Shown here piece by piece: positions 1-64,000 of a stretch of DNA of 64,000 nucleotides; position 1 is the stretch's first letter; each line of letters starts with the position of its first letter. The stretch is from Tridacna crocea. Its lineage: Eukaryota; Mollusca; Bivalvia; Cardiida; Cardiidae. The notes below the pieces were generated by a model, which saw only the letters and a list, made by a program, of their open reading frames with translations, was not told the origin of the DNA and did not search any database. The translations under genes were made by a program, and so were the position numbers. The DNA lies in assembly GCA_943736015.1 (NCBI GenBank), contig OX031070.1, positions 44,416,173-44,480,172 of the forward strand, given 5' to 3'.

Positions 1-79
1 TGTATTAGATTTTTACAGTTTCTCCATTTTCCAGATTGTGATTTGTAGCATGAATGTGAGTGGTGTTGGAAAATATGGG

Positions 80-309
80 TTAACCCTTTACCCTATAAAG
101 CATTTCTATGGTATCTCTAATTAACCCTAAATAACAGCAAGGATGAAGACGTTTCTTACGTATAAATGACACCTCTTGATAGCATAGAAAATATTGTGAG
201 AAAAAGGTGAAATTGCTCGTCACGAGCAATTTCACCTTTTACCACAATGTTTTCCAAAGGCTCCTACAAGCAATGTGTAGAAATGAGTATCTTTGGAGTA
301 AAGGGTTAA
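80..309 (+). mobile_element. TTAA-MITE, subfamily B
   Basis: TTAA at both ends, CCCTTTACCC left end and GTAAAGGG right end. The central hairpin GAAATTGCTCG/CGAGCAATTTC is flanked by GGTG/CACC. Confidence 0.85.
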
Positions 310-501
310 AAGCATAGATACTTATTTACAGACAACAAAATAAAAAGTGACTCAAAATTTGAAATTTATTTTTGGAAGGGTAGAAAACTGTTGAAAAGGA
401 GAAAATGCTGATTACCAGCATTTTAATCTTTGTCCACAGTGTGTTCAAGACCCCTATTCAACGGTGTCACTGAATGTCAGGATTATTTGATAAAGGGTTG
501 A
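306..501 (+). mobile_element. TTAA-MITE A, decayed
   Basis: Abuts the preceding copy and shares its TTAA. The left end is eroded; GACAACAAAATAAAAAGTGACT and a decayed hairpin remain. The right flank is TTGA. Confidence 0.65.
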
Positions 502-549
502 ATTCTGTTAAAAGTAGGGTTGAAAACCACTCAAGTAAATATATAGAGG

Positions 550-709
550 ATATTTGTTTTTTTCGGTGAAAGATCGAAATTTATTTCATCGAGTGGACAC
601 CATCGGTAATATTTTCAGGAGTGGCACAGCCACAAGTGAAAATATTACAGATGGTGTTCACGAGATGAAATAAATTTCGATCTTCCACCGAAAAAACTAC
701 AACAAATAT
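550..709. repeat. Long inverted repeat (hairpin element)
   Basis: Arms of roughly 55-60 bp with few mismatches around a centre near 628; they pair TTTCGGTG-AAGATCGAAATTTATTTCATC with its complement near 665-695. It ends in ATATTTGTT/AACAAATAT. Lies left of AKAP10 exon 1017-1101. Confidence 0.75.
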
Positions 710-1016
710 TCTTTTTATTTCATGCTTTTAACCCTTTCTGGTAGGAGCTTTATCAAAATCCAGTACAGTTCATTCCCCGTGGCGAACCCCTCCCGCATAG
801 CAACGCATTACAATATTACGTCAAGCGCAAGAAATATAAGGTATATGATGTCATATTTCCCATATGGTTGTCAGGCACGCGCAATTTACCTAGGCAACGA
901 GAATGTGAAAATCGGTATTTTCACTTGTGGTACCTGTGTAAGATCAAAAAATATTTTCACTGCTATTTCTCCATATCCTACCGGAAAGCATGAAATGATA
1001 TTGTGTATATTTTCAG

Positions 1017-4000
1017 GCAAGATATGTAGAGAGGATGGGCAAGTAGATCCGGAATGTTTTATAGAGTGCCAAACATTTGCTGTAAATAGAATACAAAAAG
1101 AGTAAGTACAGGTATTCTCTACAACACATAACCAAACATGATATATCCTTATAACCGTATAGAAAAGGCTTATGAAAACATTGTTGCAAAAAGAAAAAAT
1201 ATGCCGGTTCTTTACAAATTTTGTACCATTTTAACCCTTTACCAAACAACACAATTTTAGACTGGCCAAAATTGAAAGCACTTGCCGATGATAAAATAAA
1301 CTTATCTCAAAAATTGAAATTTGTTCTTAGCAGGGTAGAAGACATTGTGGTAAAAGGAGAAAATGCTGGTTACCAGCATTTTCTCCTTTTCACACAGTGT
1401 TTTCAGAAGGCTTCTGTCTCAGGGTCATAAAAACCAGGGATTGTTTGGGAAAGGGTTAAGGATAAGTTTCGTAATTTGAGACATGTTGAGTTCATTGCTT
1501 GCCAACACTTTCAATTTAAGCTAGTCGAAAAATCTGTCATCTTGTTGAACTCTACCTGTGGATTACATTTCTTCAGGCTGCAGAAAACTTCTTTTCAAAA
1601 CATGAACTCATTACCAAACAACAAAATTTTAGGTTTGACCAGATTGAAAGCATTTGCAGATGACAAAATAAAAGTGACTGAAAATTTTAAATTTGTTTTG
1701 GGAAGCATGGAAAACATCATGGGAAAATGCTGGTTACCAGCATTTTCTCCTTTTCGCACAATGTTTTCTAAAGGCTTCTTTCTCAGGGTCGACAAAAGTA
1801 GGGATTCTGTGGTAATGGGTTAACCCTTTACCACAGGTTCCCGAGTTTAAACATCATTTAAAGGGAAGGCTTTTGAAAACATTGTGTGAATGTGCTGGTA
1901 AACAGTATTTTCTCCTTTTACCACAATGGTTTCTACCCTATCACAGACAGAAATCTTCATTTGAGCTGCATTTGAATTGTCTTCTGTAAAAGTCTTCAGT
2001 TTGGTAGAGTGCAAAATTTTATAATTTGGGAAAAATTTGAGGTAGAAGATGAACTTGCAGGTAAGAAGCAAATTTCCTGCAATCACAGTATTTTGCATGT
2101 ACAGTATTCATTCATGAAATCATGTTGATCAACTACATTTTACAAGAATGTAAAAGTCCTCCTCTGCCAATTCACTTCAGAAAATAACTGAACCCCCAAA
2201 TATACAAGTACAATTTACATCTGTGTAAATACGGTATTAACTTCTTACAGACTTGTCTCAATTGTAAGCACTTGCAATGATTTCTACTCCCCCAAAGACA
2301 AAGTCCATTGTTTGAGTTACATTTATATTCAATTTTTGACTTGTCTAAAAGTTTGTTGTATAGTAGAGAGTTTAAGACTGAACACTTACTGCAGATTATT
2401 TCCATCTTCGTATGCTATGGTTAACATCCGAGGGGCTGGAAAGAAAGATGCAGGCTGACTTTAGACATTTACTTTCCAACATTTAACCTTTTACCAAACA
2501 ATTTCTGGTTTTTACGAGATAAAAGCCTTATGAAAACATTGTGGGAAAAGGAGAAAATGCTGGTTACCAGCATTTTCTCCTTTTCCCACAATGCTTTCTA
2601 CCCTTCCTAAACCAAATTTCAATTTTTCAGTCACCTTTATTTTGTCGTCTGCAACTGCCAGTCTAAAATTTTCTTGTGTGGTAAAGAGTTAAAGAGACGA
2701 GATCATTTTTTCATATAGTACTACTGAAGCCCAGGAAACCCATGAGTATGTGTGATGTTGCCGTGATATGACTGAAAGATTGTTAAAAGCAGTGTAAAAT
2801 ACCATTTCATCAATCAGTTTTTTATGGTTTAGCAAGACTTGAAAAACAAATATTGATAAATGTGCTAAAAGAATATCTTTATTAGAGTGCATAGACAGTC
2901 CTGACCTCATGAACACACATTTTTAAATGTCATCATCTTCTTTTTTTTTTCAGATATTTTGATGGTTTTAAATCCAGTGTGTTCCATTGTAAATATCAAG
3001 TAGATATACTTACAAGCGGTAATATCAAACTGCAAGATGTCATTTATAATGAGACGGCCTTATTCTATTTCATGGAGGTATGTAAAAATTGTTGTTTCAT
3101 TTTGCATTGAAGAAACTTGAGATATGTCAGATGTGAATTGGTTTGTCAGAAATTTTTGTAGAAAAAGAAAATGGTAAGTTTGGCAAATTTCTTTTTCATA
3201 TTAAAAAAGAAATTTAAATAAATGAAAAAAGACCACCTAGCCATGATGACAGCTGAAGACACAGTCCACTTACTGGTAACCTATTTCCACACAATCCCTA
3301 CTTTTGATGACCCTGAGAAAGAAGCCTTTTGAAAACACTGTTGGAAAAGGAGAAAATGCTGGTAACCAGCATTTTCTCCTTTTCCCACAGTATTTTATAC
3401 CCTTCTCAAACCAAATTTAAATTTTTTGAATCACCTTTGTCATCTGCAAATGCTTTCAATTAGGACCAGTCTAAAATTTTGTCGTTTGGTAAAGAGTTAA
3501 CCCATTACCACACAATCCCTGCTTTTGATGACCCTGAGAAAGAAGCCCATAGAAAATATTGTGGGAAAGGGAGAAAATGCTGGTAACCAGCATTTTCTCC
3601 TTTTCCCACAATATTTTCTACCCTTCACAGAACAAATTTTAAATTTTTAGTCACTTTTAGTTGGTTTGAATAAACAAGCATATTGCATACATCCATGAAC
3701 AGACTACACATTCTGATGCAGTCTGCAAAATCCTGGCTTCACCTATAGCACTGGAAGGATCAAAGAGCTAAAGCACTTTGGCTTCATTTGTTAGAACTAA
3801 AAGCATCCTGACATCTGTTCTATATCTTACAGTATGCTGAACAAGAGGGTTTCAGCCAACTCCTACATTTTGTGATCGCTACAGACAATTTTCAAGAATT
3901 ACTGTCTTCCCAAGAAAGTTATGATGGCCAACAAGCTCAAGATGATGCTATGGTGCTTTATGAAAAGTGAGGTTTTACCTATTGCATAATTTATGTAAAC

Positions 4001-7000
4001 CAAGCCTTTTATGTAGTAAATGTTTATTAAGCACATAAGCCCTTTTCTTAACATTGCTGTCTAAACAGTCCTGGGGAAACAGGCTGGTACCCAGTATTTT
4101 CTCCTTTTTACAAAAATGTTTTCTATCATTTCAAAGATTCATTCTGTTTTCTCTCTTTGGTGCCACTTTGAATTTGCTGTCTGCAAAATTAATGCCCACA
4201 ATATGGATCATTGAAGCACTTTAGGTAGTTACCGTACAGTCCTGTCTTTTAACAACCATGATAAAAGAAGCTCTTTAAAAAGCCCAACAGAAAAAAGAAA
4301 AAATTCTTGTATGCAGCATTTAATCCTTTTCCAATAATGTTTTCTAGTCTTTTAACCCATTACCTAACGACAATATTTCAGGCTTGTGCAAATCAAAAGC
4401 ATTTGCAGATGACAAAATAAAAATGACTGAAAATTTGAAATTTGTTTTGTGAAGGGTAGAAAACATTATGGGAAGAGGAGAAAATGCTGGTTACCAGCAT
4501 TTTCTCCTTTTCCCACAATGTTTTCTACAAGCCTCTTTCTCAGGGGTGTCAAAAGTAGGGATTGTGTGGTAATGGGTTAAAGATACATTCCAAGTCACAT
4601 GCAAGTTGTTTCCAGCAAAAACTTCAAATGTGAACAAATCTAAAAGTATGTTGTCAGCTAAAGAGTAATTTACAATCTGTTAGCCATGCTTTTATTTTTT
4701 ATAACATACGGTGCCAGTTTTCATTGTCCAATGTAGACAGAAAATTACCATGTAAGCATTCATCTAAGAAATATATTGCAGATTTGTAAAACTATATCTT
4801 TTGTTACTGGCAGATATTTCTCCCTCCAAGCCAAGATACCTCTGGGATTTCCAGATAACATCAGGTTTGAAGTTGAAGGTAACATATGTAGAGAAGAAGG
4901 TCCACTGCCTGAATGTTTTGCTAAACCTAGATACATAGTGTTATATACACTTGAAAAGGTTAGTAAAATGTGTAGATAAACTCTTTTTCAGGAGAGATAT
5001 ATAGGATCTGACATGAGTTGGTGTTAGAGATAAATTTTCATTAAAAGATGTCAACAAATTGCAAAGAAGTAGAAACAATTTCATATATATAGGATCTGAC
5101 ATGGGTTGGCTTTTGAGATAAGATTTTTATTAAACTCGCCAAGGAAAATGTTATTAAGCTCACCAAAGGCTCACTTAATAACATTTTCCTTGATGAGTTT
5201 AATAAAATTTTATCTCAAACGCCCATGAATGTCAGATTCTCTTTATCACCTAACAATATTTCACAAAATATAGATCAGATGATACAAAAACATTCATAAA
5301 TGCACCTGCGGTATTTTCCACGAGACCAATTCACTTGTATTAAATGCGTACAAAATGACGTCAAAAATGATGTCACACAAATGTGATATCAAACATGTAT
5401 AAGATAAGAAAATTTGTAATGGATATTTTACATTGAAAACAAGGGAGGCTACGTTATAAAAGATTATTACCTATTAACTTCATACCTCTTGAAACTGATT
5501 TTGCCTAGACGACTTTGAAAACATGTATATGTGGCTCATTAATATGAACTGAGTTCTTATAATGAAGGCAAGTGATACTGTGTTAACCCTTTACCCCATA
5601 AGGCAATTCTATGGTATCTCTAATTTACCCTAAATTACAGCAAGGATGAAGTCGTTTCTTATGTGTATATGACACCTTTTGATAGCATAAAATACATTGT
5701 GGCAAAAGGTGAAATTTCTCGTCATGAACAATTTCAACTTTTTGCCACAATGTTTTCCAAAGGCTCCTACAAGCAATGCGTAGAAATGAGTATCTATGGA
5801 GTAAAGGCTTAAGTCTTTACCACACAGTTCCAAGTTTTAATGACCCTGGAGAAGAAGCCTGTAGAAATTTTTCTTACAATGTTTTCTATCCTGTCAAAGA
5901 CAAAAATCATCATTTGAGCAACACTCATTTTGTTGTCTATAAATACTTTTTATTATACTCCTGCAGAATTGAGAGAGATTAGTATAAGTTGTAAGAACTT
6001 GTTTCTCAATCGATGTAAAATAAATATCTTTAAACTCCGCAAAACGAATGTTTACTGGGGTATCCTGGAATCAGCCTGTCAGTCCATCCATGTGTGTGTC
6101 CATCTGTGTACTAAATACTAGCAGTTGCCTGTTTCTACCAGGTACTGGTGGGGGTATTAACTCTTTACCAAACAATCTCGACCCTGAGAAAGAAGCCTTT
6201 TGAAAACATTGTAGGAAAAGGAGAAAATGCTGGTAACCAGTATTTTCTCCTTTTCCAACAATTTTTTTTACCCTTCCCAACCCAAGTTCAACTTTTGAGT
6301 CAAAATGATTTTGTCGTCTGCAAGTGCTTCCAATTTCAAAAATTATGTTGTTTGATAAAGAGTTAAGTCACATTCAGTGACGGCTCTAGTTTGGTGTCGT
6401 CCAAAATTTATTTTTGGTAAAGAGTGAAAAGAATATCTTGTTTTGCTGTAATGATTTTGAAAATGATCTGCATAAACCTACAATAACTAGGGCAATAATG
6501 TTTGTCTGGTTGCATAATTTCAGCTTCACTTTCCAAGGTTTCTGACCAGTGATGTTTACTATAAATATTTGTCAGAGCTAGTTACAACTGTACAGAGTGC
6601 CCAAGAGTTTCCATTGGGACCAAGGAAAAGGAGAGGTACTGACATCTTTATTAACTCTTTACCACACAAGAAAATTTTAGACTGGTCTAAATTGAAAGCA
6701 TTTGCAGATGAAAAAATAAATGTGATTGAAAAATTGGAATTTGGTTCAGGAAGGGTAGAAAAGATTGTGGGAAAAGGAGAAGATGCTGGTTACCAGCATT
6801 TTCTCCTTTTCCCACAATGTTTTCAAAAGGCTTCTTTCTCAGGGTCGTAAAAAGTCGGGATTGTGTGGTAAAGAGTTAAACAACAATGTTTAAGACTTGT
6901 CTAAGCATTGGCACACAACAAACCAGAGGTGGCTTAAATGACGGAACTTGCCTTTGATTGTACAAAAAAGATTGTGAGAAAAAGAAAAATGCAGCATTTT

Positions 7001-10000
7001 TGTACATTTCCAAAATTTAAGTTTCAAGTTTTCAGTTGGGGTTGTCAAAATTCAGAACTGTGTTGTAAAGGGTTATTGTGATATAGTGTTCTTCATTCTG
7101 TCTGAGGTTTGACTTGCTTTTGGTTTTTTTGATTTCACTGTTACAGATTTACATTTGTACTCCAAAGACTGTGGGTGAGATCTACAGTGGTTATTGTGTG
7201 TCCCTAGGCTCTGGAGAGGTTGGCTTTGGAATATCCTACACACATCAATTAACCCTTTACCCCATAAGGCATTTCTATAGTACTCTAATTGACACTAAGT
7301 AACAGCACGAGCAATTTCACCTTTTGCCACAATGCTTTCCAAAGGCTCCTACAAGCAATGCATAGAAATGAGTATCTGCGGAGTAAAGAGTTAACCCTTA
7401 ACCAAACCCACTTTTCATGACCCTGAGGGATTTGAAAATATTGTTGGAAAAGGAGAAAATGCTGTTAACCACCATTTTTGTCTTTTTTCCACAATGTTTT
7501 CTATCCTGTGAAAAAGGACAAAATGCTGGTTATTTGCATCTCATTCGCCCAGAATGTTTTCAGGAGGCTTGAAGCCTTCTCCTAAAGGGTTGTTAAAAGT
7601 GTGGACTATGTTATAGGTAGAGTTAAATACAGGAATGACAGTAATAGGTGAACTATTGCTATAACTTGACTTAAAAATTGTTGAAGAAAATGCTGAATAC
7701 AGACTGAAACAGGTTTAAAAGAATGCAAAATACATTTTACTCTCAAATAAACCTTATCTTGTATATATTTTTTTTCATACAGGTAGTGAAACATCATCAG
7801 AACACAGTGTTGGAAATCAAAGCATTGGCAGTGAAAGTATAAGCTCTAAGAACACCTTACTTGCGACTGGTTACACACGACCTGTACAACTCAATAAACT
7901 GGAAGAGAACATGAAAAATATGGCCCTGGATCCAATGGTTCTAAACCCAGATGCATTGTGGGAAAGACCATCTTCAGGGTATGTTTTCTAGTGCTTAACT
8001 CTTCACCACACGAGAAAATTTTAGACTGGTCCAAATTCCAAGCATTTGCAGACGACAAAATAAAAGTGACTGAAAATTTGAAATTTGTTTTGTGAAGGAT
8101 AGAAAACATTGTGGGAAAAGGAGAAAATGCTGGTTACCAAAAGCTTTCTTTCTCAGGGTTGTAAAAGAGTTAACCCTGAACTCTTTACCACACAGCAAAC
8201 TTTTAGACTTGTCCGAATTCAAAGCATTTGCAAATGAAAAATCGAGGGTTGCTCAAACGATGCAAAATGCCTTTAATTGAGTAAAAAACATTGTGGATGT
8301 AGGGAAAATTCTGGTTACAATGTTTTCAAAAGCTTTCTTACTCAAGGTCATCAAAACTGGGGATTGTGTTGTTACCAAGAGACAAAATCTTAGAATTGTC
8401 CAGATTCACTTAAATTGCTGACAACAATGTTAATGTGGCTGATACAAGGATTTTGTTTTTTATAGAGTAGAAATCAGCATTTTCTCAATCTCCCACATTG
8501 TTTTCGAAAGTTTTTTTCTATGGGTCATTAAAGATTGGCATTGTGAGGTAAAGGGTTAATTGAATTATCCCATGTTAACAACCTTTACTCTTTACCACAC
8601 AATCCCAGTTTTTAATGACCCTGAAAAGGAAAGCTTTTGAAAACATTGTGGTAAAAGTAGAAAATGCTGGTAACAAGCATTTTCTCCTTTTCTACCCTTC
8701 CAGACTAAAATTCAATTTTTGTTCACATTTATTTTGTTGTCTGCAAATACTAGTACTCTCAATTTGGACAAGGCTAAAATCTTTTTGTTTGGTAAAGGGT
8801 TAAGGTAAATAGTTTTCAAATAATTGTAGCTAAATAATTGTAGCTAACTTATTTTTTAACTTTTTATTCTATCCATCAAAAGATCAGTGTAGCATCTATA
8901 GTTTGTCAAGGATTTAAAATATTTGTCTGTCTCGCTATTACTTGATATGGAGGTATTTATACTCTCCCCCACCCCCCCCATTGTTAGTCGGTCTGTCAGT
9001 AGGACACAGTTTTGGGTCATTTAGTTTAGAGTGATGATTAAATAGTATATTTTTGTGTATAGCATATACATAATTAAACACAGGCTTTTACAGAGTATAT
9101 TTTTGTGTATAGTATATACATGATTAAACATAGGCTTTTACGGAGGACGTAGACCAAGAAAAGACCGCATATATCGTGCACTCTGATCCCGAATCTATAA
9201 CATTCGCTTCAACATACATATAAATGGGCTTTTGTAGAAGGCATAGTTCAAGATCAGACTGCACAGAATGTACACAAGTAAATGTAGATTTTTGCGGAAG
9301 ACATAGACCAAGGAAAGACCGCATATATTGTGCACTCTGATCTTGAATCAATAATGTACACTTGAACATACACATAAATGGGCTTTTGTTACATATAAAT
9401 GGGCTTTTGCTTTTTAAATGAGCTTTTACTTTTTAAATGGGCTTTTGCTTTTTAAATGGGCTTTTGTTACATATAAATGGGCTTTTGCTTTTTAAACGGG
9501 CTTTTGCTTTTTAAATGGGCTTTTGTTACATGTAAATGGGCTTTTGCTTTATAAATGGGCTTTTGCTTTATAGATGGGCTTTTGTTCTCAACTAATATGG
9601 CAGAAACTTTAATAGAAGCTTTCCTACCACAGAAGCCTGTGCATCAGCAGTTTTCATTACAAGTAGAAAAATATTGCAGGGGTTGTAGGTTTTTTTTTTT
9701 TTGTCTTTTTTATTTAAGCCTTTACTCCATAGATACTCATTTCTATGTATAGCTTGTAGGGGCCTTTGGAAAACATTGTGGCAAAAGGTGAAATTGCTCA
9801 CAACGAGCAATTTCACCTTTTGTCACAATGTTTTCTACGCTATGGAAAGGTTTCATATACATATAAGAAATGGCTTGCTGTTATTTAGGGTCAATTAGAG
9901 ATACCTTAGAAATGCCTTATGGGGTAAAGGGTTAAACTGGCACTTATCTAGGGACTTATCCATTAGGTGTTGTTAATAGGCAAGCTATGGCACTACGTTG

Positions 10001-12367
10001 TTTGCAAGTCTTCCAAGACATTTCTTTATTCTGCATTTCAGATTTCCATCCTTCCAGTTACTATGTGCAATATGTTATCATGCAATACCTCTAGTTTTTT
10101 TTATACCCCCCACAAAAAGGTGGAAGGGGGGAATACTGGAATCGCCATGGCTGTCTGTCAGTTTGTTCATCAGACTGTCGTTAAGCACAAATTTGTGCGG
10201 CAAAATACTTCGACAGTTTATCAGGTATTGAACTCAAATTTACACAAAGTGTTTCTATATATATGAAGTTGTGCATGTGCAGTTTTCATGACTTTTCTGT
10301 CATTTGTTGCGGAATTATCTCTCCTTAAACTTTTTTCAGCTCTTACTTCTGTACTAAACCATTCTGCATTCTGTGACAAAGATCTGTTTTGTGACAAGGA
10401 GCTGGTGGAAAGTATGATCATGTTTAGTGATAGCTGTAGTATATTTTTAGGAACATGTCCCTAGGCAAGATAGATTCCCTGGGCCAGTTTGTTTCAAGTT
10501 TTGTGCCAGACCCAGAAACTGTCGTAGCAGAGAAAAAGAAAGGAGAAAAGAAACAAGGAAGTAAATTTTTTAGAAGCAGGAAGGATAAAGAAAAGGTAGG
10601 TACACGTATTTTTCCCCTCTAGGACTAAAGAAGTCAAACAAACAACTTAACCTTTTACCACACGACCAGATTTCAGCCTTATCCCAATCGAAAGCATTTG
10701 CAGATGACAAAATAAAAGTGACTGAAAATTTGACATTTGTTTTGTGAAGTGTAGAAAACATTGTGGGAAAAGGAGAAAATACTGGTTACCAGCATTTTCT
10801 CCTTTTCCCACAATGTTTTCAAATGGCGCCTACCTCAGAGTCATTAAAAGTCGTCATTGTGTGGTAAAGGGTTAAGTCAACACTAACGATGCAAATAATG
10901 TATTACAATTTCGATTTTTATTGTAAAGAAGCTGACTGTATGGATCCAAGATCAGACTGTATATACTGTGCTTTTTACGTTGATCTATACATTCCACAAA
11001 AGTAATTAAACCTTTCCCAAAAAGTCCCTGGTTTTTAGCTCACCTTGGCACAAAGTGCTAAAGGTGAGCTATTGTGACCGCCCTATGTCCGTTGTCCGTC
11101 AACAATTTCTTTAAACATCTTCTCCTCCTAAACCACTGGGCCAATCTTCATGAAATCTTCGAAAATCTTCTTCTCTGAAACTTGAAGGTGAAGAGCTTTG
11201 ATATTTGGTATGTAGCATCTCCTAATGGACCTCTACCAAGTTTGTTCAAATTATGCCCATAGGGTCAAAACTGGCCCCGCCCCTGGGATCACAAATTTGA
11301 GCACAGGAACAGAGAGGGAAAACTTTAAAATTCTTTTCCTCAGAAACTAGAAAGCGTAGAGCTTTGATATTTGGTATGTTGCATCTCCTAGTGGACCTCT
11401 ACCAAGTTTAGTCAAATGATGTCCCTGGGGTCAAAACTGGCCCCACCCCGGGGGTCACTAGTTTGAGCATAGGAACAAAGAAGGAAAACTTTAAAATTCT
11501 TCTCCTCTGAAACTAGATGGCGTAGAGCTTTGATATTTGGTATGTGGCATCTCCTAGTGGACCCCTACCAAGTTTGCTTAAATCATGCCCTAGGGGTCAA
11601 AACTGGCCACAGGTTCGAACATAGCAACAGAGAAGGAAAACTTTAGAAATCTTCTCTGAAACTTGAAGGTGCAGAGCTTTGATATTTGGTATGCAGAATC
11701 TTCTAGTGGACCTCTACCAAGTTTGGCAAATGATTTCCCTGGCGTCAAAACTGGCCATGCCCCGGAGGTCACAGGTTGGAACATAGGAACAGAGAAGGAA
11801 AATTTTAATTTCTTTTTCTCTCAAACAGGAAGGTGTAGAGCTTTGATATTTGGTATGTAGCATCTTTGAGTGGACCTCTACCAAGTTTGTTCCAAGGATG
11901 CTTTTCTCTTCTTCCTAAAGTTTCTACTATGTTTTCAAAAGACTTTTATCTCAAGGTTGTAAAAACCAGGGATTGTTGGGTAATGGTCAACCCGTTACCA
12001 CACTACCCCTATTTTAACGACCCTGAGAAAGAAGCCTTTAGAAAACATTGTGGGAAAAAAAGAAAATGCTGGTAACCAGCATTTTCTCTTTTTCTCACAA
12101 TGTTTTCTACCCTTCACAAAACAAATTTCAATTTTTCAGTCACTTTTATTTTGTTGTGTGCTTATGCATTTGATTTTGACAAACCCAAAATTTTGTTGTT
12201 TGGCAATGAGTTAACTTATCTATAGTTTTATACCGTTACTTTTACAGGAACAGGAGGAATTGGCGAGGCGAGTGGCAGAAAAAATTCTACAGGATGTGAC
12301 ATCAGTTACCCAGGCTATCAGTGCAATAAAGAACCCAAACTTGTCAGGGACGAATGTGGATAGCTGA
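1017..12367 (+). CDS. AKAP10: A-kinase anchor protein 10 (D-AKAP2) homologue, C-terminal 353 residues in eight exons
   Basis: Exons read from splice sites and frame: 1017-1101, 2954-3077, 3833-3966, 4814-4958, 6524-6635, 7783-7978, 10451-10595, 12248-12367 (TGA at 12365). All junction phases agree and no internal stop occurs. Human AKAP10 has two RGS domains and a C-terminal amphipathic helix that docks PKA regulatory subunits at membranes. Here KICREDGQVDPECF (exon 1) ends the first RGS part; the second RGS domain spans roughly residues 40-195 (CKYQVDILTSG, ALFYFMEY, ATDNFQELL, YDGQQAQDDAM, YFSLQA, NICREEGPLPECF, SDVYYKYL). The linker contains LDPMVLNPDALWER and LGKIDSLGQFV. The last exon gives the PKA helix QEELARRVAEKILQDV. 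Human AKAP10 ends in a PDZ ligand (TKL); this protein ends NVDS and lacks it. The 5' half lies left of the window. The frame is also open upstream of 1017, so that acceptor is inferred from a TTTTCAG tract and from the split serine codon matching the human protein. Confidence 0.92.
1231..1459 (+). mobile_element. TTAA-MITE A, full length
   Basis: TTAA at both ends. Carries the A hairpin around TGCTGGTTACCAGCA and the TGTTTGGGAAAGGG right end. In AKAP10 intron 1017-1101/2954. Confidence 0.9.
1603..1823 (+). mobile_element. TTAA-MITE A
   Basis: Left TTAA mutated to TGAA, right TTAA intact. The left arm of the hairpin has lost a few bases. Confidence 0.85.
1820..2040 (-). mobile_element. TTAA-MITE A, eroded distal end
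   Basis: Starts on the TTAA shared with the previous copy. The hairpin is asymmetric and the far end lacks a clear TTAA. Confidence 0.7.
2483..2692 (-). mobile_element. TTAA-MITE A, full length
   Basis: Both TTAA flanks and a near-perfect hairpin. About 260 bp before the next AKAP10 exon. Confidence 0.9.
3276..3500 (-). mobile_element. TTAA-MITE A
   Basis: Left flank GTAA, right TTAA. Hairpin intact. Confidence 0.85.
3497..3665 (-). mobile_element. TTAA-MITE A, 3'-truncated
   Basis: Shares TTAA with its neighbour. Hairpin intact; sequence stops matching after the TTTTTAGTCAC stretch. Confidence 0.8.
4052..4352 (-). mobile_element. Two decayed TTAA-MITE A relics
   Basis: About 4052-4215 and 4225-4352. 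Each keeps part of the hairpin (CAGTATTTTCTCCTTTT; CAGCATTTAATCCTTTTCC) and a TTTTCTA boundary, with no intact ends. Confidence 0.55.
4352..4580 (+). mobile_element. TTAA-MITE A, full length
   Basis: TTAACCCATTACC left end, GGTAATGGGTTAA right end, intact hairpin. Confidence 0.9.
4985..5460. repeat. Palindromic element with ~60-bp arms plus conserved flank; second copy at 35380-35725
   Basis: The hairpin core (about 5115-5220) pairs TTATTAAACTCGCCAAGGAAAATG with its complement. The flank (CATTCATAAATGCACCTG, TTCACTTGTATTAAATGCG, GACGTCAAAAATGATGTCA) recurs in reverse orientation at 35380-35725. A shorter direct echo of its end (TATATAGGATCTGACAT) lies at about 4998. Confidence 0.75.
5583..5812 (+). 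mobile_element. TTAA-MITE, subfamily B
   Basis: TTAA flanks. Hairpin GAAATTTCTCGTCATGAACAATTTC is imperfect. Confidence 0.85.
5809..5950 (-). mobile_element. TTAA-MITE A relic
   Basis: Left end TTAAGTCTTTACCACACAGTTCC and an internal TTCTATCCTGTCAAAGACAAAAATC stretch; most of the hairpin is gone. Confidence 0.6.
5950..6165 (+). repeat. SINE tail and adjacent repeat fragment
   Basis: About 5955-6020 is the reverse complement of the SINE stretch seen near 24160-24240 and 37330-37400 (GAGAGAGATTAGTATAAGTTGTAAGAAC). 6050-6110 (GGTATCCTGGAATCAGCCTGTC) matches the start of the repeat at 30120. Confidence 0.6.
6157..6366 (-). mobile_element. TTAA-MITE A, full length
   Basis: TTAA flanks and intact hairpin. 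Inserted in the repeat that resumes at 6366 (CACATTCAGTGACGGCTCTA, also at 30718). Confidence 0.88.
6651..6879 (+). mobile_element. TTAA-MITE A, 15 bp after an AKAP10 donor
   Basis: TTAA flanks and intact hairpin. The exon 6524-6635 donor is at 6636. Confidence 0.9.
6930..7076 (+). mobile_element. TTAA-MITE A relic
   Basis: Decayed hairpin (GAAAAATGCAGCATTTTTG) and GTGTTGTAAAGGGTTA end. Confidence 0.5.
7249..7394 (+). mobile_element. TTAA-MITE B, internal deletion
   Basis: Both TTAA flanks are kept but the left hairpin arm and adjoining ~85 bp are missing; only CACGAGCAATTTCACC remains of the core. Confidence 0.8.
7391..7625 (-). mobile_element. TTAA-MITE A, rearranged
   Basis: Shares TTAA with the B copy. 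Left arm GGAGAAAATGCTGTTAACCACC is followed by a second partial hairpin and an A-type end. Confidence 0.65.
7995..8173 (+). mobile_element. TTAA-MITE A, right hairpin arm deleted
   Basis: Starts 16 bp after the donor of AKAP10 exon 7783-7978. The element runs to GCTGGTTACCA and then jumps straight to AAAGCTTTCTTTCTCAGGG; the right arm is missing from the dyad centre onwards. Confidence 0.85.
8170..8375 (+). mobile_element. TTAA-MITE A, decayed
   Basis: A-type left end (ACTCTTTACCACACAGCAAAC) with eroded core and TGGGGATTGTGTTG near the right end. Confidence 0.7.
8370..8559 (+). mobile_element. TTAA-MITE A, decayed
   Basis: Right end GGTAAAGGGTTAA intact. The right arm CAGCATTTTCTCAATCTCCCAC is degenerate. 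Confidence 0.7.
8586..8803 (-). mobile_element. TTAA-MITE A
   Basis: Right TTAA intact. The hairpin has lost ~20 bp from its right arm. Confidence 0.8.
9040..9370. repeat. Two-copy ~155-bp tandem repeat
   Basis: The block with AGACCAAG(A/G)AAAGACCGCATATA and TGTGCACTCTGATC(C/T)TGAATC-type sequence occurs twice, each followed by ACATACAnATAAATGGGC. A shorter duplication (TATATTTTTGTGTATAG) precedes it. Confidence 0.6.
9375..9590. repeat. Minisatellite of ~20-bp AAATGGGCTTTTGCTTTTT units
   Basis: About a dozen head-to-tail units; some are expanded to GTTACATATAAATGGGC. It grows out of the end of the preceding repeat. Confidence 0.85.
9714..9935 (-). mobile_element. TTAA-MITE, subfamily B
   Basis: TTAA flanks. 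Hairpin GAAATTGCTCACAACGAGCAATTTC with a small loop change. Confidence 0.85.
10085..10440 (+). repeat. Dispersed repeat with GGGGGAATACTGGAATCGCCATGG head
   Basis: It resembles bivalve interspersed repeats with a TACTGGAATC head, like those at 6050 and 30120. It ends near the AKAP10 exon at 10451. No coding capacity. Confidence 0.5.
10647..10875 (+). mobile_element. TTAA-MITE A, full length
   Basis: TTAA flanks, intact hairpin (left arm with TACTGG). About 50 bp after the donor of exon 10451-10595. Confidence 0.9.
11006..11990 (+). mobile_element. TTAA-MITE split by a tandem-repeat element
   Basis: The left ~30 bp of the MITE (TTAAACCTTTCCC) is at 11006-11036 and the right part (TTTTCAAAAGACTTTTATCTCAAGG) at about 11920-11990. 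The insert (11037-11900) begins AGCTCACCTTGGCACAAAGTGC with an imperfect hairpin. Confidence 0.75.
11193..11890 (+). repeat. Tandem array, ~166-bp unit, five copies
   Basis: AGCTTTGATATTTGGTATG recurs at 11193, 11359, 11525, 11673 and 11838; the last is truncated. Units also share TAGTGGACCTCTACCAAGTTT and GGGTCAAAACTGGCC. Part of the element inserted in the MITE above. Confidence 0.9.
11987..12214 (-). mobile_element. TTAA-MITE A, full length
   Basis: Left TCAA, right TTAA. Hairpin intact. 33 bp before the last AKAP10 coding exon. Confidence 0.88.
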
Positions 12368-12580
12368 TACAATGTGAAAAATACTCTTTAGTCCTTAATA
12401 TGTCTGTGATATGTAAGTAATGGAGGCCTCTATTGATGCACGTAACACTTGTACTTTCCAAATAATCTTGTGCCTTATGACCCCAGGAAAGTAAACATTA
12501 GAGAATATTGCAGGAAAAAGAAGAAAATTCTGGTAATTAGTGTTTCTCTATTTCCCTTCTGATAGTGTATTTCTATTCTT

Positions 12581-14222
12581 TTAACTCTTTACCAAATGAC
12601 AGAACTTTGGACTGGTCCAAATTGAAAGCACTTGCAGATGACAAAATAAACGAAATTGAAATTTGTTTCCAGCTGGGTAGAAAACATTGTGGGAAAAGGA
12701 GAAAATGCTGACCTCTGCGACAGATCTTTCACTTATAAAATTAATGCAGCCCAATTATCATAATTTAACAAGAGTGGCAAATTGTCGCAAGATACGCCCG
12801 TCTTACTCCAAGTTGTAAAGCTGGGGCATGCACCGGACAAAATTCAAGCATGAAAAACAACAAAGGGCAATAACTCAAAAATTAAGCGAGCAAGAGTTAT
12901 GGTTCCTGTGCACTGCACTCCCCCTTGATGAGATCTATCCACCCATGAAATTTCATAACCCTAGGTAGTATAGTTTTGGAGATATTCACTGGACAAAATT
13001 CAACTATAAAAAACGGCAAAGGGCAATAACTCAAAAATTAAGCGAGCAAGAGTTATCATTCCTGTGCACTGCACTCCCCCTTGATGAGATCTATCCACCC
13101 ATGAAATTTCATAACCCTAGCTAGTATAGTTTTGGAGATATGCTCCGGACAAAATTCAGGTATGAAAAAAGACAAAGGGCAATAACTCAAAAATTAAGCA
13201 AGCAAGAGTTATGATTCCTGAGCACTGCACTCCCCCTTGATGAGATCTATCCAGCCATGAAATTCCATAACCCTAGCTAGTATAGTTGTGGAGATATTCA
13301 CCGGACAAAATTGAAGTATGAAAAACGGCAAAGGGCAATAACTCAAAAATAAAGCGAGCAAGAGTTATGGTTCCTGTGCACTGCACTCCCCCTAGATGAG
13401 ATCTATCCACCCATGAAATTTTGCAACCCTAGCTAGTATAGTTTTGGAGATATGCTCCGGACAAAATTCAAGTATGAAAAACGACAAAGGGCAATAACTC
13501 AAAAATTAAGCGAGCAAGAGTTATGGTCTGTGCACTGCACTCCCCCTTGATGAGATCTATCCACCCATGAAATTTCGTAACCCTAGCTAGTATAGTTTTG
13601 GAGATATGCTCCGGACAAAATTCAAGTATGAAAAACGACAAAGGGCAATAACTCAAAAATTAAGCGAGCAAGAGTTATGGTTCCTGTGCACTGCACTCCC
13701 CCTCGATGAGATCTATCCACCCATGAAATTTTGTAACCCTAGCTAGTATAGTTTTGGAGATATGCTCCGGACAAAATTCAAGTATGAAAAACGACAAAGG
13801 GCAATAACTCAAAAATTAAGCGAGCAAGAGTTATGGTTCCTGTGCACTGCACTCCCCCTCGATGAGATCTATCCACCCATGAAATTTCGTAACCCTAGCT
13901 AGAATAGTTTTGGAGATATGCTCCGGACAAAGAACTGGACGCCGCCTGCCCGCCCGGACGCCCGCCCGCCTCGGGTGATCCCATAATACGTCCCGTCTAC
14001 GACGGGCGTATAAAAATTGGTGAGCAATTAAGGGCCATTGTGGCACTCTACTGTATCTTTTGTTGTTTTCCAAGCAATTTTCAACCTTCAACAGGTTTCA
14101 AAGCCATTTTTATATTTATTTATCGATGGAATATACCAGCATTTTCTCGCTTTCCCTCAGTGTTTTCTAAAGGCTTCTTTTTCAGGGTCGTCAGAAGTAG
14201 GGATTGTGTGGTAATGGGTTAA
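12581..14222 (+). mobile_element. TTAA-MITE A interrupted at its dyad centre
   Basis: The left half (TTAACTCTTTACC to GAAAATGCT) ends at about 12710. The right half resumes at about 14134 with ACCAGCATTTTCTCGC and ends GGTAATGGGTTAA. The insert is the tandem-repeat element 12711-14130. Confidence 0.85.
12711..14133 (+). mobile_element. Tandem-repeat-bearing element, 156-bp unit, seven full copies
   Basis: CCGGACAAAATTCA (or one variant) recurs at 12833, 12989, 13145, 13301, 13457, 13611, 13767 and 13923. Units contain AAAGGGCAATAACTCAAAAA and GATGAGATCTATCCACCCATG. The non-repeated tail carries GC-rich sequence with the short inverted repeat CGTCCCGT...ACGGGCG. No ORF. Confidence 0.9.
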
Positions 14223-14552
14223 ATTAACCTATTTTTTTGGTGAAAAACCTATATTTTGGGTAAAAGGAACCTTTATAAAAACCTGTACTTTTCAAGTGGG
14301 CCTCTAGGAGGCCTGTACCAGCCTCAGAGTTACATAGTATTTTTGTTCTATTTACAGGCATGGAGAATGAGTGCTGAAAATGGCTGCCTTCATTATAGAA
14401 ACATATTTGCTAAAAATGCTGTTGCCATATTTTTCTGTAAACTTCAATTACAATATACATGTATTGCATTATTTTTGCATGCTGATATGTGATTGTACTG
14501 TGGGTTTATTACAAAAAATTGATGAAAGTATATAGAAATGAGGACGAGATGA

Positions 14553-14558
14553 AATAAA
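14553..14558 (+). promoter_or_regulatory. Candidate poly(A) signal for AKAP10
   Basis: AATAAA in unique-looking AT-rich sequence shortly before the next MITE at 14588. It is the best placed signal for the spliced 3'UTR model. Confidence 0.4.
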
Positions 14559-14587
14559 CAAAAGAAACTTGGATTGTAATGGATGTT

Positions 14588-14802
14588 TTGAACTCTTTAC
14601 CAACTGACAAAATTGTAGACCAGTCCAAATTGAAAGCATTTGCAGACAACAACATTAGTATGGCTCAAAAATTGAAAGGGTAGAAAACATTGTAGGAAAA
14701 TGAGAAAATGCTGGTTACCAGCATTTTCTCATTTTCAAACAATGTTTTCAAAAGGCTTCTTTCTCAGGGTCATTAAAAGTTGGGATTGTGTGGGAGAGTT
14801 AA
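14588..14802 (+). mobile_element. TTAA-MITE A
   Basis: Left TTGA, right TTAA. Hairpin with matching changes (GAAAATGAGAAAATGC / GCATTTTCTCATTTTC). Confidence 0.85.
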
Positions 14803-14925
14803 GCTGAAAGAGCAATTTTGAATTGTGATTGAAGTAAGCCGTAATTTTAATTATAATTACATGTATATGGAACCAAGGGTTAAAGAATTTAGTTCGGATT
14901 TTCAGTGTGGAAAAAAAACAATCAC

Positions 14926-15155
14926 TTAACCTATTACTACACAATAATTCCTACTCAGTACTGTTAAAGACCCTGCAGAAAATAGGCTTACAAAACATGT
15001 TGGGAAAAGAAGAAAATGCCTATAACCAGCATTTTGGCATTTTCTCTTTTTTTCACAAAATGTTTTCATGGTCTTTCAAGAACAATTCTAGTCAATAGGG
15101 CCACCTTTTATATGTCATCCGAATTTTCTTTCAGTGTGGACCAGTCTCAACTCTA
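14926..15155 (-). mobile_element. TTAA-MITE A, decayed
   Basis: Left TTAA. The hairpin has an enlarged loop (CCTATAACCAGCATTTTGG). Confidence 0.7.
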
Positions 15156-15159
15156 TGGG

Positions 15160-15260
15160 GCTCAATGCCCTTTTGCGGACATTGTAGATTAAGATTAGAC
15201 TGCACAGAATGTGCACTGCAGTCTGATCTTGGATCTACACAGTCCTGTAAGGAGATATTA
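15160..15260. repeat. Palindromic GATCAGACTGCACAG element
   Basis: Imperfect inverted repeat of TAGATTAAGATTAGACTGCACAG around 15200; the same motif recurs at 41468 and 47237 and in pieces at 9255, 10940, 34270, 46330 and 48965. Confidence 0.65.
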
Positions 15261-15367
15261 TTCCCTAAAACATAACTTTGAAATAATAATACTTAGGTTT
15301 TTTACCATCAAATTGAAAAATTCATTTTAGTTATTTAGCTGGATAAGAGTTAAAATTTTGTTGTTTG

Positions 15368-15594
15368 TTAACCCATTACCACACGATCCCTACTTTTGAC
15401 GCTCCTGAGAAAGAAGCCTTTAGAAAATATTGTGGTAAAACGAGAAAATGCTGGTAACCAGCATTTCGTCCTTTTCCCACAATGTTTTCTACCCTTTCCA
15501 AATCTATTTTCAATTTTTGATTCACATTTATTTTGTCGTCTGCAAATGCTTTCAAATTAGACATATCCAAAATTTTGTAAAATGGTAGAGTTAA
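15368..15594 (-). mobile_element. TTAA-MITE A, full length
   Basis: TTAA flanks, hairpin with one arm mismatch (CGTCC). Confidence 0.88.
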
Positions 15595-15736
15595 GGAGTT
15601 AACACTGGATGAAATAAATATGAAAGTATTTGTATTGATTGATTGGTTTTGTTAGGACCCAAGTTTTGGACAGTACGTCTGGGCTACATAAAAACCAAAA
15701 AAAAAAACAATACATATATTTCAGTAAAATAAAGCT

Positions 15737-15965
15737 TTAACCCATTACCACACAATCCCTAGTTCTGACGCCCCTCAGAATGAAGCCTTTAGAAAACATT
15801 GTGGGAAAAGGAGAAAATGCTGGTAACCAGCATTTTCTGCTTTTCCCACAATGTTTTCTACCCTTCACAAAACAAATTTCAAATTTTCAGTCACTTTTAT
15901 TTTGTCGTCTGCAAATGCTTTCAATTTGGACCAGTCTAAAATTGTGTCGTTTGGTAAAGTGTTAG
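15737..15965 (-). mobile_element. TTAA-MITE A, full length
   Basis: Left TTAA, right TTAG. Hairpin intact apart from CTGC. Confidence 0.88.
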
Positions 15966-16184
15966 TTATGAAGTATTTTGTATCTAATTTGGGGGAGAAA
16001 AAAAATATTTGACTTGTGAAAGTTGGTAGTACATGCATGTTCAAGCATAAACATGAAACTGTTAAGTTGTAATCAAAAAAATTGAAAATTAAATTATATT
16101 TTAACAGTACATGTTTGTTTTCTTCCCTTCATCAAATATTTTTTTTAAAAAAAAAAAATGTCAGAACAATAATCACACCATTCT

Positions 16185-16345
16185 ATAACCCTTCACCACA
16201 CTATCCCGAGTTATAATGATCCTGTTGTAGATGGCATTTGAAAACATTGTTGGAAAAGGAGAAACAGCATTTTCTCCTTTTCCAACAATGTTTCTACCCT
16301 TTCATAGACAAATTCTATGTTGTCATTTGGTAAAATGTTCACATA
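16185..16345 (-). mobile_element. TTAA-MITE A, shortened
   Basis: The hairpin loop is deleted (GGAGAAACAGCATTTTCTCC) and the right arm beyond it is shortened. Confidence 0.75.
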
Positions 16346-16354
16346 CACACTAGC

Positions 16355-16586
16355 TTAACCCTTTCCCAAACGACAAAGTTTGGACTCTTCCAAACCGAAA
16401 GAGTTCGCAGACGACAATTTTACGGTAGATTGTGAGAAAATGGCAGAAAGTTCTCAAAAAGGATAGAAAACACTGTGGGAAAAGGAGAAATTGCTCGTTA
16501 TGAGCAATTTCTCCTTTTCCCACAGTGTTTTCAAAAGCCTTTTACTGCAGACAGGTAAAAACCAGGCTTGTTTGGGAAAGAATTAA
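16355..16586 (+). mobile_element. TTAA-MITE, subfamily C
   Basis: TTAACCCTTTCCCAAACGAC left end; hairpin GGAGAAATTGCTCGTTATGAGCAATTTCTCC-like; TTTGGGAAAGAATTAA right end. Confidence 0.88.
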
Positions 16587-16808
16587 ATCATTTACAAAAT
16601 AATAATGACTTATAACAGCCCTAAAAAAGAAGCTTTTGAAAACGTTGGAAAAAAGAGAAAATGCCCCCTAGAAAATGCTACCAAGGGGCATTTTCTCCTT
16701 TTGCCACACAGTTTTCTACCCTTTCAGAAACAAATTTGAATTTTTTCAGTCACATTTATTCTGTTATTTGTAAATGCTTTCAATTTGCACTAGTCTCAAA
16801 GAGTTTAA
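16583..16808 (-). mobile_element. TTAA-MITE A with altered hairpin
   Basis: Arms read GAGAAAATGCCCCCT and AGGGGCATTTTCTC, a matched change in both arms relative to family A, with a longer loop. Confidence 0.75.
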
Positions 16809-16834
16809 CCTGATATTGTACAGTCTAATTTTAG

Positions 16835-17160
16835 TTAACCTTCCACACACAATCCTGAGTTTTAACTAGAGGCGCTTGAGCGCCTGTATCGCTCCACAGG
16901 CCTGATTTTTCTGTAACGGCGAAGAGAAGTTTTTAACAATTACCATTCATTCCTGCATTTTAGGTCACTAAAGAAAAAAAAGCTATGAAAATCATTGTGA
17001 GAAAAGAAGAAAATAAAAGTTACCTGCATTTTCTTAGTTTTACACAATAATTTCTACCCTTTTTGATACAAGTTTTACTAATTTGAAGATTTATCCTGTT
17101 GTCTGCAACATCTTTCAATTATGGCCAGTTATAAAAATTTTGTCTTCTGGTTATAGTTAA
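16835..17160 (-). mobile_element. TTAA-MITE A with ~100-bp insertion
   Basis: TTAACCTTCCACACACAATCC start and TTAA end. About 16868-16970 holds foreign sequence (GGCGCTTGAGCGCCTG). The core is decayed. Confidence 0.65.
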
Positions 17161-17341
17161 CTCATTACCAAACGACAACATTTTAGGGTTGTCCAAATGG
17201 AAAGCATTTGTAGATGAAAAAATAAAAGTTACTGAAAATTTGAAAGTTGTTTTGTGAAGGGTAGATAACATTGTGGGAAAAGGCTACCAGCATTTTCTCT
17301 TTTTCCCACAATGTTTTCTAAAGTCTTCTTTGTCAGGGATC
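17157..17341 (+). mobile_element. TTAA-MITE A, truncated
   Basis: Left TTAA. The left hairpin arm is deleted (GGGAAAAGGCTACCAGCATTTTC); it ends in TTTGTCAGGG. Confidence 0.75.
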
Positions 17342-17502
17342 AGTTTGATTTGATAACAAAATGCCTATCACAACAGTAAAGCCCTGTCCCTCTTTGTACC
17401 AGGTCACCAGTAGGTCAACAAACCTTTACCAGAACTTATCAAAGTGCAGAGTTTCCCTTGTTTTATATGAAAAGGATTATAGATTATGTAAAGCAACCAT
17501 CT

Positions 17503-17729
17503 TTAACTCTTTACCAAACGACAAAATTTGGGATGTGACCAAACGGAAAGCATTTGCAGATAACAAATTAAACATTGATGAAATGATTTCTCTCTTTGAT
17601 AGAGTAGAAAACACTGAGGGAAAAGGAGAAAATGCTGATTACCAGCATTTTCTCCTTTTCCAAGTGTGTTTTCCAAAGACTTCTTCTTTAGGGTCCTTAA
17701 AAGTCAGAATTGTATGGTAAAGACTTACC
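17503..17729 (+). mobile_element. TTAA-MITE A, nearly full length
   Basis: Left TTAA, right end GGTAAAGACTTA. Hairpin intact. Confidence 0.85.
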
Positions 17730-17734
17730 ACCAT

Positions 17735-18215
17735 TGGAACTTACCTTCAATACAACAATGAAATCAAAACAAGTAGTTTGAGAGAAGGAATTTTTCAAAA
17801 ATTTTACTTTATACCATAAAAGGAAAATGAGTCTCCCATAAAAGCCATGTTTTTTGACGGATCTTTTTTTTTTTAAGGAATTCTGTAGACCTCTACCTAA
17901 GGAACATTCCTGCAAAAAAACAATGCTATCCAATTAGCGGTTTGGGAGGAGAAGATTTTTAAAGGTTTTTTACTTTGGTTGCCATGGCAACCAGAATTAT
18001 TCATGGAACAGAATTATTTGAAGGAATTTGAAAGAGGACCACCTAAGGAACATTCCTGTGAAATTTGGTAAAAATCCAGTCAATAGTTTCTGAGGAGAAG
18101 TTTTTTAAAGAAAAAGTTTACGGACGCACGCACGGACGAACGGACGGACGGACGCACGACGTACACAACGCCATGACAATAGCTCGCTGGCCTTCGGCCA
18201 GTGGAGCTAAAAACC
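17735..18215 (+). repeat. Dispersed repeat ending in GGACGG-rich tail
   Basis: Contains two related blocks with CCTAAGGAACATTCCTG, then a (CGGACGGA)-like stretch at 18120-18160 and a GCTCGCTGGCCTTCGGCCAGTGGAGCT hairpin end. Non-coding; I know similar tails from bivalve repeats. Confidence 0.6.
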
Positions 18216-18319
18216 CTCAGAAAGCTTTTCAGCTCACCAGTGCACGTAGTGCTTGGGGTTATCCGTCAGTCCGTCTGTCTGTCCGTCCGTAAACAATTAC
18301 TAAAAAAAAATTACCCACA

Positions 18320-18385
18320 ACATAGGGTTTGGAATAGAAATAATGGATTTAGAATACCATCACTCCCTCTTATATGGAGCTCTGT
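18320..18385. repeat. Fragment of the ACCCACAACATAGGGTTT hairpin family
   Basis: Half of the palindromic element seen complete at 34055-34240 and 51593-51775. Confidence 0.65.
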
Positions 18386-18399
18386 TTACCACTACTTGG

Positions 18400-18522
18400 C
18401 AAAGGCTATGAGATCCCTTGCCCAAGAACACTCCCGTAAAAAACCAAGCACTTCCACCGAGGCTCAAACCTGGGGCCTCCAGGTTACAAGTCCTACTCTT
18501 TACCACTGAGCATGTCGAGCCC
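18400..18522 (-). mobile_element. tRNA-derived SINE head (minus)
   Basis: On the minus strand ATGCTCAGTGGTAAAGAGT resembles an A box and GGTTTGAGCCTCGG a B box. It abuts a plus-strand SINE head-to-head. Confidence 0.5.
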
Positions 18523-18835
18523 CAGTAGCTCAGTCAGTAATGTACAGGACTTGACAACAAAGGGTTGCTGGTTCAACCCCAAGGTTGGCGATTTTCTTTC
18601 CAAGGATTGATGATAGTCATTGCAACAGGAATCATCCTCACTCTCTCCTATTGTTTCTACTATAGTTACATGTATGTGGGGAAAGCAGCCAGTGGCTCGG
18701 AAAGAATTGTGTATGGAGCAGTGGTAAGGAAAGCATGGATATGTGTACTGACCTCTGTAACTGAAATAAAGTTGAAAACAGCGTTAAACACCATACAATT
18801 AATCAATCATTACCAGCAAGCCAGCAGTAAAAAAT
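18519..18835 (+). mobile_element. tRNA-derived SINE (plus)
   Basis: A box TAGCTCAGTCAGTAAT and B box GGTTCAACCCC lie in the first 70 bp. The body ends CTGAAATAAAGTTGAAAACAGCGTTAAACACCAT, a tail of a type I recall from molluscan SINEs. It lacks a CCA end and a tRNA fold, so it is not a functional tRNA gene. Confidence 0.7.
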
Positions 18836-18865
18836 AAAGATCATTTCAGCACCACAATTATATAA

Positions 18866-19075
18866 AATGTCATCTGCAGATGCATTCAATTGCGACTAGT
18901 TTAAATTTTTGTCTTTATTAAAAAATCACTAACACAATCCCAGTTTTCTCCTTTTCCTGAACTGTTTATTTTGCTACCAAAGGAAAATGCCATCATTTCA
19001 GCCACTTAATTTGTCATCTGCAAATGCTTCGAATTTGAACAAGCCTAAAACCTTTGTCGAGTGGTACTTTGTTCA
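18866..19075 (-). mobile_element. TTAA-MITE A relic
   Basis: Keeps TCACTAACACAATCCCAG, TTTTCTCCTTTTCC, and the GTCATCTGCAAATGCTT stretch; ends lost. Confidence 0.6.
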
Positions 19076-19327
19076 CTCTTTACAATAGGAAAAAATTTTA
19101 GACTGGTCCAAATTGATAGCATTTGCAGATGACAAAATAAACGTAACTCAAAAATTGAAATTTGTGTCAAGAAGGTAAAAGGGGAAAAGGAGAAAATGCT
19201 GCTCACAATGTTTTCTACCCTACCCAAACCAAATTACAATTTTTCAGTCACTTTTTTTTTTTGTTGTCTGCAAATGATTTTGATTTGGACAAGCCTCAAA
19301 AGTAGGGATTGTGTGGTAATGGGTTAA
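19073..19327 (+). mobile_element. Chimeric TTAA-MITE A
   Basis: The left half is in plus orientation up to GAAAATGCT. It is followed by a right half read in the opposite orientation (ACCAAATTACAATTTTTCAGTCAC) and then by a plus-orientation end GGTAATGGGTTAA. The first switch is at the dyad centre. Confidence 0.75.
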
Positions 19328-19344
19328 AGCTGTCAAGGCCAGAA

Positions 19345-19350
19345 TTTATT
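19345..19350 (-). promoter_or_regulatory. Poly(A) signal of the PRR14-like gene
   Basis: AATAAA on the minus strand about 105 nt past the stop codon at 19454, just before a MITE that ends at 19327. Confidence 0.6.
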
Positions 19351-19453
19351 CATATACTGAACAGTACAGATCCAAGATCAACCATGTTTTGAGTATTCTA
19401 ATCTAGGTACATGTATAAAGTTTGCAGTTCATCACAGCATTCTGACAGCTGTA

Positions 19454-22400
19454 TCACTCAGTTTCAACAATTGCTCTCAGTTTATCTTCTAATGCATCTG
19501 TTTTAGTATTACTCGAATCTAGATCAAGCCATAAAGAATTTAATTTATCTTTCACTTCTTGATCATTTAAGACTGTTTTTTTCTTTGATGTTGGGTTCCA
19601 TCCATTTTTAGTGGCCTTTTGAAGTCTACGCCGCAGCTTCATTTGAGATGGCAGTTCAAAGTTAATATATCTTTGCATTCTCTTTTTCCCAAGTGTTTCT
19701 CCAAACTTGTCTGGACTTTCAAAAATTGTCTGCCATGGTTTGTGTTGTTCTGGTTTGATAAAGTTTTTGTTCTTGTAAATTTTCTCAATATCAACATCGT
19801 CATCTGTTTTACGTTTTTTACTTTTGGAAAGTTTTGTAGTTTTTGCACTGTCAGCACTCTCAGATAATTCCTTTTCAAACACCGTTTCCAGAGTTGACTT
19901 GTCTGATGAGTTTCTCCGTTTCCTAAACATGAGGTTGTTTTCTACCTCCCTTTCATCAGTATTATTTTTACCTGTATCTCCTGAACACTCCATATCAGCA
20001 TTCTCTCTAAAAGATTTTACCTCCGCCATCAGTGTGTTATTGTCCAATGATCTTCTAGAGCGTCTTCTTCCCTTTGTTACTTTGGCTGAATCATTATCAT
20101 TTATTGTTTCATCCTCAACAACTTTTATACTGGAAATTTCTGTACCAAAATTGACTTCATTCACCTCGGTCTTAATAACTGACTTCTTTATTGGCCTTCC
20201 TCTTCTTTTTTTAACTAATCCAGTCTGTGTAACAAGGTTGTTGTCACTAACTGTGTTTGTATTTGTGTAGGATTTGTTTTCTGTTGTTTCTACATTCTTG
20301 TGTTCTCCGTTATGTGACTGTAGACTTGTTTCTATTGGAACAGCACACACTGACATCTCACTTTCTAAATTGAAGCCAGAACATGCTTTAGAGTTTAGAG
20401 GCTTATCAGTACATATTAATTCAACATTATCTACACTGTTGTGTGCAGTCTTTACACCACCTATATCCTCTAATACTGTTGGCAGATCCAGATCCAACAT
20501 AATTGTCTTATGGTCAGCAGATCTCCTTCCTTTTCGGCTATACTTTCTACAAATTGCTTTTATATCACTCTGACCATCCATGGCACTTTTTCTAGTAGAA
20601 CTGTTTATTTCAGAATCATCTTTATTGAATGATACATCCTCATTTTTCAATGGCAACTGAGATTTCAGTGTTGCACAGTCTTTGGATCTTCTTTTATATT
20701 TTTGTATGATGTTCTCTGATCTAGAGAGAACCTTTGGTAAAGTTTTGTTTATATGGGGAGGTTTAATGTCTGTTTCTGGTCTAGAAAAAAGGTCACCATG
20801 TTTTGTTATATCTACTGTTTTACTATTTTCAACATCTGAATTAGTTTCGTAATTTTTCATTTCCATACCGGTGTCAAGGAAGTGGTCTACATCAGTATTT
20901 GTGCAATTCTTAAGTCCAGTGTTTTCATTATTTCCTGTTGATATATCAGTCTGTATATCACATTCTTGACCACATGTAGTTTCTGACATTTCTGTGGAAT
21001 AATTCAAATCCATTTTGTTATCTTTCCAACTTATTTCATTAGCGGTCTTTGGGACAACAGTTTTGATTAAACTGTCTTTTTCATGATCTTTTTCACACAT
21101 TCTACTTGTGGGCTCATAATCATTCACAATTATTTGAGTGTAGTTTGTAGTATTTTCTATTTCCACTTGGTCATGATCCTGAACAATGTCAGAAGAAGTT
21201 TCATTGTCTGTCTTATGATTTATTTCACTCACACTACTTATGGAATCAAAATTATTCTCTGTTGTCTGAAGGTCATTTGCAGCATTTCCTCTTTCCTTTT
21301 GGTCAAGTTTTTCAACAATTTCAGAGAGGATTTCTTTGTTTGGAGTTGGTGGTTCAGAAGCTTCCATCATGCCCCTGTCTGTACTATGTGCTTCTTCCTG
21401 ATAATTTGTGATGGTATTTTGGTTCAGTTCTATAGTCTTTGAATCTTTATCATTATCAACTGATGTTTTTTGAAACACTTTCATGATTGCATTATATGTA
21501 TCCAGAAAAATATCCATCTTTTCTCTAGGTTGTGTTTCTAATGTCTGATCTTTTTCACAAAGGCAGTCGGTATCATCATTGTCTGAAAAACTCAAGTCAT
21601 TATTTCTACCTGAAGTTGACAGAGAAATCACATTTTTGTCTGTAATCACCTTTAATACTGGTGATGTGGTTTGTTGGTCGGTCTTACTTCCATTTACACT
21701 GCCAAATATGTATGAAGGGCTTGTTTTCACAAAGTCAACCACTTTTCCAATAGCCTTACTGATTGACAGAATCCCAGGCGATGAATTGGAATTTTTCTCC
21801 ATATCTTCATCCACTCTTGAATCTAATGTAATGTCTGGGTCAGTTTCTGTAACTTTCAAGTTGATTTCTAAAGGCACTGTACTTTTGTGGTTGACATTCT
21901 CTTTATTAGAGATGGAAATGAAAGATTGATCAAAGTCACACTGAGTGTGTTCTAGATCTCCCTTTTTGTCAATGGTTTCAGATGAAAGGTAGCTTTCTTC
22001 ATTGGAATTTCCATACAAATGTTCAAAGGGTGATTCTGAATATTCTGGTGACATGGAGGAAGGGGTAGAAGTACTTGGCACTGAATTAGTTGGTGTCACA
22101 TCAGAACTGGCATTAAATGTAGATTGGCAACATCCAATATCTGTCTTTGTCATAGGTAGAGGTTGTAAAAATCCCTGGTTATCTTCTGTGGCTGGTATAT
22201 TCTGAAGCATAAGTTCATCAGAACAAGTATTCCTTACTGATAATCTTGGAGAATTAATATAATCTGACTTTGTTTCTGTCACATAAACATTTGGTGACAG
22301 TATAGCAGTTGGGCTTACATTACCATTAGAAGAAACATTATCTGGTTCACTCTCAGTGGACTGTGACTCAACTACATGTGTTTGTTGTGGGGCAGACATG

Positions 22401-24643
22401 AACAGGCTTGATCTTCTCTTTTTCTTCTTGAGAACAGGTTCATTTGTTTCCATCCATAGACTGCCAAACAGATCTTTCTCATTGGAGATACCTGTAATGG
22501 GACATAAAGTTTGATTTCATTCATAATAACTAACCCTTCACAAAATAAGCCTGTGTTTTAACTCCTTAACCCATTACCAAATGACAATATTTTAGACTGG
22601 TCCAAATTGAAAGCATTTGCAGATGACAAAATCAAAGTGACTGAAATTTGAATTTTGTTTTGTGAAGGGTAGAAAACATTGTGGGAAAAAGAGAAAATGC
22701 TGGTTACCAGCATTTTCTCATTTTCCCACAATGTTTTCTAAAGGCTTCTTTCTCAGGGGCGTCAAAAGTAGGGATTGTGTGGTAATGGGTTAATACCTAC
22801 TTCATGTAACCTGATCCTCACTTTTATGCTGAACATATAAATAGACATATATGTATATATGGCTTGCAACACGCAAAAAGGGGCATTCGGACATTTCCGT
22901 AAAGTGACGTCCAGATCGAACCTGCGCTGTCCATGCAGGCTAATCCAAAATGATACTTTCCATATTATGTAATTTCCTGTTTTGTGCAAGTCTACTGTAG
23001 CACAAAATCTAATGTAGTCGTAAAGTGTCGTCTCGGATTAGCCTGCACAACTTTTGCGTGTTGCAAGCCATATAACAGGACTCTGACTTTTATTCGGGAA
23101 GTTATAGATAAACAGGTACTGTAGGTGCAGTTCAATTCGTATATACCATGCGGAATATTTCTGTGACAATTCACAACAAAACCGTAGGCTGCCCTGTGTG
23201 ATGCCAATAAAAAATAGAATGTTATGCGATGCTGACCTGCATCAGGTTAAATGAAGTAAGTAATAACAGTTGACAAAAATGTAGGCATATCCAAATCGAA
23301 AGCGTTTGCAGACATTGATATACATGTAAATATGGCCCATACAATTGAATTTGACTTTGACATGTTAGAAACTCAAAACATACTGGGAAAAGGGAATAAT
23401 TGCTTGCTACCAACAATTTCACCTAATCCATCAATATTTTCAAATGTTTTTTTTTTTCCATTACAGCTGTTCAAAATTCTGGATTGTGTTCAAAACCTTG
23501 AGAAAGAGGGCTATAAAACCTTTGCCACACAATCCCGACTTTTAACATCCCTGAAAAGAAAGCTTTAGATAACATTTTGGAAAAGGGAGAAAATTCTGGT
23601 AACCAACATTTTCTCCCTTTCCCATAATGTATTCTACCCTGCCAAATTGAGTTTGTCTCAATTTTTGATTCACATTTATTCTGTTCTCTACAAATTTCAG
23701 AGAAAAAGAATTTTTAAGAAATTCTTCATTTCCCTATAGTGCAACTAGTCCCCATTCACCAGAGCCATGTTTCTAGACGGATCAAAATTTTGCAGAAAGG
23801 TCGAAACTACTTTGAAAATTATTCAACCATAACCAAATTAAAGTATGCACATCTCAGCTTCATACGAACATTTCCCATGAAGTTTGACTGCAATCCATCC
23901 AATAGATACTGAGAAATGGAGAGGAGAAAGAAAATCATGAAAAGGCCATAACTCCTTTGGAAATCATTCAACCGTATCAAAATTATTACATGCACATCTT
24001 CACTTCAAATATAATAATAATAAAACTTCCAAAGAATTTTGACTGAAATCTATCCAAGTTATTGAGAAATAGAGCAGACAAACAAATTCATTCACAGGGT
24101 TGTGAGAAAAGTTGGGTAAACAGGTAATTTTTTACCATTTGAGCCGTATCTAATTTTAATTTAAGCATATTTATTTTACATTGATTGAGAAACAAGTTCA
24201 AATCCTACAACTTATACCAATCTCTCGAGATTCTGTTTTCTGGAAACTACACCAGTACTTACGCTGAGTATGTGGGCCAATGAAAAATCCAAAAGTTGAC
24301 ACCCACTTCCGAGTATTGAACTCAGGACTTTATGGTTACGAAGTAGAAGCTCTACTTCACAACCAAGGTCACCACATAATTCTAATTTAGATATGTAAAA
24401 AAAATTTGTTGTTTGGTAAGGAGTTAACAGTAATTTTGTCTTACAGTTAGAAGTTTAGAAGTTTGACTACAGAGCAATAACAATACTACCTGGTTTAAAA
24501 TTACATGCATCTTCTTTTTCCTTTTCCCCTTGGCTTTCTTCTGACAGAAAATCAATCTCAAATGGAACTATTTCTGATCGTCGTCGGAGATTCCTAATAG
24601 ACCGTCTCCGCCTCTTCTTTAAATCTTTTTCTTCAGCTTCCAT
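19454..24643 (-). CDS. PRR14/PRR14L-like protein with AT-hook and Tantalus-like C-terminus, 1063 aa
   Basis: Exon 1 is 24643-24490 (starts MEAEEKDLKKRRRRS, donor GTAGTA). Exon 2 is 22491-19454 (acceptor ATTACAG). The split glycine codon joins them and gives 1063 residues; the ATG at 22453 is internal. The protein is hydrophilic and Ser/Thr/Asn/Asp-rich, with many acidic stretches and no membrane segment, so it is probably disordered and nuclear. Visible motifs: basic clusters KKRRRRS and LKKKKRRSSLF near the N-terminus; an AT-hook (KKRRGRPIKK, about residue 811); near the C-terminus IYKNKNF followed by KPWQTIFESP (WQTIFE about 971-976) and a basic tail. The last block resembles the Tantalus domain of PRR14/PRR14L, which recruits PP2A-B56 through a (F/L/M)xxIxE motif. 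Further LxxIxE matches are LSEIVE (about residue 440) and LRAIVE (near the end). PRR14 proteins tie heterochromatin to the nuclear lamina. The coding call is strong; the family call is moderate and rests on a short block. Confidence 0.62.
22566..22793 (+). mobile_element. TTAA-MITE A, full length
   Basis: In the intron of the PRR14-like gene, 75 bp before its acceptor. TTAA flanks; hairpin with matched CTCATTTTC change on one side. Confidence 0.9.
22858..23080. repeat. Inverted-repeat element, GCTTGCAACACGCAAAA ends
   Basis: The ends are inverted (TATATGGCTTGCAACACGCAAAA / TTTTGCGTGTTGCAAGCCATATA). The interior has TCGGATTAGCCTGCACAA and TGTAGTCGTAAAGTGTCGTCTCGG. A relative is at 52249-52495. 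Confidence 0.75.
23250..23700. mobile_element. Two decayed TTAA-MITE A relics
   Basis: About 23250-23480 (plus, CATATCCAAATCGAAAGCG, TTGCTTGCTACCAACAATTTC) and 23512-23700 (minus, hairpin GAGAAAATTCTGGTAACCAACATTTTCTC). Confidence 0.65.
23704..24110. repeat. Dispersed repeat with internal duplication
   Basis: Two related ~180-bp blocks share ATCATTCAACC, GCACATCT, and CCAATAGATACTGAGAAAT/CCAAGTTATTGAGAAAT. Non-coding. Confidence 0.55.
24130..24376 (-). mobile_element. tRNA-derived SINE (minus)
   Basis: On the minus strand the head carries TTGTGAAGTAGAGC and the B-box-like GAGTTCAATACTCGG. The tail (CGAGAGATTGGTATAAG) recurs at 37310-37460 and 5955-6020. Lies in the PRR14-like intron. Confidence 0.65.
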
Positions 24644-24662
24644 AATTTATTTGCATCTATCT
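24644..24662 (-). other. 5'UTR of the PRR14-like gene with an upstream splice acceptor
   Basis: On the minus strand the ATG is preceded by 17 nt of leader and a strong acceptor (TTACTATTTCAG ending at 24661). A 5'UTR intron and a further non-coding exon therefore probably lie upstream. An out-of-frame ATG at 24656 opens a short uORF that overlaps the start codon. Confidence 0.45.
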
Positions 24663-25856
24663 GAAATAGTAAGAAAAAATATTTCATTGCAAATGGCAAA
24701 CATGTATTCTATTGTTTTTTTCGTTTTTAGATATATTTAAGGACATCACATTATACTTAAGATTTTTCTAGAAGTAACTAACAAAAGTATTTGACCGTAT
24801 TCTAGTTTAAAGAAAAGATATTTGACTCTATACGTAATCTGAAAATACACTTCCTGGCTCTTCTCGTGACGTCAGCGAATGGCCTCCTCGATGAATAGAG
24901 ATTTTCAAAAAAATTGTAAAACATGAGGGATATCTCTGGTTAAAAGGTGTCTACATATCTACTGAGGAATCGCTGAATGTCACAGGTACATTTCTCTGTT
25001 GTCTATCGCTAGGCTAAAGTAAATTATGACCAATGTTGGTTTGGTTTCGTTAGTGATTTTGGGTGGGAAACGCTGTCTTGTACTCGCCCCAGCATTCGAG
25101 ACGTTGCATTCCTTGTGTTTATATTATATAGGGGAGATTTTTTCTTTCATATTTGATCATTTATTTTGGTTATAGAATGCCAAATTCCTGTGATCTTACA
25201 TGGGGGAATTTTTTTTTTTTTATATTTGATCATTTATTTTGGTTATAGAATGTTTAAGTCCTGTGATGAAATGTTTGTATTGTAAATACTTAACCGATAT
25301 ACAGGTAAAAGTTAACTTAATCATATTAGTAAATTAAGAACCTCAAAAACCGGCAGGTCCACGACACACTTTTGTACGAAAATTTAAGGTGCGAATCACG
25401 AAGATTAAATTCTTGTGTCAATAGGGCGATCGAGTGCACAGGAGAAGAAAATAATCAAGTCAAATAAAACATTTTTTCATAAGTTAGACGCAACAGACAC
25501 TAATTTGTCACCTAATTTCAGTAATATCTGGCAATATACAAATACTGTAATTCATACATTTCCGTTTTCGAATCTGGAGGGATGTTAGTCACGTGGGGTG
25601 TCACGTGCTGGTCCCACATGACATTGTGAAAATATAAAATTGCATTTGGCGTAGGTATGGAATAACACTTTCTGATTCATCATTTTTCCCATCTTAGATG
25701 TTTTCACTAAAGTTTCTCTGAGTTTCATTGAAAATGAATTGCTTTTGTAATGTGTGCAATGTAAGTAAATTCGAATCGTAGGTCACTGGGCCAAATCTTT
25801 AGGATTTGTGTGCAGTCTGCTTCAACTTCAAGTTCAACTAGACTAGAGACCACATT
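24663..25856. other. Intergenic, upstream of the PRR14-like gene
   Basis: AT-rich; no gene or intact repeat recognised. A short direct repeat (TTTTCTTTCATATTTGATCATTTATTTTGG-type) occurs at about 25141 and 25211. The promoter of the minus-strand gene presumably lies here, but I see no clear core element. Confidence 0.5.
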
Positions 25857-26084
25857 TTAACCCTTTCCCAAACGACAAATTTTGGACTCTTTCAAACTCA
25901 AAGAGTTTGCAGACAACAATTTTAAATTAGATGAAAATGGTAGAAAGTTCTCCTAAAGGGTAGAAAACACTGTGGGAAAAGGAGAAATTGCTCGTTACGA
26001 GCAATTTCTCCTTTTCCCACAGTGTTTTCAAAAGACTTGTACTGCAGACACGTAAAAACCAGGGCTTGTTTGGGAAAGGGTTAA
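25857..26084 (+). mobile_element. TTAA-MITE, subfamily C, full length
   Basis: TTAA flanks; near-perfect hairpin GAAATTGCTCG/CGAGCAATTTC inside GTGGGAAAAGGA arms. Confidence 0.92.
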
Positions 26085-27365
26085 AGTCTGGTGCTCATGA
26101 AACATTAGAATGTTTGTCTGGATAAAATCTATGAACAACTCAAGTAGGTTAAATTGGTAAAAAATTAGGCCATTTATTCACATGCATTTCATATGATCAA
26201 AATCAAGATCTTTTCAGCTTTATCAACTAATGATTTTACTGAGGTGAGCACTCTAAATAGATACAATGGCCTTTTCATTTTCATGTTTTCAAGAGTCTCT
26301 TCATCAATGCTGCTAACACTCAGGATTGTTTTGCAAAGAGTATAGCTTGTATAGCAGCAATACACGTCCAAAGTCAGTTAAGTCGCGCCATTTACACTGT
26401 AATTTCGGCCATAATATTTGGAACACAAAATTTAATTCAACCTCGTCTTTTGTATGCTTTCAACCTTTTGATATACAGATTCGATACTTAAAGTGTTTGC
26501 ATTGGATTTTTTAAGCACAAAAATCAGATCCTGTAGAAGTGGGTCAAAAACAGCCGTGAATTACGTTACAAAACCGCGACTTGATAAAATGAATATGTAC
26601 TATGAACATGATACGATATATTGCTTTCATTTGTAAATCTGAACACTGCATATGTGTCTTTGAAATGAACAAGCGTCAAATTTCGGTCATATATTGCATA
26701 ATGAGAAAGCAGTACTTCTTTGATTTGAACATGTGATGAAATTTTTGTTTGCAAATCTTAATTGCATCAAATTCTAAGAAATAAGGTAATTGTCGTGGAT
26801 CTGTGTGGAAGAAATTGACGATAATTTATAGCTTATTAGGAAGCTATGTTATCCTGCATTATATGAATGCTTACTTGGTATGGATGAAAGCAACTATTTT
26901 ACTGTGGTCGGCTTGTACTATGGAGTGGTAACTTGCAACGTAATTCACATATAGAAGAAAATTAAAATGAACTAATATTTAGGAAATGTTTCTCCTTTCA
27001 TTAAATTTAAAATCAAATCCTCTTAGAATATTGTAGCAAACTGAAAATAAATGGATCTTTGAAAATGTAAGAAATGAATAATAACACTTTTGAGATTCAA
27101 CAGCAGCAATTTGTGTAAGTTTTAGATACAACTTTACAAACACTACTAAATGTATTATATGCAGGGCATAAAAAGCGAATAAAATGCAAAAGTCTACTAT
27201 TTCCTAATAGGCTATAGAATGTTCCAGTCATAAATTATAACCAAACATGAGTACAGACTGTTCACTATATGATGAAAATGTTGTAATGTAATTCAAGTCA
27301 AAGCTGTAACGTAATTCACTTGTACTTCATTGACTTATTTATTTGGAAAATAAATCAAATTACTT

Positions 27366-27593
27366 TTAACCCTTTCCCAAAGAACAAATTTTAGACTCCT
27401 CCAAACTGAAAGAGTTTGCAGACGATAATTCCAAATTTGATAAAAATGGCAGAATGGTCTATAAAAGGGTAGAAAACACTACGGGAGAAGGAGAGATTGC
27501 TCGTTACAAGTAATTTCTCCTTTTCCAACAGTGTTTTCAAAATACCTGTACTGCAGACACATAAAAACCAGGGCTTGTTTGGGAAAGGGTTAA
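27366..27593 (+). mobile_element. TTAA-MITE, subfamily C
   Basis: TTAA flanks; hairpin slightly decayed (CTCGTTACAAGTAATTTC). Confidence 0.88.
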
Positions 27594-27815
27594 CTCTTTA
27601 CCAAACAACAAAATTTACGACCAGTCCAATTTGAAAGACTTTGCAGACGACACAATGAATCTGACTTATAAAATGAATTTGGTTATGGGAAAGTTGAAAA
27701 CAGCGTGGGAAAAGGAGAAAATGCTGGTTACCAGCATAGTCTGCTTTTCCCTGACTGTGTTCAAAAAGCCTCTGTCAGGGCCGTTAAAAGTCGGGATTGT
27801 GTGGTAAAGAATTAA
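27590..27815 (+). mobile_element. TTAA-MITE A
   Basis: Shares a TTAA with the C copy, so the two are in tandem. Right arm degenerate. Confidence 0.85.
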
Positions 27816-29260
27816 AGAAACTCGGTGTAACACAAACTGTCTCTCATCCAGTATTGTTTACTTTTTATAGGCCAAACAACTGCTCAATGGTGTTAATTTC
27901 TTCCTGTTGGAATTTGAACATGTTTCTTGTTTTTCCAATGCGAATTGGTTCGCTTACAGCCACTAATATAGATATAGATAGCTGTTATCCAGACTGTGTC
28001 TGGCTTACCGGGCCACTTGAAGAATTTTTTTGCATCAACCATGGACGATTCAAAGTATTCTTGAACACTAGGGTCATAGTGAAAGAAAGTGAATTACGTT
28101 ACAGTTTTTGTGAATTACGTTATCACGTAATTCATACATCACATTCAAATATATATCTTTTAATTTCTTTAATTCAGACAAGATAGAAGAATACAAATGT
28201 CAATCTGAAAAATCGAACATCACACATGTTATGAGCAGGGATACACACTAAATAAATGATATAAACCAATAATCCTTACTGTGCAATTTAAAGTATTCAC
28301 ATCCACCAAGGTCAAAAAAGATAAACAGCACCAGTAAATGACGTTTACATAATGACGTAACTATGAGGTCAGTATTTACACTGAAAATAACTCGTGTATT
28401 TGAACAGTTTGGTGTTTCGTGCAGATAATCCTACATTCAGTGTATCGTAATTCACTGTAACGTAATTCATCCCAGCGTCTAAAATGCAATTTGAATCCTT
28501 ATTATTTAACACAGGTAAATGATATCTTGATATATCAGAGAGGCGGACATGGTCTACCCATATTGGTGTTTAATTTCCTTTCCCACGTTTAGTATCTTAG
28601 AAAACATGTGTAACGTAATTCACCATAAAATGTGAAAAATTGAAAATTCTAATTTGAATAAAGTGTGGTTTATTTTTTTCAAAGGTAAACCCGAAAGATT
28701 ATTTTAGCTGTTAGATATGATGCTTATAGAAAGAGAAAAAATAAGTTTTGTGCACTATCTTTCGTATTTCATTTCAATGCAGTGGTGTTACTTTGTGTAA
28801 CGTAATTCACTATGATTTAAGGGACAGTAAACAGACAAAAATATCAAAAGAAATAACAAATAACAAGCTTTATTTCGACTTTGTGAATCATTGTTTGGCA
28901 TTTACGAATAAAATAAACTGTACCTTATTCATACTATGTGGTTTATGTTTGTGCGATATTTTCCATTAATATAACCTTTGGTTTGTGACATGGCTTTTTG
29001 TTAGTATATGTCTACAATCAGCTTCAAATTTTCAATTTCAAATTGTTCAGATCTTGGATTTGTGCATTTATATTTTTGGAAATATCATTTGGACTATGTG
29101 TAACATACAAAAGTAGACTGAAGGGCCTTAATTATCTTTTCATTTGGCTGTGACTGGAAATTAAGTCATTGGCGCAACTTAACTGATTTTGGACGTACAT
29201 GGCTTTTATAGCTTTCTTGTTTTACATTTTAGATAAACATTTAGAGTTGGACATGACAAA

Positions 29261-32200
29261 ATGGTCCATGTAGTAGAGAATTTTTTCGGTGTCTATCTGC
29301 TATACAACTTGAACCCAAAATTCAAGGGCAGAACTTACATTGGTTACACTGTGGACCCAAACAGAAGAATTAAGCAACATAATCTTGGCAGACATGCTGG
29401 AGGAGCATTCAGAACAGATGGAAAAGGCCCTTGGTAATTATTAAAATCTTTTTAACTCTGTTACAACCAAAGTGCAAAATTTTAGACTGGTCCAAATTAA
29501 AAGGACCTGCAGAGGGCAAAGTAAGTGTGACTCTAAAATTGAAATTTGTTTCCAGCGGGATAGAAAACTTTGTTGGAAAAGGAGAAAATGCTGGATACCA
29601 GCATTTTCTCCTTTTCCCACAATGTTTTCAAAAGGCTTCTATCTCATAAAAAAACCAGGGATTGGTAAATGGTTAATACTATACCAAAGGACAAAATTTT
29701 AAACAGGTCCAAAGTGATTTTATCTGCAGATGTTGTGGAAATGGTGAGATATTGATTGGATATAAAACATTATAAAACATTGTGGAAGCAGGAGAAATTA
29801 CAGGTTACTAGCATTATTTTATGATACAATTATGTTACCAACCTTCCAGCTGAGAAAGCTTTTGAAAGCATTTTAGGAAAAAGAGAAAATCCTGGTAACC
29901 AGCATTTTTGTCCATTTCCCACAATGTTTTCCATTCTATGAAAGGCAATTTTTATGCCTGGAATCACATTTTTTATATTTGTCTGCAAATGCTTTCCATT
30001 TGGACAGGACCAAAATTTTGTGTTTTAGTAAACAGTTTAGCTTACTACCTCACCATTTATACAAAGAGAGATGCCTTCTCTAGATATAAATAAGAACATC
30101 TTTATACCCACTCTAATCAGATGTTTTTGGGGGTATACTGGAATCAGCCTGTCTGTCCATGTGTTGGTCTGTGTACATTATTAGTTGTACGGTCAGGTGG
30201 CAGGGGACTTGGAAACTTGTTCACGGCTGTGGTGAATCATGTCGCCACCTCGCCTTCGGCTCGGGGCGACATGATTCACCACAGCCGTGAACAAGTTTCC
30301 AAGTCCCCTGCCACCTGACCGTACAACGAATTTATTATACTGCAAAGTTTTACCCTTTCAAAGCGTGTTAAGCGAAATTTTCCTGTTTTATAATTTCACG
30401 AATCGAGTATGCTGACGAAATAGAAATTCCCTTCTGTGTGCCCCAATTCAATGAAAACTGACGTCACTGGAAACTGACGTCACTAAAACGTGCAGTTTGG
30501 TGAATAAATGTGCAGTCTGGTGATCGATCGGCGCCGCCATTTTGGATGATGTATTGTACGGGTAGTGATGTTTACGGGGCACTCAAAAGGGAAACTGGTT
30601 TTTGCCAGGGAACATGATATTATATTCCGGGCATGTTAACCAATCAGATCACCAGAAATTTCTTTGCAATATAATAAAATTGCCTGTTTCTGTCAAAGCG
30701 TAGACGGGGGTATTTAGTCACATTCAGTGACGGCTCTAATTTATTCTATAAAACAGGGAAATGGTGCTGATCATTCATGGTTTTCCAAATCAAATATCTG
30801 GATTAAGAGTAAGTCTTTCATTATACATGTTTTTCTCTTTTGAGATTGTGGCATGTTGTTTCTCTTTCGATCACTCAAATATTTGTTTTTATGGTCTTCA
30901 TTTTCTCTCTAGCAAAGCCTGTTTGTTTCTTCCACAAGTTTGTACATGACAGACAAAAATACATACATGTATTATACAGTTGTTCAAAAGGCACTTTTAT
31001 ATAACATTTCTTTTAACTCATTACCACACGACAAAATTTTAGACTGGTTCAAATTGGAAGCATTTGCAGACGACAAAATAATGGTGACTGAAAAATTGAA
31101 ATTTATTCTGGTAAGGGAAGAAAACACTGGGGGAAAAGGAGAAAATGCTGGTTACCAGCATTTTCTCCTTTTCCTACAGTGTTTTCAAAAGGCTTCTTTC
31201 TCAGGGGCGTCAAAAGTAGGGATTGTGTGGTAATGGGTTAAGTCTTAACGCTTTACCACACAATCCCGACTTTTAACACCTCAGTGACAGAAGCCCTTTG
31301 AAAACATTTTGGGAAAAGGAGAAAGTGCTGGTAACCAGCATTTTCACCTTTTCCCACAATGTTTTCTTTCTTTCGTAAAACAGATATTAATTCTTTAGTC
31401 ACATTTATTTCGTTTTCTCCAAATACTTTCAGTTTGGACTAGTCTAAAATTTTGTTGTTTGGTAAAGAGTTAAGATACTAAAATGTGCAGCTTTATCACA
31501 ATCATAAGCTTTAACCCTTTACTCCATAGATACTCATTTTGACGCACTGCTTGTAGGAGCCTTTGGAAAACATTGTGACAAAAGGTGAAATTGCTCGTTA
31601 CGAGCAATTTCACCTTTTGTCACAATGTTTTCTATGCTATCAAAAGGTGTCACATACACATAAAAAATGGCTTCATCCTTGCTGTTATTTAGGGTCAATT
31701 ACAGATACCGGTACTATAGGAATACCTTATGGGGTAAAGGGTTAACAGCTCATTTCACACATGAATCTTGGTCGCAATATTTGAAAATAAGGCATATAAT
31801 TACAGGACATTGATCAAATATGCCACTATTTCTTTATATCACACAAGTGTAAGACAAGAAAAGTTGTAATTACTACCCTACATAGAAAACAGAGAGAGTT
31901 ACATACTAAAAATTGTTAACCCATACCAGACAATCCCTGTTTTATATGACCCAGAGGAAGAAGCTTTGTGAAAACATTTTTGGAAAAGGAGAAAATGATG
32001 GCAACCAGTATTTTCTCCTTTTCCCTCAATGTTTCCTGTTCCTCTAAATTCCGTTGTCTGCGCATGTCATATTCTTCAAAGATTCGACTGTCTTATATGA
32101 CGCATCACTAGCCCCAAAAGCGCGCAGACTAATATTATGCTTTATAAAGTAGCAATGTAGAAAATAGCTTTTATCAATACATTTTAGGAGAAATTAGACC

Positions 32201-35200
32201 AGCTTTAGCTCCAGATTTCTCTAAACTGCTGATCATAGCTGAGTGAATTGCACGAGGTAGTGTTTTATTGAGTAAACATTTATTTTAGTTTGAAATTCAA
32301 AGTAACGGTTGTTGCGTCTAGGAAAGTGGTTTGGTTCTGTACCCAGGATGCCCAAATTAGATAGATGAGTATTTATAGAATGCCATCTAGAGGGAGATAA
32401 TGCTCTAAATTCAAGTTTCAGTTTTTGAGTCATTTTTATTTTTTCGTCTGCAAAAGCTTTCACTTTGGACAAGTCTAAAATTTTGACATTTGAATAAGGG
32501 TGAAGCATCAGTATGATTGTCACATTTAGGTAAAGGATTTCTAAGCCAACATGTAGCTCATTTGTTATGTTGTTGTTTTTTTTCTCCTAAGTTTGAATGG
32601 GCATGGCAGCATCCAGAGAAATCCCGCCGACTCAAACATTTACCCAAAAAAGGGAAAAAGGAATTACAGTTTGACTACAGATTTAGGTATGTAGGAAGGT
32701 TACATTTTAACACCTATGGTAAGTACCTCTCACAAATATAGTTTCCTTTTTTCACCAGTGTAGATCAAGATCAGGCTGCATAAAACATTGTAACGATGAT
32801 CAGTGGTGGGAGAGGAATGAATCCTGTCACAAAGACTATCATCAATCATTGGAAAGAAATTGCCTGAGCTCGAGATTCCAAACTGGAATCTCCTGTTTTC
32901 AAGTACTGTATGCCACTGACGGCTCTAGTGGGGAACTTCTAGTTGGGATGAGTCTAAAATTTTACCATCTAGTAAATAAGTGATTGCTAAGACAGAACTA
33001 ACTGTGCTATCAATGAAATGTGTGCATTGTATTAACTCTCTACCAAATGACAAAATTTTAGATTTGTTAAATTTAAAGCATTAATTTTGCAGACGAAAAA
33101 ATAAACTTGATTCAAAAAATGAAACTTGACTTTAGATGACTATAAAACATTGTGGGAGAAGGAGAAAATGCTGGACCAGTCTAAATTTTGTTTGTTTGGT
33201 AAAGAGTTAACTGACCATTTTACTAGAAGAGAGATTATGTTTTTTAGGATTGTGTCAGAGATGTTGAGAGTGGGGCCATGGAACAGACTAGCTCTCACAG
33301 TCAGGTGGTTAAAACAAGAATTTTGCAAAGATTTCGACCCTTCCAGGGTACCCCCTCTCCACATGGCAATTGCTTACGGACCTGTCAAAAGTTGCAAGGT
33401 TAAAAAAGGTAAAAATCTATCACTTTACATATAAACTGATGTCTAGGCTGTATGAAAATGGAGAGAGTTTCCATTGTGGCCGATTACTCTTTTTATTCTA
33501 ATGGGTTTTAGCTCAGCTGGTCCAAGACAGGTTACTTTATAACATGACTGTCTATTGTCAATGTAAGTTTGTTTTAGAAAAAAATACTGCCGCACCTGGC
33601 AATATAACATGAATAAACTCTTGAGTTAACCCATTACCAAACGACAATATTTTAGAGTGGTCCAAATTGAAAGCATTTGCAGACAACAAATGAAAGTGAC
33701 TGAAAATTTGAAATTTGTTTTGTGAAGGGTAGAAAACATTGTAGGAAAAGGAGAAATTTGTTTTGTGATGGGTAGAAAACATTGTGGGAAAAGGAGAAAA
33801 TGCTGGTTTCTAGCACTTTCTTCTTGCCCACAACACTTTCAACGTCTTCTTCCTAGAGGTTGTTAGAAACAGAGATTGTTTGGTAACAAGTGAAATCTTT
33901 TACTAAGGCATTCATATTTTGTTGTGCATTTATGACAGGTTTGCTGTTAAGAGGTATAACATTACATAACAGTGTATTACAGTTACACATGTATGCACAT
34001 ACATGTATGATAAATCTATGCAGCTGCATTTATGTTACAGTATATCAGAGCTCCAGATAAGAGGGAGTGATGGAATTCTAAATCCATTATTTCTCCTTGA
34101 AACCCTATGTTGTGGGTACTCATTAGAATCCTCTCTATGAGACGATTCTAATGAGTACCCACAACATAGGGTTTAGTGTAGAATTTTTAATATTTTCAGT
34201 TTTGAAATAAAAATCACTCCCTCTATCTAGAGCTCTGGTATATCAACATACTTGGCACTTTAGATCCAAGACCAGGCTGCGTGTGCCATACTGTCTGATA
34301 TTGATCTATAGTTGCTTTTAAAGCTAAGAAAGTTGCTTATAGCATCCTTAAGGTAAAGATCTGTAATTATGAATTATTTTGTCATGAATTTATGGTGCCA
34401 TTTGTAACTGATCAAACTTTCAAGGTGGAACGTTGGATATTTCAGCAACATCTATGTTTTTACCATTTTACTGTATCATTTCAAGTTTTAATAACCTTGA
34501 GGATAGAGGCCTCTGAAAACATTGTTGGAAAAGAAGAAAATGCTTGTAACCAGCAAGAAGAAAAGGCTGGTAACTAGCATTTTCTTTTCCTGCAGTGTTT
34601 TCAACCATCTTATACACAGAGTGAACTGTTGAACTACTCTTACTAATTTTCACTTTGATTCTGTAGATGTTTAATATTTCAGACACAAAAACAACTGCTG
34701 ATAACAGGGGAGAGAAGTCTGAGAGAGCTGATGAACGTGATGACGACATCTGTGTTCCAACACGCAAGTTTACAAGATGTGCTGTTTGTTTCAAAATCAT
34801 ACAGGTATATTAACCCATTGCCACACAATCCCTACTTTTGACGACCCTGAGAAAGAAGCCTTTAGAAAACTTTGCGGAAAAAGGAGAAAATGCTGGTAAC
34901 CAGCATTTTCTCCTTTTCCCGCAATGTTTTCTACCCATCACAAAACAAATTTCAAATTTTCTGTCACTTTTATTTTGTCGTCTGCAACTTCTTTGGGTGT
35001 GGACAAACCTAAAATATTGTTGTTTGGTATAGAGTTAACTTTTGCAGACAACACAGAAAATGAGGCTGAAATGGTGAAATTTGTCTCAGAGAAGATAGAA
35101 AACATTGTGGGTAAAGCAGTAAAGAAGAAAATACTGGTTATCAGCATATTCTCCTTATCAGTGTTTTGACAGACATATGAAGGCAAAAGTTAAACCTGAT

Positions 35201-37663
35201 AAAGACATAGCTTTTGAAAGCAAACATTATTTTCTCCTCAACGTAAAATTTTTCTACCTCTCAGGAAGACAAATTCCATCCTCTTGCCTACGTTTGCGTT
35301 CATCAAGTGTTTTCAATTTGGAAAAGGCAACAGATTTTTTTTTTATCACATAACCTTCCTTGTTTTCAGTGTAATATACCCATTATGAATTTTCTCATCT
35401 CATACACATGTGATACCACTTTTGTGTGACATCATTTTTGACATCATTTTGTATGTGTTCCATACAAGTGAATGGGTCTTATGAATACATGTAATACCAG
35501 GGGTGCATTTATGAATGTTTTTACATAATTTAATACATATTTTGTGAAATATTGTTATGTGATAAAAAGAATCTGACATTCGTGGGCATTTGAGATGAAA
35601 TTCTATTAAACTCATCAAGGAAAAAATGGGCCAAAGGCTCGCTTAATAACATTTTCCTAGACTTGTTTAATAAAATCTTATCTCAAAAGCCCACGCATGT
35701 CAGATCTTATATGTCTGGAAGAGGACTAAAGAATTTATAATGCACCACACAGCAAAGAGCTTTTGTTCTTGTGTATGTGGCATAAGCAAAAGAATTTTTT
35801 TCATGTTGGAACAAAATATAGGTATTGGATCAAAGGAGCTCCTGCCCAGGGTTTACATTTGTCATGAATTCTAGACAATATGTATAATATGCCAAAATTT
35901 ACCAACAGTTCTAAACTGCTTTCTTGTTCTAAAATTATTAGTAATACAGGTTCTGATAGACTATACAAGTTTATGAACCCTTTCTGAAACAATCCCTAAT
36001 TTTCATGATCCCCAAAAGGAAGCCTATTAAAAAATATTGTGGGAAAAGGAGAAAACGCTGGTAACCAAACATTTTCTCCTTTCCCACAAAGTTTTCTACC
36101 CTCCCAGAACAAATTCAGTTTTTGAGACACGTTTATTATGTCGTCTGCAAATTCTTTCAATTTGAACCAGTCGAACAATTTTTCCTTTGGGAAAGAGTTA
36201 GGCTAATCAGAAAATTTTTAGACTATGGACCACAATACAAGTTAGAATGATAGGTGAACATGGGCCCCTTTAGGGTCATCATGGCTCCTCTTATTTTTTT
36301 TCCTACCAGGATCTGAATGACAATAAAGTGAGCTGTATTCATCCAAAGTGTTCTATGGTTGCCCACCTTTTATGTCTGTCAAAGGCTTTCTTGACTTGTC
36401 AGGGAGAACAATCGTGCCAAATCATTCCAGTGTGTGGAAAATGTCCCAAATGCAGCCAAACTATGCTATGGGGTGATGTCATACGACATAAACATGGATG
36501 TTACAATAATCTTGCCGAGGTAATTTTCATGCAGATTTTCTTTGCAGTGTTCAACTTGTCATTATCATTCTGTATGTAACAAGTTTCATCCACTTTGAAC
36601 ATTCTTCTCCTCTCTTGGAAAAATTAACTCTCTTTCATCTTTCCTTCTTGACCCTTTACAAAACAATCTCTGGTTTTTACAGCCCTGAGATAGAAGCCTT
36701 TTGATAACATTGTGGGAAAAAGAGAAAATGCTGGTAACCAGCATTTTCTCCTTTTCCCACAATGTTTTCTACTCTGCTGGAAACAAATTTCAATTTTTGA
36801 GTTACTTTTATTTTACCGTCTGCAAGTGCTTTCAATTTGGACCAGTCTAAAACTTTGTTGTTTGGTAAAGGGTTGAACTAGGGTTTAGTGACACATAAGT
36901 GTGTGTCCTGGATTTTACAAGTACTAAGCAGGGGCCCCTAAGTGTCTATTAAGTGTCCTTGGACAAGACATTGTAAAGCCCAAACCTAACCCCACACCTA
37001 CTGAAACTGGACAAGTGGATTTTAATGTTATGAATAATTTTATCTGTTGATGAAAGTGGCTGTAGACAGTCTGTTAACTCTTTACCACATGACAAAATTT
37101 AGACTTGTCCAAATTGAAAGCATTTACACACAACAAAAAAGACATGGCTCAAAAGTTGAAACTTGACTTTAGAAAAGTGGAAAACATTGTGGAAAAGGAG
37201 AAAATGCTGGTTTCAGAAGGCTTCAATGTTTTCAGAATGTTTTCAATGTTTTCAGAATGCTTCTTCCTCCGGGTCATAAAAACCAGGAATTGTTTGGTAA
37301 AGGGTTAGTTTAGTTTAAACATAGTTATTTTACATCGATTGAGAAACAAGTTCTTACAACTTATACTAATCTCTCTCGATTCTGCTTCCTGGTAATTACA
37401 CCAGTACTCGCGCCAAATTTGTGGGCCAATGAAAAATCCCAAAGCTGACACCCGCTCCCAGGTAAGGGTTAAAAGCAATAAATATATAAGTAAATAATTT
37501 AACTTCCAATCACAATGAAATGAAATATGTTTGTATGAGATATGGACTATATTTATAGTTTTATACTTGTATGTACTTTGATCTTTGTTCTCTCTAGGTT
37601 ACACAGTCAGATGAAACTGACAATGAACACTGGGCAGATGAACTGCAGTCACAAGTCACCTAG
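29261..37663 (+). CDS. SLX1: SLX1 structure-specific endonuclease subunit, complete, seven exons, 292 aa
   Basis: Exons: 29261-29433, 30757-30808, 32592-32686, 33248-33408, 34683-34804, 36310-36519, 37598-37663. All phases agree. SLX1 is the catalytic partner of SLX4 and cuts Holliday junctions and flaps in the nucleus. The GIY-YIG domain is at the N-terminus: GVYLLY (10-15), RTYIGYT (24-30), RRIKQHN with the conserved Arg, GPWEMVL, and FEWAWQHP with the metal-binding Glu (77). A RING/PHD-like zinc finger follows: C193/C196, C210, C215, H220, C223, C246/C249, then [13 protein letters not shown]. Length is close to human SLX1 (275 aa). The start is the ATG in good context just before the GIY motif; an ATG 8 nt upstream gives only a six-codon uORF. 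An acceptor-like TTTTAG at 29227-29232 suggests a 5'UTR intron. The last exon encodes a short acidic tail ([15 protein letters not shown]) that is copied many times downstream. Introns are full of MITEs. Confidence 0.95.
29452..29676 (+). mobile_element. TTAA-MITE A, 18 bp after the SLX1 exon 1 donor
   Basis: TTAA flanks, intact hairpin with loop TGCTGGATACCAGCA. Confidence 0.88.
29673..30040. mobile_element. Two decayed TTAA-MITE A copies
   Basis: About 29673-29835 (plus, ACAAAATTTTAAACAGGTCC) and 29845-30040 (minus, hairpin AATCCTGGTAACCAGCATT). Confidence 0.65.
30120..30747 (+). repeat. Dispersed repeat enclosing a long perfect palindrome
   Basis: The head GGTATACTGGAATCAGCCTGTCTGTCC and the tail CACATTCAGTGACGGCTCTAAT match 6055 and 6366. 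The middle holds the inverted repeat 30184-30327 and unique-looking sequence with GACGTCACT repeats. Ends just before SLX1 exon 2. Confidence 0.6.
30184..30327. repeat. Perfect inverted repeat, 63-bp arms, 18-nt loop
   Basis: Arms 30184-30246 and 30265-30327 are exact reverse complements (GTTGTACGGTCAGGTGGCAG... to its complement). The loop ACCTCGCCTTCGGCTCGG is GC-rich. Unlike the surrounding AT-rich DNA. Confidence 0.95.
31013..31241 (+). mobile_element. TTAA-MITE A, full length
   Basis: TTAA flanks, intact hairpin, SLX1 intron 2. Confidence 0.9.
31245..31473 (-). mobile_element. TTAA-MITE A, full length
   Basis: TTAA flanks; three bases away from the preceding copy and in opposite orientation. 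Confidence 0.9.
31511..31745 (-). mobile_element. TTAA-MITE, subfamily B, full length
   Basis: TTAA flanks; hairpin GGTGAAATTGCTCGTTACGAGCAATTTCACC perfect. Confidence 0.92.
31917..32500 (-). mobile_element. TTAA-MITE A interrupted by another element
   Basis: The left part with hairpin is at 31917-32045, the right part (TTTCAGTTTTTGAGTCA...AAGTCTAAAATTTTG) at about 32402-32500. The insert is 32046-32402. Confidence 0.75.
32046..32402 (+). repeat. Two-copy dispersed element (other copy 52892-53184)
   Basis: Begins TTGTCTGCGCATGTCATATTCTTC and ends ATAGAATGCCATCTAG-GGGAGATAATG in both copies. No ORF and no clear terminal repeats. Confidence 0.8.
33032..33210. mobile_element. Snap-back TTAA-MITE A with two identical-type ends
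   Basis: The left half is normal to GAAAATGCT. It then reads GGACCAGTCTAAATTTTG...GGTAAAGAGTTAA, which is the same left end inverted. Both ends are therefore left ends, giving long terminal inverted repeats. Also 37 bp before SLX1 exon 4. Confidence 0.8.
33626..33895 (+). mobile_element. TTAA-MITE A with internal tandem duplication
   Basis: GTAGAAAACATTGT(A/G)GGAAAAGGAGAAA occurs twice (about 33730 and 33771), then a decayed right arm. Confidence 0.75.
34055..34240. repeat. Hairpin element, arms with AAACCCTATGTTGTGGGTAC
   Basis: The arms around the centre at about 34133 are ~31 bp and perfect. Outer ends AGAGCTCCAGAT...GAGGGAGTGAT are inverted as CACTCCCTCTATCTAGAGCTCT. Second copy at 51593-51775. 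Confidence 0.85.
34478..34625 (-). mobile_element. TTAA-MITE A, decayed
   Basis: GACCCTGAG-like start, hairpin with duplicated segment (GCTTGTAACCAGCAAGAAG). Confidence 0.6.
34810..35038 (-). mobile_element. TTAA-MITE A, 5 bp after the SLX1 exon 5 donor
   Basis: TTAA flanks; near-perfect hairpin with matched GCGGAAAAAGG/CCTTTTCCCGC sides. It begins at 34810; the donor GTATAT is at 34805. Confidence 0.9.
35038..35168 (+). mobile_element. TTAA-MITE fragment
   Basis: TTTGCAGACAACACAGAAAATGAGGCTG and ACATTGTGGGTAAAG followed by a decayed core. Confidence 0.5.
35380..35725. repeat. Second copy of the 4985-5460 palindromic element, inverted
   Basis: Shares TTGACATCATTTTGTATGTG, AATATTGTTATGTGATAAA, and the AAACTCATCAAGGAAAA hairpin arm. 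Part of the left hairpin arm is deleted. Confidence 0.75.
35974..36201 (-). mobile_element. TTAA-MITE A
   Basis: Left TGAA, right TTAG; hairpin GGAGAAAACGCTGGTAACC with one-arm changes. Confidence 0.8.
36648..36875 (-). mobile_element. TTAA-MITE A
   Basis: Both flanks mutated to TTGA. Hairpin intact. SLX1 intron 6. Confidence 0.85.
37074..37308 (+). mobile_element. TTAA-MITE A, right hairpin arm replaced
   Basis: The left arm runs to GAAAATGCTGG, then triplicated AATGTTTTCAGAATG-type sequence replaces the right arm. Right flank TTAG. Confidence 0.8.
37309..37462 (-). mobile_element. SINE fragment, same family as 24130-24376
   Basis: Shares TTTACAT-GATTGAGAAACAAGTTC and GTGGGCCAATGAAAAATCC; the tRNA-like head is cut after CACCCGCTCCCAGG. 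Confidence 0.65.
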
Positions 37664-37785
37664 TGATATACAGTAATATCCATCATGATGATGATGGCCG
37701 GATGTTGACCCATTCAGATAATAGTAACAGTGAAGAGAGGGCAGATGAAAGGCAGTCTCAAGTTACCCAGTGATAGAACTGATAA

Positions 37786-37850
37786 TGTCAATAATAGTAA
37801 TGATAATGTCAATAATAGTAATGATAATGTCAATAATAATAATGATAATG
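37786..37850 (+). repeat. 21-bp tandem repeat inside the SLX1 minisatellite
   Basis: GATAATGTCAATAATAGTAAT repeated about three times in succession, then a shorter end. A local secondary expansion. Confidence 0.85.
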
Positions 37851-37856
37851 TCAGTA

Positions 37857-38071
37857 TTAACCCTTTACCACGTGGCAAAATTTTAAACCTACCAGACAAC
37901 AATTTCATAGTGGCTTACATGACACAATTTTCCTTTGATAGGATAGAAAACATTGTGGGAAAAGGAGAAAATGCTGGTACCAGCATTTTCTCCTTTTCCG
38001 ACAATGTTTTCAAAAGACATTTTTTTTTCTCCAGGGTCATTAAAAGTCGGGATTGTGTGGTAAAGAGTTAA
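37857..38071 (+). mobile_element. TTAA-MITE A inserted in the SLX1 minisatellite
   Basis: TTAA flanks in otherwise repetitive DNA (TCAGTA-TTAA ... TTAA-TAAAAATGATGATAC). Comparison with neighbouring units (TCAGTAATAATGATGATG) approximates the empty site and supports a TTAA duplication. Confidence 0.92.
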
Positions 38072-38953
38072 TAAAAATGATGATACTAGCTCACATACTA
38101 GTGACAGCGAACACTGGGCAGATGAAGTTACCCAGTGATAATATTGATAATGTTGATATTATCAGTGATAATGATTATGATGATGATGATGATGATGATG
38201 ATAAATCAGAAAGTAGTGACAGTGAACAGTGAGCAGACGAACTTCAGTCACAAGTTACCCAGTGATAATATTGATAATGTTGATATTATCAGTAATAAGG
38301 ATGATGAGAATGATGACGATAAATCAGAAAGTAGTGGCAGCAAACACATGGCAGATGAACCTCAGCCTCAAGTTACCCTGTGATAATATTGATAATGTTG
38401 ATATTATCAGCAATAATTATGATGAGAAAGATGATGATAAATCAGAAAGTAGTGACAGTGAATGGTGAGCAGATGAACTTCATTTACATGTTACCCCGTG
38501 ATAATATTGACAATGTTGATATTATCAGTAATAATTATTATGAGAATGATGATAAATCAGATAGTAGTGACAGTGAACAGAGAGCAGATGAAGTTCAGTC
38601 TCAAGTTATCCCGTGATAATATTGATAATGTTGATATTATCAGTAATGATGATGAGAATGATGATGATAAATCAGATAGTAATGACAGTGAACAGTGAGC
38701 AGATGAACTTCAGTCACAAGTTATCTAGTAATGATAATGATAATATCAATTATGATCGTGGTAACACAGATAGTAGAGTCAGTGAAGGCTGGACAGATGA
38801 ACTGTCCATACAAATTACTTACCGATAAGATTGAAAATACCAATAATGATGATTATAACTTGGATGATAGTGACTTGGAACACTGGGTAGATGAACTGCA
38901 ATTATTATGGTCATAGAAAACTCTACGAATGTGTATTGGGGGCCATTTTATGC

Positions 38954-38959
38954 AATAAA
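38954..38959 (+). promoter_or_regulatory. Candidate poly(A) signal for SLX1
   Basis: AATAAA about 40 nt beyond the last minisatellite copy. If used, the 3'UTR would be about 1.3 kb and contain the whole array. Another AATAAA at 38070-38075 sits at the edge of the inserted MITE. Confidence 0.35.
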
Positions 38960-38960
38960 A

Positions 38961-39435
38961 AATGAAAAACAAACATATGCAGCTATCTTTGTTTACATAA
39001 TGCATGCTTTGTATCTTAGGCCTTACATTCGGCCTGGTTCTGTGTCACGTGATCGAGTAGTAGACATATGCAAGGCTTTTCTTGTTTCTACGTTTTCCAT
39101 TGATAGGTTCTTGATAGGTCCAGTAACTACATACAGGAGACAAAGACAGGATGTAGAAATTTTGTACACCCGAATACGACGGATTTTTTTTTTTTTAAGA
39201 CGGACTGAATTGCCGTCTGGAGAAACGCGGTAATCCGATCTTCAACACGCATTAAATATATGGGCGAATTTTGATAAGCAATCTACCCACAGAGTAAACA
39301 AAGTAGGCTTTGAGCAAACAGTATTGGATATGATAAATTGTGAGATTTTCTGTTTGAAGTGATATACATTACTCTTTCACGACGTGATTAAGTCAACACT
39401 CTGTCCCTTGTAAATGATAGCTACTGTCGATTACT
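38961..39435. other. Downstream of SLX1: no feature recognised
   Basis: Unique-looking sequence with a T-run at about 39187. A 108-codon open frame at 38907-39233 overlaps the minisatellite end and has no recognisable domain. Confidence 0.5.
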
Positions 39436-39664
39436 TTAACCCATTACCACACAATGACGACTTTTGACACCCCTGAAAGAGGAGGCTTTTGAAAACACTG
39501 TGGGAAAAGGAGAAAATGCTGGTTACAAGCATTTTCTCCTTTTCCCACAATGTTTTCTACTCTATCAAAGAAACATCATTTAATATGAGCCACACTGGAA
39601 CTGTCATCAGCAAATGCTTTTGATTCGGACAGGTCTAAAATCTTGTCGTGTGGTAAAGGGTTAA
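39436..39664 (-). mobile_element. TTAA-MITE A, full length
   Basis: TTAA flanks; hairpin with ACAAGC loop change. Confidence 0.9.
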
Positions 39665-39713
39665 AAATGAAAGAGAAAAACCCAACCTTACCTTTATTTT
39701 GCTGTTGTGTGTT

Positions 39714-40039
39714 TTAACTCTTTACCAAACGACAAAATTTTAGACTGGTCCAAATTGGAAACATTTGCAGACGACATAAGTATTGTGACTCAAAAAGTGA
39801 AATACGTTTTGGGATGTGTAAAAAAAAAAACATTGTGGGAAAAGGAGAAAAATTTTCTCCGGCATTTTCTCCTTTTCTGACAATGTTTTTAAAAGACTCC
39901 TTATATAAGTAATGTGACTCAAAAAGTGAAATACGTTTTGGGGTCTGTAGAAAACATTGTGGGAAAAGTTCCCACAACTTTTTCAAGAGGCTCCTTATTC
40001 AGGGCCATGAACACCAGGGATTGTTTGGGAAAGGTTTAA
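39714..40039 (+). mobile_element. Compound TTAA-MITE A with internal duplication
   Basis: AGTGAAATACGTTTTGGG(A/G)TGTGTA-type sequence and the following core appear twice; the first core has lost its loop (GGAGAAAAATTTTCTCC). TTAA at both outer ends. Confidence 0.8.
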
Positions 40040-40322
40040 ATATAAACTTTCCCGCTCTTAGTACTTCAGTGGTATCATACGGCAGCCCCCGTTTGCATCA
40101 GCAATGATGCTTTTCATCCTCGTGACCAAGGACACTCACGTGATCACGTGATCTTTTTATTTTTAGCTCGGCTGTTTTCGGAGATAACGACGAGTTACTG
40201 TCGTAGCCCTGGCGTCGTCGTATGCGTTGTTGTCGTGAGGCAAAATCTGTGACATTTTTGTAATATCTGTGTTACTACTCAAGATATTTACTTCATGAAC
40301 AGTTGGACATTTGGACAATCTG

Positions 40323-40553
40323 TTAACTTTTCGCCAGATGAGGTAATTTTGGTCTGCTGAAATTGAAAGAACTTGCAGACGACAAATTAAAAGTGGCCAA
40401 AAAAAGGTGGTATTTTCATCGATTAGAGAAGAAAAACACTGTGGAAAATGGAGAAAATGCTCATAATGAGCATTTTCTCCTTTTACCACAGTGTTTTCAA
40501 ACGCCTTCAAAGTTAAAGCCGAAAAAAAACAGGGCTTATCTGGGAAGGATTAA
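40323..40553 (+). mobile_element. TTAA-MITE, C-related, distinct hairpin
   Basis: TTAA flanks. The hairpin reads AAAATGCTCATAATGAGCATTTT, a fourth arm sequence with both arms matched. Confidence 0.85.
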
Positions 40554-40625
40554 CTAACTAAAGTGGAACTCGCACAACAAGGGTAGATAACCGTCAAAAT
40601 ATTTTGACACAGTTATGCGCCTGTT

Positions 40626-40985
40626 TTAACTCTTTACCAAACGACAAATGTATAGACTAGTCCAAATTTAAAGCATTTGCAGACGACGAAATAAAGATGG
40701 CTGAAAATATTGTGGGAAAAGGAGAAAATGCTGGTTACCAGCATTTTCTCCTTTTCCCACAGTGTTTTCAAAAGGCTTCTATCTAAAAATTTAGACTCCT
40801 CAATACTGATAGCATTAGCAGGCCATAAAATAATGGTGACCTGTATAATGAGAACTGAAGAGGAAAACATTGTGTGAAAAAGGAGAAAATGCTGGTAACC
40901 AGCATCTTCTCCTTTAACCCTCATTGTTTTCACATGTTATTCCACCGAGATCGTTAAAATACGGGGTTGTCCGGTACATGGTTAA
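40626..40985 (+). mobile_element. Fused pair of TTAA-MITE A copies
   Basis: The first copy (40626-about 40785) is complete through its hairpin. It runs into a second copy beginning ATTTAGACTCCTCAATACTG with its own hairpin near 40900. TTAA at the outer ends only. Confidence 0.75.
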
Positions 40986-41029
40986 GAAAAAAAAAAGAGA
41001 AATGAATGTAAATAAAGTAATCAAGTATA

Positions 41030-41112
41030 TCGTCGGTGTACTTCAGAAACCTCGTAACTAAAGCTTTAAACAAGCTGTAGTTACGAGGTTTTTTAAATAA
41101 ACAGACGATTTT
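41030..41112. repeat. Short hairpin element (AACCTCGTAACTA)
   Basis: Arms CAGAAACCTCGTAACTA-AGCTT and AAGCTGTAGTTACGAGGTTTTTT. A closely related copy is at 54667-54752 in the NWD-like gene. Confidence 0.8.
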
Positions 41113-41467
41113 CTATACGTATTTAAATATGCGTATAAGATTTTCAAGAACATCAAAAAGAGCTTATTCAATGCATTACGTGCACCATGAACAGGGAACA
41201 ATCCGTTCAAAGATATTTTGTATAAGAATGCTTTACTTATAACTTGGCTAACCTGACATATGCATTTTGCGCGTTTATCAATTAAGTTTAAGAGACTTAA
41301 GTTATCCCACTTTCTTAAGAGCACAAAGGAACCCGGAGTCCTGTGTAACGAGCATGTTTACCCTTATTTTGCTGAATAAGCGAAATGAAACTTCAAGCCA
41401 ACAGTAAAAACCAAGTCTTCTTTTTCAGTGGTATTTTGGTGGAAAAGATGGGTCTTTATCGGAAAGT

Positions 41468-41530
41468 GTAGAGTCAAGATCAGACTGCACGTTCTGTGCA
41501 GTCTGATCTTGATCTACACTGTCCGCAAAA
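41468..41530. repeat. Palindrome, GATCAGACTGCACG arms
   Basis: GTCAAGATCAGACTGCACG/ CGTGCAGTCTGATCTTGATC-type near-perfect inverted repeat followed by ACACTGTCCGCAAAAG, as at 47237. Confidence 0.8.
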
Positions 41531-41820
41531 GATCATATAGTCGCGCTTGGCAGCCTAAAGATTAATAAACTCTATCTTGGTTAAAAGAATTCGTATTTAA
41601 AATAGTTATTGATGACTGTGTTCTAAATATGAATAAGTGTAAGACCAATTAAAATTATTTACTTTAATAAAGTGTATTGGATTTTTTAGAAGTTCGCATT
41701 GTTTAGGTAACACGTTAGAGTGTCAATATTGAAATTTTACTGGCTAATTGGGACCAACTGTTCATGGAAGATTTGAATAAAAATGGAAAAACGTTTAGGT
41801 TTACTCATTTAAAAGGGGGT

Positions 41821-41935
41821 TTAACCCATTACCACACAATCCCAACTTTTGACGACCATGAGAAAGAAGCCTTTAGAAAACATTGTGGGAAAAAGAGAAA
41901 ATGCTGGTAACCAGCACCTGGCATTTTGCTGTCCC
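41821..41935 (-). mobile_element. TTAA-MITE A, cut just past its dyad centre
   Basis: Left TTAA; intact to GCTGGTAACCAGCA, then CCTGGCATTTTGCTG and unrelated sequence. Confidence 0.8.
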
Positions 41936-43340
41936 ACTTCGAAAAAGCATAGCCACACTCCTGCAATACGGACATGGGCGTATTCTTTTAAAGGTGGGTA
42001 CTTAGAATTTTCACATAACACCAAATCAAAAAATATATATATATCACTGAAATTTATTTGAAAAAACAATATAAATTATCAATAAATTAAGAATCATAAA
42101 ATTACCAAAATAAATTTTTTGATGGTATTCCCTTAAAAGTCTACGTAGCCGTTTAAGCTATTTTAAGATTTCGCGCCAAAAATAGAAAAATGCATTGTGG
42201 GAATGGTAAGTGACTGGCACCTGACCAATGACGCTTAAATTCCATTACATAACAAACATGTAATTATTTTTCATAATATCTTCTTCGGATGCTATGTTTG
42301 AAGCTTCGTCTGTGTATTTCCAGTACGTAAATGAGCGAGTTGTTCATGTAAAAATAGAACGTGTTTCCCATCAATGTCGACCTTGGTCGTAGTAAATCTC
42401 TAATTTCTCGTGTTGTCGGATGTTTTTCGACTACTGGGGTTATATGAATGACGATTATAAGGCTTTGGGAGTATAAGGATGATATTGTTGTATTTTTGAA
42501 AACTTTTCGTCCCAAATTCTGAAGGGCCACCTTTAACCTGTTCTAGCACAAAGTTCTATGTTCTGGAATGCTGCTCTGGAACGTGCGAAAGGAATATTTC
42601 TAAACACAATACACTGTTCCGGAAGTAGTTTTAGACGAGTCTACCATGCCCCTATTTATGGCCTTCATATCGTAAAAATGGACATTTGCAAATTTTGCCA
42701 TGAAGAATTGTCCTTCTTTCAGCCATCTTGTATCACCTAGCAACCGTTCAGCAGGTGCGCTACACCACGGTTAGATTAGAACAGTCAGAACATGTTCTGA
42801 AGAACACGGCACAGTGTTCCAAAATACTCCATTGACCTAGAACAAGTTTGGAACGTTTGGAGTAGCGAAAGGAATACGCCTATCATGTACTCGTATCTTG
42901 TGCTATAATCAAAGCGTTGAGAACGCTGAAGTGGTATTTGTCAAGGAAACCAATCGTGTGGAATTAATAGTTTGAAAGAAAAAGAGACATATTGTTCAAA
43001 TATTGGCTTAAAAGTCAACCCACTAATCAAATGATCGAATACCTTTTCGGTTGAGGAGAGAGTGCTCATGTACCTTAAAACTATAATTTTGAAATTTCTT
43101 TAGCCTTTTACATTTAATTTCCAACATTACAATCAATTACTTCGATCTTTAAATATTCATGAGCAATCACATGGAGAAGCGCGCAATCATAGGACGAACA
43201 AGCCATGGAACGAATTGGTTTGGAACGAAAAAGTGGGCAAAGTTGTATCATTGCGCCAATAAAAGGCTATGAGCGATAGTTCTAAGCTATTTTCAATAAA
43301 AAAAATAAGTATCTCAACGATCGATGGCCTCGCCCAATGT
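41936..43340. other. Intergenic, no gene recognised
   Basis: AT-rich; no convincing coding sequence. 42540-42900 has repeated GTTCT(A/G)GAAC-like motifs (GTTCTAGCAC, TGTTCTGGAATG, AGAACATGTTCTGAAGAAC, CTAGAAC) that look like an imperfect inverted-repeat element. Confidence 0.5.
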
Positions 43341-43346
43341 ATTCTA

Positions 43347-43656
43347 GTTACCAGCATTTTCCCCTTTTCCCACAATGTTTTCAAAATACTTTCCTACCAG
43401 GAAATAATTTGGTTGAGGATTAAAAAGCTTAGCCATGTCTTAAGTTAACCATTAAAAAAAAAAAAAAAAATTAGGATCTTAACGGTCCTAAAGAACATGA
43501 CCTCTAAAAACGCCACTAGAAAAGTAGAAAATATTGGTATTCAACATTTTCTTCTTGTCTCGCAATGTTTTCTTTTGTTTCACAGACAAATTCCATTCAA
43601 CCTTTTTCAGATTCAAACCCGACAGTTCAATAACCTTGTCTGTAGTAAAGATTTAA
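43347..43656 (-). mobile_element. TTAA-MITE fragments
   Basis: 43347-43395 is an isolated right hairpin arm (GTTACCAGCATTTTCCCC). 43445-43656 is a decayed copy with TTAA ends and a 17-nt A-run after its left end. Confidence 0.65.
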
Positions 43657-43881
43657 CCCTTTACCACACAATTCCGAGTTTTAACGACCCTGAAGAAGAA
43701 ACCCTTTTGAAAACATTATGGGAAAAAGAGAAAATGCTGGTAACAGCATTTTCTCCTTTTCCCACAATGTTTTCTACCCTTTCTAAGATAATTATCTTCA
43801 TTTTAGCCACATTAGAACTGTAGTCTGCAACTGCTTTGAATTTAGATCGGTCTTACAATTTGTCGTCTATTAAAGATTTAA
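43653..43881 (-). mobile_element. TTAA-MITE A, full length
   Basis: TTAA flanks; hairpin with one loop base missing (GGTAACAGC). Confidence 0.88.
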
Positions 43882-44114
43882 ACAATGTCTATTTCTTATA
43901 CAGTGGGTGGGAAATAGTCACAATACACATATTGACGTTCAATAAACTAGACGTTATAAGCCTATTATTTTGTCAGATCAGATCAGTCGAAATTCAGACT
44001 CATACTATGGCAGGGGGAGGGGGGAAATTTAAACAAATGTCAGGGGATAGTTTCAACCTGTTTGCTGTTAACTACATAAATATGCCATATGGAGGGTGGG
44101 GGGCCTTTAATGCA

Positions 44115-44195
44115 CCTGCGAAAAGTTCCGACCCAGGTCTGTCTGCTCGAATTGCTCAGGCAGACCTAGGCCGAAAGTTTTCGCTATTGTTCAAT
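44115..44195. repeat. Short imperfect palindrome with CAGGTCTGTCTG arms
   Basis: GAAAAGTTCCGACCCAGGTCTGTCTG pairs imperfectly with CAGGCAGACCTAGGCCGAAAGTTTTC. Probably a small dispersed hairpin repeat. Confidence 0.55.
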
Positions 44196-44630
44196 TTTCT
44201 GTAATTTCAGGAACCAGTCTACCTCATGATTACGTCAGGTAGGTAGGAAAAGTGACTATTGTCAATCCATTATTAGTTTAAAATCCATTATTATTTACTA
44301 GAACAAAAATAGAAACGCAGGGTAACCTTTCAAGGTAGTTTAGAGGTGTATAACTTTATTGAGAATTCTGAATTATGATTTTATGTTTACCACTGATCAG
44401 TTTTGAATATTTTGATGAAATTTCATTTCAGTGTAGCCAAAGAGAAACAAGAAAATGGCTTCTTATTGACAGTATCCCCTCCTCAGTGAAAAAAAGTAGT
44501 GACTGACTGCATATGGAGACTCAAAGCTTGTACAATATCTCGTATGATACCCTGTGTTTCTTTTTCGTCCTAGTAAATAATGACTTGCTTGATATATAGG
44601 ATCATGGAGGTGCATTCGGCCCTCTTTTGT

Positions 44631-44860
44631 CTAACTCTTTACCAAATTACAAAATTTTGGACTGGTCCAAACTCAAAGCACTGGCAGACAACGAAATAAC
44701 CATAACTCATAAATTGAAAATGGTTTCCTGCAGGGTAGAAAAACATTGTGGGAAAAGGAGAAATTGCTGGTTACCAGCATTTTCTCCTTTTCCCACAATG
44801 TTTTCAAAAGGCTTGTATCTCTGGGTCATAAAAACCAGGGATTGTTTGGTAAAAAGTTAA
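44631..44860 (+). mobile_element. TTAA-MITE A, full length
   Basis: Left CTAA, right TTAA; hairpin intact apart from GGAGAAATTGC in the left arm. Confidence 0.88.
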
Positions 44861-45079
44861 GCGCGGCTAAAATGAACCCAGCTTTTCTCGAGGTATAAAA
44901 GTTTAATTTCATTGCCATTAATTAAAGCCGATTTTGGTCTTATATTAACATCAGGTAATGGAAGCACAGGCGTTGATTTAATGACGAACTTCGCCACCTA
45001 TAATGTAATATACAAGTTGGCTTCTTTAAGAAAGAAGCCAGGAGAGGTCAGCATCAAGAGATAATGCAGTCAAATTCTT

Positions 45080-45330
45080 AAGATTTTTTTTTTTAGATCT
45101 TAAAGTAACACACCTTCTGATTGGTGAAAGGAAGTCGTTTAGCCAATCAGAAGTTATTATGTTATTTTTCTAAATCTAAGAATAAGATTAAAAAATGCAA
45201 TAAAGAATGGTGAATACGGGCCGTAGATTTTCAACTGGGATTTGGTTTCGCCAATCAGAAGTTCTGTTACTTTCACAGTCAGGAAATCTTGAAGAATAAG
45301 ACAAAGAATTAACATTCTTAAGAATGGTTG
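45080..45330. repeat. Inverted-repeat element with AAAGTAACA and CCAATCAGAAG motifs
   Basis: TTCTTAAGAT...AAAGTAACACACCTTCTGATTGG is inverted as CCAATCAGAAGTT...TTACTTT..CTTAAGAA. A relative is at 46110-46245 and contains GGTTTAGCCAATCAGAAGG. Confidence 0.65.
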
Positions 45331-45406
45331 GTGGTTACGGACCCAGGAGTCGTTTTATCAGACTTTTTGTCTCTCCGCAGCTCGAGAAATATCAACATAG
45401 GAGAAT

Positions 45407-45630
45407 TTAACCCATTACCACACAATCCCTACTTTTGACGCCCCTGTGAAAGAAGCCTTCTGAAAACACTATGGGAAAAGGAGAAAATGCTGGTAACCAG
45501 CATTTTCTCCTTTTCCCACAGTGTTTTCTACCCTTCCCAGAACAAATTTCTATTTTTTAGTCACCTTTGTCATCTGCAAATGCTTTCAATTTGGACCAGT
45601 CTAAAATTTTCTCGTGTGGTAAAGAGTTAA
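45407..45630 (-). mobile_element. TTAA-MITE A, full length
   Basis: TTAA flanks, perfect hairpin. Confidence 0.9.
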
Positions 45631-46109
45631 AACTATAGTATTATAAACTATCCCTTGATACTATCTGTATAGGCTCGGACAATATCGGCAAACCGTCAAT
45701 ATTGGTATAATGTGGCTTATGTCGGATTGTTTCTTACTTGTTCTATAAGTCTATTGGAAACCGTGAAAAGAAGCATTAGCAAGTTTAAGTGGTATTAACG
45801 TTTTGTAAAGAAAAAAATCGATTATACATTCCGATTCTTAACTTACTCACTAACGAGATATTAATGTTTAAAAACGTATGATTGAAAAGGGTCGTTCGGT
45901 GAAATAGCTTATTCGGGCTTTGGCAGCCCTTGACAACTGTATCTATTTTTGTATACTTTTGGTGAATTGTGCTTTTGCTGTAGAATGAATCCAAGAATTG
46001 GATAGAAAATAGTTGGAATGTGAAGAAGTAAGAATGGAACAAGACGTTACAGACAACAAAGGTATTGTGATAATGCTTTCGCAACCAGGCAATTCACCGA
46101 CCATTGCTA

Positions 46110-46245
46110 GCAAAATTCTTAATGTTATTTTTAAGAATTTTCTTAATTTGAAAGTAACACAACTTTTGATTTGCTAAACCAAATGGTTTAGCCAATCAGA
46201 AGGTTTGTTACTTTCTGTATCTTAAAATGAAATTAAGAATGGTAA
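46110..46245. repeat. Inverted-repeat element related to 45080-45330
   Basis: TTCTTAATTTGAAAGTAACACAACTTTTGATT pairs with AATCAGAAGGTTTGTTACTTTC...TTAAGAA. Confidence 0.65.
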
Positions 46246-46560
46246 AACTAGCTAAAATTGTATACATGTATATAAACAACGTCATATTTAAGCAGTGGGT
46301 AGCTTCTGATCCAAATCAATCGACACAGAATGTGCAGTCTGATCTTGATCTGCACTCATGTCAAAATCGCAAGTATAAGTAGCTTTTTACGGTCATGAAT
46401 GATTATTTTACAGTTCAAAGTTTTCTTACTTAGAAGCAGCATCAACAATGTAAGAAACTTTTTACCATATTTTGAAATTTCAGATTTGTCACAAAAAAAG
46501 AATAAAGTCGACAAATTCAATGTGGTTTAGAAAATGATTTCTGTCTTTGAAATGGGAGAA

Positions 46561-46640
46561 TTTTTTTTTTTTTTTTTTTTTTTGAAAAAAAGAAAATTCC
46601 GGTAAACAGCATTTTCTCCTTTTTTCCCTAATGTTCTCAG
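46561..46640 (-). repeat. T-run and MITE hairpin remnant
   Basis: A ~22-nt T-run, then a decayed core (AAAATTCCGGTAAACAGCATTTTCTCC). Confidence 0.6.
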
Positions 46641-46749
46641 AAGCTCTCACACATACATCATCACAAGCAGACGTCCTTTTTTTGGCAGTGGACAACTTTG
46701 AAAGAAAAAGGGAACAATTTACAAAAGCTTACAATACAGTACTGAATCA

Positions 46750-46750
<1 letters not shown>

Positions 46751-46789
<39 letters not shown>
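46751..46789. repeat. (CT)n microsatellite
   Basis: About 19 CT dinucleotides. Confidence 0.95.
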
Positions 46790-46793
<4 letters not shown>

Positions 46794-46894
46794 ACTTTTA
46801 TTACATCCCTTCCCTTCCATTTCGTCCACCCTACTCGGTGTATTCCTACACTGAATACCTCCACAGTACTTTATATGGTAACTGAAGTTACATA

Positions 46895-47955
46895 TATTGT
46901 TACCCTGACCTCTGTATTGGAAATAAGATCGAATTACGCGGACAAAACTATCCTAAAAATCCTGATCGACGGTTCAGCCCGTAAGTAGGCCTATCTGTGC
47001 AAATATATCCTTCGCACTTACAGTGATTTCCTTCTTACATAAAGTAATATCCCTCGTAGATGAAGTGATATCCTTCACACATGCAGTGATATCTTTTCTC
47101 GGGCGGATTGCCCCTCGACATGCCTTAATATTTACAGTCGTTAGTAAATGAAATGGACTTTCTCATTCAATACTACAGTATGAAGGTATTACAGTTTCAA
47201 GGCTCTGTTTGTCAGAATATCTGGTAAAAGAGCGGACAGTGTAGATCCAAGATCAGACTGCACGTTCTGTGCAGTCTGATCTTGATCTACATTGTCCGCA
47301 AAAGTAATTAGAATCATGGGGAACGCTACAAGGGTTTTATCTCAGACTATGGGCCGAACTTTGGCAGTGGAACAACGAGGCTTTAATAAAATAGTAACAA
47401 GTTTTCTCTAGGCTGATAATCTTCTATTCTGTTCTAGTTTGCTTAAACTCAAACGTACTCGGACAGAGCCACTTTAGGCAAAACTAACCCCGGAGCCTGC
47501 ACTCTAAGCGATTTGTTCAAAATACATAACTGAATGAATCAATACACAAACGATTGAGTAAATGTATGAATAGACAATTGAATAAATCAATGAATAAGTA
47601 GAACGCTTTTAAAAACCAGTTTTTTGAATAAAAATAATCAAAAATCGTTTTTCAAGAACTGGCAAAGGACCCGCTACGAGATGACGCTCTGGAAAAAAAT
47701 ATTTATGAAATATAATTATATCTTCAAAACAAGTTTGTACTTGTACAAAACAAGATCATTGCGTGTAGAAATCATACTATTGTAATAAAATATAATTTAA
47801 CACCACCATTGTTAAACACATGATATAAATACGAGTTTAATGGGGGCCAGTTTTAGTGCAGTCCTTCTTTACATGTATCTAGGCTTATTTTATTCTTAAC
47901 CTGCCAAATACATTAAAATGAAACTTTACAGCCAATAGTAGAATTTAAACATTGT
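46895..47955. other. Intergenic, small repeats only
   Basis: A SINE tail remnant (TGACCTCTGTATTGGAAATAAGATCGAATTA) lies at about 46908. GTGATAT-CCTTC-type units recur at 47025-47100. The palindrome at 47237-47302 has the same arms as 41468. No gene recognised. Confidence 0.5.
47237..47302. repeat. Palindrome, GATCAGACTGCACG arms
   Basis: CAGTGTAGATCCAAGATCAG...CTGATCTTGATCTACATTG, near-perfect; second good copy of the 41468 family. Confidence 0.85.
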
Positions 47956-47958
47956 GAT

Positions 47959-48138
47959 TTAAACCTTTAGCACACAATGACGACTTTTGACGACCCTGGT
48001 AAAGAGACCTTATGAAAATATTGTGCGATTTTCTACCTTGTCAAAGAAAAAATGCACCGTTTGAGCAAAATGAAATAGTCGTCTGAAAAGCTTTCAAGTT
48101 GGACTGGGCTAAAATTTTGTCGACTGGTAAAGGATTAA
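47959..48138 (-). mobile_element. TTAA-MITE A, hairpin deleted
   Basis: TTAA flanks, but the sequence jumps from GAAAATATTGTGCG to TTTTCTACC; the dyad region is gone. Confidence 0.8.
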
Positions 48139-48362
48139 CTCATTACCACACGACAAAATTTTAGGTTTGTCCAAATTGAAAGCATTTGCAGACGACAATA
48201 TAAAAGTGACTGAAAATTTGAAATTTTTGTAGTGAAGGGTAGAAAACATGGCGGGAAAAGGAGAAAATGCTGGTTACCAGCATTTTCTCCTTTTCCCACT
48301 ATGTTTTCTAAAGGCTTCCTTCTCAGGGTCGTCAAAAGCAGGGACTGTGTGGTAATGGGCTA
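48135..48362 (+). mobile_element. TTAA-MITE A, full length
   Basis: Shares TTAA with the preceding copy; right flank CTAA; hairpin intact. Confidence 0.88.
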
Positions 48363-49018
48363 AAAGTTATTTGTTTGGGGAATCGGTCAGTGCAGAATCA
48401 CTATCAGACAACACCTTTACAGCTGACAGCGTTGATCTTTGGCAGCCATCTGTTTTAATGCTTTCGTTATTAATACGGTCATTCTTGACAAAGCGACGTC
48501 CGAATGATACAGGAATGAAAAAAAAAAATGGACAGGAACCCAGGCTCGGTATTGTGTGGTAAAGGGTCAAACGATTATTGAATCCGTGGATATAGGTATA
48601 TAGAAGTAAATAAGATTAATTAACGTTTAGAACGCGGACTCCATATAAACCGTCCTTCAGCCAGATTAACACAGATTATAAAGACTAAGTTATAATCGTT
48701 CACGACCATGCCCGCTGTAACCAATGAATATCATTACGCTGTTCATTATGACTGAACATGCAGTCTGATCTTGTACCTACATTATTCAATACAGTCATCA
48801 TAACGAGTTTTGAAATCGCAGAATGCAGGTTCGTAGTGCTGGCTGGAATTTTTATTAACACTTGTCCCACTAAGTAAGTCCAGTGATATTTTCATTTCAA
48901 ACTGACAGTAAACCCCCGAATAACACTATTTCAAACTATTGTTTTGGAGAAAAATATCTCCAGATCGGATAGTGAAGATCCAAGATCAGACTGCACGGAA
49001 CGTATGTATATGTGTGTA
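48363..49018. other. Intergenic, no gene recognised
   Basis: Contains a right-end MITE remnant at about 48535-48572 (GGTATTGTGTGGTAAAGGGTCAA) and partial GTCTGATCTTG repeats at 48765 and 48975. Confidence 0.5.
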
Positions 49019-49228
49019 TATACTACTCAACATTTGCTAGGGATCAATTCTTCAATACAGGAATATGTTACATAAATAGAGTTTTGCTTAAGAAATGTTC
49101 ATTTCCTTAGATAGTTTACATCATCAGTGTGGCAATGTTACGTACTGAAAAACCATATCAAATGCATGCCGGGAATACATATCAGCTCAATATAAGATGG
49201 TGATCCCTAGCAACTGTTGAGTAGTATG
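49019..49228. mobile_element. TA-flanked MITE with ~25-bp imperfect TIRs
   Basis: The left end CTACTCAACATTTGCTAGGGATCA pairs with the right end TGATCCCTAGCAACTGTTGAGTAG. TATA/TATG flanks; a second inner pair TGTTACATAA/TGGCAATGTTACGTA. No ORF. Confidence 0.8.
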
Positions 49229-49339
49229 TATGTAAGTGGCTACAGTTGTGGGATTTGTCTTAAATAACGTAGCAAACGTTGTAGAAGTGTGTTTTACTTG
49301 CCGTGACAGATAATGTATCGACAAAAACTACTTGTATTT

Positions 49340-49498
49340 GCAGGTAACCAGCATTTCTTCATTCTTCCCACAATGTTTTTCTTTACCATACCAAAGACAG
49401 GAATCATTTTTGAGTATCATTTTATGTGTCGTCTGGTGTCGTTCTCGATTTGGACTAGGTCTAATCTGAACTTTTGTAGTTTGGTAACTTGAGGGTAA
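49340..49498 (-). mobile_element. TTAA-MITE A fragment
   Basis: Starts at the loop (CAGGTAACCAGCATTTC) and continues to the end; the left half is missing from the dyad centre. Confidence 0.7.
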
Positions 49499-49562
49499 AA
49501 ACTAATTCAGCAGACGGCAATGACAAAAAGAAAAAGGATTATTCATTTTATGTTTCGTTTCC

Positions 49563-49791
49563 TTACCCCTTTACCAAACGACAAAATTTTAGACTGGTCA
49601 AAATTGAAAGCACTTGCAGACGACAAAATAAAGGTAACTCAAAAATTCAATTTTGTTGTAAACCGGGTAGAAAACATTGTGGGAAAAGGAGAAAATGCTG
49701 GTTACCAGCATTTTCTCCTTTTCCCACAATGTTTTCAAAAGGCTTCTATCTCGGGGTGGTAAAAACCAGGGATTGTTTGATAAAGGATTAA
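49563..49791 (+). mobile_element. TTAA-MITE A, full length
   Basis: Left TTAC, right TTAA; perfect hairpin. Confidence 0.9.
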
Positions 49792-49978
49792 TGAAAAACC
49801 CTTCGTTGATAAGTTAAGTCCCAGACTTTTTTTTTCCCAGTAAGGTAGCTTGAATTATACATGAATCTCTTTGATACGGAATAATTACTTAGGTTTACGT
49901 TCGATCGTTTAGATATTGGTATTGAACTGTCAAACTGTTCAGATAGTAGTAAGTTTTGCAGTGATCTTATTTAACTCT

Positions 49979-50166
49979 TTAACCCATTACCACACAATCC
50001 CTACTTTTGACGACTCTGAGAAAGAAGGCTTTTAAAAACATTGTGGAAAAAGGAGAAACAAGGAGAAAATGCTGTTAAACCAGCATTTTCTCCTTTTCCC
50101 ACAATGTTTTCAAAAGGGTTCGTCCTCAATGGTGATAAAAGTCGTTCTCATTTAATTAAGGGTTAA
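49979..50166 (-). mobile_element. TTAA-MITE A, shortened
   Basis: Minus-type left end. After the hairpin it reads TTTTCAAAAGG (plus-type right end), so it is a partial snap-back. TTAA flanks. Confidence 0.8.
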
Positions 50167-50370
50167 ATGAGCCATGCTCCGGCAAAAGGGGGTTTGATAA
50201 ATCTCCGTGATGCATCGTGCCAAGTAAGTCATCACATGATGACGATTAACTGAAAAAAAGTCAAATAAGCGGCTGAACCATGAGGTAGAATGGTGCTGAG
50301 ACATGCAGAAAATTGACCAATAGCAAAAAGTGTCGGTTTATGTCAGCTTGCGCGACCTGTTCGAGCTGCC

Positions 50371-50392
50371 ATGAGTAGAATACTTTTTGCAG
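50371..50392 (+). CDS. Candidate first coding exon of the NWD-like gene
   Basis: GCC-ATG-A context, seven codons (MSRILFA) plus one base, then a consensus donor GTGAGATG. The phase fits exon 53553-53768 exactly and would read MSRILFADCPIRIRHLEDV. A diverged duplicate of this segment at about 53215-53400 has lost the donor. Inferred from phase and signals only; the 3.2-kb intron holds many repeats. Confidence 0.35.
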
Positions 50393-50438
50393 GTGAGATG
50401 TTTATAGTACCCTTTTCACAGAGTATGCCACAAATATA

Positions 50439-51003
50439 TACACTGAAATGAACTTCTAAACGGCCACTTTTACGCTGTAATTTCCCATTGACGTTTTTTC
50501 GTGTCCGCTGCCTATAAAAGGGACGGGTTATTTGGTTTCATTTTTTGCAGAATAATTGCCCGGTCTGAAAACATACCTGTGCCAAATTCTGAAGAGAATT
50601 CATTTACTTTTATCGCGGAAGAAACTTATTCGTCGTACATTCACTCAACATTGTAAATTGAGATATCAATTTTTGAAAACTTCATGCTTGTTTTTTCGGA
50701 TAACATTTCTTTCACAGAGAATAATTTTCATGTTTTTCTTATTGCTTACAGAAGTTCAGTATTTTATGCTTCTCTTTTTTTAAACTGTTTTGGCTGGTAG
50801 ACACCACGCATGCGCAAGCAACTAGTTTTCCATTTTTCGAAAAAAGGGAGTTCTTCTGTTGGCAAAATCTGGAATCTTTTCACCACAATACTATGGTTGA
50901 CGTCCGGATATACGCCATAATTTGTTATTATTAACATTTTTTTATATTTGCTCCAATTTATACGAAAAACAAAAGTGGCCGCTTAGAAGTTCATTTCAGT
51001 GTA
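50439..51003. mobile_element. 563-bp TA-flanked element with ~30-bp TIRs (Tc1/mariner-like MITE)
   Basis: The left CACTGAAATGAACTTCTAAA(C)GGCCACTTTT and the right end match as reverse complements with one mismatch in ~30. Immediate flanks are TA. It contains TATAAAAGGG at 50514 but no transposase. Confidence 0.85.
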
Positions 51004-51208
51004 TGTTGAGTATACTCGACAGATATTTGTTATCGGAAATACATTAAAGTGATATTTATACCCAAGTTTTTATTTGATACGCGCCTTTTAGAGAGCTCTC
51101 CGAGGGGGATATGTGACCGTATAAGAGCGATGAATGGGTGTGGATGGGCGTGATAAATTGCCATGGCAAGTGGACAGAAAATAGTGGCTAAATAGATCAA
51201 TTATCTAC

Positions 51209-51210
<2 letters not shown>

Positions 51211-51288
<78 letters not shown>

Positions 51289-51300
51289 ATATATATATAT
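51211..51300. repeat. (CT)n followed by (AT)n microsatellite
   Basis: About 37 CT repeats and then AT repeats to 51300. Confidence 0.95.
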
Positions 51301-51592
51301 GACTATGCATTAACTCTATATTGAAAAAAAAAAAAACTAGTATTTTCTTCTTTTCACCCATTGTTGTGGATTTGTTTCATTTAAAAGCATTCACAGAAGA
51401 CAAGTTAAATGTGGCCCAACCTTTGAACGAATAAAAGAAAAAAGTTGTGAGAAAAAAAAAGAGACAATTTCACAAAGCTGTATAGTTGTACCTTCGTATA
51501 ATGTCTTCAACAGCCCTACATTTTCCACAACATTCCTTGGCATAGGGTCCAGGAAAATTAAATATTCTGGGAGAAGTAAAAAGTCAGAGCTT

Positions 51593-51775
51593 CAGATAGA
51601 AGGAGTGATTTTGATTTCAAAACTGAAAATATTAATAGTGCTCCAGTAAACCCTATGTTATGGGTACTCATTAGAATCGTCTCGTTGAGACGATTCTAAT
51701 GAGTACCCATAACATAGGGTTTGGAACAGAAATAACGAATTTAGAATTCCATTACTATCTATTATCTGGGGCTAT
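51593..51775. repeat. Hairpin element, second copy of the 34055-34240 family
   Basis: AAACCCTATGTTATGGGTAC arms, ~38 bp with near-perfect pairing including GATTCTAATGAGTACC. One base (GTTATGG/CCATAAC) differs from the 34-kb copy in both arms together. Confidence 0.88.
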
Positions 51776-51834
51776 GAAAAAGTACTGGTTACCAGCCGAT
51801 TTTCCGTGAAAATACTGGATCGTTCGGTCAAAGG

Positions 51835-52060
51835 TTAACTCTTTAAAAACGACAAAACTTCAGACTGACGGTCCAAACTGAAAGCATTTACAGACATCAA
51901 AGTAAATACAGCACAAGTTAGAAGCTTTTACTTTTAATATCTAGAAAACATGGTGGGAAAAGGAGAAAATGCTGGCTGCATTTTCTCCTTTTCCCACAAA
52001 GTTTTCAAAAGTCATTTTCTTTGAAGTGGTTAAAACTCAGAACTATGTGTTAAAGGGTTT
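51835..52060 (+). mobile_element. TTAA-MITE A, loop shortened
   Basis: Left TTAA; hairpin GGAGAAAATGCTGGCTGCATTTTCTCC. Confidence 0.8.
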
Positions 52061-52239
52061 TGGGCTATAAAGCTGACAAAGGGAATCGGTGAAGGGATCA
52101 CGTGAGATCGATAAAAGATATTGAATTGTCATAAAGATAAATAATTTATCCATTCAAGATCAATGATAAAAAAACCCGGCCCGTGTCTCAGTGTCGGGGG
52201 CAACAAAAAACAAGTCAAAATATGCGTAGCTTTTTTTTT

Positions 52240-52500
52240 TAATGTATGTCTTGCAACATGGGAAAAGAGGCATTCGAACATTTGCGTAAAGTGCCGTCTC
52301 GGATCAGCCTGCGCAATACGCACAGGCTAATCCGAGACGCCACTTTACGACTACATTAAATTTTGTTCTACAGTAGACTTACACAAAACAGAAAAATAGA
52401 TAAAAACGGAGTGTCGTTTCGGATTACTTCTCGTGGACTGCACAGGCTGATCCGAGACGACGCTTTATACAAATGTCCGAATGCCTCTTAAGTTTTATGA
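52240..52500. repeat. Inverted-repeat element with GAGGCATTCG ends
   Basis: GAGGCATTCGAACATTTGCGTAAAGTGCCGTCTCGG is inverted near 52450-52490 (CCGAGACGACGCTTTATACAAATGTCCGAATGCCTC). An inner palindrome AGCCTGCGCAATACGCACAGGCT is present. Related to 22858-23080. Confidence 0.8.
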
Positions 52501-52891
52501 GTTTTTTTTTTTCAATCTAGCTGTAAGGATTATCTTTGAAGCATTTACAGATGACTCAAGAAATGAGACCTAAAACAGAAATTCATCTTTGAATTTGTAA
52601 AAAAAAAGTCATTCTGGAAAAGGGAGAAAATGGTAGTAATGAGCCTAGATTTTAAGGTCGTTAAAACTAGGGAATGGTTACGATTCTATCTTGACTTTAA
52701 TCGATAAATGAAACAAACATTTTACAACTAGTAAAGTCTGAATATAGAGAAGCTCCCACTGTGATTTTGCAGGAAAAAAAAAAAGAAAAGATAAAAAATC
52801 TAGATCCTAAATGTACTGACAAACGTGAATGCTGATCTTGCTCAGGTTCATTTCAGGCAAAAGAAACTAATTTTTTTCCCCCATTAAAGGT

Positions 52892-53184
52892 GTTGTCTGC
52901 GCATGTCATATTCTTCGAAGATTCTTGTCTTATATGACGCATCACTAGCCCCAAAAGCGGACTGACTGTAACATTACGCTCTATAAAGTAGTAATGTAGA
53001 AAATAGCTTTTATCAATACGTTTGAGTGAATTGCACGAGGTAGCGTTTTATTGAGTAAACGTTTATTTCAGTTTGAAATTCAAAGTCGCAGTTGTCGCTT
53101 AGGAAAGTGGTTCGGTTCTGTACCCAGGATGCCCAAATTAGATAGATGAGTATTAATAGAATGCCATCTAGCGGGAGATAATGA
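52892..53184 (+). repeat. Second copy of the 32046-32402 element
   Basis: TTGTCTGCGCATGTCATATTCTTCG to ATGCCATCTAGCGGGAGATAATG; lacks ~60 bp found in the first copy (TTAGACCAGCTTTAGC region). Confidence 0.8.
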
Positions 53185-53214
53185 CATTAAAAGGGGTAAG
53201 ACTAAAACTCCTCT

Positions 53215-53400
53215 GCATCATCTGGTGCAAATCATCACATAATTATAGTTACAAACAATTTATTTTTTTTAACCAGCGACTTAATCTTGAGGTAGAATTA
53301 TCATAGGAGACACAGAAAATTTACAAGTACCGAAACTTTTCATTTTATGTGAGCCTGCGACAACAGTGCAGACGAACATGGTTGATCCTATTTGCAGATG
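53215..53400 (+). pseudogene. Diverged duplicate of the 50200-50400 leader segment
   Basis: Shares the order ATCATCACAT, TTGAGGTAGAAT, CAGAAAATTnAC, TTTATGTGAGCCTGCG, ACATG, TACTTTTTGCAG with 50200-50400, but the donor is GCAGATGCG instead of GCAGGTGAG. It lies 150 bp before the first certain NWD-like exon. Confidence 0.5.
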
Positions 53401-53552
53401 CGTGAAAACAACTTTTCACTTTTACATGCAGAAAATGGGGAAACAGCTAACAGTATCGATCCAGGCCAGCCTTTTTCATTAAACCTACTTTTAAAAGGCA
53501 TGTGTGATATGGAAGTCACACAGGTCATAGCTCATATTTTATTTCTTTTCAG

Positions 53553-56500
53553 ATTGTCCCATTCGAATACGTCATCTAGAAGATGTTCTCGAGAATGATA
53601 CGTCAGAATTCGACCGGAAACAGAAAGAGCGCCCTCTGAGATATGAGCATCTTGAAAAAGATCAACACCGGGTTGTGGACGAATTGCTTAGGGGCGGAGT
53701 CAATTTGGACAGTTTACCATGTCAGCAACCGAAAGTAGTCCGGCTTTTTGTGTGTTCTTCCGGACAAGGTACCAAACTTATTATATATCACTTCTATACA
53801 CTGAGTAAAATAGGAAACTTGTTTTCGTATTGTTTACTTTCTCTGTATTCTGTTAAATATGTGTTTTTCAATTTCATATTTTGTTAGACGATTTAATCGG
53901 ATTTTATAAAACTCTCGTGCACTGCCCTTTATTCTACCTCAAGTGAAATACGTGTATAATGGCCTCTTTTATACCAATTAGGCCAGGCTGCGCATGCAGT
54001 TGATTTAGCACTTTCTGTCACAACTTTAAGAGAATGGATGCCATTTAAAATAGCATTTCACGTTTATTTGCTGTTTACACATCATTAGCTTGCTGATCTG
54101 CAGTACTTAGTACAAGATATTCAGAGTATACTTAATCATGACTAACTAATGATATCTTACTGGGCAAAGCAGTGGCTGGTTACATCCAATCTCCCAAAAA
54201 CTGTTGCAATGATCTTCTCTGCTAAAACATTTCACATCCCAAATTTGATCTTTGATAATGTCCTAATAAATTTTTTAACACAATAAACACTTAGGTTTAA
54301 CCCTAATTTGTAAAAACCACATGCACATTTAGTTTTTTTGTTAAATCAATGTAGATTTCGAAGCCGAGAGGAACTATTTGGCTGAGAACATTTATCCACT
54401 GGTGCGACAATACTGTCGGGACAATCATGGCGTTGACTTTCAGGTAAATATCAATTAAACATCTCAGCATGTGCATCTGTAAAGATCGACATGGGTCAGT
54501 ATTTTTGGCTTTTGGTAAATTTTCTGCATGTCAAGGGGCCATTTTACCTCACGACTTAGTCGGCTGTTAGACAAGCTGGATTTTATGGGTCCATAATTAT
54601 GTGATGTCTTGCTTGAAATAATGCATCACTGACTTGCATTAACCTTGTCTACCAGAGCATGGCTCATATCGTCGTTTTACTTCAAAAACCTCGTAACTAC
54701 AGCTTGTTACAAGCTGTAGTTACGAAGTTTTTGAAGTAAACCGACAATATAAACCTATACTGACGGCGGCGAATACAATTCATATTCCATCAAGCTTCCG
54801 AAACCATAAATTTCTCTTTTCCAATAAAGTTACCACATAATTCAATCAAGGGATATTTCCCTTTCTACATATTTTTGTGTTTTTCTGTTGTATTATATAC
54901 CCAGCAGTGAAATCCTGGAATTCCCCAGTGTAATAAATTTTGATATCATCACTAGTGGCGTTATCAACTTTCACTTTCACTTCCTGCCGTAATTTTGGAA
55001 CTACTTTTTTTTCGACTACATTTTTTTTTTTGACTTTCAAACGCAAAATTACAAATAATGATGTTAATAAGGTATATAATAAATAGAATAATCAACTGGT
55101 TATTTTTGATATGAAAAATATCTCACTCGGACGCGTCGTAAGGCGTTAAAAAACTCGTGCTGCGCACTCGTTTTTTCAACGCCTAACAACGCATCCTCGT
55201 GAGATATTTTTTATATAAAAAATAACCAGTTGATTATCCTCTATATCTTTAACTCTAGATGGTTGATATGTATTGGGGAACTTCTGACATACCCTGTGAT
55301 GACCCGTACAAAATGGCCGCCGTACATGAAGAACTCCGATACTGCCAGAAAACATCAATGGGTCCAAACTACGTGGTAAGTTTTATGTTTTCTTTCTTGT
55401 AGAACCGGTATATCGAAAGTGGAGTTTACTTTTTAAAAATATATATTTTTTATTTAAAATCAGTTAAAACAAGAATAAAGTACACCTTAACTCATTACCA
55501 AACGACAATATTTTGGACTGGTCCAAATTGAAAGCAATTGCAGACGACAAAATAAAAGTGACTGAAAATTTGAAATTTGTTTTGTGAAGAGGAGAAAAAC
55601 ATTGTGGGAAAAGGAGAAAATGCTGGTTACCAGCATTTTCTCCTTTTCCCACAATGTTTTCAAAAGGCGTCTTCCTGAGGGGCGTCAAAAGTCGTCACTG
55701 TGTGGTAAAGGGTTAAGACAACAGTATTGGCTATCAATGACAGTACTAGAGAGCAAGATGAAAGGCGCGATGGTTGCCACAAATACAGGTTTTATGAGTC
55801 TGAATGAACATACCATACAACATCATGTAGATCCATGCACTCTATCTTCTTGTTACGAGCAGATTTAAGATTATTATTCTTTTCCTCACATTATTATTAT
55901 TAATACAAACTCTGTACACAAAAAGCAAGAGTCACTATATTTAGGAGTGACCAAGTTAAAAGAGAAAGGCAGACAATCAAACACGGCATCTAATAATGCG
56001 CACTGTTTAACTCATTACCAAACGACATTATTTTAGGGATGTCCAAATCGAAAGCATTTGCAGATGACAAAATAAAAGTGACTGAAAATTTGAAATTTGT
56101 TTTGTGAAGGGTAGAAAACATTGTGGTAAAAGGAGAAAATGCTGGTAACCAGCATTTTCTCCTTTTACCACAATGTTTTCTAAAGGCTTCTTTCTCAGGG
56201 GCGTCAAAAGTAGGGATTGTGTGGTAATGGGTTAATACCTAACTGGACTTTTTATGCTCTATTTTGGAAAGTTCAGTTTTGCACGAACTTGAAAGTAAAA
56301 AAAAGCTTTTTTTTCGGAAAGGGGTTATACAGTTAATAATTTTTTTTCAGCTTTTGATCGGTCAGAAGTACGGCAACATTCGACTTCCGGTGGAAATTGT
56401 CTGCGAGGAGATGGAAGCCATAATATCAGCATTGAGAGGCAATGGACATGACCCATCCCTGATAGAAAATTGGTATCAAAAAGATACAAATGTCAAACCA

Positions 56501-59500
56501 AACTTGTATCGTTTACGAAAAGATGGTAAGTAGCTAAATCTGTCTCAAAATCAAGAAGGTTTTAACACAAATTTAAGCACTAGATTCATTCCGGAGATAT
56601 GTAACACATGCACTTTGTTAATTTCTGATCCACATGTGGAGAAAAACATGCTCTTTGTTTATGTCTAAATCATCACATAGGCAAATAGGTTGTCTTTATT
56701 CACCTAATCAATGTAATTCCAGCGATAGGCCCAATTAAAAAGGTTTCAGAAATGACAATAGAATTTTCTATGTAAATAATGTCTAATTTAATATACTTAA
56801 GACAGTGTTCTTTTCATCAACATTTAATTGTTGAATTTATACGTCAACGGATTCTCAGCACGGTGGAAGTAAATCCAGTGAGTCAACTCTGATTCTTCTG
56901 TCTATTCGTAAATTTTACCCATTAGTTTGAAATCAAATCCAAGTCGATGAAAAGAAATAGTACCTAGGGAAAAATCCTATCACATTTGAAAGCAACAGTT
57001 GTAAGTTAGTGCTTGATAGTATCACCCTTGGTAACATTATTGGCTTCTACCTAGACATGCCATTGCTCCTCCAAGTGTTTCGGGATTCACGTGATACTAG
57101 CAGGAAGTAGCCAATGCTGTCAACCTGACATTCAGATGCAGTATATATCAATCGCCCATGCAAATTCATGACCATTGATGAAAGTTGAAAAAAAAAAATA
57201 TACAAAGGACGTTCAAACATATATAAGCGGATCAAAACTACGGTATTTTCTTCTATTCACAGGAGAAATTAGACGTGTTCATAAAGGCATTGTTGAGCTC
57301 CTGAAGATTGGTGCTGCTAACACACTGGGCGAAGCCGAAGCAAGAAAGTACGCTGTTTCAGGTACATATCACTATATGTTTATGTATGTTTCTACAAATA
57401 TCGGCGTTGTTCTGAGGCGATCTAAAACATTTTGTCTACTGTCTTCCCTTTTTATCAAATCGGGAAAAAAAAAAAAAACATCAAAAAGACTGTCTTAACA
57501 AGATGTTTTTATTGACCTGTAAACGACCATGCACAACTATTAACGATTTAGAATTGTGTTGATTTGATAAGAAACAAATGAAAAGTATGGGTATATTCTC
57601 TTTATATAAATCAATAGACACATGATAGTCAAATTGACTTATGGCATACATTTATTCCTTTTGGTACATAAAAGAGAAAGCTTGCCTTCAAATAACTGTA
57701 TATTCAAGAATGAACATTACATGCCTTTGCTCTTAATACTATTCTTATTAGCAGTCCGCTTTGATGTATAGCAGGTGGTAAATAGGTTTGCTTTTTTCCG
57801 AAAATAGCATCTCCTTTTCAAACCTTTTAACAAACAACCTGTAATTTTAGGAAAAACTGGACTAGTATTTTGAACATTGTTCGAAAAGTAAGATGTCAGA
57901 CTGATATTTTTTCGACAGTGTTTTCCATCTCTTCATAGAGAACGTTAAAAAGCACGATTTGGTCTTAATTTGCTGTCTGCAAGTGTTTTCAGTATGTAAT
58001 AGTCTTTAAAAAATTGGTCTGATAAAAACAGTAAATGAGATATTTAGTTTGTTTATACCAATGAAACCAAGCAATCACAACTTTTATACATTTGTGACCC
58101 ATCATGCAAGGACCATCAGGGAACTGCGAAAAGTGTCAACCCTTGTTAACTAGCCTGTGCGAATGGCACAGGCTGACCAGGATCGACATTTTTCGCTTTT
58201 ATGATTTTTTTTGTATGAAATAGAGGATAATCAACTGGTTATTTTTGATATGAAAAATATCTCACGAGTATGCGTTGTTAGGTGTTGAAAAAACAAGTGC
58301 GCAGCACGAGTTTTTTTTTTAACGCCTTACGACGCATCCGAGTGAGATATTTTTCATATCAAAAATAACCAGTTGATTATTCTATTTATTATATACCTTA
58401 TTAACATTATTATTTTCAATTTTTCGTTTGAAAGTCGAAATCAAAACTTTGGATAGAGAGGAGAAATCGGGGACATAGTGCGGTTGAATACATAATTTAA
58501 ACGAACAAAACAAGACTTAGAAAAGTAGTTGGATTGTCTGTTTGAAAATATAAAACTTACAATTAACACTATCTATAAGTACTTAATGAAAAAAGTAGTT
58601 CCAAAATTACGACAGGAAGTGAAAGTGCTTGTTACCAGCGTTTTCTATTTTCCCCACAATTTTTCAGAAGTCTTCTTCCTTGAAGTCTTTAGGGGTCAGG
58701 AATGTGTGGAAAAGAGTTCAATAACTCTTTATCTATAAACTACTCAATTTACAATAAAAGTTTGCCTGCCCAATTTATTTTCTAGATTTTGAAGAGCTGA
58801 TTCAGAGCGGTCTATTGAGGATAACGAAAGAAGCTGCCGAAACAAATTGCGCAGTGTTCATGCGGGACATCAAAAATATTGACGAACATCTTCACGCTAA
58901 AAATGCAGCATGTTTTGTTGACCTCATAAGTGACACGTGTGTTCTAGACGAGGAGAAAGGCGACAGGATTAAGTCACTGAAGCAAGAAATAGAGCAAACC
59001 ATTCCCGAATCAAACATTCTGAAATCAGTGATACAGTTAAACGGATGTACCCTGGACGAGAGTAAATCGAGTGACTATATTAATACTATTGGCCAACACC
59101 TTTACAAATTTGTAACAAACACCGTTGAACAGTTAACGCTAGAGGGTAGAACCAACTGTATTTGTGACGATGAGCTCTGTCATGAGGTGGCTTTACACTG
59201 GAAACGCGCTCGTGAAGCAAGTTCTCCTTTTTTTGGAAGGGATGACATTCTAAATGCAATAAAAGGATATATTCTGTCTGAAACAGATCATCCTTTAGTG
59301 ATCTATGGGAAAAGTGGATGTGGCAAAACTTCCCTTATTGCAAAGGCTGCTAATGATATTAACGAAGCAATATTAAACGGTCATCTTTCAATGCCAACTG
59401 CTCTGATAACCCGATTCATGTGCGAGACAGGAATTTCGCAAGATATTCAGCCATTTCTATTTAACATTTGTCATCAACTTGCATACGTCATGGGAAAATA

Positions 59501-62500
59501 TCGACAGGATATTCCGAGAGAATTCAAATCTTTGAAGAATTACTTTATTGATATTGTTCAGCGTGGTGAGTATGGAGGCATGGTTGTTATTCTGGTCGAT
59601 TCGTTAGACAGGCTTTCTGAAATAAATGACGGTGTTAAACTTACCTGGCTGCCACCAAGACTCGCAGAAAACATAAAAATCATAGTGACCATCGATGAAG
59701 ACAGCGATGACATGATACAGAGATTTAAAAACAAAATGGACATCGGTATGATTCGTATGCCACACTTCTCCTCCGACAACTGTGAAAATCTGATCAAGAT
59801 GTTAATGTCTGAAAAGAAGCAAACAGTAAACTACAGTCAGTGGAAAATGATACACAGTGCACTTAATGTCACTTCATCGCCCTTGTTCGCTGAAATGCTC
59901 TATTTGGAAATTTCAAAATGGCGCTCTCACGACGACGCGGCCCTAAACCATTTGGAATACTCTGTAGAGGACTTTGCAGGTTTTGTGCTAGATCGGCTTG
60001 AACAGCACCATGGGAGAGACATTGTAGCAAAGGTGTTAGGTTATTTCACGGCGTCGAAAAACGGTCTCAGCGAATCTGAGCTGGAAGATATCTTGTCATT
60101 GGACAACACACTCCTGAATGGTATTTTTGTGCAAAGAAATCAGTACCCAAATATCCACAGATTTCCAGTTGCTTGTTGGGTCCGAATTAGACAAGACATT
60201 GAGTCCTTTTTGCTGCAGAAAATTGTTGATGGAGTCGCTGTTCTGTCCTGGAGGTATAGAAGTATCGCAGAGATAGCAAAGCACCGTTATTGTGCTGACG
60301 CCTCTGATGCTGCACTGGACATTTATTTCAACATGTCTGATTACTTTCTCGGGACATGGAGTGGTACGACAAGAAAGCCGTTCAGACATCCAACAGTTCT
60401 CATGGCCAAGTACAAACTAGTCGAGATGGAAGATGAGAGCTGTCGATATGTTCCCAAACAGCCTTTCAAGTTTGGTTCTTTTGAGGTCTACAACAAACGT
60501 AAAATGTCTCAACTGCCTTTTTATCTTAAAAAAAGTAAACGATTTGAAGAAATGAAATCTTCCCTTTTATGCAACTACGAGTACCTCATGTGCAAAATCA
60601 AGGTGTTCTCGCTAGAACAAATTCTCGCTGACTTTAGCCAGTGCAGTGACCGAGAGACCCATTTAGTCGGAGAGGCTTTGCGCATGTCCAAATCAGCAAT
60701 CCTTCTCAACCCACAGGCATTGGGTATGGAAATCACGGGCCGTCTACTTTCGCACATAGGTAAATACCACTTTATCAGGGAACTGATCCGACAATGCGAT
60801 TTAAATGCCCAGAAATCTTGCCCTTTAGTTCCAAATTGTCAGATTTACACTGCACCCGGTGGACCTTTGGAATACGAGTGTGATGTTGGTGGCAGTAAAA
60901 GCTGTCCGATTGACATTGATGTTTTCTCCAGTCCTGATAGTATTTTACTCACTGCCAAACCGTACTACAGCAGCCGTCTACGTGTTTGGGAACTTAAACA
61001 CGGAGATGAGAGACCTGATATCATGCTACCAATAGGTGAGATCAGGCCTTCAAAGGATGGAAAATACATCAACATATTTGTCGACAATAAGGCGATTAAA
61101 ATCTTTCGATCGGATTGTGGTGTTCAACATGGCGAAGTGGAATATGGCATCGGTCAAGTTGCAGATTGCGATGTCTCAACAAAGTACATTGCATTTACCA
61201 CTCAGAAAGGCGCGGGACCGTATGTGATTGACATCGAGCGCAGTGAAATTTTACACAAATTCACATATCACACTCATTCTGTGGCAATCAGTGATGGAGA
61301 AAGCTTTTTAGCTTTCAACTCGGAGAGAAATATACTTTTGTATGAACTTCCGTTGATGACAAGACGTTGTGTAGCAAAGGCGACTGATGTCTCACATGAC
61401 ATTCTGTTTATCGATGAATCTCCAAAATGCTACGTAATGACGAAAAGCAAACTCATTGAAGCTATTACATTTAACATCATCAATCGTAAATTCACTTGCA
61501 AAACAATCCTTACTGATCTTGAAGCCAAAGAATGTATTCAATCAGACTCTAAAAGACGGATGATCGTTCGTTGCAGGAAAACCTTACACATTATTGATAC
61601 AAAGCTTGACAAGGTATGTGCTTGCATTCAAAAGCTTCCGCCTGGTGTGTTCGTGGACAACAGTTCTGTTTTCAGTGGTGCAGGTTTCACACCAAATGAT
61701 AGACTTATTGTTGCTACACGTTACACATACTTGATAGTTTGGGATGCAGAAACATTTGAACCGATTCGAGTGTTGCAATCAGCTATATCACCTATGACAA
61801 AAGTCTTCACATCCGATTCAGTGAATAAGGTGGTCTCCTTGCTAGAAAACAATTCTTTTCAGGTCTGGAATCTCGACAACATTGACCAGGACATTTTACA
61901 TGCAGTTGAAGTCCACAAGGGGGCAGTCAAATCGCTAGCTCTGAAACCATCATCACCATATATCATTTCCCATGACGATGTCTCACCCGATGCAAAACTT
62001 ATCAGCATTGGATCCGGTAAGGTAATTGACACACTGCAACATAGCGATAATGAACATGACAGGATTGTCGATGTCACACTGTCACCCAACGGATCATATG
62101 CTGTGACAAGGGCGAAAATTGGTCATAGATCCACTTCCTTTGAAGACACCAAGTTCGAGACTCTTACTGATGACATTCTATGGGAGGTTGAAACAGCATC
62201 AAAAGTGTTCCATGCCATGACAAACAGGTAAATAAAAAACCTGATTTATGAGTGTGTGTTATTACTAGATACCTTGATGATGGTCACTTGTATGTTGACC
62301 CATAGACAACCAGTGCGCTTCTGCACTGTCTGATCATGGATTTACACTGTACAGTACATGGACATTTTGGCAGCAAAACAAACTTTGAAATCAAAATAAT
62401 TGAGTCTTTCACTTAGTTGGAAATTTTCCAATTGATGAATTTATCATTGAAAAATGTTAACGTGTTGAATTTAACGTTAAATGTTGAATTTCATTTTGAC

Positions 62501-63974
62501 TGTTTGGTCTGTCATGCCGGTATTTAAAGTATTATTCTTAGGATAATGGATCCCACTTCACACTCTTTATTTTTTCCTGATATCCAAGGGGCTAAGAAAG
62601 ACACGATCACACGGTGTATAGAACAACGTATCTCTCTCTCTCTCTCTCTCTCTTAAAATTGGAATCTATTTATTTAATGTCAAGATGAAGATCGAAATGA
62701 CTGTAAAAGTTAAGTATGTGAAAAATGCAAATTACGGGACTGATAAATGATAATGGAAATATTGGCAACTTACAAAATTATGACTATAAAAGAGTATATA
62801 TGTTTTCAGGTACACCATGTTCAGTCCAGACTCCGATGTGGTCGGTTTCGTCACGTGTTCCTTCTACAACCGCCATGATTGGAGTGACAATATCTACAAT
62901 GTGTTCATTGTGAACCCAGAAAACTCTTCCAACCACACAATCGACTTTCCTTACAATACAGAGTTTGTCTCCGAGCCATGTATTGTCAAAAAGAACAATG
63001 TTAACTACTTTGTAGCTGTCATTCAGAGTTGTAAGAAAACCTTTGACAGTAAAACAAATAAAGAGTTGTCCAGGTGGTCAGAAATACGCCTTTTCATCCA
63101 AAAACTCACAGTCTCTCAGACGCCTGATAATCAAGATCTTCTTCGTGTCACAAATCTTGTGGAGGATTTAAATAACCTGGACCAATTTATTGACGTCAAA
63201 CCTGTTGCTGACAACAATGTTGTTGCGATATATGTAAGAAACTTAAAACAATATGATTTTGAACTGGACAAAGGAATTGTCCATCCCAAAAACAAGGAGA
63301 AAGGCGCTATTATCTTCGATGTTCATTCTAATTCAGTGCTGAAGCACATAACATCAGTTCTACACCCTTCAACGTGTCTGGATACATTAAAGTTTTCAAC
63401 CAATCATTCAGTTGTTATTGACGAGAATTTCCGGGTTTTCAGTGGCGATACACTTTCTTTTCTTAGGCAAATCAACCAAGACAATGATTTAATGAGAAAA
63501 AGTGGTCGATTTGCTTTGGATGGCGCATACATTATTGCTATTTCTGACAATAGACGAAACATCGTAGTGCTCCGCACGTGTGATGGGCGGGAACTCGGGT
63601 CTGTGTTTGTTCATGGACGTGCTGAGTGTCTAGAAGTTTCACATAATGGACGTACTGTTGTTGTTGGGTGTCAGGACGGGCGTGTCATGATATTAAGTCT
63701 CATTCTTGGATTTTCTGACCCTCTAAGGGAGTACATTGAATATTTACCAAGCAGGAGTGAAACATTATCAGAGGAGGAAAGCGATCTGATAAACGTCGAC
63801 GTGAGGCATATTTCCAACTCTACGCCTGATCATCAAAGGCTGTCTGCCCGGATACGCCGTAAGTCATTGTCGCAAGAGCGACGCCCACCGTCCTATACAA
63901 CTCTACATCGAGCGGTTACAATATCCCGTCAGTCTAATAGGCAACGAGGGGCCAATGCATGTATTCAACAATAA
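53553..63974 (+). CDS. NACHT and WD-repeat protein (NWD1/NWD2-like STAND ATPase), at least 1767 aa
   Basis: Exons: 53553-53768, 54355-54443, 55259-55375, 56351-56525, 57263-57361, 58786-62227, 62810-63974 (TAA at 63972). Phases agree throughout. Numbering from the first split codon: RLFVCSSGQDFEAERNYL and IYPLVRQYCRDNHGVDFQ, then MVDMYWG and LLIGQKYGNIRLP (about 62-155), form the DUF4062-like N-terminal region typical of NWD/TEP1-type proteins. SPFFGRDDIL precedes the NACHT P-loop GKSGCGKT at 407-414; the Walker B stretch VVILVDSLDRLS starts at 499. The C-terminal half has degenerate WD40 blades (LRVWELK, YLIVWDAET, FQVWNLDN, GRTVVVGCQDGRVMIL). The last ~80 residues are Arg/Ser-rich. There are no membrane segments, so it is probably a cytosolic oligomerising NTPase. 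NWD1 is linked to androgen-receptor and chaperone biology and its architecture resembles NLR sensors; the role here is unknown. Unspliced reading past 62227 stops at once (AGG TAA), so intron retention would remove the last WD region. The first residues are uncertain (see 50371). Confidence 0.9.
54667..54752. repeat. Hairpin element, second copy of 41030-41112
   Basis: ACTTCAAAAACCTCGTAACTACAGCTTG pairs with CAAGCTGTAGTTACGAAGTTTTTGAAGT, 28-bp arms with one mismatch. NWD-like intron. Confidence 0.88.
54955..55248. repeat. Palindromic element, copy 1 of an inverted pair
   Basis: Inner arms ATAATCAACTGGTTATTTTTGATATGAAAAATATCTCA... around 55160, flanked on the left by TTTCACTTCCTGCCGTAATTTTGGAACTAC. 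It ends 10 bp before exon 55259-55375. Inverted copy at 58223-58632. Confidence 0.85.
55487..55716 (+). mobile_element. TTAA-MITE A, full length
   Basis: TTAA flanks; perfect hairpin; NWD-like intron. Confidence 0.9.
56007..56235 (+). mobile_element. TTAA-MITE A, full length, perfect hairpin variant
   Basis: TTAA flanks; the arms read TGTGGTAAAAGG and CCTTTTACCACA, so the family's usual G is T in one arm and the matching A is present in the other. 115 bp before the next exon. Confidence 0.9.
56526..57262. other. NWD-like intron without recognisable repeats
   Basis: AT-rich, no repeat copy or extra exon recognised. Confidence 0.5.
57820..58040 (+). mobile_element. TTAA-MITE relic
   Basis: CTTTTAACAAACAACCTGTAATTTTAGG start, decayed core, GTCTGCAAGTGTTTTCAGTATG; strongly diverged. 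Confidence 0.5.
58085..58205. repeat. Imperfect palindrome with GCCTGTGCGAATGGCACAGGC core
   Basis: GGACCATCAGGGAACTGCGAAAAGTGTCAACCC is roughly inverted as GGATCGACATTTTTCGC; the core stem is ~9 bp and perfect. Confidence 0.6.
58223..58632. repeat. Palindromic element, copy 2 (inverted relative to 54955-55248)
   Basis: AATCAACTGGTTATTTTTGATATG arms and, on the right, GTAGTTCCAAAATTACGACAGGAAGTGAAAG, the reverse complement of the left flank of copy 1. A ~130-bp insertion separates the two parts. Confidence 0.85.
58620..58722 (+). mobile_element. TTAA-MITE A fragment
   Basis: Right half only: GCTTGTTACCAGCGTTTTC to GTGTGGAAAAGAGTTCAA. The break is at the dyad. Confidence 0.65.
62228..62809. 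other. Last NWD-like intron with a (CT)n run
   Basis: Partial GTCTGATCATGGATTTACACTGT repeat at about 62325 and (CT)11 at 62631-62653. Acceptor TGTTTTCAG at 62801-62809. Confidence 0.75.
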
Positions 63975-64000
63975 CTTACATTCTTATTATACTGCAAAGA

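What the first reader, a model, noticed from the sequence alone, without database searches (positions are those of the whole stretch)
80..58722. Arms of the MITE hairpin change together across subfamilies
Subfamily A has AAAATGCTGG/CCAGCATTTT, C has AAATTGCTCG/CGAGCAATTT inside GGA...TCC, B has the same inside GGTG/CACC. Single copies have further matched changes: AAAATGCTCAT/ATGAGCATTTT (40441), ATGCCCCCT/AGGGGCAT (16660), TGTGGTAAAAGG/CCTTTTACCACA (56120), GCGGAAAAAGG/CCTTTTCCCGC (34873). Sequence outside the hairpin drifts freely. This could mean selection for the structure (RNA or single-strand intermediate) or arm-to-arm correction during replication. The second could act on any palindrome and needs no function.
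Basis: partly seen in the sequence, partly recalled or inferred. Interest (0 to 1): 0.7.

Follow-up and report, generated by a model that had tools for sequence, protein, structure and literature searches.

The report
MITE palindrome kept paired in sources
A very abundant small transposon carries a 67-base mirror-image core whose two halves change together mainly in the lineages that spread, and decay independently once a copy has landed, which points to a requirement for spreading rather than to automatic repair of one half from the other.

Summary
The matched arm variants of subfamilies A, B and C are real. The element is a ~230-bp piggyBac-type (TTAA) MITE filling 19.6% of 200 kb sampled elsewhere in this genome. 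In 362 of 488 aligned copies, one-sided arm changes far outnumber matched ones (1,538 v 179). Five subfamily variants make up 98 of the 179; with these masked, 80 remain against 57-70 expected. Inserted copies show no general correction: private mutation is equal in hairpin and flanks (0.0079 each), and at one control pair 344 copies are changed in one arm while 9 are matched.

The coupling sits in source lineages. Of 12 hairpin alleles that follow the flank phylogeny, 10 form five exact matched pairs, one is the centre base and one is one-sided; flanks turned over at 89 of 151 columns. Selection on spreading copies for an intact palindrome fits best; template switching at subfamily founding is the main rival. 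The palindrome also inverts: the centre base is flipped in 7.5% of exact 59-mers, 8.4 times the same change one base away.

The parts
49562..49792 (+). End-to-end MITE copy of the main subfamily (A); right end TTAA, left end mutated to TTAC
   Evidence: nhmmer hit over model positions 3-233 and the printed sequence
49670..49736 (+). Its central palindrome, 33-nt arms, 1-nt centre (T)
   Evidence: perfect inverted repeat
25856..26085 (+). Subfamily C copy (AAATTGCTCG/CGAGCAATTT; pair 26 C-G)
25963..26029 (+). Subfamily C palindrome, 33-nt arms
31510..31639 (-). Aligned part of a subfamily B copy; its palindrome is 31566-31632
202..240 (+). Subfamily B palindrome (GGTG/CACC)
9782..9822 (-). Subfamily B palindrome
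56006..56235 (+). A copy with pair-20 G-C to T-A and inverted centre (A); palindrome 56112-56182; its 49-mer core has 80 exact genomic sites
40322..40552 (+). Copy with GCTCAT/ATGAGC core (palindrome 40450-40480); core has 76 exact genomic sites
34809..35038 (-). Copy with matched pair 23 (T-A to C-G) and mismatches at pairs 20 and 27
16586..16804 (-). Rearranged copy: 14-nt insertion giving a new CCCC/GGGG pairing
31012..31474 (.). Two MITE copies in opposite orientation (+ 31012-31242, - 31244-31474), the longest inverted repeat listed with arms up to 200 nt apart
34091..34183 (.).
41474..41512 (.). Control palindrome family P2 (second copy 47248-47284)
558..696 (.). Control palindrome family P5

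Best explanation
A non-autonomous piggyBac-type MITE (TTAA target, ~230 bp) carries a central palindrome of 33+1+33 nt. Shown: among lineages that amplified, the palindrome is conserved while flanks turn over, and its lasting changes come mostly as matched pairs. Shown: once inserted, copies mutate in the two arms nearly independently and at the flank rate. Inferred: copies whose palindrome is broken are poorly mobilised, so selection among source copies keeps the arms complementary. Most likely the intact palindrome is needed in cis during excision or synapsis, either as an extruded hairpin/cruciform that bends or shortens this very short element, or as a two-fold symmetric protein site; sequence alone does not decide between these. 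Matched changes are then subfamily markers, not repair events in each copy.
For: Age-matched scan of 173 hairpin alleles: 12 follow the flank phylogeny (0.9 expected false); 10 of these are the two sides of pairs 3, 8, 13, 20 and 26, one is the centre T>C, one is one-sided (-21 G>T). Ten random sites of 66 forming five partner pairs: 1.1e-6 (computed for the ten alleles, exchangeable positions assumed, not recomputed for the 11 arm alleles). Flanks: 89 of 151 columns carry such alleles. Five of 33 pairs changed against 50 of 92 inner flank columns, Fisher P 8e-5. Singleton changes in a 109-copy cluster: hairpin 56 of 7,127, flank 128 of 16,119, both 0.0079. Copy-level 80 matched v 1,517 one-sided after masking, against 5 v 3 at lineage level (P 2e-5). 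Genome counts: 34,027 exact T-A palindromes, 9,352 with C-G at pair 26, 1,615 with left-changed C.A, where random combination would give about 8,400 if the unmeasured right-changed class is equal. Subfamily B (10 copies) keeps the hairpin although 82 of 151 flank columns differ. Terminal repeats of amplified lineages tolerate mismatches.
Against: No experiment shows the palindrome affects mobility. Few founder events underlie the claim: five common pairs, two of them shared by B and C. One-sided lineage states exist: -21 G>T, -21 G>A in B and -27 A>T in a 4-copy cluster. One-sided C.A at pair 26 is about 3 times what mutation alone should give (my arithmetic, assuming 1-2% for the unmeasured G>A), so broken stems may spread to some degree. 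Four of the five paired changes are double transversions (G-C to C-G, A-T to T-A), which a one-step strand switch explains more easily than two point mutations. Terminal repeats also covary at positions 8, 11 and 14, so coupling is not unique to the hairpin. A small matched excess remains inside lineages: 25 matched v 5.4 expected in the 109-copy cluster, of which 18 are pair 26 and two the pair-20 T-A subfamily; 57 close copy pairs differ by 170 one-sided, 10 paired and 8 unpaired double changes.
Confidence: 0.6

Rival explanations
1. Template switching (strand switching at the palindrome during replication) makes both sides of a pair change in one event in rare source copies, and founders then amplify; no function of the palindrome is needed.
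For: Monttinen and Loytynoja 2022 (PMC8794818, passages read) describe matched stem changes and loop inversions from this process. Here the centre base is inverted in 886 of 11,861 exact 59-mers against 105 of 11,080 for the neighbouring T>A, and inverted copies are only weakly clustered by flank (P 0.065; P 0.27 with one neighbour). Four of five lineage pairs are double transversions. One copy (16660) has a new CCCC/GGGG block.
Against: If neutral, paired changes should arise about as often per pair as changes per flank column, but 5 of 33 pairs changed against 50 of 92 inner flank columns. A symmetric inversion moves a mismatch to the other arm and does not repair it (inference). Matched copies are few at the one pair counted: 9, against 3.5 expected.
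Confidence: 0.25
2. Arm-to-arm correction acts on every integrated palindrome and needs no function.
For: Small excess of matched changes after masking: 80 v 56.6 with flank-age strata (P 0.0025); 9 v 3.5 at pair 1 (Poisson P 0.0095). Unrelated palindromes show a similar small excess (P2 20 v 9.6, P1 6 v 2.6, P5 3 v 1.25). In the 109-copy cluster five matched doubles remain after pair 26 and the pair-20 T-A subfamily are set aside.
Against: With hairpin-age strata the excess is 80 v 69.7, P 0.095. Private rate equals flank rate. At pair 1, 344 copies are changed in the left arm alone against 9 matched, so correction reaches about 1% of changes there. Mirrored arm indels away from the centre are 4 pairs among 265 arm indels.
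Confidence: 0.05
3. The arms are binding sites of a two-fold symmetric protein (for example a transposase dimer) and co-vary because both must be recognised; no folding occurs. This is one form of the selection reading, so its odds overlap with the best explanation.
For: Terminal repeats at the two ends of the element also covary at positions 8, 11 and 14. Conservation of sequence, not only of pairing.
Against: A 67-nt uninterrupted dyad with a 1-nt centre is long for a protein site (general knowledge). Amplified lineages tolerate mismatched terminal repeats more than a mismatched palindrome. Centre inversions and deletions ending at the centre show that the DNA does behave as a palindrome.
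Confidence: 0.3
4. Selection for an RNA hairpin (a small-RNA precursor or transcript structure).
For: The transcript of the 56112-56182 copy would fold at -53.9 kcal/mol, z -15.7.
Against: No Rfam match in the window at gathering scores; transcription could not be tested here; four of five lineage pairs cannot pass through G-U; the DNA strand folds as well (-38 kcal/mol, z -16.6).
Confidence: 0.07

Closest known systems
CMITEs of Acropora corals (piggyBac-like MITEs; PMC2872659, abstract and passages read)
   Same: TTAA target; left ends beginning CCCTTTC in the families shown in the passages; an internal region more conserved between families than the ends, suspected by the authors of a role in transposition; piggyBac-like elements in the same genome
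   Different: CMITEs are ~100 bp; a word search of the main text finds no palindrome, hairpin or secondary structure; homology of the internal regions was not tested here
Template-switch model of hairpin creation and maintenance (PMC8794818, passages read)
   Same: Matched stem changes and loop inversion as products of one replication event
   Different: Here inversion is frequent but repair of mismatches in inserted copies is rare, and the coupling is mainly in amplifying lineages
Hairpin-associated minute inversions of plastid DNA (search listing only; the original description recalled, not read)
   Same: A short centre flips between inverted arms
   Different: Nuclear, dispersed, tens of thousands of identical palindromes (34,027 exact 57-mers)

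Membership tests
piggyBac-type MITE | TTAA target site, one TTAA in the empty site | tested here: met
   161 of 237 end-to-end copies have TTAA near both ends; L044:8934-9162 against L035 aligns over 144 nt at 93% with a single TTAA (the clearest of the eight queries printed, out of 543 candidate alignments, several of which are MITE against MITE)
piggyBac-type MITE | terminal CC[C/T]T next to TTAA | tested here: met
   Both ends CCCTTT in the consensus of subfamilies B, C and cluster 44; in the all-copy consensus the right end is CCCTTT but the left end CTCTTT
piggyBac-type MITE | short, no coding capacity, high copy number | tested here: met
   ~230 bp; 215 hits in 200 kb; the four open frames of 150 codons or more in the window lie within 19454-22516 or beyond 58758
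piggyBac-type MITE | ends shared with an autonomous piggyBac of the same genome | not testable with these tools
CMITE-like group | internal region more conserved than flanks and ends | tested here: met
   93% against 81% and 87%
CMITE-like group | sequence homology with coral CMITE internal region | not tested
   no CMITE sequence was compared
Template-switch product | matched multi-base change or loop inversion in one step | tested here: inconclusive
   centre inversion enriched 8.4-fold; one block change; no ancestral branch resolved for the five lineage pairs

The most novel reading that the evidence does not exclude
The MITE must fold its DNA (hairpin or cruciform) in order to move. Selection among source copies keeps the 33-bp stem perfect, and the recurrent flip of the centre base is a scar of that folding, so secondary structure is an inherited, selected part of transposition.
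Probability: 0.25. Interest if true: 0.75.

Novelty: new variant of a known kind. Interest (0 to 1): 0.5.

Why it matters
Compensatory change is usually read as proof of a functional fold, and template switching has been offered as a function-free alternative. A palindrome present in tens of thousands of exact copies lets the two be separated: changes after insertion measure mutation and correction, changes that amplified measure what spreading requires. Here the two differ sharply. It also makes the role of MITE internal sequence, raised for coral CMITEs, directly testable.

Tried and rejected
Rfam and tRNA searches of the window found nothing. Raw covariation counts were rejected as evidence because subfamily descent and copy age inflate them (unstratified expectation after masking 43.0). 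The allele scan first run with a concordance cut-off gave 10 alleles, all in five pairs; repeated with an age-matched test it added one one-sided allele and the centre, and cluster consensus adds two further one-sided states. Mirrored indels: 12 pairs, of which 8 touch the centre. Whether centre inversions accumulate with age could not be decided: the excess over other hairpin T sites ran 0.053, 0.126, 0.022, 0.125, 0.173 from young to old. No paper on arm covariation in MITEs was seen in the listings (open-access text only).

Rows used or dropped: of 488 copies, 362 passed the flank and hairpin filter, 292 that, 335 (same filter), 360, 319; search-target copies were also dropped (centre test; 306 left); L001 was dropped because it lies in the window.
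Full report
WHAT IT IS. The repeated hairpin is the centre of a ~230-bp element that begins and ends with TTAA plus C[C/T]CTTTACC-like ends. I collected 488 non-redundant copies from the window, 29 search loci and 20 stretches of 10 kb at fixed positions. It covers 39,147 of 200,000 bases of the fixed samples, with 1 to 27 hits in each of the 20. A clean paralogous empty site with one TTAA supports TTAA insertion, and the genome holds many intact piggyBac transposases (118 matches).

THE OBSERVATION. The arms are fully complementary in the consensus over 33 positions around a single centre base, and the A, B and C variants are as described. In 362 of 488 copies with enough flank and hairpin, the 33 pairs give 9,571 unchanged cells, 721 left-only, 817 right-only, 179 matched double and 92 unmatched double changes; column independence predicts 55.7 matched. 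Mismatched pairs rise from 0.048 to 0.233 per pair with flank divergence.

WHERE THE MATCHED CHANGES SIT. Five variants (pairs 3, 8, 13, 20 and 26 from the centre) make up 98 of the 179 and are shared by copies with similar flanks: 64-84% of nearest neighbours share them against 3-9% expected; of nine other double changes tested, one (pair 14 A-T) is weakly clustered (P 0.044) and eight are not. Masking the five leaves 80 matched and 89 unmatched doubles against 1,517 one-sided in 360 copies; expectation is 56.6 within flank-age strata (P 0.0025) and 69.7 within hairpin-age strata (P 0.095).

INSERTED COPIES DO NOT GENERALLY CORRECT THEIR ARMS. In a tight cluster of 109 copies, substitutions seen once occur at 0.0079 per site in both hairpin (56 of 7,127) and flank (128 of 16,119). 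The same cluster has 175 one-sided, 25 matched (5.4 expected) and 3 unmatched doubles; 18 of the 25 are pair 26 and two the pair-20 T-A subfamily. Genome-wide, 34,027 sites match the exact 57-mer palindrome; 344 differ only by T>C at the left of pair 1 and 9 have the matched C-G. If the right side mutates equally, which was not measured, independence predicts 3.5. So a small excess remains, about 1% of one-sided changes. Unrelated palindromes of the window behave alike: P2 199 one-sided to 20 matched, P1 45 to 6, P5 40 to 3.

SOURCE LINEAGES CHANGE MOSTLY IN PAIRS. I tested every hairpin allele seen in three or more copies for sharing between flank neighbours, permuting within age strata. Of 173 alleles, 12 pass P 0.005 (0.9 expected false). 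Ten are the two sides of the same five pairs; the others are the centre T>C and a one-sided -21 G>T. Cluster consensus adds two one-sided states, -21 G>A in B and -27 A>T in a four-copy cluster. Flanks have such alleles at 89 of 151 columns. Inner flanks, scored by the first cut-off, have them at 50 of 92 columns against 5 of 33 pairs (P 8e-5). Terminal repeats covary at positions 8, 11 and 14, but amplified lineages also tolerate mismatches there: the commonest state is itself unpaired at positions 6, 15 and 18, and lineage alleles at 13 and 19 are mostly one-sided. For pair 26 the genome holds 34,027 T-A, 9,352 C-G and 1,615 C.A palindromes; random combination of arms would give about 8,400 of the last if the right-changed class, not counted, is equal. 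The 1,615 still exceed what mutation alone should give, so one-sided intermediates are not wholly barred.

THE PALINDROME IS PHYSICALLY ACTIVE. With orientation fixed by the right flank, 10,975 exact 59-mers have T at the centre and 886 have A, while the same change one base away occurs in 105. In 306 copies, A-centre copies are only weakly clustered by flank (0.16 v 0.10, P 0.065), unlike pair 26 (0.66 v 0.24, P 0.0003). Recurrent inversion of the palindrome is the natural reading. In 237 end-to-end copies, deletions of 8 nt or more are 1.76 per kb-copy in the hairpin and 0.52-1.07 in three flank regions; 16 of the 28 hairpin deletions end within 4 nt of the centre against 7.4 by random placement (P 0.0002).

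READING. Coupling that is strong in lineages that spread and nearly absent in copies after insertion is what selection at the mobilisation step would leave. The slow rate of paired change relative to the flanks argues that the sequence matters too, which strand switching alone does not explain. Strand switching or a like process does seem to happen here, since the centre flips, and it may supply the paired mutations in one step; four of the five common pairs are double transversions. Whether the requirement is a folded hairpin or a symmetric protein site is open.

COMPARISON. Coral CMITEs share the TTAA target, CCCTTT ends and a conserved internal region (PMC2872659; abstract and passages). 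The template-switch model (PMC8794818; passages) supplies a mutational route. I saw no report that separates source-lineage from copy-level arm changes in a MITE; that rests on the listings only.

Noticed in passing
window 12750-13983: Tandem array with a ~156-bp period (seven overlapping 300-nt matches)
   Followed up: no
window 41474-41512 and 47248-47284: Second dispersed palindrome family (P2), 64 copies in 358 kb, perfect arms of 16-17 nt with a 5-nt centre
   Followed up: partly
window 30180-30331: Inverted repeat with 67-nt arms 99% complementary; only 3 hits in 358 kb
   Followed up: no
window 55079-55246 and 58214-58393: Two related long imperfect palindromes (75- and 83-nt arms, 85% and 84%)
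   Followed up: no
window 19454-22516 (-): 1,020-codon open frame with a Tantalus-like domain (PF15386)
   Followed up: no
window 58758-62231 and 62790-63974 (+): NWD1-like NTPase with winged-helix and WD40 matches, and a second open frame with WD40-type matches
   Followed up: no
terminal repeats of the MITE, positions 8, 11 and 14: The two ends also carry matched lineage variants (position 8: 102 T-A, 68 A-T, 22 T.T, 7 A.A among 208 copies)
   Followed up: partly
subfamily B (window 31510-31639 and others): Differs from the consensus at 82 of 151 aligned flank columns but keeps the hairpin, as if hairpin and ends were a module joined to other flanks
   Followed up: partly
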